This document shows, in pieces, positions 1 through 64,000 of a DNA stretch of 64,000 nucleotides (position 1 is its first letter; each line of letters starts with the position of its first letter). The DNA lies in contig CALWSL010000012.1 in assembly GCA_944384205.1 (NCBI GenBank), positions 46,602-110,601 on the forward strand, in the 5' to 3' direction. The DNA comes from an uncultured Acetatifactor sp. (GTDB lineage Bacteria; Bacillota; Clostridia; Lachnospirales; Lachnospiraceae). Below the pieces are notes generated by a model. That model did not search any database and was not told where the DNA came from. It saw nothing but the letters and a program-made list of their open reading frames with translations. The translations under genes were made by a program, and so were the position numbers.

Positions 1-1075
1 ATTTGTTTAGAAAGCGGATTCGTTCGATAGCAGGTGCATAAGATTTGCATTTTGTATAATATTTTACAGCTTCTTCTGTGTTTCCCATACATTCATATAT
101 AACGCCGATATTGTAGTTTGCGCTGTAGCTGTTTACACCTTCCACGGAATAGCTGGAAATCGTCGTAGCCTTTTGAAATTCCCCAATGGCTTCCGAAAAC
201 ATTGCATTATTCATATAAATCAGTCCCATGAGAAACACGAAGTCAGCTCTTTTAGAAAAGATTGGATAAATGCCTTCTAATTCCAATGCTTTTTGGTACT
301 GCTTCAAATTAAGAAGGCAATAACCATAGGATTCTACCAATGTCTGAACATATTCAGCGCGCTCATCCAGCTCCATTGATAAGGCAGTCTCAAAATAGGG
401 CAAAGCATTTTCATAATTGGCTATACTGAAATAAGAACGTCCTAACTGATAATAAAGATAAGGATTGTCAGGGTGGGACGTCAGTTCTGCTTTCAAAAGA
501 GGAATATTCCGGAGCGCTTTCTGCTTCTGCAGTGCAGGTGTCTGATATCCGGTATGATAAAAACTAAGAGGAATGGACACATAATTCTTCGCTTCTCCGG
601 TTTTACTTGTCAGTTGTTCGTGTATGCTTCCCTCAAAGTGCATTTTACTTCTGTGAAAAAAGCGCGCGATATAGTCGGTGGTCATCACAGGAGCAGCGTC
701 CGGCTGCGTATACACGGCAGTGGGATTATGAAGGGTGAATACACCAATTTGCCCCGGCGTGATGTAGGAGGGCAGATTGGAAATAATACGGGCAGTCTGT
801 TCGTTCTCTTCCAGATATTCATCGCAATCCAGTATAAGAATGTAGTCGTTTTTGGCTTTTTGGATAGAGTAGTTTCTGGCAGCGCTAAAATCGTTTATCC
901 AGGGAAAAGAGTAGACCGCAGAGGTATATTTGCGTGCGATTTCAACTGTTTTGTCCGTAGAACCGGTATCCACCACAACAATTTCCCAGTCATACTTTGC
1001 CAGACGCATTAAACATTCTTTGATGCAGTTTTCTTCGTTTTTTGCTATGATACAAACGGAAACAGGTAACATCAT
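1..1075 (-). CDS. GT2 glycosyltransferase with C-terminal TPR repeats (3' end beyond the window)
   Basis: Seen: reading the minus strand from ATG-ATG at 1075/1072, the frame stays open to base 1, giving about 358 residues with no stop, so the gene is cut by the window edge. An AAAGGA ribosome site precedes the start. The N-terminus reads VSVCIIAKNEE, then VVDTGSTDKT and LDCDEYLEE, the nucleotide-sugar and DxD-like motifs of GT2 enzymes. The second half (from about residue 190) has TPR-like helices such as YYQLGRSYFSIANYENALPY. Family knowledge: such GT2-TPR proteins glycosylate proteins or peptides. It is divergent from flagellin, which makes a role in flagellar glycosylation plausible; the acceptor is not proven. 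Confidence 0.85.
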   Translation of the reverse strand, partial: MMLPVSVCIIAKNEENCIKECLMRLAKYDWEIVVVDTGSTDKTVEIARKYTSAVYSFPWINDFSAARNYSIQKAKNDYILILDCDEYLEENEQTARIISNLPSYITPGQIGVFTLHNPTAVYTQPDAAPVMTTDYIARFFHRSKMHFEGSIHEQLTSKTGEAKNYVSIPLSFYHTGYQTPALQKQKALRNIPLLKAELTSHPDNPYLYYQLGRSYFSIANYENALPYFETALSMELDERAEYVQTLVESYGYCLLNLKQYQKALELEGIYPIFSKRADFVFLMGLIYMNNAMFSEAIGEFQKATTISSYSVEGVNSYSANYNIGVIYECMGNTEEAVKYYTKCKSYAPAIERIRFLNK

Positions 1076-1222
1076 AAATCCTTTCGCTGAGTGGACTATA
1101 AGTAAAAAAGTAACTTATATTCATACTAACATAAGAAATAAGAGATTGCAAAAGATAAAATAATTGGTAGTTTTGTACAAAAAATATATATAAATTTGTG
1201 CAGAATTAAAATAAAAAAATGC

Positions 1223-1249
1223 TAAAGTAATCAATAAATCCTCCGATAT
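1223..1249 (+). promoter_or_regulatory. Sigma-28/SigD-type promoter of flagellin
   Basis: TAAA at 1223-1226 and CCGATAT at 1243-1249 are separated by 16 bases, close to the flagellar sigma factor consensus (TAAA-N15-GCCGATAA; Bacillus SigD CCGATAT). Transcription would start near 1256, giving a leader of about 185 nt before the flagellin ATG. This fits late-class flagellar expression. Confidence 0.8.
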
Positions 1250-1300
1250 ACTTAACAGGTAAAGCAAATAAAACAGAACAGTTTTATGCTTTTACAAAAA

Positions 1301-1415
1301 GGTAATCCGATGCAATCCGCACAATTGACAGGATTACCGTAACCGTTTACTGTAGGTGCGGCTTGTGCGAACCGGACAAACAGTAAACAAGTAAATTTGG
1401 CCGCAGGGAAGCGGC
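1301..1415 (+). promoter_or_regulatory. Structured flagellin 5' leader with three hairpins, CsrA-like site
   Basis: Three perfect inverted repeats are present: GGTAATCC 1301-1308 with GGATTACC 1331-1338; GTTTACTGT 1345-1353 with ACAGTAAAC 1380-1388; GCCGC 1400-1404 with GCGGC 1411-1415. The last hairpin has the loop AGGGAA, placing a GGA in the loop about 12 bases ahead of the AAGGAGG ribosome site at 1425. In Bacillus, CsrA represses hag by binding a GGA-loop hairpin plus the ribosome site; the same design here is inference. The rest of the 1076-1439 gap is AT-rich and shows no gene. Confidence 0.55.
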
Positions 1416-1439
1416 TTCATATTCAAGGAGGAATATATT

Positions 1440-2255
1440 ATGGCAATGATCGTAAAACACAACTTGCAGGCAATGAACGCTAACAGAATGTTAGGAGTTA
1501 ACTCTTCTACATTATCCAAGTCCGTTGAGAAGTTATCTTCTGGTTACAGAGTAAACCGTGCAGCAGATGATGCAGCAGGACTGGCTATTTCCGAGAAGAT
1601 GAGACGTCAGATTCGTGGTCTGTCTCAGGCTTCCACCAATGCACAGGATGGTATCTCTATGGTACAGACCGCTGAAGGTGCTTTGAATGAAGTTCATGAT
1701 ATGCTTCAGAGAATGAACGAGCTTGCTGTTCAGGCTGCAAACGGAACCAATCAGACAGAGGATCAGGGATACATCCAGCTTGAGATTCAGCAGTTAATTA
1801 CTGAGATTTCCAGAACTGCAAACGATACTACCTTCAACGAGAAGAAGCTGTTAAGCGCTGGCACAACAGTTAACCTTCAGGTTGGTACTGAGTCCGGTAA
1901 TACCATTCAGTTGGCAATGAGCGCAATGACCGCTACCAGTATTGGTGTAAACGACGTTGATGTAAGTGATGAAGCTAAAGCTCGTGGTTCATTGGATGAT
2001 ATTAAGAACGGTATTAAGTCTGTATCTTCTCTTCGTGCTACTCTTGGTGCTGTTCAGAACAGACTTGAGCATACTGTAAACAACCTGGATAACGTTGTTG
2101 AGAATACCACTTCTTCTGAAGCTACTATCCGTGATACCGATATGGCTTCTGAGATGGTTACCTACTCCAACAACCAGATTCTTGCTCAGGCAGGTCAGGC
2201 TATGTTGGCTCAGGCTAACACATCTAATCAGGGTGTATTATCATTGTTACAGTAA
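1440..2255 (+). CDS. hag: Flagellin, short D0-D1 form
   Basis: A 271-residue flagellin, the filament subunit exported through the flagellar type III apparatus. Seen: the conserved N-terminal domain (IVKHNLQAMNANR, SSGYRVNRAADDAAGLAIS) and C-terminal domain (LGAVQNRLEHTVNNL, ending ANTSNQGVLSLLQ) are joined by a short middle, so the variable D2/D3 domains are absent, as in Bacillus Hag. AAGGAGG at 1425-1431 precedes the ATG. It has its own sigma-28-like promoter and is followed immediately by a strong terminator, so it is probably monocistronic. Neighbouring glycosyltransferases and a FliB-like methylase imply modification after translation; Ser/Thr in the central region are the likely glycan sites, by inference. 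Confidence 0.97.
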   Translation: MAMIVKHNLQAMNANRMLGVNSSTLSKSVEKLSSGYRVNRAADDAAGLAISEKMRRQIRGLSQASTNAQDGISMVQTAEGALNEVHDMLQRMNELAVQAANGTNQTEDQGYIQLEIQQLITEISRTANDTTFNEKKLLSAGTTVNLQVGTESGNTIQLAMSAMTATSIGVNDVDVSDEAKARGSLDDIKNGIKSVSSLRATLGAVQNRLEHTVNNLDNVVENTTSSEATIRDTDMASEMVTYSNNQILAQAGQAMLAQANTSNQGVLSLLQ

Positions 2256-2272
2256 TTCAGTAAAACAAATGA

Positions 2273-2301
2273 AGAGAGTCGGTTTTCCGGCTCTCTTTTT
2301 T
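2273..2301 (+). terminator. Intrinsic terminator after flagellin
   Basis: AGAGAGTCGG 2273-2282 pairs with CCGGCTCTCT 2287-2296 (one T-G pair) around a TTTT loop, followed by a T tract. It separates the highly expressed flagellin from the glycosyltransferases downstream. Confidence 0.93.
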
Positions 2302-2333
2302 GTTTTGGCTGGTTGAAATAGGATAAATAAGAT

Positions 2334-4076
2334 ATGATTATATATTTTGAAACAGACGAAATCCAGCTACAGGATATTCCCAGGGTATTAAGTAAGATGG
2401 GATATTCTGTACAGAGTGCGGATTTGCAAATCAAGGCGCAGGAGTTTGACAGGGACGCTTGTGATAAGGTCATACAAATCTTAAAGCAGGAAGAAACAGA
2501 GTGCGCAATAACTTATAATTTTATAGAGACGATTTCCCAGGCATGTCTGGAGGCTGATGTGCCGTATATATCCTGGGTATATGACAATCCGCAGCAGGAG
2601 CTTTACAGCAGGTATGCACATTATCCATGTAATTATATATTTGTATTTGACAAGCTGCAGCAAAAGAGGCTGAAACAGACTGGTATCAGAAAGGTATATC
2701 ATATGCCTCTTGCAATTTATGGCGACAAAGTAGAAAGAGCGTTACAACAGAGAGAAAAATATGCCGGACAATACGAAGCGGAAGTTGCTTTTGTCGGGCA
2801 ATTATATAGAATAGAGAGTCTGGAAAGAATTATTGAACAGGCAGGCTCAAAGGTACAGGCGGCTATGGAGGAAAGTATAGCGGGCTGTTTTTTGAATTGG
2901 AAGCGTGAAACCAGGATGCACGGAACAATGACGGATGCTTGCGTGCAGTATTTTAGTCAGGTGGATGGACGTAAGGTGCTGACACAATGCCCCTTTATAT
3001 CGGAACAGTTTTATTATGAGGCGGCGGTGCTTAGCAGAATACTGGCAAATAGAGAAAGAGTTGCTATTTTAAATGATTTGTCAAAGCAGTATGATGTCAG
3101 ATTTTACACCTTTGACGAGGATGTAAAGGGTTTGCGTAAAGAGGTAAAGGTCTGTCCCGGTGCGAAATATGACATGGAGGTGTCACATGTCTATCAGCAA
3201 AGCAGGATTAATCTGAATATTACCCTGCATTGTATTGAAACCGGAATCTCGCAGCGGGTTTTTGATGTCATGGCGGCAGGCGGATTCCTTTTGAGTAATT
3301 ATCAGGAGGAACTGGAAGAATTATTTGTGCCGGGCGAAGATTTGGTACTCTATCATAATATGGAAGAATTGCACTATTATGTGGATTATTATCTCACCCA
3401 TGAGGAGGAACGGCAGCGGATTGCACGAAACGGACAAAGTAAGATTCTAAAATACCACGATTTTCAGAATCGCCTGAGAGCGGTTTTGGAAATTGTAGGC
3501 AAAGAGGAAGAAAAACGAACAGAAAGCTATTTGGATATTTTTCATCATGAAGAGGCAAAAATAGAAATGATGAAGGATTTGGCTTTGTGCCGTAATACAG
3601 AAATCAGATTGGGCATGGAGCGACTGTTTTATGGGATAGCGGATTTGGAGGATGCGGAGAACAGATATTTTGATGCCTGGGAATGCCTGCAGGGAATCAC
3701 AAAGCTGAGCGAAAAGGAACAATATACTTATTTATGTCAATTGATAAGCAAGAAAGAGATTCCGCGCTTATATATCATATGGCACATTTATATAAAAAAA
3801 GAAGACAGCGAGAGTATTCTGCTTAGATTGTGTGAGTGCATGAAGCGTCTTTCTATGGTGACTGCAATAGAGTTAGTGTCCTATGGACTGCTTATGACGC
3901 CCCAGTCCTCTGCGTTATTACTGAAAAAAGCGGAATGTCTCATGGAATTATCTATGTGGAAAGAGGCTTTGGAGACTTTAAGGCAAATGAAAGAGCCCCA
4001 GGGGGATATTTTGAAATTAATAAATACGCTGGAAAAGGCACTGGAAAGAAGGGGTGGAGATGGAAGCGAAATATAA
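2334..4076 (+). CDS. CgeB-like glycosyltransferase with long helical C-terminus
   Basis: A 580-residue protein of the CgeB/DUF3880 glycosyltransferase group, probably cytoplasmic. Seen: an N-terminal Rossmann-like part with WVYDNPQQELYS (about residues 82-93), then the signature block INLNITLHCIETGISQR, FDVMAAGGFLLSNYQEEL (about 296-330) and the HEEERQRIARNG helix shared by the three other CgeB-like genes here. Unlike those (384-394 residues), it carries about 190 extra residues of alpha helices, probably TPR-like. It begins 30 bases after the flagellin terminator and its stop overlaps the next gene, so it heads or belongs to the modification operon. Sugar donor and acceptor are unknown. Confidence 0.85.
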   Translation: MIIYFETDEIQLQDIPRVLSKMGYSVQSADLQIKAQEFDRDACDKVIQILKQEETECAITYNFIETISQACLEADVPYISWVYDNPQQELYSRYAHYPCNYIFVFDKLQQKRLKQTGIRKVYHMPLAIYGDKVERALQQREKYAGQYEAEVAFVGQLYRIESLERIIEQAGSKVQAAMEESIAGCFLNWKRETRMHGTMTDACVQYFSQVDGRKVLTQCPFISEQFYYEAAVLSRILANRERVAILNDLSKQYDVRFYTFDEDVKGLRKEVKVCPGAKYDMEVSHVYQQSRINLNITLHCIETGISQRVFDVMAAGGFLLSNYQEELEELFVPGEDLVLYHNMEELHYYVDYYLTHEEERQRIARNGQSKILKYHDFQNRLRAVLEIVGKEEEKRTESYLDIFHHEEAKIEMMKDLALCRNTEIRLGMERLFYGIADLEDAENRYFDAWECLQGITKLSEKEQYTYLCQLISKKEIPRLYIIWHIYIKKEDSESILLRLCECMKRLSMVTAIELVSYGLLMTPQSSALLLKKAECLMELSMWKEALETLRQMKEPQGDILKLINTLEKALERRGGDGSEI

Positions 4077-4992
4077 TGTGCTTATCATGATAACAGAGCG
4101 GGATTTCCTGCGTCTGAAAAGCAATTACCATCGTCTTGTAAAAAATATGCCTGCGCAGAAATTGATATTTGTGGGAAGTGAAGAGGTTGGAAAAGAGGTA
4201 GAGCAGTTAAATTTAGGGGAACGGGTAGATTTTATCAATGAAAATGATATCCTTCCCTTTGCGGATGTGAATAAGGTGATACAGAAAGCCTTACAGATAG
4301 AAGAGGTGCCACGAGGCGTAACAGGCTGGTATTATCAGCAGTTTTTGAAAATGCAGTATAGCTTCCTGTGTGAGGATGATTATTATCTGGTATGGGATGG
4401 AGATACGATTCCCTGTAAGCCGTTCGATATGTTTTGGAAGGATGGTGTTACGCCGTTCTTTGATTTAAAGCGGGAATACCATGAAGAATATTTTGTGACC
4501 CTGGGAAAACTTTTTCCGGGAATGCGTAAGTGTATTGAAGCCTCTTTTATCTCGGAGCATATGCTTATCAGACGGGATATTATGCAGAGCTTAATTGCGG
4601 ATATTATGAAAAATGAGCAGCTATCGGGTGACAGCTTCTATGAGCGAATCATTCATTGTATTGATCCGTCCGGGCTGACCTCTAATAGCTTTAGTGAGTT
4701 TGAAACCTATGGAACCTATACCTGCTTTAAATACCTGAATTCTTACAGGCTGCGATACTGGCATTCCTTCCGGTATGCAGGCTATTTCTTCCAGCCCGAC
4801 GAAATCACAGACTCGGATTATGAGTGGCTGGGAAAGGATTTTGATGCGGTTTCCTTTGAACGGGGACATACCGTCAGAGAAGACCATAAGGATATCTTTA
4901 CCAAAAAAGAGTATCAGGAAAAGCTTTCCGCCAGACAGATACTTGAAATTGCCCAGGAGGAGTTCGAGGAGGGCTATCTGGAGATTTGGTAA
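4060..4992 (+). CDS. DUF6492-like glycosyltransferase-related protein
   Basis: A protein of about 310 residues resembling the DUF6492 group, GT-A-like proteins found in polysaccharide clusters. Seen: NVLIMITERD at the start, FLCEDDYYLVWDGDTIP (a DxD-type metal site) near residue 110, then SEHMLIRRDIM and the segment GTYTCFKYLNSYRLRYWHS. The ATG at 4060 is preferred over the upstream GTG at 4054 because GAAGGGG lies five bases ahead of it. It overlaps the preceding CgeB-like gene by 17 bases, indicating coupled translation. Function as a glycosyltransferase is family inference; the donor sugar cannot be read. Confidence 0.72.
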   Translation: MEAKYNVLIMITERDFLRLKSNYHRLVKNMPAQKLIFVGSEEVGKEVEQLNLGERVDFINENDILPFADVNKVIQKALQIEEVPRGVTGWYYQQFLKMQYSFLCEDDYYLVWDGDTIPCKPFDMFWKDGVTPFFDLKREYHEEYFVTLGKLFPGMRKCIEASFISEHMLIRRDIMQSLIADIMKNEQLSGDSFYERIIHCIDPSGLTSNSFSEFETYGTYTCFKYLNSYRLRYWHSFRYAGYFFQPDEITDSDYEWLGKDFDAVSFERGHTVREDHKDIFTKKEYQEKLSARQILEIAQEEFEEGYLEIW

Positions 4993-5014
4993 AGGAGGCT
5001 TCTCTAAGGCATAT

Positions 5015-6199
5015 TCAGTGAAACGAAGAAGAAATCACACGAATCATTTCTGCAGCCCGATGAGGATAAGTATGAAATTGCTTTACGGTTTCATAACCGT
5101 TTAGAGCGATTTGCTTTCTTTCCTCTTCGTGTTGCAGATAATAGGAACATTTGTCAATCAGCTCGTCCAGACTGCTATAAGCCTCTAAATCCCTTCCGAT
5201 TTCAAAATAATCTGTTAATTCCGCCTGATAGTTCGTCATCAGGAAACCGCCGCTTCCCATAATATCAAAGATACGAAGGGGGAGTCCGGTTTGAATGGGT
5301 TTAATGGTCATATTCAGATTGATTTTGCTCAAATGAAACACCTTGGGCATACCGGAAAGAGATTCGATGGCGTCGTGTGTGCGTACAAGGCGCAGAGGAG
5401 CGGTATCGCTGAAGGTGTACAAATCAACGCAGAAATGCTCAGCCAGTTTGTTCAGGGTTCGGATTCGTTCCGTTTCTGCGGTCTGGGCGCCGATATACTG
5501 GTGGGCAATGGTGTACTTATAAATATCTGTCAGTAATGGGAAAGGAGCTGCAAAATCGGGAATTACCTTTTTAAATTCAGAAATCAGGGTATCGGAGATT
5601 GCCTCCTCTATAAAATTGTAACCGTATACCTGTAGGGAGGATTCCACGATGCCGTCAATACAGCCCTTTGCATAGGCGGACAAATCCGTAAGTTCTTTCA
5701 AAGGATTCTTTTCGGAGTATAAGGAGCCTACGAAAGAAATATCTGCGCAGTAGCCGGTAATATCCTCTGCCGTGATTAACTGGATAACAGAATCAAATCT
5801 GTCAACAGCGGAGGCAAGCGGCAGGTAAAAAACGCAGTCGGGATTGAAGGGATGAATACGGTTGTATTGTTCCTTATCAAACAGGAAAATGCGATTGGTA
5901 GGGTGCAGCAGCGGCTTTGTAAATAAGGACATCACAGGACTGTCCACGGTCCAGCATACATACAAAACATTATGAATATGGCATACTTCGGCTATGGCAG
6001 GAAAAAAGTTTATGGTAAACACAAAGAGAGGGGAATACTTACAAAGTAACTCATTCACCAGCTTTGTGCGTGCAGCAGGGGAAAATGCTTTGTCATATAT
6101 TTCTGTTTTTTCTTCGATAACAGTTATGCCGAGAGAGGAAAAGGCGGTTATCATATCGGGTTCGCAGATACTGCCATATCGATAAAATAGTATGTTCAT
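5015..6199 (-). CDS. CgeB-like glycosyltransferase, opposite strand
   Basis: A 394-residue CgeB-like glycosyltransferase related to the other three here. Seen: LYVCWTVDSPVMSLF, NRIFLFDKEQYNR, KINLNMTIKPIQTGLPLRIFDIMGSGGFLMTNYQAEL and the terminal HEEERKQIALNGYE helix. The first ATG of the open frame is at 6223, but the paralogs begin right at the first beta strand (MNILFYRYG here, MKLLIYHWD in the next gene), so I start at 6199; the ribosome site there (GAGG, 11 bases away) is weak. It converges on the DUF6492 gene and diverges from the next CgeB-like gene, so it has a separate promoter and could be expressed under different conditions. Confidence 0.83.
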   Translation of the reverse strand: MNILFYRYGSICEPDMITAFSSLGITVIEEKTEIYDKAFSPAARTKLVNELLCKYSPLFVFTINFFPAIAEVCHIHNVLYVCWTVDSPVMSLFTKPLLHPTNRIFLFDKEQYNRIHPFNPDCVFYLPLASAVDRFDSVIQLITAEDITGYCADISFVGSLYSEKNPLKELTDLSAYAKGCIDGIVESSLQVYGYNFIEEAISDTLISEFKKVIPDFAAPFPLLTDIYKYTIAHQYIGAQTAETERIRTLNKLAEHFCVDLYTFSDTAPLRLVRTHDAIESLSGMPKVFHLSKINLNMTIKPIQTGLPLRIFDIMGSGGFLMTNYQAELTDYFEIGRDLEAYSSLDELIDKCSYYLQHEEERKQIALNGYETVKQFHTYPHRAAEMIRVISSSFH

Positions 6200-6216
6200 A
6201 TTGATTAAATACCTCA

Positions 6217-6245
6217 TTTCCATAGATGCTCAGATATGGTATAAT
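6217..6245 (+). promoter_or_regulatory. Sigma-A promoter, extended -10, for the long modification operon
   Basis: TATAAT at 6240-6245 is preceded by TG at 6237-6238 (extended -10), with TTTCCA at 6217-6222 as a 17-base-spaced weak -35. It lies about 65 bases before the start at 6310 and overlaps the 5' end of the divergent gene. Confidence 0.5.
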
Positions 6246-6309
6246 TGTAATATATTTTTGGGTACAAGGCAAGCTGCCTGTGAATGCGCAGCCTACTGGA
6301 GGAGAGAGC

Positions 6310-7464
6310 ATGAAGCTATTGATATATCACTGGGATTCTTATTTACAATACGACATCTTTCAGATATGCAGGGAAAAGAAGATAGATTTCCGCACCTTTG
6401 AATGGAAATTTAAGGATAAGAACCGTGATGAGGAATTTATCAAATGGTTTCAGGAAAATGTTGGCGAAGAATATGATGCGCTATTGAGCGTTAATTATTA
6501 TCCGTTATTATCGGAAGTGTGTATGAAGAAGGGGATGAAGTATATTGCATGGTGCTATGATACGCTCCTGAATGTGCAGAGAATAGAGGAAACATTAAAT
6601 AATCCGGTGAACTATGTGTTCCTTTTTGATAAAATCCAATGGTGGAAGTATGTCCAGCAGGGGTTTGAGACGGTATACCATCTGCCATTGGGAGTAAACA
6701 GGACGCGCTATGAGAATCTGAAAATTTCTGATGCAGATTACGGCAAATATGCTGCTGAGGTTTCCTTTGTGGGCAAGCTGTATCAATCCCCGTTACAGGA
6801 AGTAATCTCGCCGTTGGATGATTATACAAGAGGATATCTGCAATCTCTTATTGATATTCAATTTCAGATATATGGAAATTTTATATTTGATAAGATGATA
6901 TCAGAGGAATTGATTGACAATATAAATTCACAATATCTCAAAATAAATCCGGATACAACATTTCAACTCTGTAAGGCATCGTTGACCCAGGCAATGTCTG
7001 AAGAGGTTACCAGAAGAGAACGAATGATTCTGCTGAACCTGTGCGGGAAAAGATTTTGCACGAAATTTTATTCCTTTGACAAGGATCCCTTTGTAAAAAA
7101 TGTGATTGAATGTGGTCCGGTGGATTATGTACAGGAGATGCCTAAGGTATTTGCCTGTTCCAAAGTAAATTTGAACCCTTCCTTAAAGATTATACAGACA
7201 GGTATCCCGTTAAGGGCATTTGATATTATGGGCGCGGGAGGATTTCTGTTATCCAACTATCAGGAGGAATTTCTTGATTATTATGAAAATGGAACGGATA
7301 TGGTGATTTATGAAAGTATGGAGGATGCGGTAGAGAAGATACAGTTTTATCTGAAAGCAGAAGCTATCCGCTGTAAAATTGCAGAAAATGGAAGAAGAAA
7401 GACGTTAGAGGAGCACAGCTTGCAGGGATGTATGGCAAAAATCTTTGAAACAGCAGGAATTTAA
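6310..7464 (+). CDS. CgeB-like glycosyltransferase
   Basis: A 384-residue CgeB-like glycosyltransferase. The start at 6310 is chosen over upstream in-frame codons because GGAGGAGAG ends four bases before this ATG and the sequence then matches its paralogs (MKLLIYHWD). Seen: YIAWCYDTLLNVQR, NYVFLFDKIQWW, AAEVSFVGKLYQSP, VNLNPSLKIIQTGIPLRAFDIMGAGGFLLSNYQEEF. It begins a run of same-strand genes with short gaps or ATGA overlaps extending to 18.6 kb, so it is probably the promoter-proximal gene of a long operon containing the phosphonate genes. Substrate unknown. Confidence 0.86.
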   Translation: MKLLIYHWDSYLQYDIFQICREKKIDFRTFEWKFKDKNRDEEFIKWFQENVGEEYDALLSVNYYPLLSEVCMKKGMKYIAWCYDTLLNVQRIEETLNNPVNYVFLFDKIQWWKYVQQGFETVYHLPLGVNRTRYENLKISDADYGKYAAEVSFVGKLYQSPLQEVISPLDDYTRGYLQSLIDIQFQIYGNFIFDKMISEELIDNINSQYLKINPDTTFQLCKASLTQAMSEEVTRRERMILLNLCGKRFCTKFYSFDKDPFVKNVIECGPVDYVQEMPKVFACSKVNLNPSLKIIQTGIPLRAFDIMGAGGFLLSNYQEEFLDYYENGTDMVIYESMEDAVEKIQFYLKAEAIRCKIAENGRRKTLEEHSLQGCMAKIFETAGI

Positions 7465-7485
7465 GGTACAGGGCGGACAGGATAT

Positions 7486-8652
7486 ATGAAAATGAATTTT
7501 CAGAAAAAAATATTACTGATTATGACAAATATAACTACAAAGAATATGCGGGTATATTTGCAGCAGATAGGGTACGAAGTGACTGAGTGGATGGCGCCGT
7601 GTGAAGGCGATTCGGATAAATGTGGGGAGGCGCTGGCAGACGCGCTCGACGACAGCTATTACGGCGCGTTTTCCTATGACTATTTTCCCCAGTTTGCACA
7701 GGCGTGTTATGAACGGAACAAGTATTATATTGCCTGGGTTGTGGACAACCCGCATTTTTCCTTATGGTCGAAGACAGTGAAATATCCGACGAACCGGATA
7801 TTTGTTTTTGATAACAGTCAGTGTGGGCAGCTGGAGAAGCGGGGAGTGGAGAAGCTATTTTATCTGCCCCTTGGGGCTGACGTGGACGCCTTTTCCAAAG
7901 TAGATTATAGCAATCAGGATTTTACGGCGGATGTAGCCTTTGTAGGAAGCCTGTATAATGAAGATTCGAGAAATCTGTTTCAGCAAATTAAATTTCTTCC
8001 GCCATATACCAGGGGATATGTAGAGGGTTTGATTCGCTCGCAGCTCAATCTGTCTGAAAATATTCTTAACAAGGACATGATTTCAAATTCTGTCTGGCAG
8101 GATATAAAAAGATATGTGAATCTTTCGCAGGTCAATAGCTATGATTTTTCGTATGAAGAATGTTTTGTACATATTCTGCAGAAGGAAGTGACCAAAAGAG
8201 AGCGTTGTCAGGCGGTAACGTTATTAAATAAATTTTTTGACTTTAAATTATACAGCGCGTCTTCCACGGAATTTAATCCTGAATTGAAGAAAGCGGGATA
8301 TGTTAATTACGAAACACAGATGCCTTTGGTGTTCCGTCAAAGCAGAGTGAATATCAATATCACACTGCGCTCCATTACCACAGGAATCCCGCTGAGGGCG
8401 CTGGATATTATGGCGTGCGGAGGGTTTCTGTTATCCAATTATCAGGTGGAACTGGCGGAATATTTTGAGGAAGATAAGGAATGTGTTTTCTACTATGATT
8501 TGGAAGATATGGTAATGAAAACAGATTATTATCTGAAGCATGAAGAGGAAAGAAGAAAAATTGCGGAAGCCGGTTTGCGGAAGGTTCAAACCGAATTTTC
8601 TCTGAAAGGTCAGTTAAGTAAAATGAAGGCTATGCTGGAGGAGAATGAATGA
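7486..8652 (+). CDS. CgeB-like glycosyltransferase
   Basis: A 388-residue paralog of the preceding gene. Seen: YYIAWVVDNPHFSLWSK, NRIFVFDNSQCGQLEK, TADVAFVGSLYNED, VNINITLRSITTGIPLRALDIMACGGFLLSNYQVEL and KHEEERRKIAEAG. AGGA lies about six bases before the ATG at 7486. It overlaps the LicD gene downstream by four bases (ATGA at 8649-8652), a sign of translational coupling. Tandem paralogs of this type usually add successive sugars to one glycan; that is inference. No membrane segment or signal peptide is visible. Confidence 0.86.
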   Translation: MKMNFQKKILLIMTNITTKNMRVYLQQIGYEVTEWMAPCEGDSDKCGEALADALDDSYYGAFSYDYFPQFAQACYERNKYYIAWVVDNPHFSLWSKTVKYPTNRIFVFDNSQCGQLEKRGVEKLFYLPLGADVDAFSKVDYSNQDFTADVAFVGSLYNEDSRNLFQQIKFLPPYTRGYVEGLIRSQLNLSENILNKDMISNSVWQDIKRYVNLSQVNSYDFSYEECFVHILQKEVTKRERCQAVTLLNKFFDFKLYSASSTEFNPELKKAGYVNYETQMPLVFRQSRVNINITLRSITTGIPLRALDIMACGGFLLSNYQVELAEYFEEDKECVFYYDLEDMVMKTDYYLKHEEERRKIAEAGLRKVQTEFSLKGQLSKMKAMLEENE

Positions 8653-10016
8653 AACAGTTAATTTTTCCGGATGAGTATTTTAAGACAGAAGTCAGAGACG
8701 GTTTTGCCGTAAATGAGTTGATGAAAAGAACCTGGGCGGCTCAGTTAGAGGTTTTGAATCAGATTATCGGGATATGTGATAAATATGGGTTGACTTATTA
8801 TGCCGATTGCGGAACGTTATTAGGGGCAGTGAGGCATAAAGGATATATTCCCTGGGATGATGACCTGGATATTGCAATGAAGAAAGAAGATTATATCAGA
8901 TTTCTGGAAGTGGCGAAGGAGGAATTTCCAAAGGATTACTGGATTGCCAATTGTTATACGACGGACGGCTATGAATATGTTACCACCAGAATATCAAATA
9001 TCCATGCGACTGATTTTTCCGAAAAAACATTGTCAGAATATCATGGATGTCCTTTCCGGGTTGGAGTGGATATTTTTCCTTTGTATTATCTTTCTCGGGA
9101 CGCCCATGAGGCGGAAATGCAGAAAAATATCCTGCAAGATATTCTTGGGTTAATTCATTTGCTGGAGAATGAGCAAATGGAAGGTAATGTGCAGGTGGCG
9201 GAAGAACTGGTTAAACTGGAAAAGCTTACCGGTTATCGTTTTACGACAGACAGACCGTTAAAGACACAATTATGGATTCTGTTTGATCAGGTCAGCAGAT
9301 TGTTTGAAGAAGAGGAAAGTGATTCTTTAACCGTATTTACACGCCGGCTGAGAAATGGTTATTATGTAGAAAAAGAGCTGCTGGCAGAATGTATGCAGAT
9401 GCCTTTTGAAAATCTGATTGTGAATGTCCCGAAGGGATATGATGAAATTCTGAAAAGATTGTATGGCAATTACACGGTTCCCAGGCGAGTGTCGTTAGGG
9501 CATGATTATCCGTATTATAAAGGACAGTTGAAAAGACTGGGCGGATATATAGAAGAACAGGATTGTGCATGGAAAGCGGAGCAGAAGAAAGATTTGCCTG
9601 TGGAATGGCAGCGGAAGATAGGTTCCCGGAAAGTGGTACTGTACTATACCGGTGCAGATGCGCTTATGTGCCATAGCGAGTTTGCAGCGGATAAGCTGAA
9701 GGTTGTCTTTGAGAAATTCAAAAATGATTCAGATGTGATTTTATGGTGGTTTCCCTGTGTGCTTGATAATCCGAAGGCGCCTTTTATCCGGCAGATGTCG
9801 CCTCAATTAGTGAAGGATTACCATCAGATGATGGAGGAATATAAAAGGGAAGACTTCGGGATACTGGATCTTTCCGGCAACAGGCAGCGCGCGGTTTCTA
9901 TGGCAGATTCCTATTACGGAGATGAAAGCGAATTATCACAGATGTTTCGGAAAACCGGAAAATGCGTAACGATTCAGGATTATACAAAACTTGAGGAAAA
10001 GAAGGATTTAGTATGA
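8649..10016 (+). CDS. LicD-family phosphotransferase fused to a degenerate CDP-glycerol-transferase-like half
   Basis: A 455-residue protein. Residues about 30-150 form a LicD nucleotidyltransferase-fold domain (YADCGTLLGAVRHKGYIPWDDDLDIAM), the family that moves phosphocholine or similar groups from CDP/CMP carriers to glycans. Residues about 325-455 resemble the C-terminal half of CDP-glycerol glycerophosphotransferases (KVVLYYTGADALM ... RAVSMADSYYGDESELSQMFRKTGKC). The usual WRPHP motif of that half, present in the neighbour at 15258, reads WWFPC here, so this half is probably non-catalytic. In the phosphonate operon, the expected job is transfer of a phosphonate or other phosphoryl group to a sugar. 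The four-base overlap with the next LicD suggests they act together. Confidence 0.85.
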   Translation: MKQLIFPDEYFKTEVRDGFAVNELMKRTWAAQLEVLNQIIGICDKYGLTYYADCGTLLGAVRHKGYIPWDDDLDIAMKKEDYIRFLEVAKEEFPKDYWIANCYTTDGYEYVTTRISNIHATDFSEKTLSEYHGCPFRVGVDIFPLYYLSRDAHEAEMQKNILQDILGLIHLLENEQMEGNVQVAEELVKLEKLTGYRFTTDRPLKTQLWILFDQVSRLFEEEESDSLTVFTRRLRNGYYVEKELLAECMQMPFENLIVNVPKGYDEILKRLYGNYTVPRRVSLGHDYPYYKGQLKRLGGYIEEQDCAWKAEQKKDLPVEWQRKIGSRKVVLYYTGADALMCHSEFAADKLKVVFEKFKNDSDVILWWFPCVLDNPKAPFIRQMSPQLVKDYHQMMEEYKREDFGILDLSGNRQRAVSMADSYYGDESELSQMFRKTGKCVTIQDYTKLEEKKDLV

Positions 10017-10942
10017 CAGCAGAAAAAAAGATTATGCCGTCGAAGGATTTGCGAAAATTGCAACTGATTGAGCTGGAGATGCTGCTGGAAATAGACCGCA
10101 TCTGCAGGAAAAACGATATTGCGTATTCTATCTACGAGGGAACGGCATTGGGGGCAGTAAGGCACAAAGGCTTTATCCCCTGGGATGATGATGTGGACGT
10201 ATGTATGTTCCGCAGAGAATTTGAGAAGTTTTTTGAGGTGTGTAAGACGCAGCTTAACACAGAGCGATTTTTTTTGCAGACGGATAAAACCGATCCCGGT
10301 TACCGATGGGGATACGCCAAGCTTAGAAGAAACGGAACGGAGTATTTGAGGGCGGGGCAGGAGGCGATTCAGTGTGTTTCGGGGGTGTCTGTTGATATTT
10401 TTATTCTGGATAATGTGCCGGACAGCGCCTTGGGAAGACTTGTCTATCATGTGATTCGCCGCGGCTGTATCAAGACACTGTGGTCCGTGATAGGTGTTAC
10501 CGCGGATCCCAATCCGCTCAAGCGGCTGTTATATCGCGGACTGCGGCATGTGAATAAACGGATTCCGTTAGGAATTATGGAGTGGTTGGCGCGGATGTCC
10601 GACAAAAGAGAGACAGAGAGGATGTACTGCATCTCTTTTTACCGGGTTGACGGGTTCGCGGCAAAGAGAAGCCTGTTTCAGGAAGGGGTCAGGTCAGAGT
10701 GGTTTCAGGAAAAAACAGAAATTGAATTTGAAGGATTTCCGTTATATATATGTAGGGATTATGACCAATATTTAAGTGAAAAGTACGGAGATTACTGGAA
10801 ATATCCGCCGCAGTCCCAGCGGTACATACATCCCCCGAAGCGTTACGCGCTGGATGTGGATATTGACCTGCGGGGACGCAGCGTGGAAGAATATAGGAAT
10901 CGGGAATATATCTATCTGACAAAGGAAGAGAGGACGAAATAG
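10013..10942 (+). CDS. LicD-family phosphotransferase
   Basis: A 309-residue single-domain LicD protein. Seen: SIYEGTALGAVRHKGFIPWDDDVDVCM (about residues 43-69) with the conserved acidic DDD/D cluster, then the C-terminal YGDYWKYPP, a typical LicD ending. The start ATGA overlaps the previous stop. Family knowledge: LicD proteins attach phosphocholine, ribitol-phosphate or related groups to surface glycans. It lies directly before PEP mutase, so it is the best candidate to transfer the CMP-activated phosphonate to the glycan. Two different LicD proteins may serve two acceptor sugars or two donors; the sequence does not decide. Confidence 0.9.
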   Translation: MTAEKKIMPSKDLRKLQLIELEMLLEIDRICRKNDIAYSIYEGTALGAVRHKGFIPWDDDVDVCMFRREFEKFFEVCKTQLNTERFFLQTDKTDPGYRWGYAKLRRNGTEYLRAGQEAIQCVSGVSVDIFILDNVPDSALGRLVYHVIRRGCIKTLWSVIGVTADPNPLKRLLYRGLRHVNKRIPLGIMEWLARMSDKRETERMYCISFYRVDGFAAKRSLFQEGVRSEWFQEKTEIEFEGFPLYICRDYDQYLSEKYGDYWKYPPQSQRYIHPPKRYALDVDIDLRGRSVEEYRNREYIYLTKEERTK

Positions 10943-10943
10943 A

Positions 10944-12224
10944 ATGGCGAAGACGGCATTTTTGAGTATTGGAGCTGAGTTTATTCATGGCGGTCATTTG
11001 GCGATTATTGAAAAAGCGGCAGCATTGGGGGAATTGACAGTCGGAGTGTTGTCTGATGAAGCGATTATGTCCTACAGAGGGTATCCAATCCTGACCTTTG
11101 AAGAACGGTGCAATGTCATCCGTCACATTAAGGGGGTTTCTAAGGTGGTAAAAAAGGATTCCCTTAGCTATGAAAAGGTAATCCGCGAGTTGAGACCGGA
11201 TTATGTGGTACACAGTGACCGCTGGCGTGGAAAGACAAAGGAAAAAATTGAAGCCCTGTTGCAGCAGTATGGCGGTGAGCTGGTGGAATTTCCCTATACG
11301 GATAAGAGCGAATATGAGGTGTTTGACAGGCAGGCAGAGCAGCTTCGTTATATGCCGGAGGTGCGGAGAGGAAAGCTGCGGAGGGCATTGCAACTGACAG
11401 ACAGACCGCTTCGGGTATTGGAAGCACATAACGGAATCACCGGTTTAATTGTGGAGAAGGCGCATGTGGAAAAAGAAGGTGAAATCCGACAATTCGATGC
11501 CATGTGGATATCCAGCTTGTGTGATTCTACCGCTAAGGGAAAGCCGGATATCGAACTGGTGGACATGACCTCCCGTGAAAATACGATTAATGAGATTATG
11601 GAGGTTACGACCAAGCCAATTATATTGGATGGTGATACCGGCGGAATTACGGAGCATTTTGTGTACAGGGTAAAAACATTGGAACGAATGGGTGTATCTG
11701 CAATTATCATTGAGGATAAGGTGGGACTGAAAAAAAATTCCCTGTTTGGAACGGAGGTACTGCAGCAACAGGATTCTATCGAGCATTTCAGCAATAAAAT
11801 CCGGGCTGGGAAAGCAGCGCAGACAACAAGGGATTTTATGATTATTGCGAGAATTGAGAGCCTGATTTTGGAACAGGGGATGGACGATGCGCTGACCAGG
11901 GCATTTGCTTATGTGGAAGCCGGCGCTGACGGGATTATGATTCACTCTAAGAAAAAAGAACCGGATGAGGTTTTGGAATTTTGCAGAAAATTCAGGGAGA
12001 AGTGTGAGAGGATACCCCTTATAGTGGTGCCGACCACATACAATCATGTTACAGAGACGGAGCTTGGAAAGTACGGAGTGAATATTATCATTTATGCAAA
12101 TCATTTAATCCGAAGCGCGTTTCCGGCAATGAATAATGTGGCGCATATGATTTTGGAAAATGAGAGGTCGCTGGAAGCAAGCGAAAATTGTATGCCGATT
12201 AAGGAAATTTTAACGCTGATTTAA
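10944..12224 (+). CDS. pepM: Phosphoenolpyruvate mutase with N-terminal cytidylyltransferase domain
   Basis: A 426-residue fusion. Residues 1-130 are a cytidylyltransferase-like domain with the HxGH-type motif HGGH (about 15-18) and a degraded ISSTxKR-type end. Residues about 135-426 are PEP mutase: IEDKVGLKKNSLF carries the diagnostic EDKx(5)NS motif, and GDTGG and MIIARIESL are further active-site segments. PEP mutase makes the C-P bond, converting PEP to phosphonopyruvate, the first step of nearly all phosphonates. AGAGAGGA lies upstream of the ATG, one base after the previous stop. The decarboxylase that drives this unfavourable reaction follows at once. The N-terminal domain could activate the product with CTP, competing with the separate nucleotidyltransferase at 13374. 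Confidence 0.93.
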   Translation: MAKTAFLSIGAEFIHGGHLAIIEKAAALGELTVGVLSDEAIMSYRGYPILTFEERCNVIRHIKGVSKVVKKDSLSYEKVIRELRPDYVVHSDRWRGKTKEKIEALLQQYGGELVEFPYTDKSEYEVFDRQAEQLRYMPEVRRGKLRRALQLTDRPLRVLEAHNGITGLIVEKAHVEKEGEIRQFDAMWISSLCDSTAKGKPDIELVDMTSRENTINEIMEVTTKPIILDGDTGGITEHFVYRVKTLERMGVSAIIIEDKVGLKKNSLFGTEVLQQQDSIEHFSNKIRAGKAAQTTRDFMIIARIESLILEQGMDDALTRAFAYVEAGADGIMIHSKKKEPDEVLEFCRKFREKCERIPLIVVPTTYNHVTETELGKYGVNIIIYANHLIRSAFPAMNNVAHMILENERSLEASENCMPIKEILTLI

Positions 12225-12240
12225 GTTCGGAGGACAGTAC

Positions 12241-13371
12241 ATGAAGGCACAGGAATTTGTCGATACCTTAGAAGGGATTTTGGAAATAGAATTTTATGCG
12301 GGAGTCCCGGATTCACTGCTCAGTCCTTTGACAGGAGAGATTATGAACCGATACGGTATCTCAGAGAAGCATATTGTGGCAGCGAATGAAGGAAATGCAG
12401 CCGGACTTGCGGCAGGTTATCATCTGGCGACAGGAAAGATACCTTGTGTTTATATGCAGAACAGCGGAGAAGGAAATATGTTGAATCCCTATGCCTCTCT
12501 GCTGGCGCCGGAGGTATATAAGATACCTTGTGTCTTTGTAATTGGATGGCGCGGAGAGCCGGGAACCAAGGATGAACCCCAGCATGTATTTCAAGGGGAG
12601 ATTACGCAGACTTTAATGGAGCTTCTGACCATTCAGACCGTGGTGATTACGGAAGATATGAAAGCGGAAGATTTACAGGAGAGTTGTCAGGTATTTAAAC
12701 GGCTGCTGTCAGAGGGAAAATGTGTTGCCTTTCTTGTAGAAAAGGGAGCTTTGACAAGCGATGTCAAGGTGAAATACGCGAATTCCTATACGATGAAGAG
12801 AGAGGATGCGCTGCGGGAGATTGTAAAGGGAACGGGAGAGGATATCCTTGTGTCAACCACAGGGAAGGCATCCAGAGAATTATTTGAAATCAGAGAGCAG
12901 AATGGGCAGTCTCACCAATATGATTTCCTGACGGTTGGCTCCATGGGACACAGCTCTTCTATCGCGCTGAGTATCGCCCTGGCTAAGAAGGAGCAAAAGG
13001 TATGGTGCATAGACGGGGACGGTGCAATGCTGATGCACATGGGCGCAATGGCGGTCATAGGAGCCAATGCCCCCCGCAATTTTGTGCATATTCTGATTAA
13101 TAACGAATCTCATGAAACAGTGGGAGGAATGCCTACGGTTGCCGGCAGTATCGATTTTGCAAAGGTTGCGGAGGGCTGCGGATATCAAAGGATTTTAAAG
13201 GCATCCACACCGGAGGAGGTTGCGCGGGTCGTAGAAGAGGCAAAAGGAGCGGACGAATTAACGTTTATCGAAATCAAAGCGGCTCTGGGGGCGCGGAGCG
13301 ATTTAGGACGTCCTACCACGACTGCGGAGGAGAATAAAAAGAGTTTTATGCAGTATGTAAAGGAGATGTAA
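12241..13371 (+). CDS. aepY: Phosphonopyruvate decarboxylase
   Basis: A 376-residue thiamin-diphosphate enzyme that decarboxylates phosphonopyruvate to phosphonoacetaldehyde, pulling the PEP mutase equilibrium forward. Seen: the N-terminal pyrimidine domain with GVPDSLLSPL and the catalytic-glutamate region AANEGNAAGLAAGYHLA, and the C-terminal pyrophosphate domain with GDGAMLMHMG followed about 25 residues later by LINNESHETVGG, the GDG-x(n)-NN cofactor and metal motif. The length is usual for the family. GGAGG lies 8 bases before the ATG. It is in one operon with pepM (16-base gap) and the nucleotidyltransferase (2-base gap). Confidence 0.95.
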   Translation: MKAQEFVDTLEGILEIEFYAGVPDSLLSPLTGEIMNRYGISEKHIVAANEGNAAGLAAGYHLATGKIPCVYMQNSGEGNMLNPYASLLAPEVYKIPCVFVIGWRGEPGTKDEPQHVFQGEITQTLMELLTIQTVVITEDMKAEDLQESCQVFKRLLSEGKCVAFLVEKGALTSDVKVKYANSYTMKREDALREIVKGTGEDILVSTTGKASRELFEIREQNGQSHQYDFLTVGSMGHSSSIALSIALAKKEQKVWCIDGDGAMLMHMGAMAVIGANAPRNFVHILINNESHETVGGMPTVAGSIDFAKVAEGCGYQRILKASTPEEVARVVEEAKGADELTFIEIKAALGARSDLGRPTTTAEENKKSFMQYVKEM

Positions 13372-13373
13372 GG

Positions 13374-14078
13374 GTGAAGGCTTTGATACTGAATTCCGGC
13401 TTAGGAAAGAGAATGGGAAAATATACGGCGGAGGCTCCCAAATGTATGGTTCCCCTGTTATGTGGCGATACCATTGTGGCAAGGCAGTTGCGCCTCATTC
13501 AGAAAATGGGAATTCATGAGGTGGTCATGACAACGGGACCTTACGCGGAATTGCTGGAAAATTATATAAAATCATTGGGATTGTCTCTTGCGATACAATA
13601 TGTAAATAATCCGAGATATCAGGAGACGAATTATATTTACTCCATTTATCTTGCCGGAGAGTATCTTCATTCAGAAATGATTTTACTGCACGGCGATCTG
13701 GTGTTTGAGGAGGAAGTGCTTCGACGGGTGACAGAGGCAAAGCAGGATTGTATGGCGGTTAGTTCGACAGTGGAATTGCCGGAGAAAGATTTTAAAGCGG
13801 TGATAAAAAACGGAAGGATTCAGGCGGTGGGGATTGAGTTTATGCAGGACTGTGTTGCAGCACAACCGCTTTATCACTTTTCACAAGAGGCGTGGGAAAT
13901 CTGGCTGAATCAAATCATAAGCTTTTGTGAAGCGGGAGAAGTCACCTGTTATGCAGAGAATGCCTTGAATCAAGTGACGGATCAGATGAAGCTGTATCCA
14001 TATGATTTTAAGGAAATGCTGTGTCAGGAAGTGGACAAAGAGGAGGATTTGCTTGCAGTGAGAGCGCTTTTAAAGTAG
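13374..14078 (+). CDS. Nucleotidyltransferase, probable CTP:phosphonate cytidylyltransferase
   Basis: A 234-residue sugar-phosphate/phosphocholine-type nucleotidyltransferase. Seen: a GTG start at 13374 (GGAG seven bases upstream, inside the previous gene's last codons), LILNSGLGKRMGKYTAEAPKCMVPL with the signature GLGxRM and the substrate-binding lysine, LLHGDLVF as the metal-binding aspartate strand and the late Asp in YPYDFKE. Family knowledge: relatives make CDP-choline (LicC) or CMP-phosphonates. Between the phosphonopyruvate decarboxylase and the phosphonoacetaldehyde reductase, CMP activation of the phosphonate for LicD is the likely job. Substrate is inference. Confidence 0.85.
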   Translation: MKALILNSGLGKRMGKYTAEAPKCMVPLLCGDTIVARQLRLIQKMGIHEVVMTTGPYAELLENYIKSLGLSLAIQYVNNPRYQETNYIYSIYLAGEYLHSEMILLHGDLVFEEEVLRRVTEAKQDCMAVSSTVELPEKDFKAVIKNGRIQAVGIEFMQDCVAAQPLYHFSQEAWEIWLNQIISFCEAGEVTCYAENALNQVTDQMKLYPYDFKEMLCQEVDKEEDLLAVRALLK

Positions 14079-14111
14079 ACGGCAAAAAAGTGCAAAGCTG
14101 AGGAATGTGGA

Positions 14112-15230
14112 ATGAAGTATAATGATTTTTGCAGGACGGATATAGAATTTGTAAATGTAGAGCAGATGAAAGAAGCCTGCCTTCATTTTGATTATAAAAA
14201 ACTGGTATTGGTCATGTCAAAGCGGGCAGGTGTCAGGTACGAACTGGAGCGCTTTGTGAGAGACCTCGAAAGCCGATATGAATTACTGTGGCTTGGGGAA
14301 TCCGTTAGTTATCCAACGCAGAAAACCCTGAAGGAAGGACTGGATGCGCTAAAGGGGTTTGAGCCGGAGGCAATCCTTGCCATAGGCGGCGGCAGCGCCA
14401 TTGATTACGCCAAAGGAATGAAAGCTTTTTACCACAGTACAGAGTACCAGACGGTGGAGACAATTACAGAGTTATTACAGAAAAAGGAGATTCGGAGGAA
14501 TCCCATAGATATTATTGCAGTGCCGACCACTGCGGGAACAGGTGCGGAAGTGACAAAATGGGCTACTATCTGGGATAGTGAAAGTAAGTGTAAATATTCC
14601 ATCGATAGGGAGGAACTAAAGCCGGATAAGGCATTTATCGTACCGGAATTTACCGCAAGGGCAGGCGGAGAACTGACGATAACGACTGGTTTGGATTCCT
14701 TGGCACATGCGATGGAAAGCTATTGGTCGAAAAAGACTTCCCCGTTGGTGCGGCAGTTAGCAGTCAGATCGATAGGCATTACAATAGAATATCTGGATCA
14801 GATTATAAAAGAACCGGAAAATATAAGCTTAAGAGAAAAGCAATGTCTGGCGTCGGTGCTTTCAGGACTGGCATTTTCCATGACAAGGACCACAGCGTGT
14901 CATTCTATTTCCTATCCGCTTACCATGCAATATCAGATTCCCCACGGAACGGCTGTCGCTATGACATTGGCACAGGTGGCGGAGAAGAACAGCGGAAGCT
15001 TTCCGGAGGCGGAGGATTTATTTGCCCTTTTTGCAGGCTGCGGCGGCATACGAAATTATTTAGAGCAGGTGTGCGGTGAAACGGTATCACTGCGGCTGCG
15101 GGACTATGGAATTGCGAGGGATAAGCTTCCCGTGATAGCGCAAAGCGCATTTACGCTGGGAAGAATGGACAATAATCCTGTGGAGTTTAACAGGCAGGAT
15201 GTTGTTGAAATATTAAAGCAAACATTTTGA
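14112..15230 (+). CDS. Iron-type alcohol dehydrogenase, probable phosphonoacetaldehyde reductase
   Basis: A 372-residue group III metal-dependent alcohol dehydrogenase. Seen: the nucleotide loop IGGGSAIDYAKGMK, VPTTAGTGAEVTKWATIW, and metal ligands in LDSLAHAMESYWS (Asp and His), TTACHSISYPLTMQY (His) and QIPHGTAVAMT (His). Next to PEP mutase and the decarboxylase it should reduce phosphonoacetaldehyde to 2-hydroxyethylphosphonate, as in PhpC-type steps. No 2-aminoethylphosphonate transaminase is present in the cluster, which favours the hydroxyl product. Specificity is inferred from context. Confidence 0.88.
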   Translation: MKYNDFCRTDIEFVNVEQMKEACLHFDYKKLVLVMSKRAGVRYELERFVRDLESRYELLWLGESVSYPTQKTLKEGLDALKGFEPEAILAIGGGSAIDYAKGMKAFYHSTEYQTVETITELLQKKEIRRNPIDIIAVPTTAGTGAEVTKWATIWDSESKCKYSIDREELKPDKAFIVPEFTARAGGELTITTGLDSLAHAMESYWSKKTSPLVRQLAVRSIGITIEYLDQIIKEPENISLREKQCLASVLSGLAFSMTRTTACHSISYPLTMQYQIPHGTAVAMTLAQVAEKNSGSFPEAEDLFALFAGCGGIRNYLEQVCGETVSLRLRDYGIARDKLPVIAQSAFTLGRMDNNPVEFNRQDVVEILKQTF

Positions 15231-15257
15231 TGAAGAGTCATTGGAAGGGAGGACGAT

Positions 15258-16700
15258 ATGAGTAAAAAATGGAAGCAGAATATCAAGGAATTATTAGGAA
15301 CAGTGAAGGACGGATTTGCAGTTCTGGAAACAATGGATTCGGCGGCACTCATTGAGTTCTTGCAGACGATGCAGGAAGCAGTTATACATATCGGTAACTC
15401 AATTGAGAAGCAAATTGCAGATTGTGAACAGATCATAGAGACATTGACGGAATTGGCAGAAAGGATTTATGAGTTAAGTTTTGATGGCAATCATTTGAAA
15501 TATAAAAATCTGGAAAAAGCCAAAACCCTGTGTGAAAAGGCAGAAAAAGAAATGGATATAGGAATCCCGGATGTCTATGAGATTCTCTTTCTGCCTTATA
15601 AGGTGTCTATGTGGGATGCCTTGGAAACTATATATGAGGCAGCGATATTGGAAAAGGATTGTCATGTAACGGTTATGCCGATACCGTATTATCATATGAC
15701 GGAAGATAGGAGTAATGTGGAACTGGAGTACGAAGGAAATCAATTTCCGCGTAATATTGAGATTACTGATTATAGAAAATATGATATTCCGGAAAAATTT
15801 CCGGACGTGATATTTATTCACAATCCTTATGACGATCACAATCTTGTTACGCAGGTACCGCGTTGTTATTTTAGTTCAGAACTGATGAAATATACAGATC
15901 ATTTGGTATACATCCCTTATAAAGTATGCGCTGAAAGAGTGAGAGATAGTTTTTGTGTTATGTCGGGAGTGAGAAATGCATGGAGAGTGTTTGTACAGTC
16001 GGAGACGGTACGTGAGGTATATATAAAATATAATCCTCAGGAGAAAATCGTTGTAACCGGGTCACCGAAGATTGACAAGGTAATTCGGAATGCGCAATAT
16101 CCGCCCCAAATGCCTGAGGAATGGAAATCAGCGCTTGATGGCAAAATTGTATTCCTGCTGAATACTCATTTGAATAGTATTATTAATCATTCAGAAGAAA
16201 TGATTAAGGAAGTAGAGGGACTAATTGCGTTTTTTGAGAAAAGAGAGGATATAGCCCTGTTATGGAGACCACATCCTCTTAGCGTAGAAACAGCAAAGAC
16301 AATGAATATTAAGACGGTACGGGCGTATCAGCAGCTTGTGGAAAGATTCAAAGAACTGAAAAATGGTGTATTCGACCAAACGTCAGATCCCCATCAGGCA
16401 ATTGCACTTTCCAATGCGTATATTGGGGACTGGAGTTCCATGGTGATGATGTTTGGTGTGACAGGGAAACCGATATTTATCAGAACGACTGCGTTAGACT
16501 GGAATATGGCGGGAAAAAGATTAAAATCGATAGATTATGAGGACACAGTCAAGCTTGAGACATTTATCGATATGATTGTAACGGGTAAGGATACCGGCAG
16601 AGAGGACAGAAAGGAAGAGTTTGCAGGTCTTTTTGCGAGAACAGACGGTAATTCGGGAAAGCAAATTTGGGAGTATGTGAAGAATGCTTTGGAAGAGTGA
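15258..16700 (+). CDS. CDP-glycerol glycerophosphotransferase-like protein
   Basis: A 480-residue TagB/TagF-related protein. Residues 1-100 are a helical domain common in lachnospiral members. The rest is a GT-B-like fold with YFSSELMKYTDHLVYIPY, VVTGSPKIDKVI, LLWRPHPLSV (the RPHP motif) and SNAYIGDWSSMVMMF near the end. Family knowledge: these enzymes transfer glycerol-phosphate from CDP-glycerol to teichoic acids or glycans. In a phosphonate operon, a CMP-phosphonate donor is also possible. The C-terminal half of the LicD fusion at 8649 is a degenerate relative. GGGAGG precedes the ATG. Confidence 0.83.
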   Translation: MSKKWKQNIKELLGTVKDGFAVLETMDSAALIEFLQTMQEAVIHIGNSIEKQIADCEQIIETLTELAERIYELSFDGNHLKYKNLEKAKTLCEKAEKEMDIGIPDVYEILFLPYKVSMWDALETIYEAAILEKDCHVTVMPIPYYHMTEDRSNVELEYEGNQFPRNIEITDYRKYDIPEKFPDVIFIHNPYDDHNLVTQVPRCYFSSELMKYTDHLVYIPYKVCAERVRDSFCVMSGVRNAWRVFVQSETVREVYIKYNPQEKIVVTGSPKIDKVIRNAQYPPQMPEEWKSALDGKIVFLLNTHLNSIINHSEEMIKEVEGLIAFFEKREDIALLWRPHPLSVETAKTMNIKTVRAYQQLVERFKELKNGVFDQTSDPHQAIALSNAYIGDWSSMVMMFGVTGKPIFIRTTALDWNMAGKRLKSIDYEDTVKLETFIDMIVTGKDTGREDRKEEFAGLFARTDGNSGKQIWEYVKNALEE

Positions 16701-16714
16701 GGAGAGGACACTGT

Positions 16715-17308
16715 ATGATAGAACCATATAAAAAATGCCTGAAAAAGATACCGGCTTCAATCGAAGAGCTGCAAAGGCTTACAGACGAGCTGTACGAGCA
16801 GATAGGGGAGGAGACCAGACAGGCAAGGGCAGAAAAAGGCAGAGTTGTGAAAGTCATTGATATGGTATTAAAACTGAAGGGTACAGAAATGTTTTCACAG
16901 TTGAAGAGAATCGTATCCGGTGATCTTTTTCAAAGTATTCAGAGGTATGATGACGAGTTTCTAACCTTCGAGAGAGTGCTGTCCATTTATGAGGAAGAGA
17001 AAAGTGCAGGGAAAACTTCCCTTTTAGACTGGGTGAGCTCTGTAGCAGAGCTGCAGGAAATCTATGCGAAGACCTTTTTTGGAATGCGCAGATTAGAGCT
17101 GGATATGCCGAAGGCAAGTAAAGAGGAATTCCTTCAACTGATTGTACAGTATGATATGTCTGCAATCTATCTGACAAATATGTGGAATTGGCATCCTTTT
17201 TATAACCCTGGTTATTTGGTGCAGCAGTTGATGATATTGCTGAGTGAAAATGGGAAGGAAGCTTTGTGTGAAGAGATATATGGGCGAATAGAGGAAATGG
17301 ATAAGTAG
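16715..17308 (+). CDS. Helical protein of unknown function
   Basis: About 197 residues; I do not recognise the family. The start at 16715 is chosen because GGAGAGGA lies six bases before this ATG; the open frame upstream overlaps the previous gene. Composition suggests a cytosolic, nearly all-helical protein without signal peptide or membrane segment (for example SIEELQRLTDELYEQIGEET), with an aromatic patch NMWNWHPFYNPGYL near residues 160-173. It sits in the operon between a glycerophosphotransferase-like protein and a glycosyltransferase with gaps of 14-15 bases. It may be an accessory or scaffold subunit of the modification enzymes; that is a guess from position. Confidence 0.7.
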   Translation: MIEPYKKCLKKIPASIEELQRLTDELYEQIGEETRQARAEKGRVVKVIDMVLKLKGTEMFSQLKRIVSGDLFQSIQRYDDEFLTFERVLSIYEEEKSAGKTSLLDWVSSVAELQEIYAKTFFGMRRLELDMPKASKEEFLQLIVQYDMSAIYLTNMWNWHPFYNPGYLVQQLMILLSENGKEALCEEIYGRIEEMDK

Positions 17309-17323
17309 AGGAAGTACATATAC

Positions 17324-18649
17324 ATGGATGATAAAAAAATATGTTTTATTATTTGTTCTAATAATCAATTATATCTGGATGAATGTTTGTTTTATATCAG
17401 TCAGTTGGAAATACCGGAAGGATATAGTGTGGATGTTATGAGTATTGCAGAGGCAAAAAGCATGACATCCGGTTATAATGAGGGTATGAAGGCAACCGAT
17501 GCAAAGTATAAGGTATATATACATCAGGATGTGTTTATTTTGTATAAAGGATTTTTAAAGGCGGTAATAGATATTTTTAAATCAGATTCCAAAATCGGCA
17601 TGATTGGCATGGTGGGTGCGCCCAAAATGTCGGCAAGCGGCGTTATGTGGTTCGGTATGAGAGAAGGTTCGTTATATATGCTGCGGCATTGCCAGGAATC
17701 CTATCAGGAATATGAGTACCGTCTGGAGGATGGTCTGCATGATGTGGAAGCGGTTGACGGACTGATGATAATCACCAGTGTTGATTTGCCGTGGAGAGAG
17801 GATATATTTGATGGATGGGACTATTATGATGTATCGCAAAGCTTTGAATTTTTGAGGAAGGGATACCGGGTAGTAGTTCCTGAACAGAGAAATCCATGGT
17901 GTCTGCATGAGGACGGAATCCTTAATTTTTCTGATTATGATTCTTATGTCAGGAAGGGAAGAGAGGAGTATCCGGAGTTTTTCCAGGGAATAAAGACGCT
18001 CTATAAAAGGAATGAGTGGAGACAGGAATGTCAGGTGACAGTCTTGTTAGTGGTACAGAATCAATCGGAGCTTCTCAGGCAGCAGCTAAGGATGATGGAA
18101 CTGCTTCGGGGAAATATACGGACACGAATCATTGTTGTAGACAACGGCTCAGAGGATGGCTTGTGTGATTGGCTGCAAAGCCAGCAAAAGGTGGAATATA
18201 TTTGCTGGGAGCTTGCAAGGGAAAACTATGCTGTTGTGCTGAATACTGCCATACGGGAATTTGAAATTGAGCAGGACATTCTGCTGGTTTCTCCAATAGA
18301 GCTGCTGCTGCCGGGATGTCTGGATATAATGTATGGTGCCTTGCATTGTTCAGAGGAGGTAGGGGCAATCGCAGCTAATTTGTTACACTTAGGGATGGAG
18401 GAAGTGCCGGATCTTCAGAGCGCACTTACCTATGTACAAGGAAAAGAACGGACAGCAAATGTGAAGGGTATCGGGAAGCTGCCAGTGACCGGTGTGATGA
18501 TAAAGAATCAAATGGTGCAGCAGATCGGCGGGTTTGATGAGACGCATTCTGCGTTACCGGGGGTGCTGGAGGATTTTTCTGTCAGAGCAAGCAGAGAAGG
18601 CTTTGTCTTTTACGAGATGGAGGATGCCTATATCTGTCAGGTCAGGTAA
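17324..18649 (+). CDS. Two-domain glycosyltransferase (GT2-like)
   Basis: A 441-residue protein with two tandem GT-A-like domains. The first (about 1-215) has FIICSNNQLYLDECL and YKVYIHQDVFIL, the HQDV metal motif of the Glyco_tranf_2_5 group. The second (about 230-441) has VTVLLVVQNQSELL, IIVVDNGSEDGLCDWL and SPIELLLPGCLDIMY. This second domain is clearly related to the N-terminal domain of the protein at 20861, which has IVVDNGSGDGLGQWL and SPGLMVLPGCIETLY. It is the last gene of the rightward run before the opposite-strand SGNH gene. Sugars unknown. Confidence 0.8.
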   Translation: MDDKKICFIICSNNQLYLDECLFYISQLEIPEGYSVDVMSIAEAKSMTSGYNEGMKATDAKYKVYIHQDVFILYKGFLKAVIDIFKSDSKIGMIGMVGAPKMSASGVMWFGMREGSLYMLRHCQESYQEYEYRLEDGLHDVEAVDGLMIITSVDLPWREDIFDGWDYYDVSQSFEFLRKGYRVVVPEQRNPWCLHEDGILNFSDYDSYVRKGREEYPEFFQGIKTLYKRNEWRQECQVTVLLVVQNQSELLRQQLRMMELLRGNIRTRIIVVDNGSEDGLCDWLQSQQKVEYICWELARENYAVVLNTAIREFEIEQDILLVSPIELLLPGCLDIMYGALHCSEEVGAIAANLLHLGMEEVPDLQSALTYVQGKERTANVKGIGKLPVTGVMIKNQMVQQIGGFDETHSALPGVLEDFSVRASREGFVFYEMEDAYICQVR

Positions 18650-18675
18650 TGAACAGGAAATGTATCATGGGAAAT

Positions 18676-19689
18676 TTATAGTGGCAGTATTTTTTCCCAT
18701 ACAGGCTGAGCCAGCGTCAAAGCGCGCTGACTTAAGTGGCAGTGGTCCGCAGAGAGATATTCTTCAATGGTTTGAAAATCTTCCGTAATCATTTGCTTAA
18801 ATACAGACAGGAAACCGATGTGGTGTTGTCTGCATCCGGCGGCTAACTGTTCGTTAAAGTATGCAGTTGCCAGATTGCGTTCTGTCTCAGTGCCGCTTCT
18901 GGGAAACTCGGGATCTATGGGGCATACATCCCGCTGGGAGGCAATAGGACCCCAGCAGGAAACAAGGTAACCTCTTTCCTTTAAAGAGACAAGGAAAGGA
19001 AGGTATTCCGTAAGAATATCATCCACAATGTCCTGATAGGTCCGCTGCTGTAATACGGTCTGACGAAATACATGTACCCGGAGATCAATTTCTCCAAGAC
19101 AGCATATGATATGAGCGTTTGGTTTAATAAAATTACGGCACAAAAAATCCACTTTCTCGCGAAAGTGAGTAGAGGTGTCCGTTTGATTACAATGATAAGC
19201 CAGACAGGGACCCAGATGTAATGCGGTAAAGGGATGGGCTGTAGCATTTGGACAGATATTGATGTCATTTCCTATCGGGACGAATGACAGTGATTCATTC
19301 CCGCTGAAAAAGTTGACATGGGAGTCACCCAGTACAATAATGGTATTATTGACATAATGCTGTAAGCGTGCTTCGTTGAAATGTGCCTGTCTTGTTATGG
19401 TATCGGTGTAATCCGCATCAGGAAGCATTTGCAGAGCAAAAACCAATTCTTTTAACATGCTGGTAATGGCAGAAACATCAGGAGCGGAAAGATAGTTGTC
19501 AATCGCAACGAAGCGTTCGGAGAAGAGCTGCCTGATGGTCTGAAGCTGGGCAGCAGGATACAGTTCCGCGCGGTATTCCAGTTCCGTGGAAAAGCACAGT
19601 TTTAAATCCTCCCATGGTATTTGAAACAGGGAAGAGGGATTGGTTTCTATTGTGTGGATAAGCTTAAGTACAATTTCTGCTGTTTTCAT
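18676..19689 (-). CDS. SGNH-family hydrolase/acyltransferase with N-terminal helical module
   Basis: A 337-residue protein. Residues 121-124 read GDSH, the block I nucleophile motif (serine at 123), GEIDLR matches block III, and SADHCHLS near the C-terminus supplies the block V Asp-x-x-His pair, so the catalytic triad is present. No signal peptide is seen, so it should act in the cytoplasm. The first 100 residues are homologous to the first 100 of the divergent gene at 19765 (IPWEDLKLCFSTELEYR against IPIADIKQCVSAEIEV, and LQMLPDADYT against LDMLSDAIYT). Likely role: acetylating or deacylating a sugar of the glycan; substrate unknown. Confidence 0.75.
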   Translation of the reverse strand: MKTAEIVLKLIHTIETNPSSLFQIPWEDLKLCFSTELEYRAELYPAAQLQTIRQLFSERFVAIDNYLSAPDVSAITSMLKELVFALQMLPDADYTDTITRQAHFNEARLQHYVNNTIIVLGDSHVNFFSGNESLSFVPIGNDINICPNATAHPFTALHLGPCLAYHCNQTDTSTHFREKVDFLCRNFIKPNAHIICCLGEIDLRVHVFRQTVLQQRTYQDIVDDILTEYLPFLVSLKERGYLVSCWGPIASQRDVCPIDPEFPRSGTETERNLATAYFNEQLAAGCRQHHIGFLSVFKQMITEDFQTIEEYLSADHCHLSQRALTLAQPVWEKILPL

Positions 19690-19764
19690 CCGTTACATCC
19701 TTATTTGTATAATTTATAATTTTATCATAAAGAAAATTTCTGTACAAGAATCGTTGGAGGAAAT

Positions 19765-20868
19765 ATGGACAAGACGAAAGAATTATTAATGAAAATCAGG
19801 ACTGCGGCTGCGGAAGGAAAGCTTCCAACGGAAAATATTCCCATTGCGGATATCAAACAATGCGTATCTGCAGAAATAGAGGTTTATCGGAATACGGTGA
19901 CAGAGAGCCAATACTTGAGTATTTTGGAGAGTTATGAAAGAGTAAGTGCAGATATTACGGAAGAAGAGTGTGAAAAGCCCAAGGTAATTCTTTGGCTGGA
20001 CGCTATGCTTCTGTGTCTGGATATGTTGTCAGATGCCATATATACTCTGGCGAACAGAGAGTATTGGGAGTATAAGCATCGCCATCATTTGCAGGACCCG
20101 CAGATTCAGGAGATTATAAATTATATTGATAAAAAGCACAGGGTAAGTCTGCTGAACTATGGTTTTGTAGATGACTATATGAAGCAGCCGGTGGAGTCGT
20201 ATCTTGACGAGGACTGTCAGATGCTCTACATACCTTATAAGGGACGAAGGATGTATTTTCCAAGAAGCTGGGATGAGGAGAGGAGCATCCAGTATTTTCG
20301 TTCGTTACTGGCGGAGCAGGATGTGCGCTCTCCCCATTGCTATCGACATAACGGGTATGGCGTAAAGGAAGGGGATGTTGTGGTAGATGTGGGGGCAGCG
20401 GAAGGAATCTTTACTCTGGATATCATAGATATTGCCGGAAAGGTGTATCTGCTGGAAGCCGATAAGGAATGGCTGGAAGCATTACGGCAGACCTTTCAGA
20501 AGGATGGGGAAAAGGTTCAGATTATTTATGGTTTTGCGGATTGCATTGCAGAAGGTGACAGAGTAACGCTGAATTCTCTTTTTACAAAAGAGATAAATTA
20601 TATTAAAATGGATATTGAAGGGTATGAGAAGGCGGCATTGCAGGGGGCGGACAGACTTCTGACCGACTGTGAAAATCTGAGATGTGCAATCTGCGCCTAT
20701 CATTGCAGAGAAGATGAAGAATGGATTCGGAACTATCTGCAGCGATATGGTTTTGTGACGGATGTGTCAGAAGGGTATATGTGTCCTGACTGGACCGTGG
20801 AAGCGTATCTGGAAGCGGAGCTTCGCAGAGGTATTGTATTTGGAAAAAAGGAGAAAAAGCATGATTAA
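19765..20868 (+). CDS. FkbM-family methyltransferase with N-terminal helical module
   Basis: A 367-residue protein. Residues 1-100 are the module shared with the SGNH protein at 18676. From about 200, the SAM-dependent methyltransferase follows: GDVVVDVGAAEGIFTLD (motif I), VYLLEADKEW, then INYIKMDIEGYEKAALQGA, the MDIEGxE hallmark of FkbM. FkbM enzymes O-methylate sugars and other small groups. GGAGG precedes the ATG. Its stop overlaps the next gene by eight bases. It may methylate the flagellar glycan or the hydroxyl or phosphonate end group. Confidence 0.87.
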   Translation: MDKTKELLMKIRTAAAEGKLPTENIPIADIKQCVSAEIEVYRNTVTESQYLSILESYERVSADITEEECEKPKVILWLDAMLLCLDMLSDAIYTLANREYWEYKHRHHLQDPQIQEIINYIDKKHRVSLLNYGFVDDYMKQPVESYLDEDCQMLYIPYKGRRMYFPRSWDEERSIQYFRSLLAEQDVRSPHCYRHNGYGVKEGDVVVDVGAAEGIFTLDIIDIAGKVYLLEADKEWLEALRQTFQKDGEKVQIIYGFADCIAEGDRVTLNSLFTKEINYIKMDIEGYEKAALQGADRLLTDCENLRCAICAYHCREDEEWIRNYLQRYGFVTDVSEGYMCPDWTVEAYLEAELRRGIVFGKKEKKHD

Positions 20869-22231
20869 AAATACAGAGATGCGTATCGTTATCATTGCCG
20901 GAAATCAATTGGAAGCGGTAAAGAGTACAATAGAGTCAGCCAAAGTATTTTCCGGTTTGGAGGAAAGTCAGTTTATTGTTGTGGATAATGGTTCCGGAGA
21001 TGGTTTGGGTCAGTGGTTATCGACACAGCAGGGCTTTGATTACATGATTTTTGAAGATGCGGCGGAAGGATATGCCGGAATTTTAAATGAGGTGATAAAG
21101 CAGTTTGTCGGAGAAGAGGATTTGCTGGTATTATCTCCCGGCTTGATGGTATTACCCGGGTGTATTGAGACATTATACGACGCGTTGGAGGAGGATGAGC
21201 AGACAGGGGCAGTTTGTGCAAGAATGATTTCAAACAGATCTGAAGAAGGAAAGAGCTTCAGTAGCGCGGCAGAGTATGCCGCACTACATGCAGAACCGGA
21301 AGGGAAGACGGAAATATTAGGACTCCCTTATGAGGGGGTTTTGATTCGGAATGAAATGCTGCGGGAGTTAGAAGGCTTTGACAGCCAATTCCTTTTGCCG
21401 GGCAGTACCATGGTGGATTTTGCGTTTCGGGGCATAAAGAAAAATTATCGCTATTACGAAGTTCAGAATGCCTTTTTCTATAAGATATCGGATAGTGAAA
21501 AGATATTTTTTGAGAAATTTGGCAGGGATGTTGACAGACCGGTTCTCAAACAGAAGTGGGAGATGAATTATTTTAACGAATATCCGAATTATATGCTGCT
21601 GTCCTTTGTGGAGAAGGAAAAAGAAGAGGAATTTTCCGTTTTAGAGATTGGATGCGACTGCGGAGTGAATCTTTTACGTCTGAAAAATGAATATCCGAAT
21701 GTGCAGTTATATGGCGTGGAAATTAATGCCGGCGCAGCGGAAATTGCATCTCATATTGCACAGACCCAGGTTGCCAATATTGAGGATAAGTCTCTGGATT
21801 TTGCAGGAACCAGATTTGATTATATTATTTTTGGAGATGTTCTGGAGCATTTGAGAGACCCGGAGGGAACCATAGGGTATTGTAAAAGCTTACTGAAAGA
21901 GGATGGACGGATTCTGGCATGTATTCCGAATCTCATGCACTGGTCCGTTATGTATCAGTTGATGAATGGTAATTTTACATATACGGACACGGGACTTTTG
22001 GACAGGACACATATACATTTCTTTACCTTTAATGAGATTGTAAGTATGTTTCAAAGAGCAGGCTATGAGATAGACCAGATGACCTATACCGGAGGAGGAC
22101 AAATTACGGAAGATGTCAGGGCGTTTGTCAACAAATTGCTGAGCCTTTCCAACATTTCCGAAGAGTTTATGTTTTATGCTTTTCAATATATTGTTTCGGC
22201 GAAAAGAAGAATTTCAGATAACTGTCATTAA
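20861..22231 (+). CDS. Glycosyltransferase-methyltransferase fusion
   Basis: A 456-residue fusion. The ATG at 20861 is chosen because AAGGAG precedes it and the GT domain begins at once (MRIVIIAGNQ). Residues about 1-215 are a GT2-like domain (IVVDNGSGDG; GVLIRNEMLRELEGFDS). Residues about 255-450 are a class I SAM methyltransferase of the ubiG/methyltransferase-11/23 type: FSVLEIGCDCGVNLL (motif I), YGVEINAGAAEIA, FGDVLEHLRDPEG and LLKEDGRILACIPN. A single protein would add and methylate a sugar. Its 3' end overlaps the convergent fliB-like gene by 18 bases. Confidence 0.85.
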   Translation: MIKNTEMRIVIIAGNQLEAVKSTIESAKVFSGLEESQFIVVDNGSGDGLGQWLSTQQGFDYMIFEDAAEGYAGILNEVIKQFVGEEDLLVLSPGLMVLPGCIETLYDALEEDEQTGAVCARMISNRSEEGKSFSSAAEYAALHAEPEGKTEILGLPYEGVLIRNEMLRELEGFDSQFLLPGSTMVDFAFRGIKKNYRYYEVQNAFFYKISDSEKIFFEKFGRDVDRPVLKQKWEMNYFNEYPNYMLLSFVEKEKEEEFSVLEIGCDCGVNLLRLKNEYPNVQLYGVEINAGAAEIASHIAQTQVANIEDKSLDFAGTRFDYIIFGDVLEHLRDPEGTIGYCKSLLKEDGRILACIPNLMHWSVMYQLMNGNFTYTDTGLLDRTHIHFFTFNEIVSMFQRAGYEIDQMTYTGGGQITEDVRAFVNKLLSLSNISEEFMFYAFQYIVSAKRRISDNCH

Positions 22232-23362
22232 CAACAATCCTGCGTCGCTGATGGTATTGTTTTCAACTAACTTGTCGGTTAAAAGCCGGCGGAAAGCTTC
22301 AGAATGCTCAAAGGTTCTGCTGATACAGGATATAATGTAGATATATTCATCGCGATTCAGTTTTTTGTTATTGTTTACAAAAGATGCTAAAGCAATAGTC
22401 TGAATGAGACAAAATTCGGCGGCAATATAAATGAACTTTGTTTTTACAAGCTCGTAGTCGGGAATTTCCAGGCTGTCGGAAAAGATGCGGTATACCCAAT
22501 AATTCGTGTAAAAAGATGTATAATCCTGAATGGCTGAGCGAAATGCTGCCATGTCAGACAAATACTGTTCAAAGCTGGTTTGAGCAAAATAGTTATTTGT
22601 CAGTCTTATCAGTTGTGAAAAGCGCTCAAGAACTGGCTTCCTATACAGTATTGTCTGCAATTTCCGTAAGAAGCTATAACGATTGGCTTCACTGACAGCA
22701 TGACTTAATTGTACATCAAGGGAATGCAGGGTATTCTCCTGAAAGTATAAGTTAATATGCGGACTGAGAGAATGATAGTCAATTTGCCCGGTTTGATAAA
22801 ATTGTATTGCCGTTTCCAAAATTTTATAGGATACGAATAGTCGGGTGCTGAGTGTAACAGAAGGAAAGCATTGGAGAATATCTACAATGCCAGTGTGGAC
22901 AGAGGATTCATAAAAATATAATTTTGTGTATTCATATTGGGGAGCAGGCGACTCGTCCTCTGTAAAGTCAAATTGTATACTTTCTTTGTTCATCAGCTTG
23001 TCAATTACATCGGGGCAGGACATACTTAAGTAACCTTCTAAAACGCTGCCATATTGATGACCCTTGCGGGGATAAATTCGACAGGTATCAGATAAATATT
23101 CGGGACCGAGTTTGAGAACAACTTTGCATAAATTATTGTTATCAAGCATGTAACAGCGCTGGTTTTCCAATTTGGCACAAATGCCATTGTCTGTTTCAAT
23201 CAGCCAGTCTTTGGCGGGTACATCCAATTGCTCTTCATGTTCTGCCATCTTTTTACAGGTTGCTTCATCTATGATGATACGCCAGCCGGCGCAGCAGGTA
23301 TTAGGGCAGGCGCTGGCAATACATTTAAAATCTTTATACAAGTCTACTGTGAGATAATTCAT
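22214..23362 (-). CDS. fliB: FliB-like flagellin lysine-N-methylase
   Basis: A 382-residue protein. The first ATG of the frame is at 23413, but GGAGAAA followed eight bases later by the ATG at 23362 and the typical start MNYLTVDLYKDFKC support 23362. Seen: a cysteine-rich N-terminus, CIASACPNTCCAGW, with ICAKLENQRCYMLDNNNLC and LSDTCRIYPR further on, the pattern of FliB proteins that methylate lysines of flagellin. A sigma-A-like promoter lies at 23404-23432. It closes the island that starts with flagellin 20 kb away, linking the whole region to flagellin modification. Confidence 0.85.
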   Translation of the reverse strand: MNYLTVDLYKDFKCIASACPNTCCAGWRIIIDEATCKKMAEHEEQLDVPAKDWLIETDNGICAKLENQRCYMLDNNNLCKVVLKLGPEYLSDTCRIYPRKGHQYGSVLEGYLSMSCPDVIDKLMNKESIQFDFTEDESPAPQYEYTKLYFYESSVHTGIVDILQCFPSVTLSTRLFVSYKILETAIQFYQTGQIDYHSLSPHINLYFQENTLHSLDVQLSHAVSEANRYSFLRKLQTILYRKPVLERFSQLIRLTNNYFAQTSFEQYLSDMAAFRSAIQDYTSFYTNYWVYRIFSDSLEIPDYELVKTKFIYIAAEFCLIQTIALASFVNNNKKLNRDEYIYIISCISRTFEHSEAFRRLLTDKLVENNTISDAGLLLMTVI

Positions 23363-23403
23363 GGAAGGTTTCTCCTGATAAAAGTGAAGTAGTATTTTTG
23401 TAT

Positions 23404-23432
23404 AGTATAGCATATTTATTATTTCATTACAA
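23404..23432 (-). promoter_or_regulatory. Sigma-A promoter of the fliB-like gene
   Basis: On the minus strand TTGTAA (plus 23427-23432) and TATACT (plus 23404-23409) are separated by 17 bases, about 45 bases before the start at 23362. The rest of the 334-base gap between 23363 and 23696 is AT-rich and non-coding. Confidence 0.6.
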
Positions 23433-23502
23433 TTATAGTTTAAGTAGTAGATGAAGAAGTATTTTTCTATTAATAAATTGAATTAAATTTGGTAATTTCA
23501 TA

Positions 23503-23531
23503 TTGCATTTTGTAGTTAATTGTGCTACGAT
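23503..23531 (+). promoter_or_regulatory. Possible promoter and leader hairpin of the Rpn gene
   Basis: TTGCAT 23503-23508 and TACGAT 23526-23531 with a 17-base spacer. Downstream, GCAGGAAG 23646-23653 pairs with CTTCCTGC 23668-23675 in the leader, just ahead of the ribosome site. No T tract follows the hairpin. Confidence 0.4.
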
Positions 23532-23696
23532 AACTGCAAGCAAGTAATTTCAGAAGATTGATTCTATGATTCTCAGACCGACTGACGGTTTCTGACTTTT
23601 TCGGACTTCTTGCTTAATCCCATGGAAGATATTCCAAAGAAAACGGCAGGAAGGGTAAAAGCACATTCTTCCTGCAATTTACAGCAGAAAGGATGA

Positions 23697-24716
23697 ATGC
23701 CTATGAATGAAAAAGAAGAAGTAAAGACGGTTCACGCTCCGCATGACAGGGGCTACAAAAGGAGTCTGTCCCAGCCTGGGGAGTTTTTACATTTCCTGAA
23801 GAAATATGTAAAAGCGGACTGGATGATGGGGCTTGAAGAATCGCAGCTTAGTTTGTGTGACAAGGAATTTGTGGATAAGGATTATGAAGGTAGGGAAGCG
23901 GATTTAATTTACCGTGTGAAAAGGACAACGGGAGAAGAAATTTTTGTATTTGTCCTGCAGGAATTACAGTCAACGGTGGATTACACGATGATTTTTCGCA
24001 TTTTGATTTATGTGGTAAATAATTTGTTGCGACATTTTCTGAATACGGCGAAAGCGAAACGCGAGGATAAGGATTTTCGTCTGCCTGCCATGGTGCCCAT
24101 AGTTTTTTACAACGGAGAAAGTAGTTGGACGGCGGTCAGAAACCTTCGGAATTATCAGACTGGGGGAGACTTGTTTGGAGACCATGTGCTGAATCTGGAG
24201 TATTATCTGGTAAATCTGTCCGATATAGAGGAGCAGGACATTCTTTCCACGAATACGGTGCTGGATAATATCATGTACTGTGACAAATTCCGCAGAAAAT
24301 ACGAGCTGGCAGAAGCGGTCAGGACAGCGTATGACAGGATACAGTTGCTGGGGAATCAGGAGAGAGAAGAATTTAATAATTGGGTCAAAACCATCTTGCT
24401 GTCTGTCTGCGGTAATCGTGAGACAGTGGTGGAGGAGATTTTAAGCTGGGCTGGAAACGGAGTGGATGATATGGCGTTCAAGTACAATATAATCAAGGCT
24501 TTTGAGGATGAGAGAGCAGAGGGAAAAGCTGAGGGAAAAGCGGAAGAAAGAGCAGAAGTTGTGATTGAACTGTTAGAAGACCTGGGAGAAGTGTCTGGTG
24601 AATTGAGGGAAAATATTATGGCGCAGAAGGAGTTGACTGTATTAAAGGAATGGCATAAAAAAGCGGCCAAAGTGAAAAGTGTTCAAGAATTTGAAGCGTA
24701 TTTAAAAGAAAGATAA
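23697..24716 (+). CDS. Rpn-family recombination-promoting nuclease (PD-(D/E)XK)
   Basis: A 339-residue member of the Rpn/transposase_31 family. Seen: the opening HAPHDRGYKRSLSQPGEFLHFLKKYV, then EADLIYRV and FVFVLQELQSTVDYTM, which supply the Asp and Glu/Gln residues of a PD-(D/E)XK nuclease core, and the C-terminal repeat EGKAEGKAEERAE. Family knowledge: Rpn proteins are DNA nucleases that raise recombination; they are often multi-copy in Lachnospiraceae. AAAGGATGA precedes the ATG. A strong terminator follows, so it is a single-gene unit. Confidence 0.9.
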   Translation: MPMNEKEEVKTVHAPHDRGYKRSLSQPGEFLHFLKKYVKADWMMGLEESQLSLCDKEFVDKDYEGREADLIYRVKRTTGEEIFVFVLQELQSTVDYTMIFRILIYVVNNLLRHFLNTAKAKREDKDFRLPAMVPIVFYNGESSWTAVRNLRNYQTGGDLFGDHVLNLEYYLVNLSDIEEQDILSTNTVLDNIMYCDKFRRKYELAEAVRTAYDRIQLLGNQEREEFNNWVKTILLSVCGNRETVVEEILSWAGNGVDDMAFKYNIIKAFEDERAEGKAEGKAEERAEVVIELLEDLGEVSGELRENIMAQKELTVLKEWHKKAAKVKSVQEFEAYLKER

Positions 24717-24748
24717 TTTTACAAGTTTTAATAATATAAAGAAATCAA

Positions 24749-24782
24749 ACGTCATCTTAGGTTTTTCTGAGGTGACGTTTTC
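24749..24782 (+). terminator. Intrinsic terminator after the Rpn gene
   Basis: ACGTCATCTTAG 24749-24760 pairs over 12 positions (two T-G pairs) with CTGAGGTGACGT 24767-24778, followed by TTT. Confidence 0.85.
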
Positions 24783-24867
24783 ATTGGTAAAATAATGCAG
24801 GAAAGTGATTGACAAAATTCATTGCATAAAGTAGTATACCAAAAGTGTTGTTAGAGGAAAAGATATT

Positions 24868-25717
24868 TTAAGCAGAAAGTCTGCTGAAAGATACAGGGCA
24901 AAGAAATATATTTGCCGACTGGATATATATTTTAAGAGCCTTGAATGCTATAAATGACAGCGGAAGAGGAATGGTGATTGTTACCTCAGGTACATTGACA
25001 AGGAAAAATGAGGAAAAGCTGCGCAAGAATATCGTATCACGCGATTGGATAGAGGCAGTGGTTACCCTCCCTGCCAATTTGTATGCAAACACCAGAACTG
25101 GCAGTGAAATCATTTTATTTAACAAAAAGAAAGAGAAGAAACGGCAAAAGAAAATTCTTTTCATAGATATCAGTAAATACTTTTTGCGGGATAACAGGAA
25201 TTTCTATTCCATATCTCAGGAAGGAATTGATTTAGCAACCGATATTTTTTACAAATATTATGAGGTGCAGGGTGTAAGCAGTATTGTAAACGTTTCACAG
25301 ATTGATGAGGAGGTCTGTTCCCTTAAGCCTTTGCGTTATATAGGAATGCAAAAACAAAAAGATACGAATATCCAGACGCTTTGTCTTGGTGATATTGCGC
25401 ATATAGCGAGAGGAGTACAACTTAAAAAGGAGGAGGAAGAGGCTCTGTGTCTGAACGGAACCGCTTTCTATCTGAACATCAAGGATATTCAGGAGGGACG
25501 TATCCATTATGAGGATGCCAGACGGATTTCGCCGAAAAGCAAAGACTGGCATAAAAAATTTGAAATCCGGGAGGATGATATTTTAATTACCTCCAAAGGA
25601 GCCTCTTTCAAGATAGCAATTGTGGGGGGAAATCCGCCGGAAACATATATTTGCGGTAATCTGACATTGCTTCGCGTCAATAAATCGGTATACCATTCTT
25701 ACATATTATACGCTTAG
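24868..25717 (+). pseudogene. Decayed type I-like DNA methylase/specificity gene, first piece
   Basis: The frame opens after a TAA near 24868 with no start codon and reads FADWIYILRALNAIND, then GRGMVIVTSGTLTRKNEEKLRKNIV, WIEAVVTLPANLYANTRTGSEIILF: the C-terminal part of an HsdM-like N6-adenine methylase. The SAM motif and the NPPY catalytic motif, which should lie upstream, are missing. From about 25340 it continues into a specificity-type target-recognition domain (CLGDIAHIARGVQLKKEE ... FEIREDDILITSKGASFKIAIVG), so the ancestor was a methylase-specificity fusion. The frame ends at a stop at 25715-25717 where the companion reading frame takes over, suggesting a one-base deletion. Confidence 0.75.
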
Positions 25718-26136
25718 ACAAAGAAAACGAGATTAGTGTCGTTTATGACGAATTCTGTACCTGTGGAGTGATTTCGAGACAATGCACGTCTGAGTACATA
25801 AACAGACTGCCGTCTTTTATTCGTCAGATTAAGGTCATTACAAACGGAGAATATCTGTTGGAGGTCGGAGAAGACGGATATTATCACACAGAAATAAGCG
25901 CTGTAAGGAACGTTCCCTCCGAGTATCGGTGCTATAAAATCAAGGGGCATATAGAAAATTGGGAAGCAGAGGACGCAGCTAAAACAGATTGGATTTTTTA
26001 CCGGCACGGTGTATATGAAGAGCTTCATGTCGGTGATAAAGTATGTTTTAAAATCTCCAAGACAGAAGTAAATAACTGGAAGGATATCGGACTGGCAAGA
26101 AATATTTATCCGGCGGATTTGAAGAAAGAGGTTTAG
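25684..26136 (+). pseudogene. Second piece of the decayed gene, or small hypothetical protein
   Basis: This frame is open from 25684 and contains RLDKENEISVVYDEF, then CGVISRQCTSEYINRLPSF, which resembles the ending of a specificity half (normally ...TGGVIxxLTxxxLxxLPIP). Inserting one base near 25714 would fuse it to the preceding piece. The remaining 100 residues (for example WIFYRHGVYEELHVGDKVCFKIS) I do not recognise. The first ATG in frame is at 25768 (122 residues) but it has no ribosome site, so independent expression is doubtful. Confidence 0.5.
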
Positions 26137-26215
26137 GTGACTGAGCTTTAGGGTGATAACACAAAGAAAAATAGAATTTTAACCATATTTTAACGTTTAT
26201 GTTATTCTAATTATC

Positions 26216-26244
26216 TTGACAAAGTATGTTTTCCTCTTTAGAAT
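26216..26244 (+). promoter_or_regulatory. Sigma-A promoter of the CNNM gene
   Basis: A perfect TTGACA at 26216-26221, 17-base spacer, TAGAAT at 26239-26244, about 40 bases upstream of the start at 26285. Confidence 0.85.
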
Positions 26245-26284
26245 CTATTCATAACATTTATATAAGGAGGTATATTTTACAAAA

Positions 26285-27652
26285 ATGGATTCTGATAGTA
26301 GTGTCCCTGACCCTTCTATGGGCTTTTTATTATTGATACAGGTGATTTTAATTGCATTAAATGCGGTGTTTGCCAGTGCGGAGATTGCGGTTCTGTCCAT
26401 AAACGATGCAAAACTTGCAAAGCTTGTTTCTGAGGGAAACAAAAAGGCGAAGCGGCTTAGCCGCCTGACCAGCCAGCCTGCCAAATTCCTTGCAACGATA
26501 CAGGTTGCAATTACGTTGTCGGGGTTTCTGGGCAGTGCGTTTGCGGCGGATAACTTTTCGGATTATATTGTGGACTGGATGATGGGATTGGGTATTGGTA
26601 TTTCACGCTCAACGCTGAACACGATTGCAGTCATATTAATCACGCTGTTACTTTCTTATTTTACGTTGATTTTTGGGGAATTGGTTCCAAAGCGTATAGC
26701 CATGAAAAAATCGGAACAGCTTGCATTGGGAATTTCAGGACTTATCAATGGAATTTCGGTATTATTTGCTCCAATCGTATGGTTTTTATCTGTTTCCACT
26801 AATGCGGTGCTTCGTTTGCTGGGAATTAGTCCGGAGGAAGAAGAGGATCAGATTAGCGAAGAAGAGATACGAATGATGGTGGATGCCGGAAGTGAGAAAG
26901 GGACCATTGACCACGAGGAAAGAGAATTCATACAGAATGTATTTGAATTTAATGATTTGACGGCAGAAGAAATTGCAACCCATCGTACTGATGTGGATCT
27001 TTTATGGCTTGAGGACTCTGACGAGGACTGGGCGGGAATGATTCACAGCACCAGACATACACGTTATCCTGTCTGCGAGGATTCCAAAGATAATATTGTG
27101 GGAATACTGAACGCGAAGGACTATTTCCGTCTGGAGGATAAAAGCCGTGAGAATGTAATGGAGAATGCGGTCAAGTCTGCCTATTTTGTACCGGAAAGCA
27201 TTAAGGCAGATGTATTGTTCCGAAATATGAAGAAAACCGGAAATTCCCTTGCCGTTGTACTGGATGAGTACGGCGGAATGGTGGGGATTGTGACTTTGAA
27301 TGATTTAATTGAGCAGCTCGTAGGGGATTTGTCTGACGAGGAAGAAAATCAGGCAGAAGACGCTCCCGGAATTACGCAGAATGGCGAGGATACCTGGCTG
27401 ATTCGTGGCAATGTAAGGCTGAGTGAGATTGAAGAGGAAACGGGAGTAAAACTTGACAGTGAAGAATATGATACCTTTACAGGGTTTGTATTTGATTGTC
27501 TCGGAGAGGTTCCGGGAGACGGGCAGCAGGATATTGAACTGGAGATTCCTCCGGTACATATCCATGTCAGTCGTATCGAGGAGCATCAGGTAGCGGAGGC
27601 AAGCATTCGTCTGACTAAGGAGACTGCGAAAGAGAGTGAGAGTAACGCATAG
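26285..27652 (+). CDS. CNNM/HlyC-type membrane protein (DUF21, CBS pair, CorC_HlyC)
   Basis: A 455-residue integral membrane protein. Seen: a DUF21 domain with about four membrane segments (residues about 10-170), a CBS pair (about 200-345; THRTDVDLLWLEDSDEDW, VVLDEYGGMVGIVTLNDLIEQLVG), and a C-terminal CorC_HlyC domain (about 360-440). Family knowledge: these proteins handle divalent cation (Mg2+) efflux or homeostasis; the name haemolysin is historical. AAGGAGG lies 14 bases before the ATG, longer than usual, yet no other start codon fits. It is a single gene with its own promoter. Confidence 0.92.
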   Translation: MDSDSSVPDPSMGFLLLIQVILIALNAVFASAEIAVLSINDAKLAKLVSEGNKKAKRLSRLTSQPAKFLATIQVAITLSGFLGSAFAADNFSDYIVDWMMGLGIGISRSTLNTIAVILITLLLSYFTLIFGELVPKRIAMKKSEQLALGISGLINGISVLFAPIVWFLSVSTNAVLRLLGISPEEEEDQISEEEIRMMVDAGSEKGTIDHEEREFIQNVFEFNDLTAEEIATHRTDVDLLWLEDSDEDWAGMIHSTRHTRYPVCEDSKDNIVGILNAKDYFRLEDKSRENVMENAVKSAYFVPESIKADVLFRNMKKTGNSLAVVLDEYGGMVGIVTLNDLIEQLVGDLSDEEENQAEDAPGITQNGEDTWLIRGNVRLSEIEEETGVKLDSEEYDTFTGFVFDCLGEVPGDGQQDIELEIPPVHIHVSRIEEHQVAEASIRLTKETAKESESNA

Positions 27653-27719
27653 TCTGTCTGTTGTAAATGGGGAGCAGGCAGACCCTTACAGAAAAGAGTA
27701 AGTATTCTATAAATATGAT

Positions 27720-27761
27720 TAGGGTGGCAGGAGATTTGTCTGTAATATCTCTGCCACCCTA
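27720..27761. terminator. Long hairpin between convergent genes
   Basis: AGGGTGGCA-GAGAT (27721-27735, one bulged G) pairs with ATCTC-TGCCACCCT (27746-27760). No clear T tract follows on either strand, but the position between two convergent genes suggests a bidirectional terminator. Confidence 0.65.
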
Positions 27762-27775
27762 TTATGATAGTAAAT

Positions 27776-29761
27776 TTATTCGTTTACAATGTTATAATAT
27801 TCCCTGGAGGTAATTTTATACACGATACCATACACAAGGGAGAAAAGAACACAGGTGGCTCCCACACTCAGGATAAAGGTCGGCATATGCACAACGATTA
27901 CCATCCGCAGACAGTTAGCAACGATTTTCAGCGCCACAGCGGAATGCAGAATGGCTGTGAATAGCGGCAGAAAGAATACCAGCATAATTTGGGAGTGAAT
28001 GGACTTCCGTATTTCTTCCTTGGATAACCCCACCTTCTGCATAATCAGGAAACGCTCCCTGTCCTCGTAACCTTCTGAAATCTGTTTATAATAAATCATC
28101 ATAACGGTAAAAAGAATAAACAAAATTCCTAAAGTAATTCCTACAAATAAAATTCCGCCATAGATACTGTAGAAGGATTCCTGTTCCAACTGTTTTACGG
28201 ATAACTCAAAGGAGAGATTATTGGCAGTAAAAACCTCCGTTAAGTAAGTAGAAAAAGCAATAATATTCTCGGTAGTCTCACTGCTGTTAAAACCGGTATA
28301 GGTGAGTAAGTAGTCTCCTGATACAAATTTTTGGAAAACCTCCTCATTTGGAACAACAATTAACAATTTGGAGAACAGCGTCATTGTCTGGTTGGAAATA
28401 TAAGCAAGACAACTGCTGTCTGCCGTTCCTTTAATCTGATAAGTAGTATCAAGGTAGGTCAGAGTTTCTCCTGTATAGAAAGAATCGGAAGCATAAAGAA
28501 GAATCTCTGTATCCTGCAGGGTTTCGGATGTATGATTAAAGCGATTGTATTCCGCAAGGGTCAGAATATAAGTATCCGGTATCTTGTCAAAGCTTGTAAA
28601 ACCGGAATTCCCCAGCGGTTCAATACCGTTTGCCGTCTTGCTGAAAACGGCAGAGCCATAGCTGCATGTCACCATATCTTCCGCCGGAAAGGCTTTTTCA
28701 GAAAGGCTGCTTTCCAGTAATTGGGCTGCGGTGTCTTTGCCGGAGCTATCCAATACATATTGAATCGTGCGCGGAAACTGCTCATTGATACTGTGCTCGC
28801 TGTTGGCATACATGGACATCGCTGCGGAAAGCACTACAATGGCGGCAGTGGAAAGAATACATATGGTTGCCAGTCCGGCAGCATTCTGTTTCATGCGGTA
28901 GAGCAGACCGGAGACACTTACAAAGTGTTTGGTGGTATAATAGTACCGTTTATTTTTTTTCAAAACCTTCAGGACGAAGATGCTTCCTGCCGTAAACAAA
29001 GCATAGGTGGCAAGCATAACCAAAAGAGCGGCAGGCAAAAAGTTATTGATTGCCGTGCCTGCACCGGTGCTTCTTAAAGCAATGGAATATCCCGCGAGAA
29101 GAAGAACCAGACCGATAAGTGTTAAAACAGGACGCATTTTGGGTTCCCGTTCACCGGTATTCTCGCTTTTCAGCAACTCAATATCTTTGGCAGAAAGAAT
29201 GCTGAAAATACTGCGTAGTAAAATCAGCGCTGCAATGCTGACCGTCAGCGTAATTGTCTGGGAGACAGCGTCGGTATTCAGATAAAATCCTTCCAGTGGA
29301 GTCTGACCAACGATTTTGAACAGCAGTACCAGCATTAATTTATCAAACAAAATTCCAAAGAATAGAGAACCAATCAATCCAATGGAAAAAATCAGAAGTA
29401 CTTCAATAAAGATAATACGCACAATATGTCTCCGATCCATGCCGAGGACACGGTAAAGTCCGAACTGTTTTTTCTGATGCTTCAGGATAAAACTGTTGGC
29501 ATAAATCAGAAAAATAAATACGAAGACCGAGGCGACGAAAGAGCCGCTTTGCAAAATTCCACAAAGCTGGGCAGCGCCTTTAAATGCTTCTGCATAGGTT
29601 TCGCGGTTATAAAGGTGAGGGTTTGTTCTAAGGGAGGTGAGGATGTAGTAAAACAGGATGCCTCCAATGGTGGTAAGCAGGTAGGGAAGATAAAGCTTCC
29701 CGTTTTTCCGGATATCCGTAACGGCAATTTTGGCGTAACGATGCTTATTCATGAGCTTCAC
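27776..29761 (-). CDS. BceB-like ABC transporter permease (FtsX family)
   Basis: A 661-residue permease, the usual size for BceB. Seen: a first membrane segment followed by FtsX-type blocks (for example FLIYANSFILKHQKKQFGLYRVLGMDR), a large soluble extracellular region at about residues 310-530, and a final group of membrane segments with MQKVGLSKEEIRKSIHSQ. In Bce modules the large loop senses peptide antibiotics, and the transporter signals to the kinase. It overlaps the ATPase gene by 17 bases. Confidence 0.9.
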   Translation of the reverse strand: MKLMNKHRYAKIAVTDIRKNGKLYLPYLLTTIGGILFYYILTSLRTNPHLYNRETYAEAFKGAAQLCGILQSGSFVASVFVFIFLIYANSFILKHQKKQFGLYRVLGMDRRHIVRIIFIEVLLIFSIGLIGSLFFGILFDKLMLVLLFKIVGQTPLEGFYLNTDAVSQTITLTVSIAALILLRSIFSILSAKDIELLKSENTGEREPKMRPVLTLIGLVLLLAGYSIALRSTGAGTAINNFLPAALLVMLATYALFTAGSIFVLKVLKKNKRYYYTTKHFVSVSGLLYRMKQNAAGLATICILSTAAIVVLSAAMSMYANSEHSINEQFPRTIQYVLDSSGKDTAAQLLESSLSEKAFPAEDMVTCSYGSAVFSKTANGIEPLGNSGFTSFDKIPDTYILTLAEYNRFNHTSETLQDTEILLYASDSFYTGETLTYLDTTYQIKGTADSSCLAYISNQTMTLFSKLLIVVPNEEVFQKFVSGDYLLTYTGFNSSETTENIIAFSTYLTEVFTANNLSFELSVKQLEQESFYSIYGGILFVGITLGILFILFTVMMIYYKQISEGYEDRERFLIMQKVGLSKEEIRKSIHSQIMLVFFLPLFTAILHSAVALKIVANCLRMVIVVHMPTFILSVGATCVLFSLVYGIVYKITSREYYNIVNE

Positions 29762-30512
29762 CTCCTGACAGCAGAGAAGTCAGAGCATCATTGATTTTTT
29801 TGTACATCTCTTCCTGATTGGAATTGCCTCTGTATATCTGGTGATATACGACGCCGTCCTTGATAAACAGCACCCTTCCGGCATGGCAGGCGGCACGGAC
29901 ACTGTGCGTCACCATGAGAATGGTCTGCCCTGTGGCGTTAATCGCTTCAAACTGGTCTAACAGCTTTACGCTGGCTTTGGAATCCAGGGCGCCCGTGGGT
30001 TCATCTGCCAAAAGCAGCTTCGGGGAAGTAATCAGTGCTCTTGCGATAGCGGCGCGCTGCTTTTGTCCGCCGGACACCTCGTAAGGGTATTTTTTTAACA
30101 AATCCGAGATACCCAGAGAAGCGGCAAGAGGCTGCAGTTTTTCCTGCATCGTGGAATAGCTTGTTCCCGCAAGCACCAGCGGAAGCAGGATATTGTCCTC
30201 CAGAGAAAAGGTATCCAGCAGATTAAAATCCTGAAAGACAAAACCAAGATTGTTTCTGCGGAAGGCGGCGCGTTCTTTTTCCTTAATATTGGAAAAGCTT
30301 ACGCCGTCCAGATAAATTTCTCCCGAGGTAGGAGTGTCCAGGGCGGCGAGAATATTTAACATGGTTGTTTTGCCGCTGCCGGATTCGCCCATGATTGTCA
30401 CAAATTCTCCCGGTTCCACGGAAAAATTGATATTGCTTAGGGCTTCTACCTGATTTCCGCCAAGGCGGCTCTTATAAATCTTTTTGATGTTGACTGCTTC
30501 TAAAATTGACAT
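29745..30512 (-). CDS. BceA-like ABC transporter ATPase
   Basis: A 255-residue ABC ATPase. ATG at 30512 is preferred to the upstream ATG at 30527 because GGAGG lies eight bases before it. Seen: GESGSGKTT (Walker A), VSGGQKQRAAIARAL (signature), LLLADEPTGALDS (Walker B). The EVEALSNINF-type start and the signature match the MacB/BceA group. With the permease it should extrude or shield against antimicrobial peptides. A -10 TATACT lies at plus 30588-30593. Confidence 0.93.
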   Translation of the reverse strand: MSILEAVNIKKIYKSRLGGNQVEALSNINFSVEPGEFVTIMGESGSGKTTMLNILAALDTPTSGEIYLDGVSFSNIKEKERAAFRRNNLGFVFQDFNLLDTFSLEDNILLPLVLAGTSYSTMQEKLQPLAASLGISDLLKKYPYEVSGGQKQRAAIARALITSPKLLLADEPTGALDSKASVKLLDQFEAINATGQTILMVTHSVRAACHAGRVLFIKDGVVYHQIYRGNSNQEEMYKKINDALTSLLSGGEAHE

Positions 30513-30587
30513 TGTATATACCTCCATATGATATTGCTCAGAGCCATGACATGGTATTTTGGAGTACGGCTCCGAAAAGTTAAACTT

Positions 30588-30617
30588 AGTATAACAATGC
30601 GAAAATTTCCCTGCCTT
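30588..30617 (-). promoter_or_regulatory. Probable promoter of the bceAB-like pair
   Basis: Minus strand -10 TATACT (plus 30588-30593) with AAGGCA (plus 30612-30617) as a weak -35, spacer 18. The weak -35 fits a promoter needing an activator. Confidence 0.5.
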
Positions 30618-30625
30618 AACTTTAG

Positions 30626-30662
30626 CTTACAAAGGAAATCCGTAAGCTTACGGTTTTGTAAG
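30626..30662. promoter_or_regulatory. Nested palindromes, possible BceR-like operator
   Basis: A perfect 14-base palindrome CCGTAAGCTTACGG (30640-30653) lies inside a wider inverted repeat CTTACAAA (30626-30633) and TTTGTAAG (30655-30662). On the minus strand it reads TTACA-AAAC-CGTAA, close to the TnACA-N4-TGTAA pattern reported for BceR-type regulators. It overlaps the kinase stop and lies just upstream of the bceAB-like promoter. It could also be a weak terminator. Confidence 0.4.
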
Positions 30663-31667
30663 GTCAGGGCGCAGCCTCCGGTTTTCGGTGAAAGTAATGG
30701 TGACACGGGTGCCCTCCTGCGGCTTGGAGGTAATGGAAATCTCATGCCCGAGACGGTTCAGAATCGTTTTGCACAGATATAGTCCCAGTCCGCTTGCCTT
30801 TTTGTCCGCCCTTCCGTTATATCCGGTAAAGGAACGCTCAAAAATGCGCGGTAAATCTTCGGGAGCAATACCGATTCCCGTATCCTCAATGACAAGTGTG
30901 GTAGTCAGAATTTCATCGTCCGGGGCGGCGTTGGCATAAATGCGGATACCGCCTGACGGAGTATATTTAATGGCGTTGGAAAGCAACTGCTCCAGGGAAA
31001 AGACAAGCCATTTTTCGTCTGTCAGCACCGAAAGAGAGAGATGTTCCAGGGTAAGGGACAGCGTGCTGTGAATAAATAAGGGAGAGTATTTTTTCACAGC
31101 CTGTTTTACCAAAGCTTCCAGGGAATAGTGCTTTAAAAGCAGATCCTGATTCATATCTTCCATACGCAGATACCCTAAAATAATATCTACATACCGTTCG
31201 ATTTTGAAAAGCTCGCCCTTCATGCCCGTAATATCATCGGGCGAGGTCTGCAGCAGAAGGCGCAATGCGGCGATAGGCGTTTTTATCTGATGTACCCACA
31301 GGGTATAAAAATCGGAAAGCTCCCTCTCCCGTTTCGTATGCGCATTGGTCCGGGCTCGCTGTAATGCCTCCAGTTTGAGAATGATGTTTTGATAGTCTGT
31401 CATCAGCAGCTCCTTTTCCGGAAGCAGCTCTGTTAAAGGTTTGCCCGCGGTGCTGTCGTAGGATAGCAGAATTTTGTGCTTTTTTGCCTGCTTCCCGTAA
31501 TCAAGGATTCCCAAAAAGATTAAAAATACAAAGTAGATAACAAAGGCGTAAAGTATGGGTTCCGTGTCATTCCCATAAAGAAACAGTACCATGATATTAA
31601 TACTGCCGCATAAAAGTGCGAGGAGCAGTATTGTTTTTCGGCTGTATAAATATTGTAGGATTGTCAT
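30648..31667 (-). CDS. BceS-like intramembrane-sensing histidine kinase
   Basis: A 339-residue kinase. Seen: two membrane segments within residues 10-55 with almost no extracellular loop, LWVHQIKTPIAALRLLL (H box; His about residue 128), the N box LEQLLSNAIKYTP and G boxes DTGIGIAPEDLPRIFERSF and KASGLGLYLCK. Kinases of this shape sense through their partner ABC transporter. Its ATG overlaps the regulator's stop (ATGA), so the pair is translated together. Confidence 0.93.
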   Translation of the reverse strand: MTILQYLYSRKTILLLALLCGSINIMVLFLYGNDTEPILYAFVIYFVFLIFLGILDYGKQAKKHKILLSYDSTAGKPLTELLPEKELLMTDYQNIILKLEALQRARTNAHTKRERELSDFYTLWVHQIKTPIAALRLLLQTSPDDITGMKGELFKIERYVDIILGYLRMEDMNQDLLLKHYSLEALVKQAVKKYSPLFIHSTLSLTLEHLSLSVLTDEKWLVFSLEQLLSNAIKYTPSGGIRIYANAAPDDEILTTTLVIEDTGIGIAPEDLPRIFERSFTGYNGRADKKASGLGLYLCKTILNRLGHEISITSKPQEGTRVTITFTENRRLRPDLTKP

Positions 31668-32335
31668 TCTAAAAGATACCCGATTCCTTTCTTTGTCTTA
31701 AGATAGTCCGTGCAGCCCGCCGCTTCCAGCTTTTTCCTCACCCTTGTTACGTTTACCGTCAAGGTGTTATCGTCAATAAATTCTTCATTTCCCCAAAGCG
31801 TTTCCATCAATTCATCCCTTGAGACCACGGTCCCGTGTTTTTCCATAAGAAGCTGTAAAATCATATATTCGTTTTTGGATAGAGAGATGTTCTGATTGTT
31901 ACAGGTGAGCGTGGTATTATTCAAATTTAAAGCCAGTTCCCGATAGGAAAGAACATTCTGCTGCCGGGGCAGGGAATAGGTACGGCGGAGAAGCGCCTGG
32001 ATTTTGGCGGTAAGCACATTGATATCAAAGGGCTTTTCAATATATTCGTCGCCGCCCATATTCATTGCCATTACAATATTCATATTGTCGGAAATGGAAG
32101 AAATAAAGATAATCGGGGTCGTGGAAAATTTCCGTATCTCACTGCACCAGTAAAAGCCGTTATAGAAGGGGAGATTGATGTCCATCAGAATCAAATCAGG
32201 GGCATAGGCTGTAAAGATATCCGTGATATTGCGGAAATCCTCTGCGCATTTCGTCTGAAAGCCCCATTTGTCAAGGTGGGAACTGATGCTGCCCGCGATT
32301 GTGAAATCGTCTTCAACAATTAAAATCTTATACAT
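31664..32335 (-). CDS. BceR-like OmpR-family response regulator
   Basis: A 223-residue regulator. Receiver: VEDDFTIAG, LILMDINLPFYNG (phospho-acceptor Asp about 52), FISSISDN (Thr/Ser switch), EKPFDI (conserved Lys). The C-terminal winged helix includes LMETLWGNEEFIDDNTLTVNVTRVRKKLEA. Expected target: the bceAB-like genes next door. Confidence 0.94.
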   Translation of the reverse strand: MYKILIVEDDFTIAGSISSHLDKWGFQTKCAEDFRNITDIFTAYAPDLILMDINLPFYNGFYWCSEIRKFSTTPIIFISSISDNMNIVMAMNMGGDEYIEKPFDINVLTAKIQALLRRTYSLPRQQNVLSYRELALNLNNTTLTCNNQNISLSKNEYMILQLLMEKHGTVVSRDELMETLWGNEEFIDDNTLTVNVTRVRKKLEAAGCTDYLKTKKGIGYLLE

Positions 32336-32405
32336 GAATCCTGTCCCCTTTCGTTACTATAATGTAAATCTTATCACAAATGGGGAAAAAGGGAAATGAA
32401 TTATC

Positions 32406-32434
32406 TTGCAATCCACATAAGAAAGGTATAGAAT
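32406..32434 (+). promoter_or_regulatory. Sigma-A promoter of metY-like gene
   Basis: TTGCAA 32406-32411, 17-base spacer, TAGAAT 32429-32434, 24 bases before the start at 32458. Confidence 0.65.
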
Positions 32435-32457
32435 AAACTGCAAATGGAGGTACGCAA

Positions 32458-33723
32458 ATGAGAGACGAGACAAAGTGTTTACATGCAGGCTATGCACCTA
32501 AAAACGGAGAACCAAGAGTTCTGCCCATCGTGCAGAGTACTACCTATGTTTATGATTCGGCAGCAGAGGTAGCTGCGATTTTTGATGACCCTACAAAGGG
32601 ATTATGTTACTCCCGCTTTGGCAATCCCACTGTTATGGCAGTGGAGGAGAAGATTGCGGCATTAGAGGGTGGTGTCGGTGCAATGTGTACCACATCAGGG
32701 CAGGCAGCGGTGCTTTTGTCAGTACTGAATATCTGCAAAGCCGGTGACAGCATTATCAGTACGGCAGAAATTTATGGCGGAACGATTAATCTGTTTGCCT
32801 TTACGTTGAAAAAGCTGGGAATTGAGTGCATTTTTGTGGATAAAAAATCCTCTGATGAAGAGATAAAAGCGGCGTTTAAGCCGAATACAAAGCTGGTGTT
32901 TGGAGAGACCATAGCAAACCCTGCGCTTACCGTATTTGATATCGAGCGTTTTGCCCATATTGCCCATGAGATGGGAGTTCCCCTGATTGTGGATAATACC
33001 TTTGCCACACCGATTTTCTGTAAACCTTTCGAGTTCGGTGCGGATATTGTTATCCATTCAACTTCAAAATATATGGATGGTCATGCGGTTCAGATTGGCG
33101 GCGTCATTGTGGACAGCGGTAAATTTGACTGGACCAACGGCAATTTCCCTGATTTGACCGAGCCTGATGAATCCTATCATGGCATTTCTTATACGGAAAG
33201 CTATGGAAATATGGCATATATCATTAAGGCAAGAATGCAGTTGATGAGGGACTTCGGCGTATATCCGGCAGCACATTCCGCGTTTCTTTTGAATCTGGGA
33301 CTGGAGACTTTGCCTGTGCGCATGAAGCAGTACAGCGAAAATGCAATGATTGTTGCAAAGTATTTGCAGAATTCCCCGGCAGTAGAGGCTGTCCATTATC
33401 CCGGACTGGAAACGGATGAAAATTATCCGCTGGCACAGAAATACTTAAAAGGCTGCTGCGGTGTTATTTCCTTTAATATCAAAGGAGGAAGAGAAGCGGC
33501 GGCGAAGTTTATGGATAATTTAAGTCTTGCATCCAATGAGGTTCATGTGGCTGATATCAGGACCTGTGTGCTTCATCCCGCAAGCGAGACCCACAGACAG
33601 CTTACGGACGAGCAGCTTGCGGCAGCAGGAATCGACGGCGGTATGGTTCGTCTTTCCGTCGGTCTTGAAAATATCGATGACATTATTGCAGATTTGGAAA
33701 AGGCTTTTGCAAGCGTATTATAA
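32458..33723 (+). CDS. metY: O-acetylhomoserine sulfhydrylase (Cys/Met PLP family)
   Basis: A 421-residue PLP enzyme of the Cys/Met metabolism family. Seen: the start TKCLHAGYAP, VQSTTYVYDSAAEVAAIF, YSRFGNPTV, SGQAAVLLSVLN, VDNTFATPIFCKPFEFGADIVIHSTSKYMDGH (PLP lysine in STSKY) and the C-terminal VRLSVGLENIDDIIADLEKA. The length and SRFGNPTV segment suit O-acetylhomoserine (thiol)-lyase, making homocysteine from O-acetylhomoserine and sulfide; methionine gamma-lyase is a possible alternative. GGAGG precedes the ATG. A single-gene unit. Confidence 0.88.
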   Translation: MRDETKCLHAGYAPKNGEPRVLPIVQSTTYVYDSAAEVAAIFDDPTKGLCYSRFGNPTVMAVEEKIAALEGGVGAMCTTSGQAAVLLSVLNICKAGDSIISTAEIYGGTINLFAFTLKKLGIECIFVDKKSSDEEIKAAFKPNTKLVFGETIANPALTVFDIERFAHIAHEMGVPLIVDNTFATPIFCKPFEFGADIVIHSTSKYMDGHAVQIGGVIVDSGKFDWTNGNFPDLTEPDESYHGISYTESYGNMAYIIKARMQLMRDFGVYPAAHSAFLLNLGLETLPVRMKQYSENAMIVAKYLQNSPAVEAVHYPGLETDENYPLAQKYLKGCCGVISFNIKGGREAAAKFMDNLSLASNEVHVADIRTCVLHPASETHRQLTDEQLAAAGIDGGMVRLSVGLENIDDIIADLEKAFASVL

Positions 33724-33746
33724 AAACAAATGAGTGAAGTAAGAAA

Positions 33747-33800
33747 CGCACCTTGAATTTGACATGGATGAATTTCATGAGTCATATTTGAGGTGCGATT
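33747..33800 (+). terminator. Terminator after metY-like gene
   Basis: CGCACCT 33747-33753 pairs with AGGTGCG 33791-33797, with further imperfect pairing inside (TGAC with GTCA), followed by ATTTTATTT. Confidence 0.65.
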
Positions 33801-33848
33801 TTATTTCCGGTGATAAATAAAAATTCTGAGAGAGGAATTACTGGAGAA

Positions 33849-34616
33849 ATGACCAACAACGATATTCTGCAGATTGCCCTGAAGCAGTCTGCACTTGACA
33901 ATCATTGCGATGCACAGGATTTTCAGAAAGAAAAAAATGTGGTGGTGGTATCAAAGGAGCATCCGGGAGCGAGGAAATATCTGACCCTGCCTTTCGCCTG
34001 CAATCTGGTGTCCTATGGAAATAATATTGTGGCATCGGTGCAGGAGGAATATCGTGACATTGTAACTGACTATATTGGAAAATATCCTGTGGAACACTGC
34101 TTTGAGACACCGAATATGCACGTTTTGAATGATGCGCTGCAGGAAAAGGGATTGCGAATCTGCTTTATGGCAGAGTATTTTCTGCCGGATGTAAACCGCT
34201 TGAAGGCACTGGAATGCCCGTGTGAGCAGAAGGTGCTGCATAGGGCGGATTTTGCACAGCTTTACACACCGCAGTGGAGCAACGCTCTTTGTGAGAAACG
34301 AAAGGAGCTTGACGTGCTCGGTGTGGGCGCTTATGATAATGGTAAGCTAATTGGACTTGCAGCATGTTCGGCGGACTGCGATACCATGTGGCAGATTGGC
34401 GTGGATGTACTGCCGGAATATCGAAGAAAGGGAATTGCGTCAGCTCTGACCAGCAGGCTGGCACTGGAAATATTAAAGCGGGGAAAGGTGCCTTTTTACT
34501 GTGCGGCGTGGTCGAACCTGAAATCCGTCAGAAATGCGATGAAAAGCGGCTTTCACCCCGCATGGGTGGAAATGACCGCCAAGCCGAAGGAATTCGTGGC
34601 TGAAATGAACCAATGA
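33849..34616 (+). CDS. GNAT-family N-acetyltransferase
   Basis: A protein of 255 residues from the ATG at 33849; an upstream in-frame GTG at 33810 has no ribosome site. GAGAGGA lies 12 bases before the ATG. The C-terminal half has the acetyl-CoA site WQIGVDVLPEYRRKGIASALTSRLA and a GNAT ending (CAAWSNLKSVRNAMKSGFHP). The N-terminal 120 residues look like a substrate domain of the longer GNAT group. Substrate unknown. A glycosidase follows after 12 bases, probably in the same operon. Confidence 0.85.
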   Translation: MTNNDILQIALKQSALDNHCDAQDFQKEKNVVVVSKEHPGARKYLTLPFACNLVSYGNNIVASVQEEYRDIVTDYIGKYPVEHCFETPNMHVLNDALQEKGLRICFMAEYFLPDVNRLKALECPCEQKVLHRADFAQLYTPQWSNALCEKRKELDVLGVGAYDNGKLIGLAACSADCDTMWQIGVDVLPEYRRKGIASALTSRLALEILKRGKVPFYCAAWSNLKSVRNAMKSGFHPAWVEMTAKPKEFVAEMNQ

Positions 34617-34628
34617 ACGGAGGTATTT

Positions 34629-36011
34629 ATGCAGCGGAAAATCAGAGTGATTGAGACACATTTCGCATCCGATACGAAACTCAAAGAGATGCCGGAACTG
34701 TGTTTTGAGAAAGAAAAGCCGGAGCCTGACAGTCAGGAATGGGGTATGGTGAATGTATATGACGAGGTGCAGTATCAGGAAATTCTCGGATTTGGAGGCG
34801 CTTTCACCGAAGCGACTACGTTAAATTTAAGCCGCATTACTCCCCAAATGCGCAAGAAAGTAATGGAACTGTATTTTGATTCTGAAAAAGGGATTGGTTA
34901 CAGCTTCTGCCGTTCCACCATTAACAGTTGTGATTTTTCCGAGGATTTTTACAGCTATGATGATGTGGAAGGGGATTTTGAACTGGAGCATTTTGACATC
35001 TCCCATGATAAAGAGACTATCATTCCCGCCATTCGGGAAGCAATGGAGATAGCAGATGATTTCCTGATTTATGCAAGTCCCTGGAGCCCGCCTGCATGGA
35101 TGAAGACCAATGGAAAAATGTCCAAGGGTGGCAAGCTGAAAAAGGAATGCCAGGAGGTCTGGGCAAAATACGTGGCAAAATACATACAGGAATACGGAAA
35201 GGCGGGCGTTGACATCTGGGGTGTGACCGTGCAGAACGAGGCAAAGGCGGAGCAGGGCTGGGAGTCATGCTTTTACACCGCAGGAGAGGAACGGGATTAT
35301 GTCACCGGTTATTTGAAGCCTGCCTTTGAAAAAATGGGTCTGGGTGATAAGAAAATCTTTTTCTGGGACCATAATAAGGAGCGGGTGGTTGACAGAGCGC
35401 TGGAGACCCTTTGCAGTCAGAGGGCGCGGGATTGTTTTGACGGTATTGCGGTACATTGGTATGCGGGAGATCATTTTTCAGCTTTGGATATTACCCACAA
35501 ACTCTTTCCGGATAAATATATCATTGCCTCCGAGCAGTGTACCGGAAAAGGAAAAACACCTGAGCAGTCCGGTGAGAAGTATGCCCATGACATCATCGGT
35601 GACTTGAATAACTGGGTGAATGCCTGGGTGGATTGGAATATGTTTCTTGACGAGGACGGTGGTCCCGATCACTGGAAGGATGAGCAGAAAGCAACAGGAT
35701 GGGCTGAGGATAAAATATGGGTTGGCGAGTCCCCCATTGTTTATGACCGGAAGAAAAAGGAATTGGACATTCGTTCTTCTTATTATTATATGGGGCATTT
35801 CAGCAAATATATCCGCCGTGGCGCGAAGAGAATCGGTTGCAGTATTTTTGATTCGGCGTTGGAAAGCTGTGCCTTTTTAAATAAAGACGGTTCCATCGTC
35901 TGTGTTGTATTGAACAGAACGGATGTGGATAAAAAGGCTACCCTGCGTTATAAGTGTGAGCTGGCTGATTTCACCAGTAAGGCGCATAGCATTATGACGT
36001 TTGTTTTCTGA
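34629..36011 (+). CDS. Glycoside hydrolase family 30 enzyme
   Basis: A 460-residue GH30 protein. Seen: IYQEILGFGGAFTEATTLNLS-type start (FGGAFTEA near residue 56), SYGFCRSTINSCDFS, LIYASPWSPPAWMKTNG, the acid/base glutamate in GVTVQNEAKAEQGWESC and the nucleophile glutamate in YIIASEQCTG. No signal peptide, so it is intracellular and should act on imported oligosaccharides, as a beta-glucosidase, beta-xylosidase or similar. GGAGG precedes the ATG. Confidence 0.92.
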   Translation: MQRKIRVIETHFASDTKLKEMPELCFEKEKPEPDSQEWGMVNVYDEVQYQEILGFGGAFTEATTLNLSRITPQMRKKVMELYFDSEKGIGYSFCRSTINSCDFSEDFYSYDDVEGDFELEHFDISHDKETIIPAIREAMEIADDFLIYASPWSPPAWMKTNGKMSKGGKLKKECQEVWAKYVAKYIQEYGKAGVDIWGVTVQNEAKAEQGWESCFYTAGEERDYVTGYLKPAFEKMGLGDKKIFFWDHNKERVVDRALETLCSQRARDCFDGIAVHWYAGDHFSALDITHKLFPDKYIIASEQCTGKGKTPEQSGEKYAHDIIGDLNNWVNAWVDWNMFLDEDGGPDHWKDEQKATGWAEDKIWVGESPIVYDRKKKELDIRSSYYYMGHFSKYIRRGAKRIGCSIFDSALESCAFLNKDGSIVCVVLNRTDVDKKATLRYKCELADFTSKAHSIMTFVF

Positions 36012-36055
36012 CTATGATAATATTATCTGATAAAAAAGAATGGAGAGTGGAAGCT

Positions 36056-36601
36056 ATGAACGAGACATTACAGACAATGAAAAACCGTTATTCCTGCCGC
36101 AGCTTTACGGGAGAAGCCGTTGCACAGGAGGAAGTAAAAGCAATCGCGCAGGCTGCTGTGCAGGCGCCCAGTGCGATGAATCTGCAGCCCTGGAAAATTG
36201 TTGTAATTCAGGACAAGGCATTAATTGAAGAAATGGATGCCGCTACAATGGAGCTGCTTTCCAGGGAGGACAAAGCTGCCTACGAACGTTTCCTGAACAG
36301 AGGCGGAAAGCTTTTCTATAACGCTCCCTGCATCTTTGCAATTGTGAAAAAGGCAGGAAGTGATTTGGATTGTGGTATTGTGACCGAGAATATTGCTTTG
36401 GCAGCCAGCTCCTTAGGACTTGGAAACGTTATTTGCGGTATGGCAGCAATGGCTTTTGCAACAAAGAAGGGTGAGACATTTAAAGAAAGAATCATCCCGG
36501 AAGGCTATGAATTTGGTATGTCAGTGCTGGTAGGTCATGCCGTAAACAGGGAAGGCGCGCCCCACGAGGCAGATATGTCCAAGGTTACATATATCGGATA
36601 G
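36056..36601 (+). CDS. Nitroreductase-family flavoprotein
   Basis: A 181-residue FMN-dependent nitroreductase-like enzyme. The ATG at 36056 follows GGAGAG by eight bases; the longer frame lacks a ribosome site. Seen: MKNRYSCRSFTGEAVAQEE, the FMN-binding start with RxSxR, VQAPSAMNLQPWKIVVIQD, NIALAASSLGLGNVICGM, and a C-terminal MSVLVGHAVN. It probably reduces a quinone, nitro or similar compound with NAD(P)H. OLD nuclease follows after 24 bases, likely cotranscribed. Confidence 0.9.
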   Translation: MNETLQTMKNRYSCRSFTGEAVAQEEVKAIAQAAVQAPSAMNLQPWKIVVIQDKALIEEMDAATMELLSREDKAAYERFLNRGGKLFYNAPCIFAIVKKAGSDLDCGIVTENIALAASSLGLGNVICGMAAMAFATKKGETFKERIIPEGYEFGMSVLVGHAVNREGAPHEADMSKVTYIG

Positions 36602-36625
36602 TCGGGGTTTTAAAGGAGTAAGCCC

Positions 36626-38482
36626 ATGCAGATTAAATCCATAGAAATTAAGAATTTTAAATCCATTCGGGAGCTTGAGATTTGTGATATCGAGAACGCT
36701 CTTATTCTGGTGGGCAAAAATAACACCGGAAAGACGGTCATTCTGGACGCCATTCGTGCTGTCACCGGCAATTACACCGTGATGGAAACGGATTTTAATG
36801 AGAAAAAGCAGAATATTGAAATTGCCATGGTATTTGAAATGACGGATGAGGATTTGCGTCAGTTTCACTCCTACGGCATTGTCAGTTCCTACAAACGCTA
36901 TGAATCCTGGAAACGTGATTTCTGCGAAAAGCTGCCATCCTTTGTAAACGGACAGTTGACCTTTGTCTGTTCCATTAACTGCAATGGGAAAATACGATAC
37001 GAGGATGGCTGTCACAAACATAACCGCTATATTCCCGAAGTGTTACCCAAGCTTCATTTTATTGACACTAACCGGAATCTGGCTTCTTTGCAGGAAGATA
37101 TGCTCATGGTTCAGAAGTCGGAGGAGCTGATTCGCCTGCGTTCCAATTCCTGTATGTTTGATGCGGCAAAAACCTGCAATCATTGTTTTAGCTGCATCGG
37201 TCTGATTAATCAGAAAAAACCGGAGGATTTACAGCTTCACGAGACGGCAAGGCTTTTGGAATATAAAATGTATCAGTTGAACCTCAGTGAATTGTCCCGG
37301 AAGGTGAATGAAAATTACCGGAAAAACGGCGGCGTGGAGGAAATTCTCTATACCTTGTCCTGCAATATGGACAAAATGTTTTCTGTGGAAGCGCAAGCCC
37401 GGCATGAGGCGTCGAAGCGCTTAGGCTCTGTAGAAAATCTGGGAAACGGTATGAAAAGCATTTATATGCTTTCCTTACTGGAAACCTACATTGAAGATGA
37501 AAAGAGAATCCCAAGTATCATCATGGTGGAATATCCCGAATTATTCCTGCATCCCTCCCTGCAGAAGACTGCAAGTAAAATTCTCTATCGTCTGTCTAAG
37601 AAAAATCAGGTGATTTTTACGACGCATTCTCCAAATATGGTTGCGAATTTTACCAAGGGGCAGATTTGTCAGGTGGTTTTGGATGAGGGCGGTTATTCCG
37701 TGGCCCGTCAGAATACGGATATTGACGATATTTTGAACGACTTAGGCTATAGCGCCAATGATTTCCTGAATGTGGATTTTGTCTTTATTGTGGAAGGAAA
37801 ACAGGATAAAACAAGATTTCCGCTGCTTTTGGAGAAGTATTATTCCGAGGTTTACAATGAAAACGGCGATTTGTCCCGCATTTCCATTATCACAACCAAC
37901 AGTTGTACCAATATCAAGACCTATGCCAATTTAAAATATATGAACCAGCTTTATCTGCGGGATCAGTTCCTGATGATTCGTGACGGCGACGGCAAAGATC
38001 CCGAAGAGCTTGCAAATCAGCTTTGCCGCTATTATAGCGAGCGGAATTATCAGGATGTTGATAAATTACCAAGAGTCTGCAGACAGAATGTATTGATTTT
38101 GAAATATTATTCCTTTGAGAATTACTTTTTGAATCCCAGGATTATGGCGCAGCTTGGCGTTGTGGAGAGCGAGGAGGCGTTTTGGGAGATTTTGTTTGCG
38201 AAATGGAAACAGTATCTGTATCGGCTTACCAGCGGACGCCATCTGACAGAGGTGTTGGGAAAAGAGATTTGTTCTGTTTCTGATTTAAAGGAACATTTTG
38301 AAGAATTTAAAATTTATATGCGCGGGCACAATCTGTATGATATTTTTTACGGACGGTACCGGGAACAGGAAACGGAGCTTTTGCGCAAATATCTGGAGCT
38401 GGCGCCAAGAGAGGATTTTAAAGATATTCTGGATGCCATTGATTCGTTTGTTTATTTTGACAGCAGGAGAAAAAACACATAA
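36626..38482 (+). CDS. OLD-family ATP-dependent nuclease (AAA ATPase plus TOPRIM) with Cys cluster
   Basis: A 618-residue OLD nuclease. ATPase: VGKNNTGKT Walker A at 30-37, GNGMKSIYMLSLLE (signature-like), IIMVEYPELFLHPSLQK (Walker B and D loop), VIFTTHSPNMV (H loop). TOPRIM: FVFIVEGKQDKTRF (glutamate) and LMIRDGDGKDPE (DxD). Inside the ATPase near residues 175-190 is a cysteine cluster, C-x7-C-x2-C-x2-C, suggesting bound zinc or iron. Family knowledge: OLD nucleases cut DNA and often serve in phage defence. No UvrD-like GajB or reverse transcriptase partner is adjacent, so this is not Gabija or a retron. Confidence 0.88.
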   Translation: MQIKSIEIKNFKSIRELEICDIENALILVGKNNTGKTVILDAIRAVTGNYTVMETDFNEKKQNIEIAMVFEMTDEDLRQFHSYGIVSSYKRYESWKRDFCEKLPSFVNGQLTFVCSINCNGKIRYEDGCHKHNRYIPEVLPKLHFIDTNRNLASLQEDMLMVQKSEELIRLRSNSCMFDAAKTCNHCFSCIGLINQKKPEDLQLHETARLLEYKMYQLNLSELSRKVNENYRKNGGVEEILYTLSCNMDKMFSVEAQARHEASKRLGSVENLGNGMKSIYMLSLLETYIEDEKRIPSIIMVEYPELFLHPSLQKTASKILYRLSKKNQVIFTTHSPNMVANFTKGQICQVVLDEGGYSVARQNTDIDDILNDLGYSANDFLNVDFVFIVEGKQDKTRFPLLLEKYYSEVYNENGDLSRISIITTNSCTNIKTYANLKYMNQLYLRDQFLMIRDGDGKDPEELANQLCRYYSERNYQDVDKLPRVCRQNVLILKYYSFENYFLNPRIMAQLGVVESEEAFWEILFAKWKQYLYRLTSGRHLTEVLGKEICSVSDLKEHFEEFKIYMRGHNLYDIFYGRYREQETELLRKYLELAPREDFKDILDAIDSFVYFDSRRKNT

Positions 38483-38484
38483 GC

Positions 38485-39375
38485 TCAGGTTAATCCGTGG
38501 GATACCTTCCAGTCATAGGTGAAGCGTACAAACTCACGGGTAACTTCGTTTAATGGGTGAGTGGCAGACCACACAAAGTAAGAATTCCATGTAAAAGAAG
38601 GATCTTCAAATGGAATGATTATGGTATTGGGAAAATTAAATAAATAGCATTCTGACAGAAAGGTCTGTCCGACACACCCATTATAAGCTGCATATTTATG
38701 GGTATATAGAAGCTGTTCCGCTTCATATATTGCAGAAGGAGTGGCGTTGGCGGATGCCAGACGTCTCAGAAACTGGGCGTGGGTTCTGCTCCTATGAGTG
38801 ATTAAAGCCAGCTTCTGCCCATCTAAGTCGGAAAAGGTAAGTTTTTCTTTTGCGGCTAAGGGATGCTCCTTAGCGACAACAGCCAGCATTGGTATTTGTG
38901 TAAAAAGGGAGGAACTTAATCTTTCATCATGAATGGGACCGCTCATGATACCGATATCGCATTCTTTAGACAGAATTTTTGCCTGTATAATGGCATCCGG
39001 ACTCTCTTCAAATAAAAGTTCTATATCGGGATGTTGATTTGTATATTCTTCCATATAATCTAAAGTAAGATAGGACAGGATTCCCGAAGTGAAACAGGTT
39101 CTCAGCAAATGCTTATGTCCTATCTCATGGATATCGTGAAGGACGGATTTATATTCTGAAATCAGGAGCTTCATCCTGCTGTAGAAAAGCTTAGCCTCCG
39201 GAGTGGCAGAAATACCCTGCGGGGAACGGAGAAAAAGTGTTGTTCCTAATTCATTTTCTATGCGTTTGATTATTTTGGTTAACCCCTGTGGACTTATATA
39301 TAATTCGTTTGCCGCATAGTTAATGCTTTTGCTTTCATACACAGTTAAAAACGTGATAATATCATTTGTATTCAT
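38485..39375 (-). CDS. LysR-family transcriptional regulator
   Basis: A 296-residue LysR regulator. The N-terminal helix-turn-helix reads FLTVYESKSINYAANELYISPQGLTKIIKRIENELGTTLFLRS; the effector domain follows. It is divergent from the amide transport operon, which it likely controls, with a candidate operator (T-N11-A type) at 39491-39518. Its stop abuts the OLD gene (2 bases). Confidence 0.93.
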   Translation of the reverse strand: MNTNDIITFLTVYESKSINYAANELYISPQGLTKIIKRIENELGTTLFLRSPQGISATPEAKLFYSRMKLLISEYKSVLHDIHEIGHKHLLRTCFTSGILSYLTLDYMEEYTNQHPDIELLFEESPDAIIQAKILSKECDIGIMSGPIHDERLSSSLFTQIPMLAVVAKEHPLAAKEKLTFSDLDGQKLALITHRSRTHAQFLRRLASANATPSAIYEAEQLLYTHKYAAYNGCVGQTFLSECYLFNFPNTIIIPFEDPSFTWNSYFVWSATHPLNEVTREFVRFTYDWKVSHGLT

Positions 39376-39400
39376 AAATTAACCCCATTTCTAAAAAACA

Positions 39401-39442
39401 AAAAGAGCAACGAGTGGCATATCAAAGCGTCGTTGCTCTTTT
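39401..39442. other. 13-bp perfect hairpin in the LysR/amide intergenic region
   Basis: AAAAGAGCAACGA 39401-39413 pairs perfectly with TCGTTGCTCTTTT 39430-39442, loop 16. It ends in a T run on both strands and would form in the LysR leader transcript; it may attenuate that gene. Confidence 0.7.
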
Positions 39443-39490
39443 GATACATTCTAGCAAAAAATGAAACGAATTACAATAGTTTCAGAAAAA

Positions 39491-39559
39491 GTTGTAACAA
39501 ATAGTTGTAATGAGCAACAATTTTTTGTTTATTCTCAAAAAACAATTGATTTGTATAAT
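39491..39559 (+). promoter_or_regulatory. Amide operon promoter with candidate LysR site
   Basis: GTTGTAA occurs at 39491-39497 and 39504-39510; GTTG-N7-CAAC at 39504-39518 is a LysR-type T-N11-A dyad. TATAAT at 39554-39559 is the likely -10, with TTCTCA at 39532-39537 as a weak -35, as expected for an activated promoter. Confidence 0.55.
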
Positions 39560-39578
39560 AAAGACTATAGACAAAAGC

Positions 39579-39611
39579 AAAGGCGCTTCTGCTTCGGCAG
39601 GGCGCTTTTTT
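39579..39611 (+). terminator. Terminator-like hairpin in the amide operon leader
   Basis: AAAGGCGC 39579-39586 and CTGC 39589-39592 pair with GCAG 39597-39600 and GCGCTTTT 39602-39609 around a TTCG loop, running into T606-T611. It stands between the -10 box and the first gene, about 40 bases before its start codon, so it should attenuate transcription. Confidence 0.75.
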
Positions 39612-39650
39612 GTGGTAGAAATAGCTGTATGTCGTAAGGAGGAATGGTTT

Positions 39651-40922
39651 ATGAAAAAGAAAAATTTATTGAAAACAGTCACTGCTATGTTTTTGGCAGG
39701 GAGTATGTGTCTGGGAATGACGGGATGTGGTCAAGAAAGCGCATCGAAAGCTTCTGGTTCGGAGGATACCGTCCAAATCGGATGGATGTATGATCTTTCC
39801 GGAAACAGTGCGGCATCTTCGGCAATGGTTACAGCAGCGATTGACATGGCGGTGGAAGACATAAATGAAAGAGGAGGAGTCCTTGGAAAACAGTTGGAGG
39901 TAGTTACAAAGGATGGCGCCTCGAATACACAGACTTATTCTGATAATGCGAAAGAATTGGCATACAACTCAGAGGTAAAAGCAGTTTTTTCAGCAGGAAC
40001 TTCCGCTTCAAGAGAGGCGATAAGAGGAACCTTTGAGGAAGCTAAGATTCCTTATTTCTATACATCCATGTATGAAGGCGGAGTTGCTTCTGATTATTGT
40101 ATCTGTACAGGGCAGACACCGGAGCAGAACTGTTTGCCGCTTCTTCAGTATATAAAGGATAACAATCTTGGAAGTAAGATTTATCTTATCGCGGCTGATT
40201 ACAATTTCGGTCAGATCAGCGGGGAATGGTTAGCAGAGTACGCAGAGGAGCTTGGTTTTGAAATTGTTGGGACAGAGTATATTCCGCTGGATGTTACACA
40301 GTATGGATCTACGATTACAAACATTATTGATTCCGGTGCAGATATCTTATGGTATGACTTGATTGGAACATCGGCAATGAGTTTTTACGAGCAATATTAT
40401 AACGCTACAAACGGAACAGACAACAATATTTTATTTACAGGCGGTACGCCGTTAGTTTCCGGAGAACTTGATTCTGTAGATGCAAAATATCTTGAGAATA
40501 TTCTGGTATGTTCAATCTATTATGAAGGAATTATTCCTGATGCAGCGGATTTTGAGAAGAGATATTACGAAAAAACATCTTCCGGTATCAATGATGCGGC
40601 AATAACCGCTTACTCTTCCATTATGCTTTGGGCAAAGGCTTGTGAAGAAGCCGGAAGCTTTGACGGTGACGCAGTAATGAATGCAATCAACGCGGGCGGC
40701 ATTGAAGTAGATAACGGAATCGGTTCAACCGTCTCCATTGATCCCGCACAGCACCATTGTGCATTTAATATGTACCTCTGCAAGATTGGAGCAGACAAGA
40801 AGATGGAGCTTGTTGAAGCATATGAAAATGTTCAGCCGACATATTTATCCGGCATTGGAATCGATTGTTCAACGCTGGGAGAAGCACCGAATAAACAGTT
40901 TATACCTATTGATGAGGAATAG
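39651..40922 (+). CDS. Amide/urea-type ABC transporter binding lipoprotein
   Basis: A 423-residue lipoprotein. The start at 39651 follows AAGGAGGA by seven bases and begins a clear lipoprotein signal, ending in LGMTGCGQ with the lipobox cysteine. The mature part is a Peripla_BP_5 protein: IGWMYDLSGNSAAS, IPYFYTSMYEGGV, YLIAADYNFGQISGEW, LDVTQYGSTITNI, resembling AmiC, FmdD and UrtA, which bind short amides or urea, more than LivK. It is first in an operon with matching permeases, ATPases and two amidases. Confidence 0.88.
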   Translation: MKKKNLLKTVTAMFLAGSMCLGMTGCGQESASKASGSEDTVQIGWMYDLSGNSAASSAMVTAAIDMAVEDINERGGVLGKQLEVVTKDGASNTQTYSDNAKELAYNSEVKAVFSAGTSASREAIRGTFEEAKIPYFYTSMYEGGVASDYCICTGQTPEQNCLPLLQYIKDNNLGSKIYLIAADYNFGQISGEWLAEYAEELGFEIVGTEYIPLDVTQYGSTITNIIDSGADILWYDLIGTSAMSFYEQYYNATNGTDNNILFTGGTPLVSGELDSVDAKYLENILVCSIYYEGIIPDAADFEKRYYEKTSSGINDAAITAYSSIMLWAKACEEAGSFDGDAVMNAINAGGIEVDNGIGSTVSIDPAQHHCAFNMYLCKIGADKKMELVEAYENVQPTYLSGIGIDCSTLGEAPNKQFIPIDEE

Positions 40923-40946
40923 GAAATAAACGGAAAGGGGTCCGAA

Positions 40947-41819
40947 ATGCTTGAGATTATTTATAACTTTTTGGAAAGCTTTGCATATATCTCGTTAGCA
41001 GCTTTGGGAATGTCTATTATATATGGGATAACAGGAATTACGAATATGGCGCAGGGAGAACTGATGCTGATAGGCGCCATGGTGACTTCCTATCTGGGAG
41101 GAATGTTAGGATGTCCTTTCTGGGTGAGTATCGCACTGTCAGTTGTTGTTACTGCAATGGCAGGTGTGGTAATTGACAGACTGGTTCTCAGAAAACTTTA
41201 TGCAAGACCAAATGATTCCCTTGTATGTACTTACGGTATTTCCCTTGCACTGATGCAGCTTGGAACGATTATAACAGGAACCGGCGCTCCGGCAATCACT
41301 GCCCCTCTTGGGACAGTGATTATCGGAAGGCGTTCATACTCGTTATATAAGTTCTTAATTATCGGAATCAGTATTTTACTGTTTGGTATTTTATATCTGG
41401 TTTTCAATAAGTCAAAATTCGGAATCCGCACAAGAGCGACAATGGAAAGAAGAGATATTGCAAACGCAATGGGAATCAATGTGAATAAGACAAATATTTT
41501 AGTTATCGCATTGGCGTCCGGGCTGGGAGGTCTGGCAGGCGCTTTGTATGCTCCTACAATGTCGGTTACGGGAACCTATGGCTCAAATTTCTTAACTTCT
41601 GCATTTGTGGCAATGATTATCGGAGGTTCCAATCCTTTGGTGGGTACATTTTTGGCGGCGATTCTTTTGGCTGTAGTGCAAAGCGGACTTTCCCTTTACT
41701 TTGGAAGCTTTATCGGTACAATCGGAATGCTGCTTGTGGCAATATTAATCATACGTGTGATGCCGGGAGGTTTTTCCGGATTGGTTGAAAGAATTCAGCT
41801 TAAGGCACGAAGAAGATAA
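40947..41819 (+). CDS. ABC transporter permease, LivH/UrtB type
   Basis: A 290-residue permease with about eight membrane segments. Seen: ALGMSIIYGITGITNMAQGELMLIGAMV, the start motif of LivH/UrtB proteins, FGIRTRATMERRDIANAMGINV and LASGLGGLAGALYAP. It forms the first half of the membrane channel for the lipoprotein-bound amide. Confidence 0.92.
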   Translation: MLEIIYNFLESFAYISLAALGMSIIYGITGITNMAQGELMLIGAMVTSYLGGMLGCPFWVSIALSVVVTAMAGVVIDRLVLRKLYARPNDSLVCTYGISLALMQLGTIITGTGAPAITAPLGTVIIGRRSYSLYKFLIIGISILLFGILYLVFNKSKFGIRTRATMERRDIANAMGINVNKTNILVIALASGLGGLAGALYAPTMSVTGTYGSNFLTSAFVAMIIGGSNPLVGTFLAAILLAVVQSGLSLYFGSFIGTIGMLLVAILIIRVMPGGFSGLVERIQLKARRR

Positions 41820-41834
41820 AAGGAAGAATGAAGT

Positions 41835-42884
41835 ATGGATAAGAGAAAAATAATATCAACGGAAAACATAATAGCGGTTATATTTTGGCTGATATGTATT
41901 GTTTATCCCTTCACTCATAATACATATTTTGTCAATAATTTTACTTATTATTTCATAATGATTTTATTTATGATGAGCCTTTACATTCTATGGGGCTTTA
42001 CCGGAATTTTTTCCTTCGGTCAGGCAGCATTCTTTGGGATAGGCGCTTATGCTTATGGGATTATCAGTAAAATAAATCCGGAAAATACGGGACTTACCGT
42101 AGTTGGTCTTTTTGCGGCAGTTATTATCTGTACAATAGTGGCAGGATTGCTGGGATTGTTTATTTACTATGGTCATATAAGCAGCAGTTTTATAGGCATT
42201 ATTACCTTCTGTCTGTCGCTGGTTTTGCAGACTTTTATGACGCAGACGTCGGGACCGGAATGGAAGATTGCAGGGGTGCCGCTCGGCGGTTTCAACGGAC
42301 TCAACGATATTCCGGAACTGGCAATTGGTTCCTTTCAATTTTCAAACAACAGCATGTACGTCCTTTGTCTGGTATTAGCATTAGGCGCTTATCTTTTTTT
42401 CAGAAAAATGCAGCATTCCAGAATCGGATATACATTATTCGGTATTCGTGAGAATCCGGAAAGAAGCGAACTTTTTGGCTATGATACGGCGCTTATCAGT
42501 ACGTTAGTATTTGCAGCAGGAGGCGGGATTGCAGGTCTTGCAGGCGTTTTATATGCCTCCTGGGGGTCTTATGTAGCGCCCGGTACGCTTGGAACCTCCA
42601 TTTCCTTTATCGGCGTAATTATTATTGCGTTAGCCGGCAAGTACAGTATAACGGGCGCGACGGTTGTTACACTGATTTATGTATGGTTTACAAGATTTCT
42701 GGCGTCTGCCGGAAGCTCCTATTCGCAGATTATTCAGGGAGTGCTTTTAGTAATCATTATCTTATTTATTCCAAAGGGAATAGGAGAAACCATTTTTACC
42801 TTTGGAGATAAGCTTATCGGGAAGGTATCGGAAAAGCTTGCAGACAGGAAGGGAGGGAAAGCGGTATGGAAAACACAAAGGTAG
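41835..42884 (+). CDS. ABC transporter permease, LivM/UrtC type
   Basis: A 349-residue permease with about ten membrane segments. Seen: LYILWGFTGIFSFGQAAFFGIGAYAYG and GYTLFGIRENPERSELFGYDTALIS with AGGGIAGLAGVLYASW, typical of LivM/UrtC. It overlaps the ATPase gene by 19 bases. Confidence 0.92.
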   Translation: MDKRKIISTENIIAVIFWLICIVYPFTHNTYFVNNFTYYFIMILFMMSLYILWGFTGIFSFGQAAFFGIGAYAYGIISKINPENTGLTVVGLFAAVIICTIVAGLLGLFIYYGHISSSFIGIITFCLSLVLQTFMTQTSGPEWKIAGVPLGGFNGLNDIPELAIGSFQFSNNSMYVLCLVLALGAYLFFRKMQHSRIGYTLFGIRENPERSELFGYDTALISTLVFAAGGGIAGLAGVLYASWGSYVAPGTLGTSISFIGVIIIALAGKYSITGATVVTLIYVWFTRFLASAGSSYSQIIQGVLLVIIILFIPKGIGETIFTFGDKLIGKVSEKLADRKGGKAVWKTQR

Positions 42885-43600
42885 ATGCTTTGCTTTCGGT
42901 TCAGAAGGTAACAAAAGAATTCGGAGGAATAACGGCGGTCAGTGATTTTTCCATGGATGTTTATCCGGGGGAAATTCACTGCCTGATAGGTCCGAACGGA
43001 GCAGGTAAGACGACTGTCTTTAAGCTGATTACCGGAGTGCATCAGCCGACTTACGGCAGAATCCTCTTTAAAGGAAAGAATATTACCAGGGTGTCCACTT
43101 CCAGAAAAATGAAAATGGGACTGTCCATAAAGATGCAGGTTCCGGGCGTTTATTCAGAGCTGACACTAAGAGAAAATATCAGGATTGCAGCGCAGAATTT
43201 CATTCCCAAAAAGGAGCTTGAAAAGGAAATCGAAAGACTGATTGATGTAGTCGGAATCAGAAATCTGGGTAATCCGCTGGTAAAAAATATGAGCCACGGA
43301 CAGCAGCAATGGCTTGAGATAGCTATGGCGCTGGCGGCAAAGCCGGATTTACTTCTTCTTGACGAGCCGGCAGCAGGTTTGGGACCGGACGAAACAGAAT
43401 TTACAGCCGGATTAATATTGGAGCTAAACCGACAGGGCATGACTGTTTTATTTATTGAGCATGATATGAATTTTGTCAGAAGAATTGCAAAAGATGTGAC
43501 GGTAATGCACAACGGCAGTAAGTTTGCGGAAGGAACTCTTGATGAAATTCTCCATAACGAAGGAGTAGCGCAGATTTATTTGGGCAAGGAGGCGGGTTGA
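42866..43600 (+). CDS. ABC transporter ATPase, LivG/UrtD type
   Basis: A 244-residue ATPase. Seen: GPNGAGKTTVFKLITG (Walker A), MSHGQQQWLEIAMALA (signature variant SHGQQQ, usual in this family), LLLLDEPAAGLGPDE and IEHDMNFVRRIA. It energises import with the next ATPase. Confidence 0.94.
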   Translation: MENTKVDALLSVQKVTKEFGGITAVSDFSMDVYPGEIHCLIGPNGAGKTTVFKLITGVHQPTYGRILFKGKNITRVSTSRKMKMGLSIKMQVPGVYSELTLRENIRIAAQNFIPKKELEKEIERLIDVVGIRNLGNPLVKNMSHGQQQWLEIAMALAAKPDLLLLDEPAAGLGPDETEFTAGLILELNRQGMTVLFIEHDMNFVRRIAKDVTVMHNGSKFAEGTLDEILHNEGVAQIYLGKEAG

Positions 43601-43601
43601 T

Positions 43602-44303
43602 ATGCTGAAAACAAGTGAACTTGTATCCGGATATGGTAAGGTGCCGATTTTGCATGGGGTTGATGTGGAAATCAAAAAGGGTGAAATCGTTTCCGTCATA
43701 GGACGAAACGGAGTCGGAAAAAGTACGTTTATCAAGACAGTCATAGGTCTTAATCTGGTTATGAAGGGGAGTATAACCTATAAAGATGTGCCGGTAAGCA
43801 AAAAGCAGCCTTATGAGAGAGCATGGCTCGGCATGGGATATGTTCCTCAGGGACATATGGTATTCCCGCAGCTTACGGTGGAAGAAAACCTTCTCATGGG
43901 CGAGCAGATTAACAAAAAGAGTACGCAGAAGCCCGATTATAATTTCATCTATGATTGTTTTCCCATCTTAAGGGAAAGACGATTTCAGAAGGCGGGAACG
44001 ATGTCCGGCGGACAGCAGGCAATGCTTTCGATAGCGAGAGTTCTCACCGGAAATCCGGAAATGATACTTCTGGATGAGCCTACTGAGGGAGTTCAGCCCA
44101 ATATTGTGGATTCCATCGGAGAAATCATATTAAAGATTAACGAAGAACTGGGTGTGACGGTTCTTATCGTAGAACAGCACCTTGGATTGATACAAAGTGT
44201 GTCCCAGAGAGGTTATGCCATGGATAAAGGAACCATAATTGAAAGTCTGACCAGAGAACAGATTGATGATTATGAATATATCAAAAAGTTTCTGGCAATC
44301 TGA
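43602..44303 (+). CDS. ABC transporter ATPase, LivF/UrtE type
   Basis: A 233-residue ATPase. Seen: GRNGVGKSTFIKTVIG (Walker A), MSGGQQAMLSIARVLTG (signature), ILLDEPTEGVQPNIV (Walker B). The phrase EPTEGVQPNIV is especially common in urea-type systems. The stop overlaps the MFS start (TGATG). Confidence 0.94.
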   Translation: MLKTSELVSGYGKVPILHGVDVEIKKGEIVSVIGRNGVGKSTFIKTVIGLNLVMKGSITYKDVPVSKKQPYERAWLGMGYVPQGHMVFPQLTVEENLLMGEQINKKSTQKPDYNFIYDCFPILRERRFQKAGTMSGGQQAMLSIARVLTGNPEMILLDEPTEGVQPNIVDSIGEIILKINEELGVTVLIVEQHLGLIQSVSQRGYAMDKGTIIESLTREQIDDYEYIKKFLAI

Positions 44304-45517
44304 TGAAGAAAAGAAAACGATATCTGTATTTGATAATGGGAATATTACTGTTAATCTGCATGGGGCTGATATACGGATGGTCGGTATTTGTGACGCCCTT
44401 AGAACAGGAATTCGGATGGAACCGTGCGGATACATCTCTGGTGTTTGTGATATCCATGATCTCATACAGTTGCGGAACGATAGGCGCAGGGATACTGAAT
44501 AGAAAAATAAACGTAAAGGTAATATTAGCAGCGGCGGCAGTGTTGTTTTTTGCAGGTTTTTTGAAGTGTGCCAACGCGGAGCAGTTATATGAAATATATC
44601 TGTATTACGGAGGTGTGTGTGGTCTTGCAACCGGAGCAGGATATAATACGGTGATTTATATCGTGAATTCTTATTTCAGAGACAGGATAGGTTTTGCTTC
44701 GGGATGTCTGACAATGGCGTATGGTCTGGGAGCTTTTCTCTTAGGTTCTATTGTAAGCGGGATGACAGATCATATGGGATTCAGAGCAGCTTACCAGGTT
44801 CTTGCGTTTTTGTTTGGCGCCGTTTTTCTTCTGGCGGCAGTGGTGTTAAAGCCAAACAAACAGGCAGAGGAAAAGGAAGTTACGATTACGGAAAAAACTG
44901 CCCAAGGACCGCAGCAGATGCTTGTATCCAAAGTGTTTTGGAAGAATTTCATATGGGCTGTGCTTATCTGTTCTGTCTGTATGATGATTATCAGCAATGC
45001 CGCTCCTATCAGTATTGACTTAGGCGTCAGTGCGGAAAGCTCCATTCTCTTTGTGGGATGCGTTTCTGTCTGTAATGGGGCAGGAAGAATTATTTTCGGA
45101 TCTCTTTTGGATTATATTGACAGGGAGCCTTATAAAGTAACAGGAAGCGTGCTTATTTTTCTTTGTACAGTGATGATTACGGCTACGGAGGCTGCAGGAC
45201 TTCCCATACTTTTAATGCTTGGATATGGTATGGCGGGGCTGGCATTCGGAAGCCTTTCACCCTATGCAGTGGTTTTCACCAGAGAGGTATTCGGAGAAAA
45301 ATATTATGCTGTGAATTTCAGTATTTTTAATACCAGCGGCATTCCGGCTTCTATAATAGGATCGTATGTTATCAGTATGATTTATACGATAAACGGTACT
45401 TATATGTATTGCTTTGCATTTTCTATTGTGATTGCAGCAACGGTTCTGATTATGGTTGCAGAGGAAAAATTATCGGATAGAAAGAATGGAGGAATGTGTA
45501 ATGAAAGATGTCATTAG
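44303..45517 (+). CDS. MFS transporter, OFA-like
   Basis: A 404-residue major facilitator with about 12 membrane segments: LIYGWSVFVTPLEQEFGWNRADTSLVF at the start (common in oxalate/formate-antiporter-like carriers), YGGVCGLATGAGYNTVIYIVN, and VCNGAGRIIFGSLLDYI. In this operon it may export the carboxylate released by the amidases. It overlaps the next gene by 17 bases. Confidence 0.85.
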   Translation: MKKRKRYLYLIMGILLLICMGLIYGWSVFVTPLEQEFGWNRADTSLVFVISMISYSCGTIGAGILNRKINVKVILAAAAVLFFAGFLKCANAEQLYEIYLYYGGVCGLATGAGYNTVIYIVNSYFRDRIGFASGCLTMAYGLGAFLLGSIVSGMTDHMGFRAAYQVLAFLFGAVFLLAAVVLKPNKQAEEKEVTITEKTAQGPQQMLVSKVFWKNFIWAVLICSVCMMIISNAAPISIDLGVSAESSILFVGCVSVCNGAGRIIFGSLLDYIDREPYKVTGSVLIFLCTVMITATEAAGLPILLMLGYGMAGLAFGSLSPYAVVFTREVFGEKYYAVNFSIFNTSGIPASIIGSYVISMIYTINGTYMYCFAFSIVIAATVLIMVAEEKLSDRKNGGMCNERCH

Positions 45518-46412
45518 AATCAGCACGGTAAACTTTCATGCCGAATGGGGCAGGAAAGAGGAAAATTTGAATAGAATCATAGGATTCATTGAGGCTGCGG
45601 CTGCAGAGGGGGCAAATTTGATTGTATTTCCGGAAATGGCGCTTACCGGCTATGATGAGGAGGAGGCAGAGGTACCCTTTAAAGAGAAAATGCAGTATCG
45701 TCTGGCAGAGACGATTCCCGGTCCGGGCACGGAAAAGGTGGCTGAGGTTACAGCGAAACTGGGAGTATATGCAGTCTTTGGAATGCCGGAGAAGGATGGG
45801 AAGGATTCCAATATTATTTATAATTCGGCGTGTGTCTGCGGTCCGGACGGGATAATCGGAGGTTATCGGAAAATACATCTTCCTTATCCGGAGTATCATT
45901 GGGCGAAGCGCGGTGAAAAGCCTTTTATATTTGACACAGAGTGGGGACCGATTGGGCTTTCCATCTGCTACGATTCCTACCAGTTTCCGGAACTTATGAG
46001 ATATTATGCGGCAAAGGGCTGCAGAATTCATATAAACTGTACCGCCTATGCAAAATGCCATGGTGATAAGGTTGCCAGGGCAACGCTGGAATCTTATGCG
46101 GCAATGAATGAGATGTATATTGTCTCGTCAAACCTTGTAGGGCTTGATCTGACAAATGAGTTTTGGGGCGGCTCCAGTATTATGGGACCGGATGCAAATC
46201 CGTACAGCATGACCTATTATGCGGGATATCAGTTTTGTTCCGAGGAAAGTATGAAACCCGCAGTTTATACTGCAACCATCAATCTTGGAATGGCAAAGAG
46301 GGGGATGTTCGAGCCGAATCCGGGTGTGAACAACACCACGGATTTCAGACCTCTTCTTTATAGGGAATGGTATGAAGATTTGCTGAAAGACCCGGTTTAT
46401 TGTGCGGAGTAG
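45501..46412 (+). CDS. Nitrilase-superfamily amidase, first of a tandem pair
   Basis: A 303-residue carbon-nitrogen hydrolase. The ATG at 45501 follows GGAGGA by six bases. The Glu-Lys-Cys triad is visible: FPEMALTGYD (Glu), GYRKIHLPYPEYHW (Lys), and SICYDSYQFPE (Cys). Family knowledge: such enzymes hydrolyse amides, nitriles or carbamoyl groups to acid and ammonia. Coexpression with an amide-type importer suggests a short-chain amide. Confidence 0.9.
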   Translation: MKDVIRISTVNFHAEWGRKEENLNRIIGFIEAAAAEGANLIVFPEMALTGYDEEEAEVPFKEKMQYRLAETIPGPGTEKVAEVTAKLGVYAVFGMPEKDGKDSNIIYNSACVCGPDGIIGGYRKIHLPYPEYHWAKRGEKPFIFDTEWGPIGLSICYDSYQFPELMRYYAAKGCRIHINCTAYAKCHGDKVARATLESYAAMNEMYIVSSNLVGLDLTNEFWGGSSIMGPDANPYSMTYYAGYQFCSEESMKPAVYTATINLGMAKRGMFEPNPGVNNTTDFRPLLYREWYEDLLKDPVYCAE

Positions 46413-46424
46413 GAGGATTTGACG

Positions 46425-47348
46425 ATGAAAGATGTAGTAAAAGTATCGACGGTAAGCTTCCATGCAAAATGGGGAGACAAGAAATGTAATCTTAACAGAA
46501 TGAAGGGATTTATTGAGGAGGCGGCGAAGGAAGGTTCCAAAATAATTGTATTTCCCGAAATGGCTCTGACAGGCTACGATGACGAGGAGGATAAGCCGTT
46601 GAAGGAAAAAATGCAGTACAGGGAAGCTGAAACAATTCCGGGAGAGGCTTCAGATGAGATTGCTGCTCTGACAAAGAAACTGGGAGTTTATGTTGCCTTT
46701 GGAATGCCGGAAAGAGACCCTGAGGATTTTGAAAAATTGTATAATTCCGCCTGCGTCTGTGGTCCTAATGGAATTATCGGAAGCTACAGAAAAATACATC
46801 TTCCCTATCCGGAGTATCATTGGGCAAAGCGTGGTGAAAAGCCTTTGATATTTGATACGGAATGGGGACCGGTTGGAATTTCCATATGCTATGATACATA
46901 CTGTTTTCCCGAAATGAGTCGATATTATGCAGCAAAGGGCTGCAGAATTCATATCAACTGTACGGCTCATGCAAAGTGCCATGGAAGGACACTCGCAAGG
47001 AATAGCATAGAGGCTCATTCCGGCACAAATGCAATTTATATGATTTCATCAAATCTTGTAGGTGTGGATCTCTATAATGATTTTTGGGGCGGGTCCAGTA
47101 TTGTCGGACCATCCACATTTGCCTTTGAAAGTACTTATTACGGAGGTTATCCGTTTGCAACGGATGAGGGATATCGGGAATATGTGGCAACAGCCATAAT
47201 TGATCTGGGATTGGCAAAGAGAACCATATTTGTTCAGAATCCGGGGATTCATAACGCGACGGATTTCAGACCCGTAATCTATAAAGCTTTAATGGAAGAT
47301 TTACTGACTGACGCGAAATTTTTAAGAACAGAGTATGATGAATCATAA
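46425..47348 (+). CDS. Nitrilase-superfamily amidase, second of a tandem pair
   Basis: A 307-residue paralog of the preceding amidase, clearly similar throughout. Start at the ATG 46425 (GGAGGA upstream; the TTG at 46419 is less likely). The triad is retained: FPEMALTGYDDEED, YRKIHLPYPEYHW, SICYDTYCFPE. The differing surroundings of the cysteine (TYCFPE against SYQFPE) suggest a shifted substrate range. Confidence 0.9.
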   Translation: MKDVVKVSTVSFHAKWGDKKCNLNRMKGFIEEAAKEGSKIIVFPEMALTGYDDEEDKPLKEKMQYREAETIPGEASDEIAALTKKLGVYVAFGMPERDPEDFEKLYNSACVCGPNGIIGSYRKIHLPYPEYHWAKRGEKPLIFDTEWGPVGISICYDTYCFPEMSRYYAAKGCRIHINCTAHAKCHGRTLARNSIEAHSGTNAIYMISSNLVGVDLYNDFWGGSSIVGPSTFAFESTYYGGYPFATDEGYREYVATAIIDLGLAKRTIFVQNPGIHNATDFRPVIYKALMEDLLTDAKFLRTEYDES

Positions 47349-47365
47349 TTTGGGGGAGGAATATC

Positions 47366-48010
47366 ATGAAGCATTTTGTCATAACAATTGCCAGAGGGTA
47401 TGGGAGCGGCGGAAGTCATATTGCTCATAAACTTTGCAACAGATTAGGAATCAAGTATTATGATACGGAGATACTTGATATGGCTTCCAATCTCAGTTCC
47501 ATTAATGAAAAATACTTCTATGAGGCAAATGAAAAAATTAAAAAGGGATTTCTTTCCGTGAATAATAAGAAAGGACATTATACAGGGAAGATTTATTCTG
47601 TCGAGGACAAGCAGTATCTGTCGAATGAGAATTTGTTTAGCTATCAGGCGAAAGTAATCAAAGACATTGCTATCGAGAATAATGTTTCCTGCGTTATCAT
47701 TGGAAAGGCGGCAAATTATATTATAGGCAGTTTGAAAAATGTAGTGACAATCAATATTCAGGCTCCGCTGGATAAGTGCATCAATAATATTTCGGAAAGA
47801 GTCCTTCTGAATAAAAAAGAGGCGAGGGAGCTGATTCTTAAGACGGATAAGTACCGAAGCGATTATTATCATTATTACACCGGAGGAGAGTGGAATGATC
47901 CAAAGGAATATGATCTGACAATCAATACGGGTTCCATTGATGAGGATTATGCAGTAGAAATCATTGTGGATTATTTAAAGCACCAAAATCTCCTGGATAA
48001 GGATAAGTAA
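47366..48010 (+). CDS. Cytidylate kinase-like protein
   Basis: A 214-residue P-loop protein of the cytidylate_kin2 group. Seen: IARGYGSGGSHIAHKLCNRLGIKYYDTEIL, with GYGSGGS as a variant of the nucleotide loop lacking the classic GKS/T, and the C-terminal YHYYTGGEWNDPKEYDLTINTG. Such proteins often sit at the ends of transport operons; their substrate is not settled. It is the last gene of the amide operon, 17 bases after the amidase. Confidence 0.82.
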   Translation: MKHFVITIARGYGSGGSHIAHKLCNRLGIKYYDTEILDMASNLSSINEKYFYEANEKIKKGFLSVNNKKGHYTGKIYSVEDKQYLSNENLFSYQAKVIKDIAIENNVSCVIIGKAANYIIGSLKNVVTINIQAPLDKCINNISERVLLNKKEARELILKTDKYRSDYYHYYTGGEWNDPKEYDLTINTGSIDEDYAVEIIVDYLKHQNLLDKDK

Positions 48011-48028
48011 ATAGCGGAAAAGCACATA

Positions 48029-48057
48029 TTTACAAGTCTCCTGACTTTCGATAAAAT
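48029..48057 (+). promoter_or_regulatory. Promoter of the 5'-nucleotidase gene
   Basis: TTTACA 48029-48034, 17-base spacer, TAAAAT 48052-48057, 39 bases before the start. Confidence 0.6.
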
Positions 48058-48095
48058 ATTCTTTGAAATAAAAAACGTATTACAAGGAGTATTCC

Positions 48096-50063
48096 ATGAA
48101 AGTGAAAGCAATCAAGAAGAGATTTGTAGTTACAGCTTTAACGATAGCAACACTGCTTTTGACAGCCGTTCCCTGCGGGAAAGCCACAGCCGACGAGTCA
48201 GCAAAGACCGTGGATGTGATGTTTCTTCATGACACCCATTCTCACCTGAATGAATTTGCTACGGTGGAGGATGGAGCGTCTCAGCTTCTGGGCGGCTTTG
48301 CGAAAATCAAGACGCTGATTCAGGAGCAGAAAGAGAAAAATCCCGAAACACTGCTTCTGGATGCGGGTGATTTTTCCATGGGTACGCTGATACAGGTGGT
48401 GTTTGAGGAGGAAGCCCCGGAGATTCGGATGCTGGGGGAATTGGGATTTGATGCAACGACATTAGGTAATCATGAGTTTGATTATAAGGCAAAAGGGCTT
48501 GCCAACATGATGAATCATGCGGTTGCCAGCGGTGATATCCTTCCGGAAATGGTAGTGTGCAATGTGGATTGGGACAGTATGAAAGCGGCGGGACTTACCG
48601 GGGACCAGCAGCTTTTATGGGACGCCTTTGAAAATTACGGCGTGGAAGATTATATTGTGGTGGAGAAGAACGATGTAAGAATTGCGGTTACGGGAGTGTT
48701 CGGAGAGGATAGTCTGTCATGCGTACCAAACTGCCCATTGGTTTTCAGAGAACCCGTGGAAGCAGTAAAGGAAACGGTTGCGGAAATCCGCAAAAAGGAG
48801 AACGTGGACATGATAGTCTGTGTCTCCCACAGCGGAACCTGGGAGGAGGCGGACAAGTCCGAGGACGAAATACTGGCGAAAAGCGTACCGGAGCTGGATT
48901 TGATTATCAGCGGTCATACCCATACAAAACTGGATGAGCCGATTGTCCACGGGGATACTTACATTGTATCGGCGGCAGAGTACGGAAAATATCTGGGAAG
49001 TCTTTCCATGACGCAGCAAAGTGACGGCAGATGGGAAATGGATTCCTATGAGCTGATAACCGTGGACAGTTCTATTGTACCGGATGCGGCGACACAGAAC
49101 AAAATTGATGCGCTGATGGATATGGTTGACAGCAAATATCTGGAGCAGTTTGGTTATACCAGAGACGAGATTCTGTGTACCAACGAAATAGAATTTGTTT
49201 CGGGTTCGGATACCTCCGTACTGCACACGGAGCTGAATCTGGGAAGCATTATGGCGGACGCTTATACCTATGCGGTGGATGCGCTGTCCGATTCGGATGC
49301 TAATCCCGTGGATGTAGCGGTAGTGCCTTCGGGAACTATCCGCGATACCTATGCAAAGGGCAATATCACAACGGAAAACGTGTTCAATTCCTTTTCGCTG
49401 GGAATCGGAGAGGACGGTATTCCCGGATACCCGCTGATTAGCGTTTACCTGACGGGTAAAGAATTAAAGACCGTGGCGGAGATAGACGCCAGTATTTCCG
49501 ATTTTATGACCACTGCAAGATTATATACCGATGGTTTGTACTGGAATTACAATCCCAACCGCATGATTCTGAATAAGGTTACGGATGTCTATTTGTGTAA
49601 CGGTGAGGAGGAAAGAGTGGAGCTGGAGGACGATAAGCTTTACCGTGTGGTGACGGATTATTACACTTCTCAGATGTTGGGCGGAGTGACAGATTTGTCA
49701 TATGGATTGCTGTCCATTGTTCCGAAATTCGCGGACGGAACCCCCGTCACCGATTATACGGACGCCATTGTGACGGTGGACGGGAAAGAACTGAAAGCCT
49801 GGGCTGCGATTGCGGCATATATGACCTCCTTTGACGATACGGACGGTGACGGTATCGGAAATGTACCTGCAAAATACGGTACGCCGGAGGGACGGAAGGT
49901 GGTAGAAGACAGTAAGAATTTGGGAGACTTGTTGAAAAATCCTAACAGGTTTTTCTTCCTTATAATTGGCGTTATCCTCCTTCTATTGGTAATTATTATC
50001 GTTGTGATAATTCTTTTGATAAAAGTAATAAAAAGGCTGTGCCACCTTAAGATTCGTGAGTGA
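48096..50063 (+). CDS. Membrane-anchored 5'-nucleotidase/metallophosphatase
   Basis: A 655-residue surface enzyme. Seen: a signal peptide (residues about 1-32), a metallophosphatase domain with VMFLHDTHSHLNEF, LLLDAGDFSMGT, TTLGNHEFDYK, VCVSHSGTWEE and LIISGHTHTK (all metal ligands present), the C-terminal 5'-nucleotidase domain (about 345-560), and a final hydrophobic helix followed by KVIKRLCHLKIRE as a membrane anchor. It probably scavenges phosphate and nucleosides from external nucleotides. No LPXTG motif. Confidence 0.93.
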   Translation: MKVKAIKKRFVVTALTIATLLLTAVPCGKATADESAKTVDVMFLHDTHSHLNEFATVEDGASQLLGGFAKIKTLIQEQKEKNPETLLLDAGDFSMGTLIQVVFEEEAPEIRMLGELGFDATTLGNHEFDYKAKGLANMMNHAVASGDILPEMVVCNVDWDSMKAAGLTGDQQLLWDAFENYGVEDYIVVEKNDVRIAVTGVFGEDSLSCVPNCPLVFREPVEAVKETVAEIRKKENVDMIVCVSHSGTWEEADKSEDEILAKSVPELDLIISGHTHTKLDEPIVHGDTYIVSAAEYGKYLGSLSMTQQSDGRWEMDSYELITVDSSIVPDAATQNKIDALMDMVDSKYLEQFGYTRDEILCTNEIEFVSGSDTSVLHTELNLGSIMADAYTYAVDALSDSDANPVDVAVVPSGTIRDTYAKGNITTENVFNSFSLGIGEDGIPGYPLISVYLTGKELKTVAEIDASISDFMTTARLYTDGLYWNYNPNRMILNKVTDVYLCNGEEERVELEDDKLYRVVTDYYTSQMLGGVTDLSYGLLSIVPKFADGTPVTDYTDAIVTVDGKELKAWAAIAAYMTSFDDTDGDGIGNVPAKYGTPEGRKVVEDSKNLGDLLKNPNRFFFLIIGVILLLLVIIIVVIILLIKVIKRLCHLKIRE

Positions 50064-50074
50064 TACAGCCTTTT
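50031..50074 (+). terminator. Terminator overlapping the 3' end of the 5'-nucleotidase gene
   Basis: AAAAGGCTGT 50031-50040 pairs with ACAGCCTTTT 50065-50074; the left arm is inside the coding region, so the last codons double as the terminator stem. Confidence 0.8.
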
Positions 50075-50168
50075 ATAAGGTTTGTGCGAAAATCCTATCA
50101 GGATATTCTGCGCATTCCGCTCTCCACTGTTAACTCTTATTATAATATAAAGAAGGAAAATTCATAAT

Positions 50169-52022
50169 TCAAATATTTATCCGAATACTATATTTCTTCA
50201 GCCAATAATTTACCTGCAGCAGATAAGCCAAAAGCTGGGGACCCGCCATAAGCTGACCGTAGAAGGGCTTTCCATAGTCGGAAGGGCACTCCATAAAGGC
50301 TTTGACCTTCCCGGCGTCAACCAGCGCATTCAAGGGCGAAGCACTGTCGGACAATACCGTAAGAAGCTCCTCGCGCAAAAGAAGCTCGTAGGCAGGGTCA
50401 TAGGTTTTCGGATAGGGACTTTTCCTGCGGTAAAGGACTTCGTCGGGAAGATAATCTCTGGCAGCCGCCCGCAGCAGACCTTTCACCACGCCGTCTTTGC
50501 ATTTCATATTCCAGGGAACATTCCAGACATATTCCACAATGCGGTGGTCGGCAAGAGGAACACGGGCTTCCAGTCCCACGTGCATACTGGTTCTGTCCAT
50601 ACGGTCAAGCAGGGTTTGCATGAACCATTTCAGGTTCAGATAAGAAATCTCCCGTCGTCTTTTCTCCTCCGGGGATTCCCCGGGCAGCACAGGAGTTTCG
50701 GCGATGGTTTGATGATAAGCGTCCCTTGCATATTCTTCCAGCGGCAGAAGGGCATTGATTTCATCCTTAAGGAGCATGGTTCGCGGAGAAAAGTCCATGG
50801 ACCAGGGGAAGCAGTCTGCTTCAAAGCATTCTTTTTTGTGAAACCAGGGATAGCCGCCGAAAATTTCATCGGCGCATTCTCCGGTCAGAGTAACCTTGTT
50901 GTGGTGGGACACTTTTTCGCAGAAGTACAGCATGGAAGCTTCCACATCCGCCATACAGGGCAAATCTCGGGCATCCACCGCTTTGAACAGATATTCGTAA
51001 AGCTCCTTATTGCAGCATTCCAGATAGTGATGCCTGGTATTGCAGTGCTCCACCATTTTATCCACCCAGGGGCGGTCCTCGGAGGGCTGGAAAGCATTTG
51101 CCTGAAAGTTAATATGATTGTCTTTGAAATCAAAGGAATAGGTATCCAGTTGTTTTCCCTGTTTTTGAAGCTCCTCGCTGCATACGGCAGTTACCAGACT
51201 GCTGTCCACACCGCCGGAAAGAAAGGTGCAGACAGGCACGTCGGAAAGCATTTGCAGTCGGATGGCGTCGGTTACGAGATACCGGGTTTTTTCCACGGTT
51301 TGTTCCCAGCTATCCTCATGGGGTTTGCTTTCCAGATGCCAGTACATTTCCGTGCGCATCACGCCGTCATGGAATTCCAGATAAGAACCGGGCAGAAGCT
51401 CCCTGATATTTTGAAAGACGCCCTTACCATAGGTTTTGGCGGGTCCCAGTCCGAAGACCTCGCAGAGCCCCTCCCGGTCTATGACGGCTTCCATACCGGG
51501 AAAGGAGAGAATTCCCTTTAATTCCGAGGAAAAAATCAGGGTGTTTTCTTTCAGGGTATAAAACAGGGGCTTTACGCCCTGACGGTCCCGGCAAAGAAAT
51601 AACTTTTCCAGAGACTCATCCCAGATACAGAATGCAAAAATACCGTTTAATTCCTGTAAGTACTCCATGCCGTGATAGAGGTACCCCATTAGAATAACCT
51701 CCGTATCACAGGTGGTTTCAAAGGAGGCGCCCTGCGCCGCAAGGTCACGGCGCAGTTTTGGCATATTATAGATTTCTCCGTTATAAACGATGGTAGCGCG
51801 GTGGTTTCCCACCTGCCTTGTCATGGGCTGCTGTCCACAGGATAAATCCAGAATGGACAGACGGACATGAGCCAGCCCACAGTGTCTTCCAAGGTAGACG
51901 CCCTCTTCATCGGGACCTCTGTGATGCTGGAGACGGTTCATGTTTTGCAGGGAGGCGTACCATTTTCCGGCGTCCTCCTTATAGTTCATCGTAAAATTGC
52001 TAAAGCCTGCGAATCCGCACAT
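50169..52022 (-). CDS. asnB: Glutamine-hydrolysing asparagine synthetase
   Basis: A 617-residue enzyme making asparagine from aspartate, glutamine and ATP. Seen: MCGFAGFSN with catalytic Cys2, RGPDEEGVYLG, YNGEIYN, DTEVILMGYLYHG (glutaminase), then SGGVDSSLVTAVCS (ATP loop) and GECADEIFGGYPWF (synthetase). GGGGGA eight bases before the ATG. It lies 41 bases after dpaB on the same strand and so may belong to that sporulation operon, recalling the sporulation-linked AsnO of Bacillus; this is inference. Confidence 0.94.
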   Translation of the reverse strand: MCGFAGFSNFTMNYKEDAGKWYASLQNMNRLQHHRGPDEEGVYLGRHCGLAHVRLSILDLSCGQQPMTRQVGNHRATIVYNGEIYNMPKLRRDLAAQGASFETTCDTEVILMGYLYHGMEYLQELNGIFAFCIWDESLEKLFLCRDRQGVKPLFYTLKENTLIFSSELKGILSFPGMEAVIDREGLCEVFGLGPAKTYGKGVFQNIRELLPGSYLEFHDGVMRTEMYWHLESKPHEDSWEQTVEKTRYLVTDAIRLQMLSDVPVCTFLSGGVDSSLVTAVCSEELQKQGKQLDTYSFDFKDNHINFQANAFQPSEDRPWVDKMVEHCNTRHHYLECCNKELYEYLFKAVDARDLPCMADVEASMLYFCEKVSHHNKVTLTGECADEIFGGYPWFHKKECFEADCFPWSMDFSPRTMLLKDEINALLPLEEYARDAYHQTIAETPVLPGESPEEKRRREISYLNLKWFMQTLLDRMDRTSMHVGLEARVPLADHRIVEYVWNVPWNMKCKDGVVKGLLRAAARDYLPDEVLYRRKSPYPKTYDPAYELLLREELLTVLSDSASPLNALVDAGKVKAFMECPSDYGKPFYGQLMAGPQLLAYLLQVNYWLKKYSIRINI

Positions 52023-52063
52023 ATAAAAAATCCCCCATCCTTTCTGATAGCTTATAAAAATCC

Positions 52064-52651
52064 CTAATCATAGGATAAAAGCAGGGGTTGATACTGTTTA
52101 CCCTCCAGAGCGGCTTCCAACGTAGGAAGCAGAAGCTCCGTGTGTGCAATCAGGGAGTTTGGTTTCTTTACCCAATTATCCTGTCCAAAAGGAACAAAAT
52201 AAATGTTCTTGGTGTTCAGCAGCAAAGCAATGTTTTTCAGGTTCATGCCTAACCCATCGTTGGTGGAAATGGAAATGACCAGCGGCTTATTGTTGCGCAT
52301 ATGGGCTTTGGCAGCCATCAGTACGGGAGTATCCGTGATACCGTTTGCCAGTTTGGCGGCAGTATTGCCGGTACAGGGCAGAATCACAAGAATATCCAGA
52401 TAGCCGCCGGGACCGATGGGTTCGGCGTCTTCAATGGTAAATATCGGCTCTTTGCCGGTGATTTCCGTAATCTTTTGCAGATAAAGCTTTGGCGTGCCAA
52501 AACGGCTTTCTATGGTTTGGGAAGCGTCGGAAAAAATAGGGTAAAGCTCCGCATCTGTATTTTTCAGCTTTTGCAGCTCCAAAAAGACTTTCTCAAAGGT
52601 ACAAAAGGAGCCCGTCATGGCAACTCCGATTTTTTTCCCTTTCAGATTCAT
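52064..52651 (-). CDS. dpaB: Dipicolinate synthase subunit B
   Basis: A 195-residue flavoprotein-like subunit. Seen: GKKIGVAMTGSFCTFEKVF and DILVILPCTGNTAAKLANGITDTPVLMAAKAHMRNNKPLV-type FMN-binding fold (SpoVFB). With DpaA it oxidises a diaminopimelate-pathway intermediate to dipicolinic acid in the mother cell. It follows dpaA after 14 bases. Confidence 0.94.
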   Translation of the reverse strand: MNLKGKKIGVAMTGSFCTFEKVFLELQKLKNTDAELYPIFSDASQTIESRFGTPKLYLQKITEITGKEPIFTIEDAEPIGPGGYLDILVILPCTGNTAAKLANGITDTPVLMAAKAHMRNNKPLVISISTNDGLGMNLKNIALLLNTKNIYFVPFGQDNWVKKPNSLIAHTELLLPTLEAALEGKQYQPLLLSYD

Positions 52652-52665
52652 AATATGATTCCCTT

Positions 52666-53520
52666 CTATATTTTATTAATCACAAACTCGGTTAATTGTC
52701 GGGCGCAGCCAAGACACGCATATTTGCCCGGCAGACCGGGGCAGAAAAGAGCCTGACGCTTCAGTCCGGCGGCGGCTTCATAGTCCACACCAATCCGGTT
52801 GGAAGCAATATCAATAATCAGACAGTCCTTGCGTACATTTTCCAGACAGGTCTTTGTGAGAACGGTGGCAGGGATCGTGTTAAACACATATTCAAAATGC
52901 CCTGCTTTTTGCGGCAGATCAGACAGGTTTATCGTGTGGAAACCCAGAGAGGAAGCGGAAGCAAGCTCGGAGGGCTGGGAGGAACCTACGGTGACAAGGG
53001 CAGAAAGTCCCTTTAGTTTGTCTGCCAGAACTTTACCGCACCTTCCGTATCCAAGTACCAGTGTTCTGCTTAGATGGAGCTGGGTGTCCTTGTGCAGCAG
53101 CGCTTCCAGAATTGCGCCTTCGGCGGTGGCAACGGCATTTAAAATGGTCAAAGGTTCCTCCTGCATAAAGTCATAGCAGCAGATTTTCCGCTTTTCACAT
53201 AAGGCTTTGAAATCCTCCGGGATAACGCCGCCGAATACCTTATGGTACTTTCTAAGCATCCGCTGCAGCTCTGTGAGCGGAATCGGCGTTATTTCTTTCT
53301 CGGAATAGAGGTATCCGTCCTTTTGAAAAGGAATGCCGCATATAATGACAGGCGCGTTGCCGATGGCATCCTGCAGGGTGCGAGCATGGTATATTTTATT
53401 GTCAGCGGGGCTTTCCACGGTGCCGAAGCAGACCACATTGTAGCCCTTCTCTGCCAGCACCACTGCCATGCGGGCAGTTCGTTTGTCGCCCTCGACGATT
53501 GCAAAATCATATTTTCTCAT
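52666..53520 (-). CDS. dpaA: Dipicolinate synthase subunit A
   Basis: A 284-residue subunit with an NAD(P)-binding fold. Seen: YDFAIVEGDKRTARMAVVLAEKG at the start and VLGYGRCGKVLADKLKG (GxGxxG) near residue 155, then PATVLTKTCLENV and IIDIASNRIGVDYEAA. This is the SpoVFA family. Dipicolinate gives spores heat resistance, so the organism should form endospores. A sigma-K-like promoter lies upstream. Confidence 0.94.
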   Translation of the reverse strand: MRKYDFAIVEGDKRTARMAVVLAEKGYNVVCFGTVESPADNKIYHARTLQDAIGNAPVIICGIPFQKDGYLYSEKEITPIPLTELQRMLRKYHKVFGGVIPEDFKALCEKRKICCYDFMQEEPLTILNAVATAEGAILEALLHKDTQLHLSRTLVLGYGRCGKVLADKLKGLSALVTVGSSQPSELASASSLGFHTINLSDLPQKAGHFEYVFNTIPATVLTKTCLENVRKDCLIIDIASNRIGVDYEAAAGLKRQALFCPGLPGKYACLGCARQLTEFVINKI

Positions 53521-53580
53521 AGTGATATGTCTCCCCGGTTACTGTTTGCTTGGGAATAGCAGGAAACTGCTCTCTCTTTT

Positions 53581-53607
53581 TAGAATATGTCGGAAAGGAA
53601 AAGAGGT
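53581..53607 (-). promoter_or_regulatory. Sigma-K-type promoter of dpaA
   Basis: On the minus strand, CATATTCTA (plus 53581-53589) matches the sigma-K -10 pattern CATAnnnTA, and AC (plus 53606-53607, in GCACC) is 16 bases upstream. This agrees with the known mother-cell expression of spoVF in Bacillus. Confidence 0.65.
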
Positions 53608-53633
53608 GCCTGTTTCCTTTTGTAGATAAAAAA

Positions 53634-53662
53634 TTGATATTTACATTCTATATTGCTAGTAT
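53634..53662 (+). promoter_or_regulatory. Possible promoter of the two-component genes
   Basis: TTGATA 53634-53639, 17-base spacer, TAGTAT 53657-53662, 55 bases before the regulator start. Confidence 0.5.
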
Positions 53663-53716
53663 GGTTTGTGGAAATATGTTAGTATAAAAACTGTGATACA
53701 AAGGGTAAGGACTATC

Positions 53717-54388
53717 ATGTATAAAATATTAATCGTAGACGACGAGCAGGATGTGGTAAGTCTGCTAAAGGACTATTTTGAATTAAACGGCTATGAAACA
53801 GTAGTCGCCTATAACGGCGCGGAGGCGGTCAGCAAGATTTCATCGAAGCCGGATTTGATTCTGCTGGACGTCAATATGCCGGATATGGACGGAACGGAGG
53901 TCTGTGAGAGAATCCGGGAGTACGTCAGTTGTCCGATTCTGTTTCTGACCGCCAAAATTGAGGACAGCGACAAGATAAAAGGCTTTGCGGCAGGCGGCGA
54001 TGACTACATTCTGAAGCCCTTTTCCATAGAGGAACTCGGCGCAAGGGTGGCGGCGCATATACGCAGGGAGCACAGGAATGCGGCGGTGGTGAATGCCCGT
54101 TTCTGGGGAAAGCTGGTCATCGACTATTCGGCAAAAACCGTGACGGCAGAGGGAAAGCAGATTGCTTTTGCCAAAAAAGAATTTGAAATTATAGAGCTTT
54201 TATCCTTACATCAGGGACAGGTCTTTGATAAGGAGCGGATATATGAAAGACTGTGGGGCTATAATGCGGAGGGTGACAGTCAGGTGATAGCGGAGCATAT
54301 CAGGAGAATCCGTGCAAAACTAAAGAATTTTGGCGAGGAGTATCATATTGAAACGGTCTGGGGAATGGGGTACAAATGGGTAAAGTAA
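53717..54388 (+). CDS. OmpR-family response regulator
   Basis: A 223-residue regulator; the ATG at 53717 follows TAAGGA by five bases. Receiver: ILIVDDEQDVV, LILLDVNMPDMDG (phospho-acceptor Asp), FLTAKIEDSD, LKPFSI. Winged helix: YERLWGYNAEGDSQVIAEHIRRIRAKL. It overlaps the kinase gene by 13 bases. Target genes unknown. Confidence 0.94.
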   Translation: MYKILIVDDEQDVVSLLKDYFELNGYETVVAYNGAEAVSKISSKPDLILLDVNMPDMDGTEVCERIREYVSCPILFLTAKIEDSDKIKGFAAGGDDYILKPFSIEELGARVAAHIRREHRNAAVVNARFWGKLVIDYSAKTVTAEGKQIAFAKKEFEIIELLSLHQGQVFDKERIYERLWGYNAEGDSQVIAEHIRRIRAKLKNFGEEYHIETVWGMGYKWVK

Positions 54389-55608
54389 AGAAGAGAAAGA
54401 GGTCAATCAAATGGAGCTTCGGACTTTATATTCCGATTTGTGCCATTCTGGCATTTCTGGGAGCCTACGGAATCGGTATCGGTACCAACCACATGCAGGA
54501 CTGGTATTCCCAGAAATATATGGATGATGCCCATCCCGATAACTATGCGTATGAGATTCTTGCAGATGAAGAGGGAAGGCTATATACCAGTGTGTATTCC
54601 GAAAGGCGTTATCAATCCAATAAACTGGGAGTAGAGATAGGCTATAAGATTGTCAGTTGGGCACAGGCGGTTCTGATTCCTGCATGGGTGCTGCTTTGTG
54701 TGGGAGTGGCAGGAAGAATTTTTTATCGGAGAGAGCTGGCGCAGGCTGTTAATATTCTGATGGATGCGTCGGAAAGGATTTCAGAGAATTGTCTGGACTT
54801 TCAGGTAGAACAGCCCGTGAAGCAAAATGAACTGGGGCAGTTGTGTCAGTCCTTTGAGGATATGCGGTCTGCATTATATCACAATAATCAGGAAATGTGG
54901 CGGATGCTGGAGGAACGGAAGCGGTTAAACGCCGCTTTTTCTCACGACATGAGAACGCCCATTACAGTGCTGAAGGGGTACACGGATTTGCTGGAAAAGT
55001 ATGTTCCGGACGGAAAGGTATCGCAAGAAAAGCTGATGGAAATTCTGGGTATGATGGACGGTCAGATTAGCCGTCTGGAAGCCTATACGCAGAAAATGAG
55101 TTCCCTTCACAAATTGGAGGATTTGACGCCCGGATGCAGCGCAGTTGCATGGAGTGATTTCGTGAACAATTGTCAGGGAATCAGCAGTATGCTGGCAGGC
55201 GCCCTGCAGGTATGCTTTTCACAGGATTCGGACAGGGAATGGGTGCAAATGGATACGGAACTTGTTCTGGAGGTCTATGAGAATCTGGTTTCCAACGCCG
55301 TGCGGTATGCGAAGAGACGGTTGGAGATATCGCTTGTGGTGAAGGAGGATAAGCTTCGGATAACCGTGTCGGACGATGGCAGAGGGTTTTCGGAGGAAGC
55401 ATTGCGGAGAGCGGCGAACCCTTTTTTCCGGGGAGAGCAGGAGAAGAAGGAGACTCCTCATTTTGGTCTGGGACTGTATGTTTGCAAGGTGATTTGTGAA
55501 AAGTGCGGCGGGGAGCTGGTAATTGAGAATGTTGAAAGCGGGAAGGACGCGGAAGGTATCGGAAGCAATTTGTCAGGCGGAAGGGTGACGGCAGTATTTT
55601 CAGTGTAG
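54376..55608 (+). CDS. Sensor histidine kinase
   Basis: A 410-residue kinase. Seen: a first membrane helix (about 13-33), a short extracellular part with YAYEILADEEGRLYTS, a second helix (about 92-114), a HAMP-like segment, FSHDMRTPITVLKGYTDLLE (H box), LVSNAVRYAKRRL (N box), and GRGFSEEALRRAANPFFRG with HFGLGLYVCK (G boxes). Partner of the preceding regulator. Confidence 0.94.
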   Translation: MGKVKKRKRSIKWSFGLYIPICAILAFLGAYGIGIGTNHMQDWYSQKYMDDAHPDNYAYEILADEEGRLYTSVYSERRYQSNKLGVEIGYKIVSWAQAVLIPAWVLLCVGVAGRIFYRRELAQAVNILMDASERISENCLDFQVEQPVKQNELGQLCQSFEDMRSALYHNNQEMWRMLEERKRLNAAFSHDMRTPITVLKGYTDLLEKYVPDGKVSQEKLMEILGMMDGQISRLEAYTQKMSSLHKLEDLTPGCSAVAWSDFVNNCQGISSMLAGALQVCFSQDSDREWVQMDTELVLEVYENLVSNAVRYAKRRLEISLVVKEDKLRITVSDDGRGFSEEALRRAANPFFRGEQEKKETPHFGLGLYVCKVICEKCGGELVIENVESGKDAEGIGSNLSGGRVTAVFSV

Positions 55609-55630
55609 ACGGAAATGAGTTGTGTCAAGG

Positions 55631-55658
55631 TAAAGGTGGAGTTGCGACTCCACCTTTA
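55631..55658 (+). terminator. Hairpin after the kinase gene
   Basis: TAAAGGTGGAGT 55631-55642 pairs perfectly with ACTCCACCTTTA 55647-55658 around TGCG. No T tract follows, so termination is likely but not certain. Confidence 0.6.
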
Positions 55659-55736
55659 GTGAAACAAAATAATGGTAGATTTTTATTTTCATTTGAGCTA
55701 TACTAATATAACCAACAAAAAAAGGAGGCATGACTT

Positions 55737-56459
55737 ATAAGTTTACAACCAAATAATTTTCAGCTTGAACCAACAACAGTCTGGTCGTTTCCAGACAGGG
55801 GAAGCTGGGCAACGCATTCAGGTAAGTATCGGGGTAATTGGTCGCCATATGTACCAAGAAATCTAATACTTCGCTATTCTAATCCGGGCGACTGGATTTT
55901 AGATCAATTTATGGGTAGCGGCACCACCTTAATAGAGGCGAAGCTGCTGGGTCGTAATGCGGTAGGTGTTGATATCAATCCGCAATCCGTTTCAATTTCT
56001 GAAACAAATTTAAAATTCCAATGTGAAACAAATGCAAGAATATTTTCAAGAAATGGCAATGCTGCTGATTTGTATTTTATCAAAGATAATTGTATTGACT
56101 TTATCTGCACGCATCCCCCATATGCTAATATCATTAAATACAGTAAAGGAATGGAGGGAGATATTTCATTACTTGCTGTAGATGATTTTCTTGAAGAAAT
56201 GCAGAAAGTGGCAAAAGAATCCTATCGCGTACTGAAAAAGGGGAAAATGTGTGCAGTAATGATTGGAGATGTAAGGAAGTATGGAAAGGTGATTCCATTA
56301 GGGTTTCGTGTGATGGAATGTTTTCTACAGGCAGGATTTTTGAATAAGGAGATTATTATAAAAGAACAGCATAATTGTCGTTCAACAGGACATTGGGAAA
56401 AGCAGGACAAAAATTTTCTGTTATTAGCACATGAATATATCTTTGTGTTTCAGAAGTAG
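55737..56459 (+). CDS. DNA methyltransferase (N4/N6 type) lacking a canonical start codon
   Basis: A frame of about 240 codons. Seen: DQFMGSGTTLIEAKLLGRN (motif I) followed later by CTHPPYANIIKY (motif IV, PPY). The first ATG is at 55911, inside motif I, but 58 upstream codons are clearly part of the protein (TTVWSFPDRGSWATHSG, NWSPYVPRNLILRYSNPGDW). GGAGG at 55724-55728 is eight bases before an in-frame ATA at 55737; the nearby ATG at 55730 is out of frame and too close. So either ATA is used as start or one base was lost. It stands in front of the DpnII-type genes and may add a further specificity. Confidence 0.72.
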   Translation: MSLQPNNFQLEPTTVWSFPDRGSWATHSGKYRGNWSPYVPRNLILRYSNPGDWILDQFMGSGTTLIEAKLLGRNAVGVDINPQSVSISETNLKFQCETNARIFSRNGNAADLYFIKDNCIDFICTHPPYANIIKYSKGMEGDISLLAVDDFLEEMQKVAKESYRVLKKGKMCAVMIGDVRKYGKVIPLGFRVMECFLQAGFLNKEIIIKEQHNCRSTGHWEKQDKNFLLLAHEYIFVFQK

Positions 56460-56487
56460 ACGAATTTGTAAGGCGTGAAAGTTCCCG

Positions 56488-56516
56488 TTGTTATTTTCTT
56501 TGTTTGCAAGTATAAT
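56488..56516 (+). promoter_or_regulatory. Promoter of dpnM
   Basis: TTGTTA 56488-56493, 17-base spacer, TATAAT 56511-56516, 50 bases before the dpnM start. Confidence 0.65.
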
Positions 56517-56565
56517 CAATAGGTAAAAGATGGTCTGCTTGTGGATAGGAAGAAGAGGAACTAAA

Positions 56566-57399
56566 ATGAGTAATTTAAAGGTTGCTCCTTTTGTGAAATG
56601 GGCTGGCGGAAAGCGTCAACTGCTTCCACAGATAAAGGAGAGAATGCCTGAAACATATAATAATTATTATGAGCCATTTGTAGGTGGCGGTGCGGTAATG
56701 TTTGAACTGTTACCTGCGAATGCGCTGATAAATGACATTAATAAGGCATTAATCAATGCGTATAGGCGAATTTGTGATGAACCGGAAGCATTTCTCGAAG
56801 CTGTAAATGCGCTTGATAGGGGAATGTGGGAGGATAGTAAGGCGTATTATTATCTCCTTCGTGAGCATTATAATGATAAGCTGATGCAGTCGGAATATGA
56901 TGTGGAGCTGGCAGCGCTGTTTGTATTTATGAATAAGCATTGCTTCAATGGTTTGTATAGAGTAAATGGAAAGGGACTGTTTAATGTTCCATACAATCAA
57001 AGCAGAGGAGTATCTGTTGACGAAAAACTCATCCGGGATACTTCAAAGTATTTGCGGGGAGTAACGATAATCGATGGTGATTTTGAAGACGCCTGTGCAA
57101 ATGCTGCGGATGGTGATTTTGTATTTCTTGATAGTCCCTATGCGCCATTGAATCCTACATCCTTTGAATCCTATACCAAAGAAGGCTTTGATATAGAAAG
57201 CCATAGAAGATTGGCAAGACTTTACGATGAATTAACAGCTAGGGGCTGCTATTGTATGCTGACAAATCACAACACAGAGTTCATAAACGAGCTGTATGGA
57301 GACAAAGGCTATACGATAGATGTTGTAAGTGTGAAGCGTATGATTAATTCGGATGCCTCTAACAGAGTGGGAGAAGAAGTAATCATATGTAATTATTAA
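56566..57399 (+). CDS. dpnM: DpnM-like DNA adenine methylase (D12 class)
   Basis: A 277-residue Dam-family methylase. The start at 56566 has AAGAGGA upstream. Seen: PFVKWAGGKRQLLPQI (motif X), YYEPFVGGGAVMFEL (motif I), NDINKALINAYR, and FVFLDSPYAPLN (motif IV), where the usual DPPY reads DSPY. Family knowledge: DpnM methylates adenine in GATC in double-stranded DNA. Order DpnM, DpnA, DpnII endonuclease matches the pneumococcal DpnII operon. Confidence 0.93.
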   Translation: MSNLKVAPFVKWAGGKRQLLPQIKERMPETYNNYYEPFVGGGAVMFELLPANALINDINKALINAYRRICDEPEAFLEAVNALDRGMWEDSKAYYYLLREHYNDKLMQSEYDVELAALFVFMNKHCFNGLYRVNGKGLFNVPYNQSRGVSVDEKLIRDTSKYLRGVTIIDGDFEDACANAADGDFVFLDSPYAPLNPTSFESYTKEGFDIESHRRLARLYDELTARGCYCMLTNHNTEFINELYGDKGYTIDVVSVKRMINSDASNRVGEEVIICNY

Positions 57400-57412
57400 A
57401 GGAGTCGAAGTA

Positions 57413-58216
57413 TTGGAGAACCTGTTTACAAAAAAAGTGCCATTATATTTCGAGACGGAGGAATCGCAGCTTGTATTGGGGGATTCTTTCAAAATTCTGA
57501 CAAAGATGAAACCGGAATCTGTGGATATGATATTCGCAGACCCGCCATATTTTTTAAGCAATGACGGTATCACCTGTCAGGGCGGAAAAATGGTTTCAGT
57601 AAATAAAGGCTCGTGGGATAAGCTTTCAGAAAGCGGAACCAGTGTTGTCGATAAACACAGGTTTAATAAAAAGTGGATTAGGTTATGTAAAAGAGTATTA
57701 AAGCCGGACGGTACGATTTGGATATCGGGAACGTTGCATAATATATATTCTATTGGGATGGCATTGGAGGAAGAGGGCTTCAAGATCCTTAACAACATAA
57801 CATGGCAGAAAACAAATCCACCGCCAAACTTAGCGTGCCGATGCTTTACACATTCTACGGAAACGATTTTATGGGCAAAAAAGAATGAAAAAAAGACCCG
57901 GCATCTTTTCAATTATCAGAAGATGAAAGAAATGAATGGCGGTAAGCAAATGAAGGATGTCTGGACAGGTGCGCTTACCAAACCTTCGGAAAAAACAGAA
58001 GGTAAGCATCCGACGCAGAAACCGGAATATTTGCTTGAGAGAATGGTATTGGCTTCCTCAGAGGAAGGGCAAGTGATTTTGGATCCCTTCTGTGGTTCGG
58101 GAACTACCGGAGTTGCGGCAGTGCGGTTTGGCAGAAAATTTATAGGAATAGATGTGAGTGAAGAATACCTGAAGATATCAAGGAGAAGGTTGGAGAAGAC
58201 AGCAGATGACAAATAG
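57413..58216 (+). CDS. dpnA: DpnA-like adenine methylase
   Basis: A 267-residue beta-class methylase starting at TTG (GGAG eight bases upstream). Seen: MIFADPPYFLSNDGITC (motif IV, DPPY) first, and ILDPFCGSGTTGVAAVRF (motif I) near the end; HPTQKPEYLLERMV is typical. DpnA protects GATC, also on single strands. Its last codons overlap the endonuclease start at 58206. Confidence 0.93.
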   Translation: MENLFTKKVPLYFETEESQLVLGDSFKILTKMKPESVDMIFADPPYFLSNDGITCQGGKMVSVNKGSWDKLSESGTSVVDKHRFNKKWIRLCKRVLKPDGTIWISGTLHNIYSIGMALEEEGFKILNNITWQKTNPPPNLACRCFTHSTETILWAKKNEKKTRHLFNYQKMKEMNGGKQMKDVWTGALTKPSEKTEGKHPTQKPEYLLERMVLASSEEGQVILDPFCGSGTTGVAAVRFGRKFIGIDVSEEYLKISRRRLEKTADDK

Positions 58217-58291
58217 AGATTTTGATGAATGGTTAAGCAAATTCAGACCAAGTATATCCAGTTATGAATACTATGTTGATTTTGAGAAGGT
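58206..58291 (+). pseudogene. dpnB: DpnII-type endonuclease gene, 5' fragment
   Basis: ATG at 58206 opens NRDFDEWLSKFRPSISSYEYYVDFEKV, homologous to the start of DpnII (NFDEWLS ... YYTDFPKV). The frame ends within the IS110 element a few codons after 58291. The remainder lies at 59957-60754. Twenty-eight codons plus two bases of the next are on this side. Confidence 0.9.
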
Positions 58292-58393
58292 ACAAGTTTG
58301 AAACAAAGAAGTAGTGGTTAGAGAAAAAAGTAAATTGCATAACAAACAAGCCATCTCTAAGGTGGCTTCGAAAAAGGAATATAGACACAACAC

Positions 58394-59656
58394 TTAATTC
58401 ATGGAAGGAATAGTATCATCTTTGATGACATAACCTCGTTGCTTTAGCAAATTAAGTGCCTGTGAAATCGTCAATTCTTTTGATTCCTTCACAGGACGTT
58501 GTTCAAGAAAACCTTCTGGCGTGTACGGTTTTAAATCTGAGAGTATGTGCCAGATAGCGGTCAGGAGCATACGACAGATGGCGATGATGGCTTTCTTGTG
58601 ACCACGGCGTGCTTTTATACGCTTGTAGCGATTTGTTATTTCAGGATGTTTCTTTGAACGTAATAAACCATTTGCAACTTGTACTAAAACTGGTTTAAAA
58701 TAGGAACCAGCACGGGAAATTCGAGTTGATTTGATTTTTTTGTTGCTCTGGTCATTGCGTGGACAACATCCTGCCCATGAAACGAGGTGCTTAGCTGTGG
58801 GGAAGACAGACATATCACCACCGATTTCAGAAAGGACTTGGATAGCAGTCAGCGGATTTTTGTTGAATCCAGGGACTGTACGAATTAGATCAAGAGCAGC
58901 CTGGTATTTTTCAGAGAGACGAAGAATCTCCCGTTCTATTTCTAAAAGATGCTTTTCTAATTCATCGATGTGGTTAAGACACTGTCGAAGCTTAATGGCT
59001 TGTTCGGGAGAAATGGCTCCATCAACAGCAGCCTGAATTTCTTCAATTGGTGTTTTGCAACGGCTATCTATAAAGGGTGTAACGTCAAATAATTCCCCGG
59101 GATGAGCAAGCATATATTCTGTGATAGAACGGGAAGACTTTCCAAACACGTCACTGAATACATCGTCAAGTTTGAGATTTGATACGGTAAGACAGTTCTG
59201 TGCACGATTCTTCTCGCCGGTAATCATACAGATGAGTTTGAAACGGTATCGAACCAAATCTCTTAGATGGCGAATATCAGCAGGTGGGATAAAGGAAGGC
59301 TTAATCATATCACACATAAATAAGTCGCAGATCCATTTGGCATCCTTACGGTCAGTCTTATTTCCTTTTTGAGGTTTTGTATACTTGGGATGAGCGAGTA
59401 CAACGGAATTATCTGCTTTCTCCAAGATGTTAAATACAGGAATCCAATATTTGCCTGTAGATTCCATGCAGACTTCAGAACACTGATATTTAGCAAGCCA
59501 ATCACACAGTTCTTTCAATCCTTTTGAAAAGGAAGAAAAACGAGCTTGCCTGTAATCTGTTCTGCCGTTGGCATCGGTAATACCAATACAGGCATAGATC
59601 CAGGTTTTGTGGACATCTAAACCACAACATTTATTACGAAAAATTTTAAAAGACAA
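58394..59656 (-). CDS. IS110-family DEDD transposase
   Basis: A 420-residue transposase from a TTG at 59656, chosen because GGAGG lies eight bases upstream; the ATG at 59707 has no ribosome site and would overlap the structured 5' region. Seen: CCGLDVHKTWIYAC (first Asp), VCMESTGKYWIPVF (Glu), KTDRKDAKWICDL (Asp pair), then the C-terminal Transposase_20 domain: GGDMSVFPTAKHLVSWAGCCPRN and SRAGSYFKPVLVQVA. It looks intact, so the element may be active. Confidence 0.94.
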   Translation of the reverse strand: MSFKIFRNKCCGLDVHKTWIYACIGITDANGRTDYRQARFSSFSKGLKELCDWLAKYQCSEVCMESTGKYWIPVFNILEKADNSVVLAHPKYTKPQKGNKTDRKDAKWICDLFMCDMIKPSFIPPADIRHLRDLVRYRFKLICMITGEKNRAQNCLTVSNLKLDDVFSDVFGKSSRSITEYMLAHPGELFDVTPFIDSRCKTPIEEIQAAVDGAISPEQAIKLRQCLNHIDELEKHLLEIEREILRLSEKYQAALDLIRTVPGFNKNPLTAIQVLSEIGGDMSVFPTAKHLVSWAGCCPRNDQSNKKIKSTRISRAGSYFKPVLVQVANGLLRSKKHPEITNRYKRIKARRGHKKAIIAICRMLLTAIWHILSDLKPYTPEGFLEQRPVKESKELTISQALNLLKQRGYVIKDDTIPSMN

Positions 59657-59689
59657 AAGAATAACCTCCTGAGATTTATAGTCATAAAA

Positions 59690-59870
59690 CTGACAGTGAC
59701 TGGTCATCCGGCAAAATCGAGTCGACTTTGGAAGAGATAAGTTTACGGGCTACGGTAATGCGCCATTCATTGATGCCTTAACGGATGACCGACAACATAT
59801 AGAAATGCGAGGTCGCCGCTATACAGCCCCGCCACTTACCTCCACGTGTTCTGAAGTGTGTCAGTCTTAT
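59690..59870 (-). ncRNA. Candidate IS110 bridge RNA
   Basis: The 5' non-coding end of the element has its own promoter (minus strand TTTTCA-N17-TACAAT, plus 59877-59905) and conserved-looking stems: GGTCATCCG/CGGATGACC (plus 59782-59790 with 59702-59710) and CGAC/GTCG (59812-59815 with 59790-59793) enclosing an 18-base loop. IS110-group elements encode a bridge RNA of about 180 nt upstream of the transposase. Boundaries are approximate. Confidence 0.5.
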
Positions 59871-59876
59871 AGAAGA

Positions 59877-59905
59877 ATTGTATCAGAAGGAAAATAGAAT
59901 GAAAA
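59877..59905 (-). promoter_or_regulatory. Promoter in the IS110 5' end
   Basis: Minus strand TTTTCA (plus 59900-59905) and TACAAT (plus 59877-59882), 17-base spacer; it would drive bridge RNA and transposase. Confidence 0.6.
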
Positions 59906-59956
59906 GCGAAAAGCAGGACAGGGTTTCATAACCCCATCGGTGCCTTTCGCAGAAAG

Positions 59957-60754
59957 GTGGAAAATAGAAATGTAGATGAAATCAAAATTGAACTGAATAT
60001 CCTGAATTCGCTTATCGGCAGCAGGAATATAAAAGAAGACTTTGTAAATATTTTAAACAGATACCCGGATACATTAAAAGCAATACCGATATTATTAGCC
60101 AAAAGAGAAGATGAGATTTATTGTCAGGATGAGAAGGGCGGTTATCTGTATAAATTCAATTCTGATGTATTGAATGGCGAAGATTGTCTATATAATGACT
60201 ATTGTTATTTTATGGAAAAGACAGGATTATTTGATTTATTAGAAAATCATTTGATACATAATTTAGTTGATTATGTAACGGGTGTAGAAACAGGTCTTGA
60301 TTCAAACGGACGTAAAAACCGCGGCGGACACCTTATGGAAGATTTAGTGGAAAAGTATATACAAGAAGCAGGTTTTGTAAAGGATATCAATTACTATAAG
60401 GAAATGTATATCGCGGATATTGAAGAAAAATGGGGCATTGATTTATCAGCATTGTCCAATCAGGGAAAAGCAGCAAAGAGATTTGACTTTGTAATTAAGA
60501 CAAATAATCAGATATATGGTATCGAGACTAATTTTTATACCGGCGGTGGTTCTAAGCTGAATGAGACTGCCAGAAGTTACAAGATGTTATCGCAGGAGGC
60601 AGATACCATAGAAGGATTTACATTTGTATGGTTCACTGATGGAATTGGGTGGAAGAGTGCCAAGGGAAATTTGAGAGAAACATTTGATGTCATGGATACA
60701 ATTTACAGTATTGATGATATGGAGAATGGGATTATGAAAAGCGTGTTTAAATAA
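59957..60754 (+). pseudogene. dpnB: DpnII-type endonuclease gene, 3' fragment
   Basis: This frame continues the endonuclease: NVDEIKIELNILNSLIGSRNIKEDF, HNLVDYVTGVETGLDSNGRKNRGGHLMEDLVEKYI, AAKRFDFVIKTNNQIYGIETNFYTGGGSKLNETARSYKM, all close to DpnII, which cuts GATC. The first 28 residues are cut off by the IS. A GTG at 59957 could start translation but has no ribosome site. Restored length is 293 residues, near DpnII (288). Probably inactive. Confidence 0.9.
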
Positions 60755-60795
60755 TAGTTTGGTAGATAAAAAGTTGAAATTTATTCCTTAAGATA

Positions 60796-60827
60796 ATGGT
60801 GTAGCGAAAAGCTGCACCATTTTTTTA
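60796..60827 (+). terminator. Intrinsic terminator of the DpnII-type locus
   Basis: ATGGTGTAGC 60796-60805 pairs with GCTGCACCAT 60811-60820 (one T-G) around GAAAA, followed by seven T. Confidence 0.93.
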
Positions 60828-60842
60828 CGCGAGTAGCGATGA

Positions 60843-60867
60843 GAATGCCACGCTTGCGTGAGCATTC
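60843..60867 (+). promoter_or_regulatory. GC-rich hairpin in the leader of the ABC exporter operon
   Basis: GAATGC-CACG 60843-60852 pairs with CGTG-GCATTC 60857-60867 (one bulged A). It lies about 40 bases before the start at 60905 and could control translation or be a remnant of the preceding unit. Confidence 0.5.
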
Positions 60868-60904
60868 GAGGAGTACCGCGATAACGGGTGAAAGGAACAT
60901 AAAT

Positions 60905-61813
60905 ATGAAAAACGAAATTCAAATCAAAGCTGTCAATAAGTTTTATGGCAGAAAACAGGCGCTGAAGGATATCAACCTGACCATTGAGCAGGGAATGTTT
61001 GGCTTGCTGGGGCGGAACGGTGCGAGCAAGACTACGCTTATGAAAACCCTGGCGACTTTGCATGGAAAGCAGTCGGGAGAAATCACCGTATGCGGCATTC
61101 CCATCGAAAACTCCAGGGAAATCCGCGCAATTACAGGCTATCTCCCCCAGGATTTTTCCATGTATCCGTCTATGACGGTATACGAAAGCCTGGATTACCT
61201 GGGGATGCTTTCCGGAATGGGAAAGGCTGACAGAAAGGAGCAAATCCAAAGCTTTCTGAAAAAAGTAAATCTGTCGGCGCAGAAAGGCAGCAGGGTAAAA
61301 AGCCTTTCTGGCGGCATGAAGCGGCGTCTGGGAATTGCCCAGGCATTGCTGCACAATCCCAGGGTGCTGATTGTGGATGAGCCGACGGCGGGACTGGACC
61401 CGGAGGAGAGAATCCGCTTCCGCAATCTGCTGTGCGAGGTGGCGGAGGAGAGAATTGTCATTCTGTCAACCCATATTGTGGGAGACATTGAGGCGACCTG
61501 TGAAAATATTGCCATCATGAACGAGGGCGAGATTCTGTGGAAGGGCACGGTTTCCGAACTGCTGCAAAATGCCGAAGAAAAGGTGTTTTCCGCAGAGGTG
61601 CCGAGAACCATGCTTTCCAGAGTAAAAGAAAACTATATCGTGACAGGTATGCTGCAGCAGGGAGAGAAGGCAGCAGTCAGACTTCTTGCGGAGCAGGCGC
61701 CCGACTTACCCGGTGTTGCGGGGCAGACGCCAAACTGCGAGGACGCCTATATGTACTGTCTATACCAAAACGGATGCGATGTGTCAGGAGGAGAGGAATC
61801 ATGTTGTTTTTGA
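60905..61813 (+). CDS. ABC exporter ATPase
   Basis: A 302-residue ATPase. The ATG at 60905 has GAAAGGAA eight bases upstream. Seen: LLGRNGASKTTLMKTL (Walker A with Ser replacing the last Gly), LSGGMKRRLGIAQALL (signature), LIVDEPTAGLDPEER (Walker B), ILSTHIVGDIEATCE. This is the CcmA/bacitracin-exporter group. The two next genes are its membrane subunits; the stop overlaps the first by 13 bases. Confidence 0.92.
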   Translation: MKNEIQIKAVNKFYGRKQALKDINLTIEQGMFGLLGRNGASKTTLMKTLATLHGKQSGEITVCGIPIENSREIRAITGYLPQDFSMYPSMTVYESLDYLGMLSGMGKADRKEQIQSFLKKVNLSAQKGSRVKSLSGGMKRRLGIAQALLHNPRVLIVDEPTAGLDPEERIRFRNLLCEVAEERIVILSTHIVGDIEATCENIAIMNEGEILWKGTVSELLQNAEEKVFSAEVPRTMLSRVKENYIVTGMLQQGEKAAVRLLAEQAPDLPGVAGQTPNCEDAYMYCLYQNGCDVSGGEESCCF

Positions 61814-63063
61814 AGGAATGTAAAAAAGTAATCTGTTCGCTAACCTTTGTGGTATATGCGGTCACTGTTGTGGTAATGTATGTTACGCAGTTTACGGATG
61901 TATTGGACGCCCCTGTTCTGCCGCCCCGACAGGGACTTGACTATTATGGAAGCATGGCGAAGGAGGTGCCTGAGATACTGATGCCGGCAGCAGCGGAAGG
62001 TCTTGTGTCCGAATATCTGTCAGACAGCTATGCGGCATACCCCTTCGGGATTTACAGGCAGGTAAAGCTGGCGGAGAGCGACAAGGCAAAAATGGCGGAT
62101 ATCATTGAGGAGCTGACAGGGATTTCTCCTGAAGAGCTGAATGAATTTGAGGAATATGAGGCGGGCGGTTATAGTCAGGTGATGGACGAAAACGGCAATC
62201 CGACAGTGGAATACCGGGAAGCGGTGCTGCCTGAAATTAATTTTCCGACAGATATGTCATATGACCATTTCAAGGAACTGATGGCGCGTGTGGACAAAAT
62301 CATCGGAGGAGGCTCTAAATATAGTGAAACATATATTGTGGAGAACTTTTCCCGGATTCCCATGACCTATGAGGATGCGCTGGCGGAATATGAGGAACTG
62401 ATGCAGGATGACAGCATTGCGGAGGGCTATATCAGGCTTTTCTGTGACTATCTGGGAATTGTTCTGGCGATTATGCCCATTTTCGTATGCGTTGCGCTCT
62501 GGCAGATGGACAAAAAGGCGCAGGCGGAGCAGTTGATTTACAGCCGTAAAGTTTCCACGGTAAAGCTGGTGGGAACAAGATATCTTGCGCTTGTCGTATC
62601 TTTAGTGCTGCCTGTTCTGATTACCTTTTTTCATGCTTTGGCGGGAATCTGTATGCTTTACCCCGACAAGGATATTGCGCTTGGTGGAGCGATAGGACTT
62701 GCGGCGCTCTGGCTGCTTCCCAGTATCCTTATCGTTGCAGGTGTGGGAACGTTGATTTCAGAACTGCTTTCGCCGCTGTTTGCAATCCTGGTACAGGGAG
62801 TCTGGTGGTATATGACGCTGGAGATGAATCAGCTCACCGGAAGCATTACGAAATGGACTCTGATTCTGCGCCATAACACTTTGGGAGAAGGGTGGCTTTG
62901 GGATTCGGAGTATGGGGATTTTGTGTGGAACAGGACAGCCTATTTGATTCTGTCAGCGGCTGCAGTGGGAATTACCATGTTTGTCTATGAGAAAAAGAGA
63001 AAGGGGGCTTATTATGCGCAAGGGACTTTATGGAAACATCATAGTCGTAAATCTAAAGCATAA
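61801..63063 (+). CDS. ABC-2-like membrane protein, exporter subunit 1
   Basis: A 420-residue protein from ATG 61801 (GGAGGAGAGG upstream). Seen: a first membrane helix near residues 12-30, an extracytoplasmic region of about 175 residues rich in acidic residues (for example LTGISPEELNEFEEYEAGG), then about five membrane helices from 220 on. Typical of lachnospiral ABC exporters with a large outer loop. Substrate unknown. Confidence 0.8.
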   Translation: MLFLKECKKVICSLTFVVYAVTVVVMYVTQFTDVLDAPVLPPRQGLDYYGSMAKEVPEILMPAAAEGLVSEYLSDSYAAYPFGIYRQVKLAESDKAKMADIIEELTGISPEELNEFEEYEAGGYSQVMDENGNPTVEYREAVLPEINFPTDMSYDHFKELMARVDKIIGGGSKYSETYIVENFSRIPMTYEDALAEYEELMQDDSIAEGYIRLFCDYLGIVLAIMPIFVCVALWQMDKKAQAEQLIYSRKVSTVKLVGTRYLALVVSLVLPVLITFFHALAGICMLYPDKDIALGGAIGLAALWLLPSILIVAGVGTLISELLSPLFAILVQGVWWYMTLEMNQLTGSITKWTLILRHNTLGEGWLWDSEYGDFVWNRTAYLILSAAAVGITMFVYEKKRKGAYYAQGTLWKHHSRKSKA

Positions 63064-63640
63064 TTTTCCGGCTCCCTGTGCTTCGGCAATCGGAATTTTT
63101 CTGCTGACACTGCTTTTGTTTGACGTCACCGCCCTGCAGGCAGGGGAAGCGGCAAAACCCATTGAATTTCTGCTGTGCTGGGTGGGCGTAATGTTTCTGA
63201 CACCCGTGTTTTTGCCGGAACAGAATAAGGATATCCGGGATGCGATTTGCTCCAAGAAGGTTGATTACCTGAAGGTGTGCATGCTCCGTGTCCTTTATTC
63301 GGTGGCGGCAACGGCGGTTTTCGTCTCTTTGTTCGTTGGAATCATGAGAGCGCGCGAATGTGACGTGAATGCAAGCGTACTGTTTGGCGGCATTGCAACG
63401 GCGCTGTTTCTCGGCGCAGTCGGCTTTGCTGCCGCAGGAATCAGCCAAAATACGACAATCGGATATATGGCAGCCTTCGCCTATTATCTCGCCAGCTATG
63501 GGATGAAGGGAAAATTGGGTAAATTTTATCTGTTCTCTATGACCGCAGGGAATACTGCAGATAAAGGGTGGCTTTTTGCAGCGGCGACTCTGCTGATAGG
63601 TATGACGTTTGTAATTATGAAGCTGAGGCAGAAATTATAA
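63014..63640 (+). CDS. ABC exporter membrane subunit 2
   Basis: A 208-residue protein with about six membrane helices (IGIFLLTLLLFDV, LLCWVGVMFLTPVFL, ATAVFVSLFVGIM, IATALFLGAVGFAA and others). The ATG at 63014 follows GGGGGC; it overlaps the previous gene by 50 bases. The sixth helix is followed by KLRQKL at the end. Together with the two preceding genes it makes a three-part exporter. Confidence 0.78.
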   Translation: MRKGLYGNIIVVNLKHNFPAPCASAIGIFLLTLLLFDVTALQAGEAAKPIEFLLCWVGVMFLTPVFLPEQNKDIRDAICSKKVDYLKVCMLRVLYSVAATAVFVSLFVGIMRARECDVNASVLFGGIATALFLGAVGFAAAGISQNTTIGYMAAFAYYLASYGMKGKLGKFYLFSMTAGNTADKGWLFAAATLLIGMTFVIMKLRQKL

Positions 63641-63812
63641 GTTGAATGTCAGTTAATTAAATTTCCAAATAGTTAACTTCTGCTCAGTTGTGAATGATAG
63701 TCAGATTTGTTATCCTGTTCTTACAGTAGCTGCTGGGAACCATATATTGATACGTTTTGAATGCGTACCTGTGAAAGTTGCAGGTCGGGCAGGAAGGGAG
63801 AACGAAGATAAC

Positions 63813-63941
63813 ATGCAGATTGGTGAAATCATACGTAAATACCGCAAAGAGAAAAACATAACCCAGGAGGAGATGGCGCGAAGGCTTGGCGTGACGGCTC
63901 CGGCAGTGAATAAGTGGGAAAACGGGGGTTCACTTAGATAA
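63813..63941 (+). pseudogene. XRE-family regulator, truncated after the helix-turn-helix
   Basis: From ATG 63813 (AGGGAGA upstream) the protein reads IGEIIRKYRKEKNITQEEMARRLGVTAPAVNKWENG, a complete XRE helix-turn-helix, then hits a stop after GSLR. In relatives the chain continues past the KWENG segment. The downstream 60 bases do not continue cleanly in any frame, so it seems broken, though the window edge limits the view. Bases 63641-63812 hold no other gene. Confidence 0.6.
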
Positions 63942-64000
63942 AGATACCACATCAATCCCACGCTGACTTTTGCTCAACCGATACAGCCGGAGGGCTGGAT

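Follow-up and report, generated by a model that had tools for sequence, protein, structure and literature searches.

A probable flagellin glycosylation island with its own phosphonate route in a Lachnospiraceae genome

In a 64,000-nt stretch of DNA from an uncultured Acetatifactor sp. (hereafter the window), the genes surrounding flagellin probably constitute a flagellin glycosylation island with a phosphonate supply of its own. A preliminary description of the sequence had proposed a C2 phosphonate on the flagellin glycan, with decoration of a polysaccharide as the alternative. Our analysis supports the proposal in part, through the linkage of these genes to flagellin in relatives, the tie between a CDP-glycerol-transferase-like protein and flagellated genomes, and the absence of export machinery from the island; the polysaccharide alternative becomes less likely. 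The accompanying claim of a new kind of flagellar glycan was too strong, as a 2022 mass spectrometry study had already shown 2-aminoethylphosphonate (AEP) on the GlcNAc of Clostridioides difficile type A flagellin (PMC8861647). That species is not known to have a pepM, and the paper leaves open where the AEP on its flagellin comes from. What is new here is probably a genome-encoded flagellin phosphonylation cassette of the 2-hydroxyethylphosphonate (HEP) type, which would assign genes to a modification that until now has been seen only by chemistry, in another species.

Flagellin itself (1440-2255; coordinates are on the plus strand unless noted) is a short form of 271 aa (PF00669, 3.5e-45; PF00700, 1.2e-24) encoded by the final gene of a late flagellar operon. 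It extends a flgN-flgK-flgK2-flgL-fliW-flaG-fliD-fliS series, upstream of which are further glycan genes. Directly 3′ of flagellin lies a terminator-like hairpin (2271-2298; 12 pairs and a T-rich tail). The series with its glycan genes, the hairpin and a cytidylyltransferase domain fused to PepM are additions to the preliminary description. A sigma-28-like promoter match lies 5′ of flagellin (1223-1248, motif scan), and another precedes flgN. The scan used a motif that we take to be the sigma-28 consensus, and its two window matches compare with a chance mean of 0.74. Because shuffled sequences often reach the same counts (two matches in 18/100 shuffles; 18/100 and 44/200 for the sites before flagellin and flgN), we give these sites little weight; the match 5′ of flagellin is aptly placed and weak by itself. 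A GCCGATA element alone occurs at chance frequency.

The gene inventory of the preliminary description (flagellin, four CgeB-like proteins, two LicD proteins, a Glyphos_transf protein, an FkbM protein and a GT2-methyltransferase) was borne out by Pfam. The CgeB-like glycosyltransferases, matched as DUF3880/Glyco_trans_1_2, occupy 2334-4076 (PF13524, PF12996), 5015-6223 (minus strand), 6226-7464 and 7486-8652, and a DUF6492 protein that is possibly a glycosyltransferase lies at 4054-4992 (PF20102, 1e-7). The third of the four opens an 11-gene operon (6226-18649) that sits 3′ of the late flagellar operon, runs on one strand with intergenic gaps of -4 to +33 bases, and contains CgeB-type glycosyltransferases, two LicD proteins, and PepM, phosphonopyruvate decarboxylase (Ppd) and an iron-dependent alcohol dehydrogenase (Fe-ADH). 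It closes with a protein of 197 aa (16715-17308; 213 aa if the start is 16667) that has zero matches in Pfam or NCBIfam, and a Glyco_tranf_2_5 glycosyltransferase (17324-18649; PF13712, 5.9e-81). Beyond it lie an FkbM-type methyltransferase (19765-20868; PF05050), a fusion of GT2 and methyltransferase domains whose start codon is uncertain (20762-22231; PF00535, PF13489), and the FliB-type flagellin lysine methylase (22214-23413, minus strand), an earlier assignment upheld by NF038110 (203.1 bits against a cut-off of 85).

Two earlier assignments held only in part. The GT2-TPR glycosyltransferase is present (2-1075, minus strand; PF00535, 1.9e-21, plus TPR; also L160:1999-3075), but it had been placed inside the flagellin-FliB bracket and lies outside, since its gene is upstream of flagellin, between it and a FliT-like gene. 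The SGNH-hydrolase-like protein (18676-19689, minus strand) retains its GDSH, GEID and DHCH-like motifs, as read in the sequence, without a family match in Pfam or NCBIfam, and a PDB search gave spurious matches only. At the other two flagellin loci (C19 and C17), the stretches read contain no comparable island.

The proposed route from PEP to a reduced C2 phosphonate was confirmed at the level of enzyme families. PepM (10944-12224) carries a PEP mutase domain at residues 147-403, with EDKVGLKKNS at residue 257 and a TIGR02320 score of 412.9 bits against 319.55. Ppd (12241-13371) scores 451.8 bits on TIGR03297 (cut-off 312.5). The Fe-ADH (14112-15230) is a family match and a predicted phosphonoacetaldehyde reductase; its best NCBIfam model, the phosphonate Fe-ADH model TIGR03405, gives 220.4 bits, under the curated cut-off of 423.7, and its substrate is a prediction. 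Residues 5-120, at the N-terminus of PepM, form a cytidylyltransferase domain with 43% identity (50/116 aligned residues, E 1.6e-29) to PDB 5x3d, which we take to be the structure of the Fom1 domain. As in Fom1-type proteins, this fused domain carries HxGH (HGGH in the window). The motif is retained in 124/125 PepM loci that include this stretch; since it is kept throughout the PepM clade, it cannot by itself separate HEP from AEP, and we dropped it as proof of HEP.

Because the Fe-ADH is paired with a Fom1-like cytidylyltransferase and a family search saw no AEP transaminase among the cassette proteins, the donor is better predicted as HEP activated to CMP-HEP. We consider it unlikely that flagellin receives another donor, for example AEP, or a CMP-phosphonate made by a LicC/PntC-like enzyme rather than by the fused domain. 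The cassette does hold a second nucleotidyltransferase (13374-14078; MobA/LicC/PntC-like by Pfam, of uncertain substrate), and a DegT-type aminotransferase is encoded upstream of flgN, although the usual substrates of DegT proteins are nucleotide sugars. On C. difficile flagellin the phosphonate is AEP (PMC8861647), and characterised PntC enzymes favour AEP (PMC6697681). Set against these points are the presence of Fe-ADH in a cassette where AEP transaminase was not seen, and the identity of the fused domain's best solved relative, 5x3d, together with the reported activation of HEP by Fom1 (PMC6697681). That Fom1 belongs to fosfomycin biosynthesis (same source) would also fit an operon whose product is a diffusible phosphonate natural product. 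This we rate as very improbable, because the operon proteins include neither an exporter nor a recognisable resistance gene; the route is, moreover, flanked by LicD transferases and glycosyltransferases.

The candidate transferases show different associations with flagellin. Both LicD1 (8649-10016) and LicD2 (10013-10942) pass PF04991 (125.4 and 134.9 bits against a gathering score of 22.6), and the LicD enzymes compared here fall into two lineages, one linked to PepM and one to flagellin islands. LicD1, whose C-terminal part is akin to the C-terminal half of the CDP-glycerol-transferase-like protein, belongs to a clade in which 17/17 rows come from genomes with flagellin. LicD2 belongs to the PepM-adjacent clade and is a predicted phosphonate transferase; its clade extends to three loci (L062, L078 and L087) where flagellin was not found. 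The CDP-glycerol-transferase-like (Glyphos_transf) protein (15258-16700) passes PF04464 (38 against 22.1). RPHP, presumably a motif of CDP-glycerol glycerophosphotransferases of this family, is invariant in 5/5 aligned rows, with the L012 row lacking a Pfam match. The predicted structure has a pLDDT of 69, and its listed fold matches are weak (TM about 0.4), all of UDP-GlcNAc 2-epimerase type.

In a survey that scored at most four candidates per genome, the CDP-glycerol-transferase-like protein occurred in 76/397 family genomes, all 76 of which have flagellin, against a base rate of 213/397. At least 32 of the 76 (hand count) have its gene no more than 35 kb from one for flagellin or FlgL. Among flagellated genomes it is not enriched with PepM (14/32, P 0.20), and is therefore not phosphonate-specific.

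We then considered linkage of the phosphonate genes themselves, taking as orthologous-cassette genomes the window's own and those whose PepM is 69-89% identical to it. Flagellin is present in all six, and cassette and flagellin share contig and strand in five (the window's included); in the sixth, G536, the flagellar contig ends ~5 kb past flagellin, within glycan genes. The window, L010 and L013 retain the set LicD2-PepM-Ppd-nucleotidyltransferase-FeADH-CDP-glycerol-transferase-like, as does L086, there with an insertion. In L011 these genes stand in a different order, and L012 has a partial cassette in which Ppd was not seen. In L013 the cassette is followed by one GT2 gene and then flagellin.

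Flagellin occurs in 32/46 PepM-bearing genomes and 181/351 others (Fisher P 0.027), relatives in these counts not being independent of one another, so PepM presence alone is weak evidence for flagella. The suggested refutation by a cluster without flagella thus has a divided outcome: 14/46 family genomes with such a PepM have no flagellin, while all six genomes with the orthologous cassette have it. Of the 32 genomes holding both, nine have PepM no more than 35 kb from flagellin or FlgL (expected at most about 2.4), and in 23 it was not found near flagellin. Distances and flagellin clusters were compiled by hand from tables, and the count for the genus, taken from the matches listed, is a minimum.

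These data bear on whether a surface polysaccharide or teichoic acid carries the phosphonate instead, with the phosphonate genes merely adjoining flagellin. The flagellin-free genomes, the frequent distance of this PepM clade from flagellin and the reach of the LicD2 clade would all suit such a target, as would the statement in PMC6697681 that most bacterial phosphonate capacity tailors cell surfaces. We nonetheless judge it improbable, given the shared contig and strand of cassette and flagellin, the finding of the CDP-glycerol-transferase-like protein in flagellated genomes only, and two further observations. First, a simple hydropathy scan of positions 1 to 23413 predicted at most one span in any protein, and so neither the flippase nor the membrane oligosaccharyltransferase of PglL-type O-glycosylation. 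Second, PF01973 (MptE-like) proteins, a family to which we take the Maf flagellin glycosyltransferase to belong, occur in sister islands (L012, G139, G157, G188, G532, G535 and L026); a Pfam scan found none in the window island. Lipid-carrier glycosylation was rejected, the island having no flippase-like protein.

Loci without multi-span proteins make up 13/16 flagellin-linked PepM loci and 19/66 others; the span counts come from a simple hydropathy scan, and the ORF calls of GC-rich loci include spurious frames. The linked group comprises eight sources (window included) and 8/12 fetched stretches, four second pieces being excluded; multi-span proteins do occur in L138, L149 and one frame of L015. 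The other group retains 66/73 loci after removal of seven spanning under 8 kb, and contains L086, L026 and L018, all from flagellated genomes, with flagellin about 9 kb from PepM in L026.

Under the favored reading, flagellin would be glycosylated in the cytoplasm prior to export, the glycan probably being initiated on Ser/Thr by the GT2-TPR enzyme and lengthened by the CgeB and GT2 enzymes. PepM would convert PEP to phosphonopyruvate, Ppd phosphonopyruvate to phosphonoacetaldehyde, and Fe-ADH the latter to HEP. By homology to Fom1, the fused domain may then form CMP-HEP, from which LicD2, as a member of the PepM-linked clade, could move the phosphonate onto a sugar of the flagellin glycan. 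LicD1 and the CDP-glycerol-transferase-like protein may serve the same glycan, using either this phospho-donor or a second one.

Compared by description, the C. difficile type A system (CD0240-CD0244) similarly has a phosphodiester-linked group on a flagellin sugar (predicted here), genes in the flagellar locus, and phosphocholine-cytidylyltransferase-like and glycerophosphotransferase-like proteins (PMC4441256). In contrast, the window operon carries a phosphonate route, with HEP as predicted product, and LicD transferases. A counterpart of the phosphatase-like (phosphoserine-phosphatase-like) CD0241 was not found among 20 Pfam-scanned island proteins, one of which has no family match. Like Fom1 of the fosfomycin pathway, which yields CMP-HEP, the window PepM joins an N-terminal cytidylyltransferase domain to PEP mutase, but its neighbours are flagellin and glycan genes rather than antibiotic tailoring genes. 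PntC/LicD phosphonyl tailoring clusters also combine PepM, cytidylyltransferases and LicD-like transferases, yet PMC6697681 describes them as tailoring cell-wall glycans with AEP; the string 'flagell' is absent from that paper's main text. Prochlorococcus phosphonate glycoproteins are likewise proposed to bear phosphonate on protein-linked glycans, but PMC8931226 describes an initiating PglC, a Wzx flippase and a PglL oligosaccharyltransferase in that cluster, whereas the window-island proteins have at most one predicted span each.

With a phosphonate route inside a flagellin island of a probable gut commensal, flagellin phosphonylation becomes open to direct tests, both genetic and chemical. 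Since flagellin ranks among the major bacterial antigens and is a ligand of TLR5, a coat of stable phosphonate, which if of HEP would be hydrolysis-resistant, could alter immune recognition; it could also affect how filaments pack or how phages bind. By linking the CDP-glycerol-transferase-like family to flagella and splitting the LicD lineages, the survey names specific enzymes for such tests. It is plausible, if somewhat short of probable, that gut Lachnospiraceae carry exchangeable phospho-donor cassettes behind flagellin, and that this strain has a flagellum coated with HEP, which a dedicated operon makes and a phosphonate-specific LicD adds in the cytoplasm, the first genome-encoded flagellin phosphonylation system. 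The donor modules in such a scheme would be CMP-HEP here, and phosphocholine-like and cytidylyltransferase-aminotransferase modules in relatives.

The flagellin gene (1440–2255), which is followed by a terminator-like hairpin, sits within a long series of flagellar and glycan-related genes in a host genome of 3.15 Mb. The 20 kb upstream of the window encode an ATP-grasp protein, two FkbM methyltransferases, an ornithine-cyclodeaminase-like protein, a DegT aminotransferase, and a GT2 protein, after which come flgN, two flgK-like genes, flgL, fliW, flaG, fliD, fliS, and a FliT-like gene (these flagellar names were assigned by sequence reading; BLAST finds the same series in relatives). A GT2-TPR gene (2–1075, minus strand) lies between the FliT-like gene and flagellin. 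As the preliminary description had it, the region 3′ of flagellin encodes four CgeB-like proteins, two LicD proteins (LicD1, 8649–10016; LicD2, 10013–10942), a phosphonate route, and the CDP-glycerol-transferase-like (PF04464) protein GlyphT (15258–16700), together with further glycosyltransferases, methyltransferases, and FliB. Eleven genes spanning 6226–18649 share one strand, with intergenic gaps of -4 to +33 bases. Flagellin_N matches four proteins of this genome, of which three are flagellins and one is FlgL; PEP mutase (PepM) is present once. No comparable island was seen in the stretches read at the other two flagellin loci. By the labels of its closest PepM relatives, the host probably belongs to the Lachnospiraceae. 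At 23697–25717, a YhgA-like transposase-family protein lies beside an apparent partial type I restriction-modification gene, comprising an N6_Mtase end and a weak specificity domain.

A scan of named genomes gave 84 PepM relatives, from which 80 loci were kept. The cassette order LicD2-PepM-Ppd-nucleotidyltransferase-FeADH-GlyphT is conserved at loci L010 and L013; L086 has the same set with an insertion, L011 a reordered one, and L012 a partial one in which Ppd was not seen. All six cassette-bearing genomes, the window's included, encode flagellin, and in five of them PepM and flagellin share contig and strand at distances of ~6 to 35 kb. One of these genomes, G535, has PepM flanked by two flagellin genes. 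In G536, flagellins and cassette fall on separate contigs, the flagellar one stopping ~5 kb past flagellin. The L013 cassette is flanked by orthologues of window-genome genes upstream of flgN (DegT, 85%; GT2, 75%), with flagellin following the GT2 gene.

PepM by itself was surveyed more widely. Among 397 genomes of the family, 46 carry PepM and 213 carry flagellin, including 32 of the 46 (a count that leaves out the PepM-negative G344); by presence, the two are weakly associated (Fisher P 0.027). In 9 of the 32 genomes with both, PepM is no more than 35 kb from a flagellin or FlgL gene, where random placement would give at most 2.4 (P ~4e-4, flagellin clusters typed by hand); in the other 23 it was not found near flagellin. 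Within the window's genus, PepM occurs in 35 of 138 genomes; flagellin is present in 34 of these 35 and is within 35 kb of PepM in at least 9.

Scoring at most four candidates per genome, we matched GlyphT in 76 of the 397 family genomes (E up to 1e-20), all 76 of which encode flagellin (hypergeometric P 1.4e-24, uncorrected for kinship, 66 genera spanned). By hand count, GlyphT is no more than 35 kb from a flagellin or FlgL gene in at least 32 of the 76; in G335, G119, and G086, for example, the distance is under 1 kb. In genomes with flagellin, GlyphT showed no enrichment alongside PepM (14/32, P 0.20); together, these counts link it to flagella rather than to phosphonate. Published work on the Clostridioides difficile type A glycan genes describes CD0244 as similar to glycerophosphotransferases and CD0242 to phosphocholine cytidylyltransferases (PMC4441256).

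The two LicD proteins fall in separate clades of a tree of 52 proteins from 36 loci, a biased sample gathered only from PepM loci and flagellin islands. LicD2 belongs to a 10-row clade (support 99/97) that holds 8 of the 11 LicDs directly adjoining PepM; at three of its loci (L062, L078, and L087) flagellin was not found. LicD1 belongs to a 17-row clade (95/96) in which every row comes from a flagellin-bearing genome, PepM-less G344 included. The window operon thus unites LicD proteins of two lineages, one phosphonate-linked and the other of the flagellin-island type, with GlyphT. The C-terminal part of LicD1 is 27% identical (36/134) to the C-terminal half of GlyphT, with the RPHP motif absent.

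PepM (10944–12224) and phosphonopyruvate decarboxylase (Ppd, 12241–13371) both pass curated equivalog cut-offs. The nearest solved relative of the PF01467 domain at the PepM N-terminus is 5x3d (E 1.6e-29, 43% identity, 116 aligned residues), which we take to be the Fom1 cytidylyltransferase domain; its PDB table entry reads PEP phosphomutase only. Rice et al. 2019 give CMP-2-hydroxyethylphosphonate (CMP-HEP) as the product of the Fom1 domain (PMC6697681). A Fom1-like domain on PepM, together with Fe-ADH (14112–15230) in place of a 2-aminoethylphosphonate (AEP) transaminase, makes CMP-HEP the likely donor. The Fe-ADH falls short of the score threshold set for the model of phosphonate Fe-ADHs. 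The HxGH motif is present in 124 of the 125 PepM loci with that stretch aligned (3 of 128 were left out because it was not covered), and therefore cannot alone tell HEP from AEP. The second nucleotidyltransferase (13374–14078) is of the LicC/PntC/inositol-phosphate type. HEP is reportedly found on actinobacterial phosphonoglycans. The calculated mass gain is 107.998 Da for a HEP ester (HEP [M+H]+ 127.016) and 107.014 Da for an AEP ester ([M+H]+ 126.031); the latter ion matches the one given in PMC8861647.

No protein with more than one predicted span is encoded in the window island. Multi-span proteins are absent from 13 of 16 flagellin-linked PepM neighbourhoods versus 19 of 66 other named PepM loci, and are fewer at the former (Mann-Whitney P 0.0016); an EamA permease with eight predicted spans lies near the cassette of G536. 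This scarcity is compatible with cytoplasmic addition, as for flagellin. PF01973 proteins, presumably Maf-type, occur in the islands of L012, G139, G157, G188, G532, G535, and L026, and none is present in the window. The Prochlorococcus cluster differs from the window island, which lacks any multi-span protein, in having PglC, Wzx, and PglL (PMC8931226).

The preliminary description had inferred a phosphonate on flagellin, which would be a new kind of flagellar glycan. A 2022 report already places 2-AEP on GlcNAc of C. difficile type A flagellin, with pepM not known in that species (PMC8861647), and a 2025 review mentions flagellin glycans with phosphonate moieties (PMC12645811). Judging by title and abstract start, with subscription journals mostly outside scope, we found no publication on a phosphonate pathway within a flagellin locus. 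Rather than a new kind, the window system is a further variation on the decoration of flagellin glycans; its phosphonate is most likely directed to flagellin, with CMP-HEP the most likely donor.

Related islands carry other modules. In G344, a genome of the same genus without PepM, the stretch 3′ of fliS encodes LicD and CgeB proteins as well as a cytidylyltransferase fused to an aminotransferase, and G536 has a lic-like set (LicD, choline-kinase-like protein, nucleotidyltransferase, EamA permease) directly 5′ of its phosphonate cassette (L158:390-4057). The findings suggest that flagellin islands of this family exchange phospho-donor modules.

Fusions of a cytidylyltransferase with a class I/II aminotransferase are found in the flagellin islands of G344 and G535 (L150:11427-13274, L152:1-1425), and L154:3182-4984 and L156:13748-15604 resemble them by BLAST and length only. 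Another phosphonate set, of a different make-up, adjoins flagellin at Oscillospiraceae-labelled loci. L014 (5166-13863) reads flagellin, an unclassified 660–675 aa protein, an APS-kinase-like protein, PepM, a radical SAM and cytidylyltransferase-like fusion, and Ppd; L017 is alike and L015 is so by tblastn only, Pfam having been run on L014 only. PepM-Ppd-nucleotidyltransferase sets, most with an Fe-ADH match, occur at five Methanobrevibacter-labelled loci (L020, L025, L030, L031, and L080). In G290, nine consecutive Flagellin_N matches extend over ~16 kb (C10:105132-121472).
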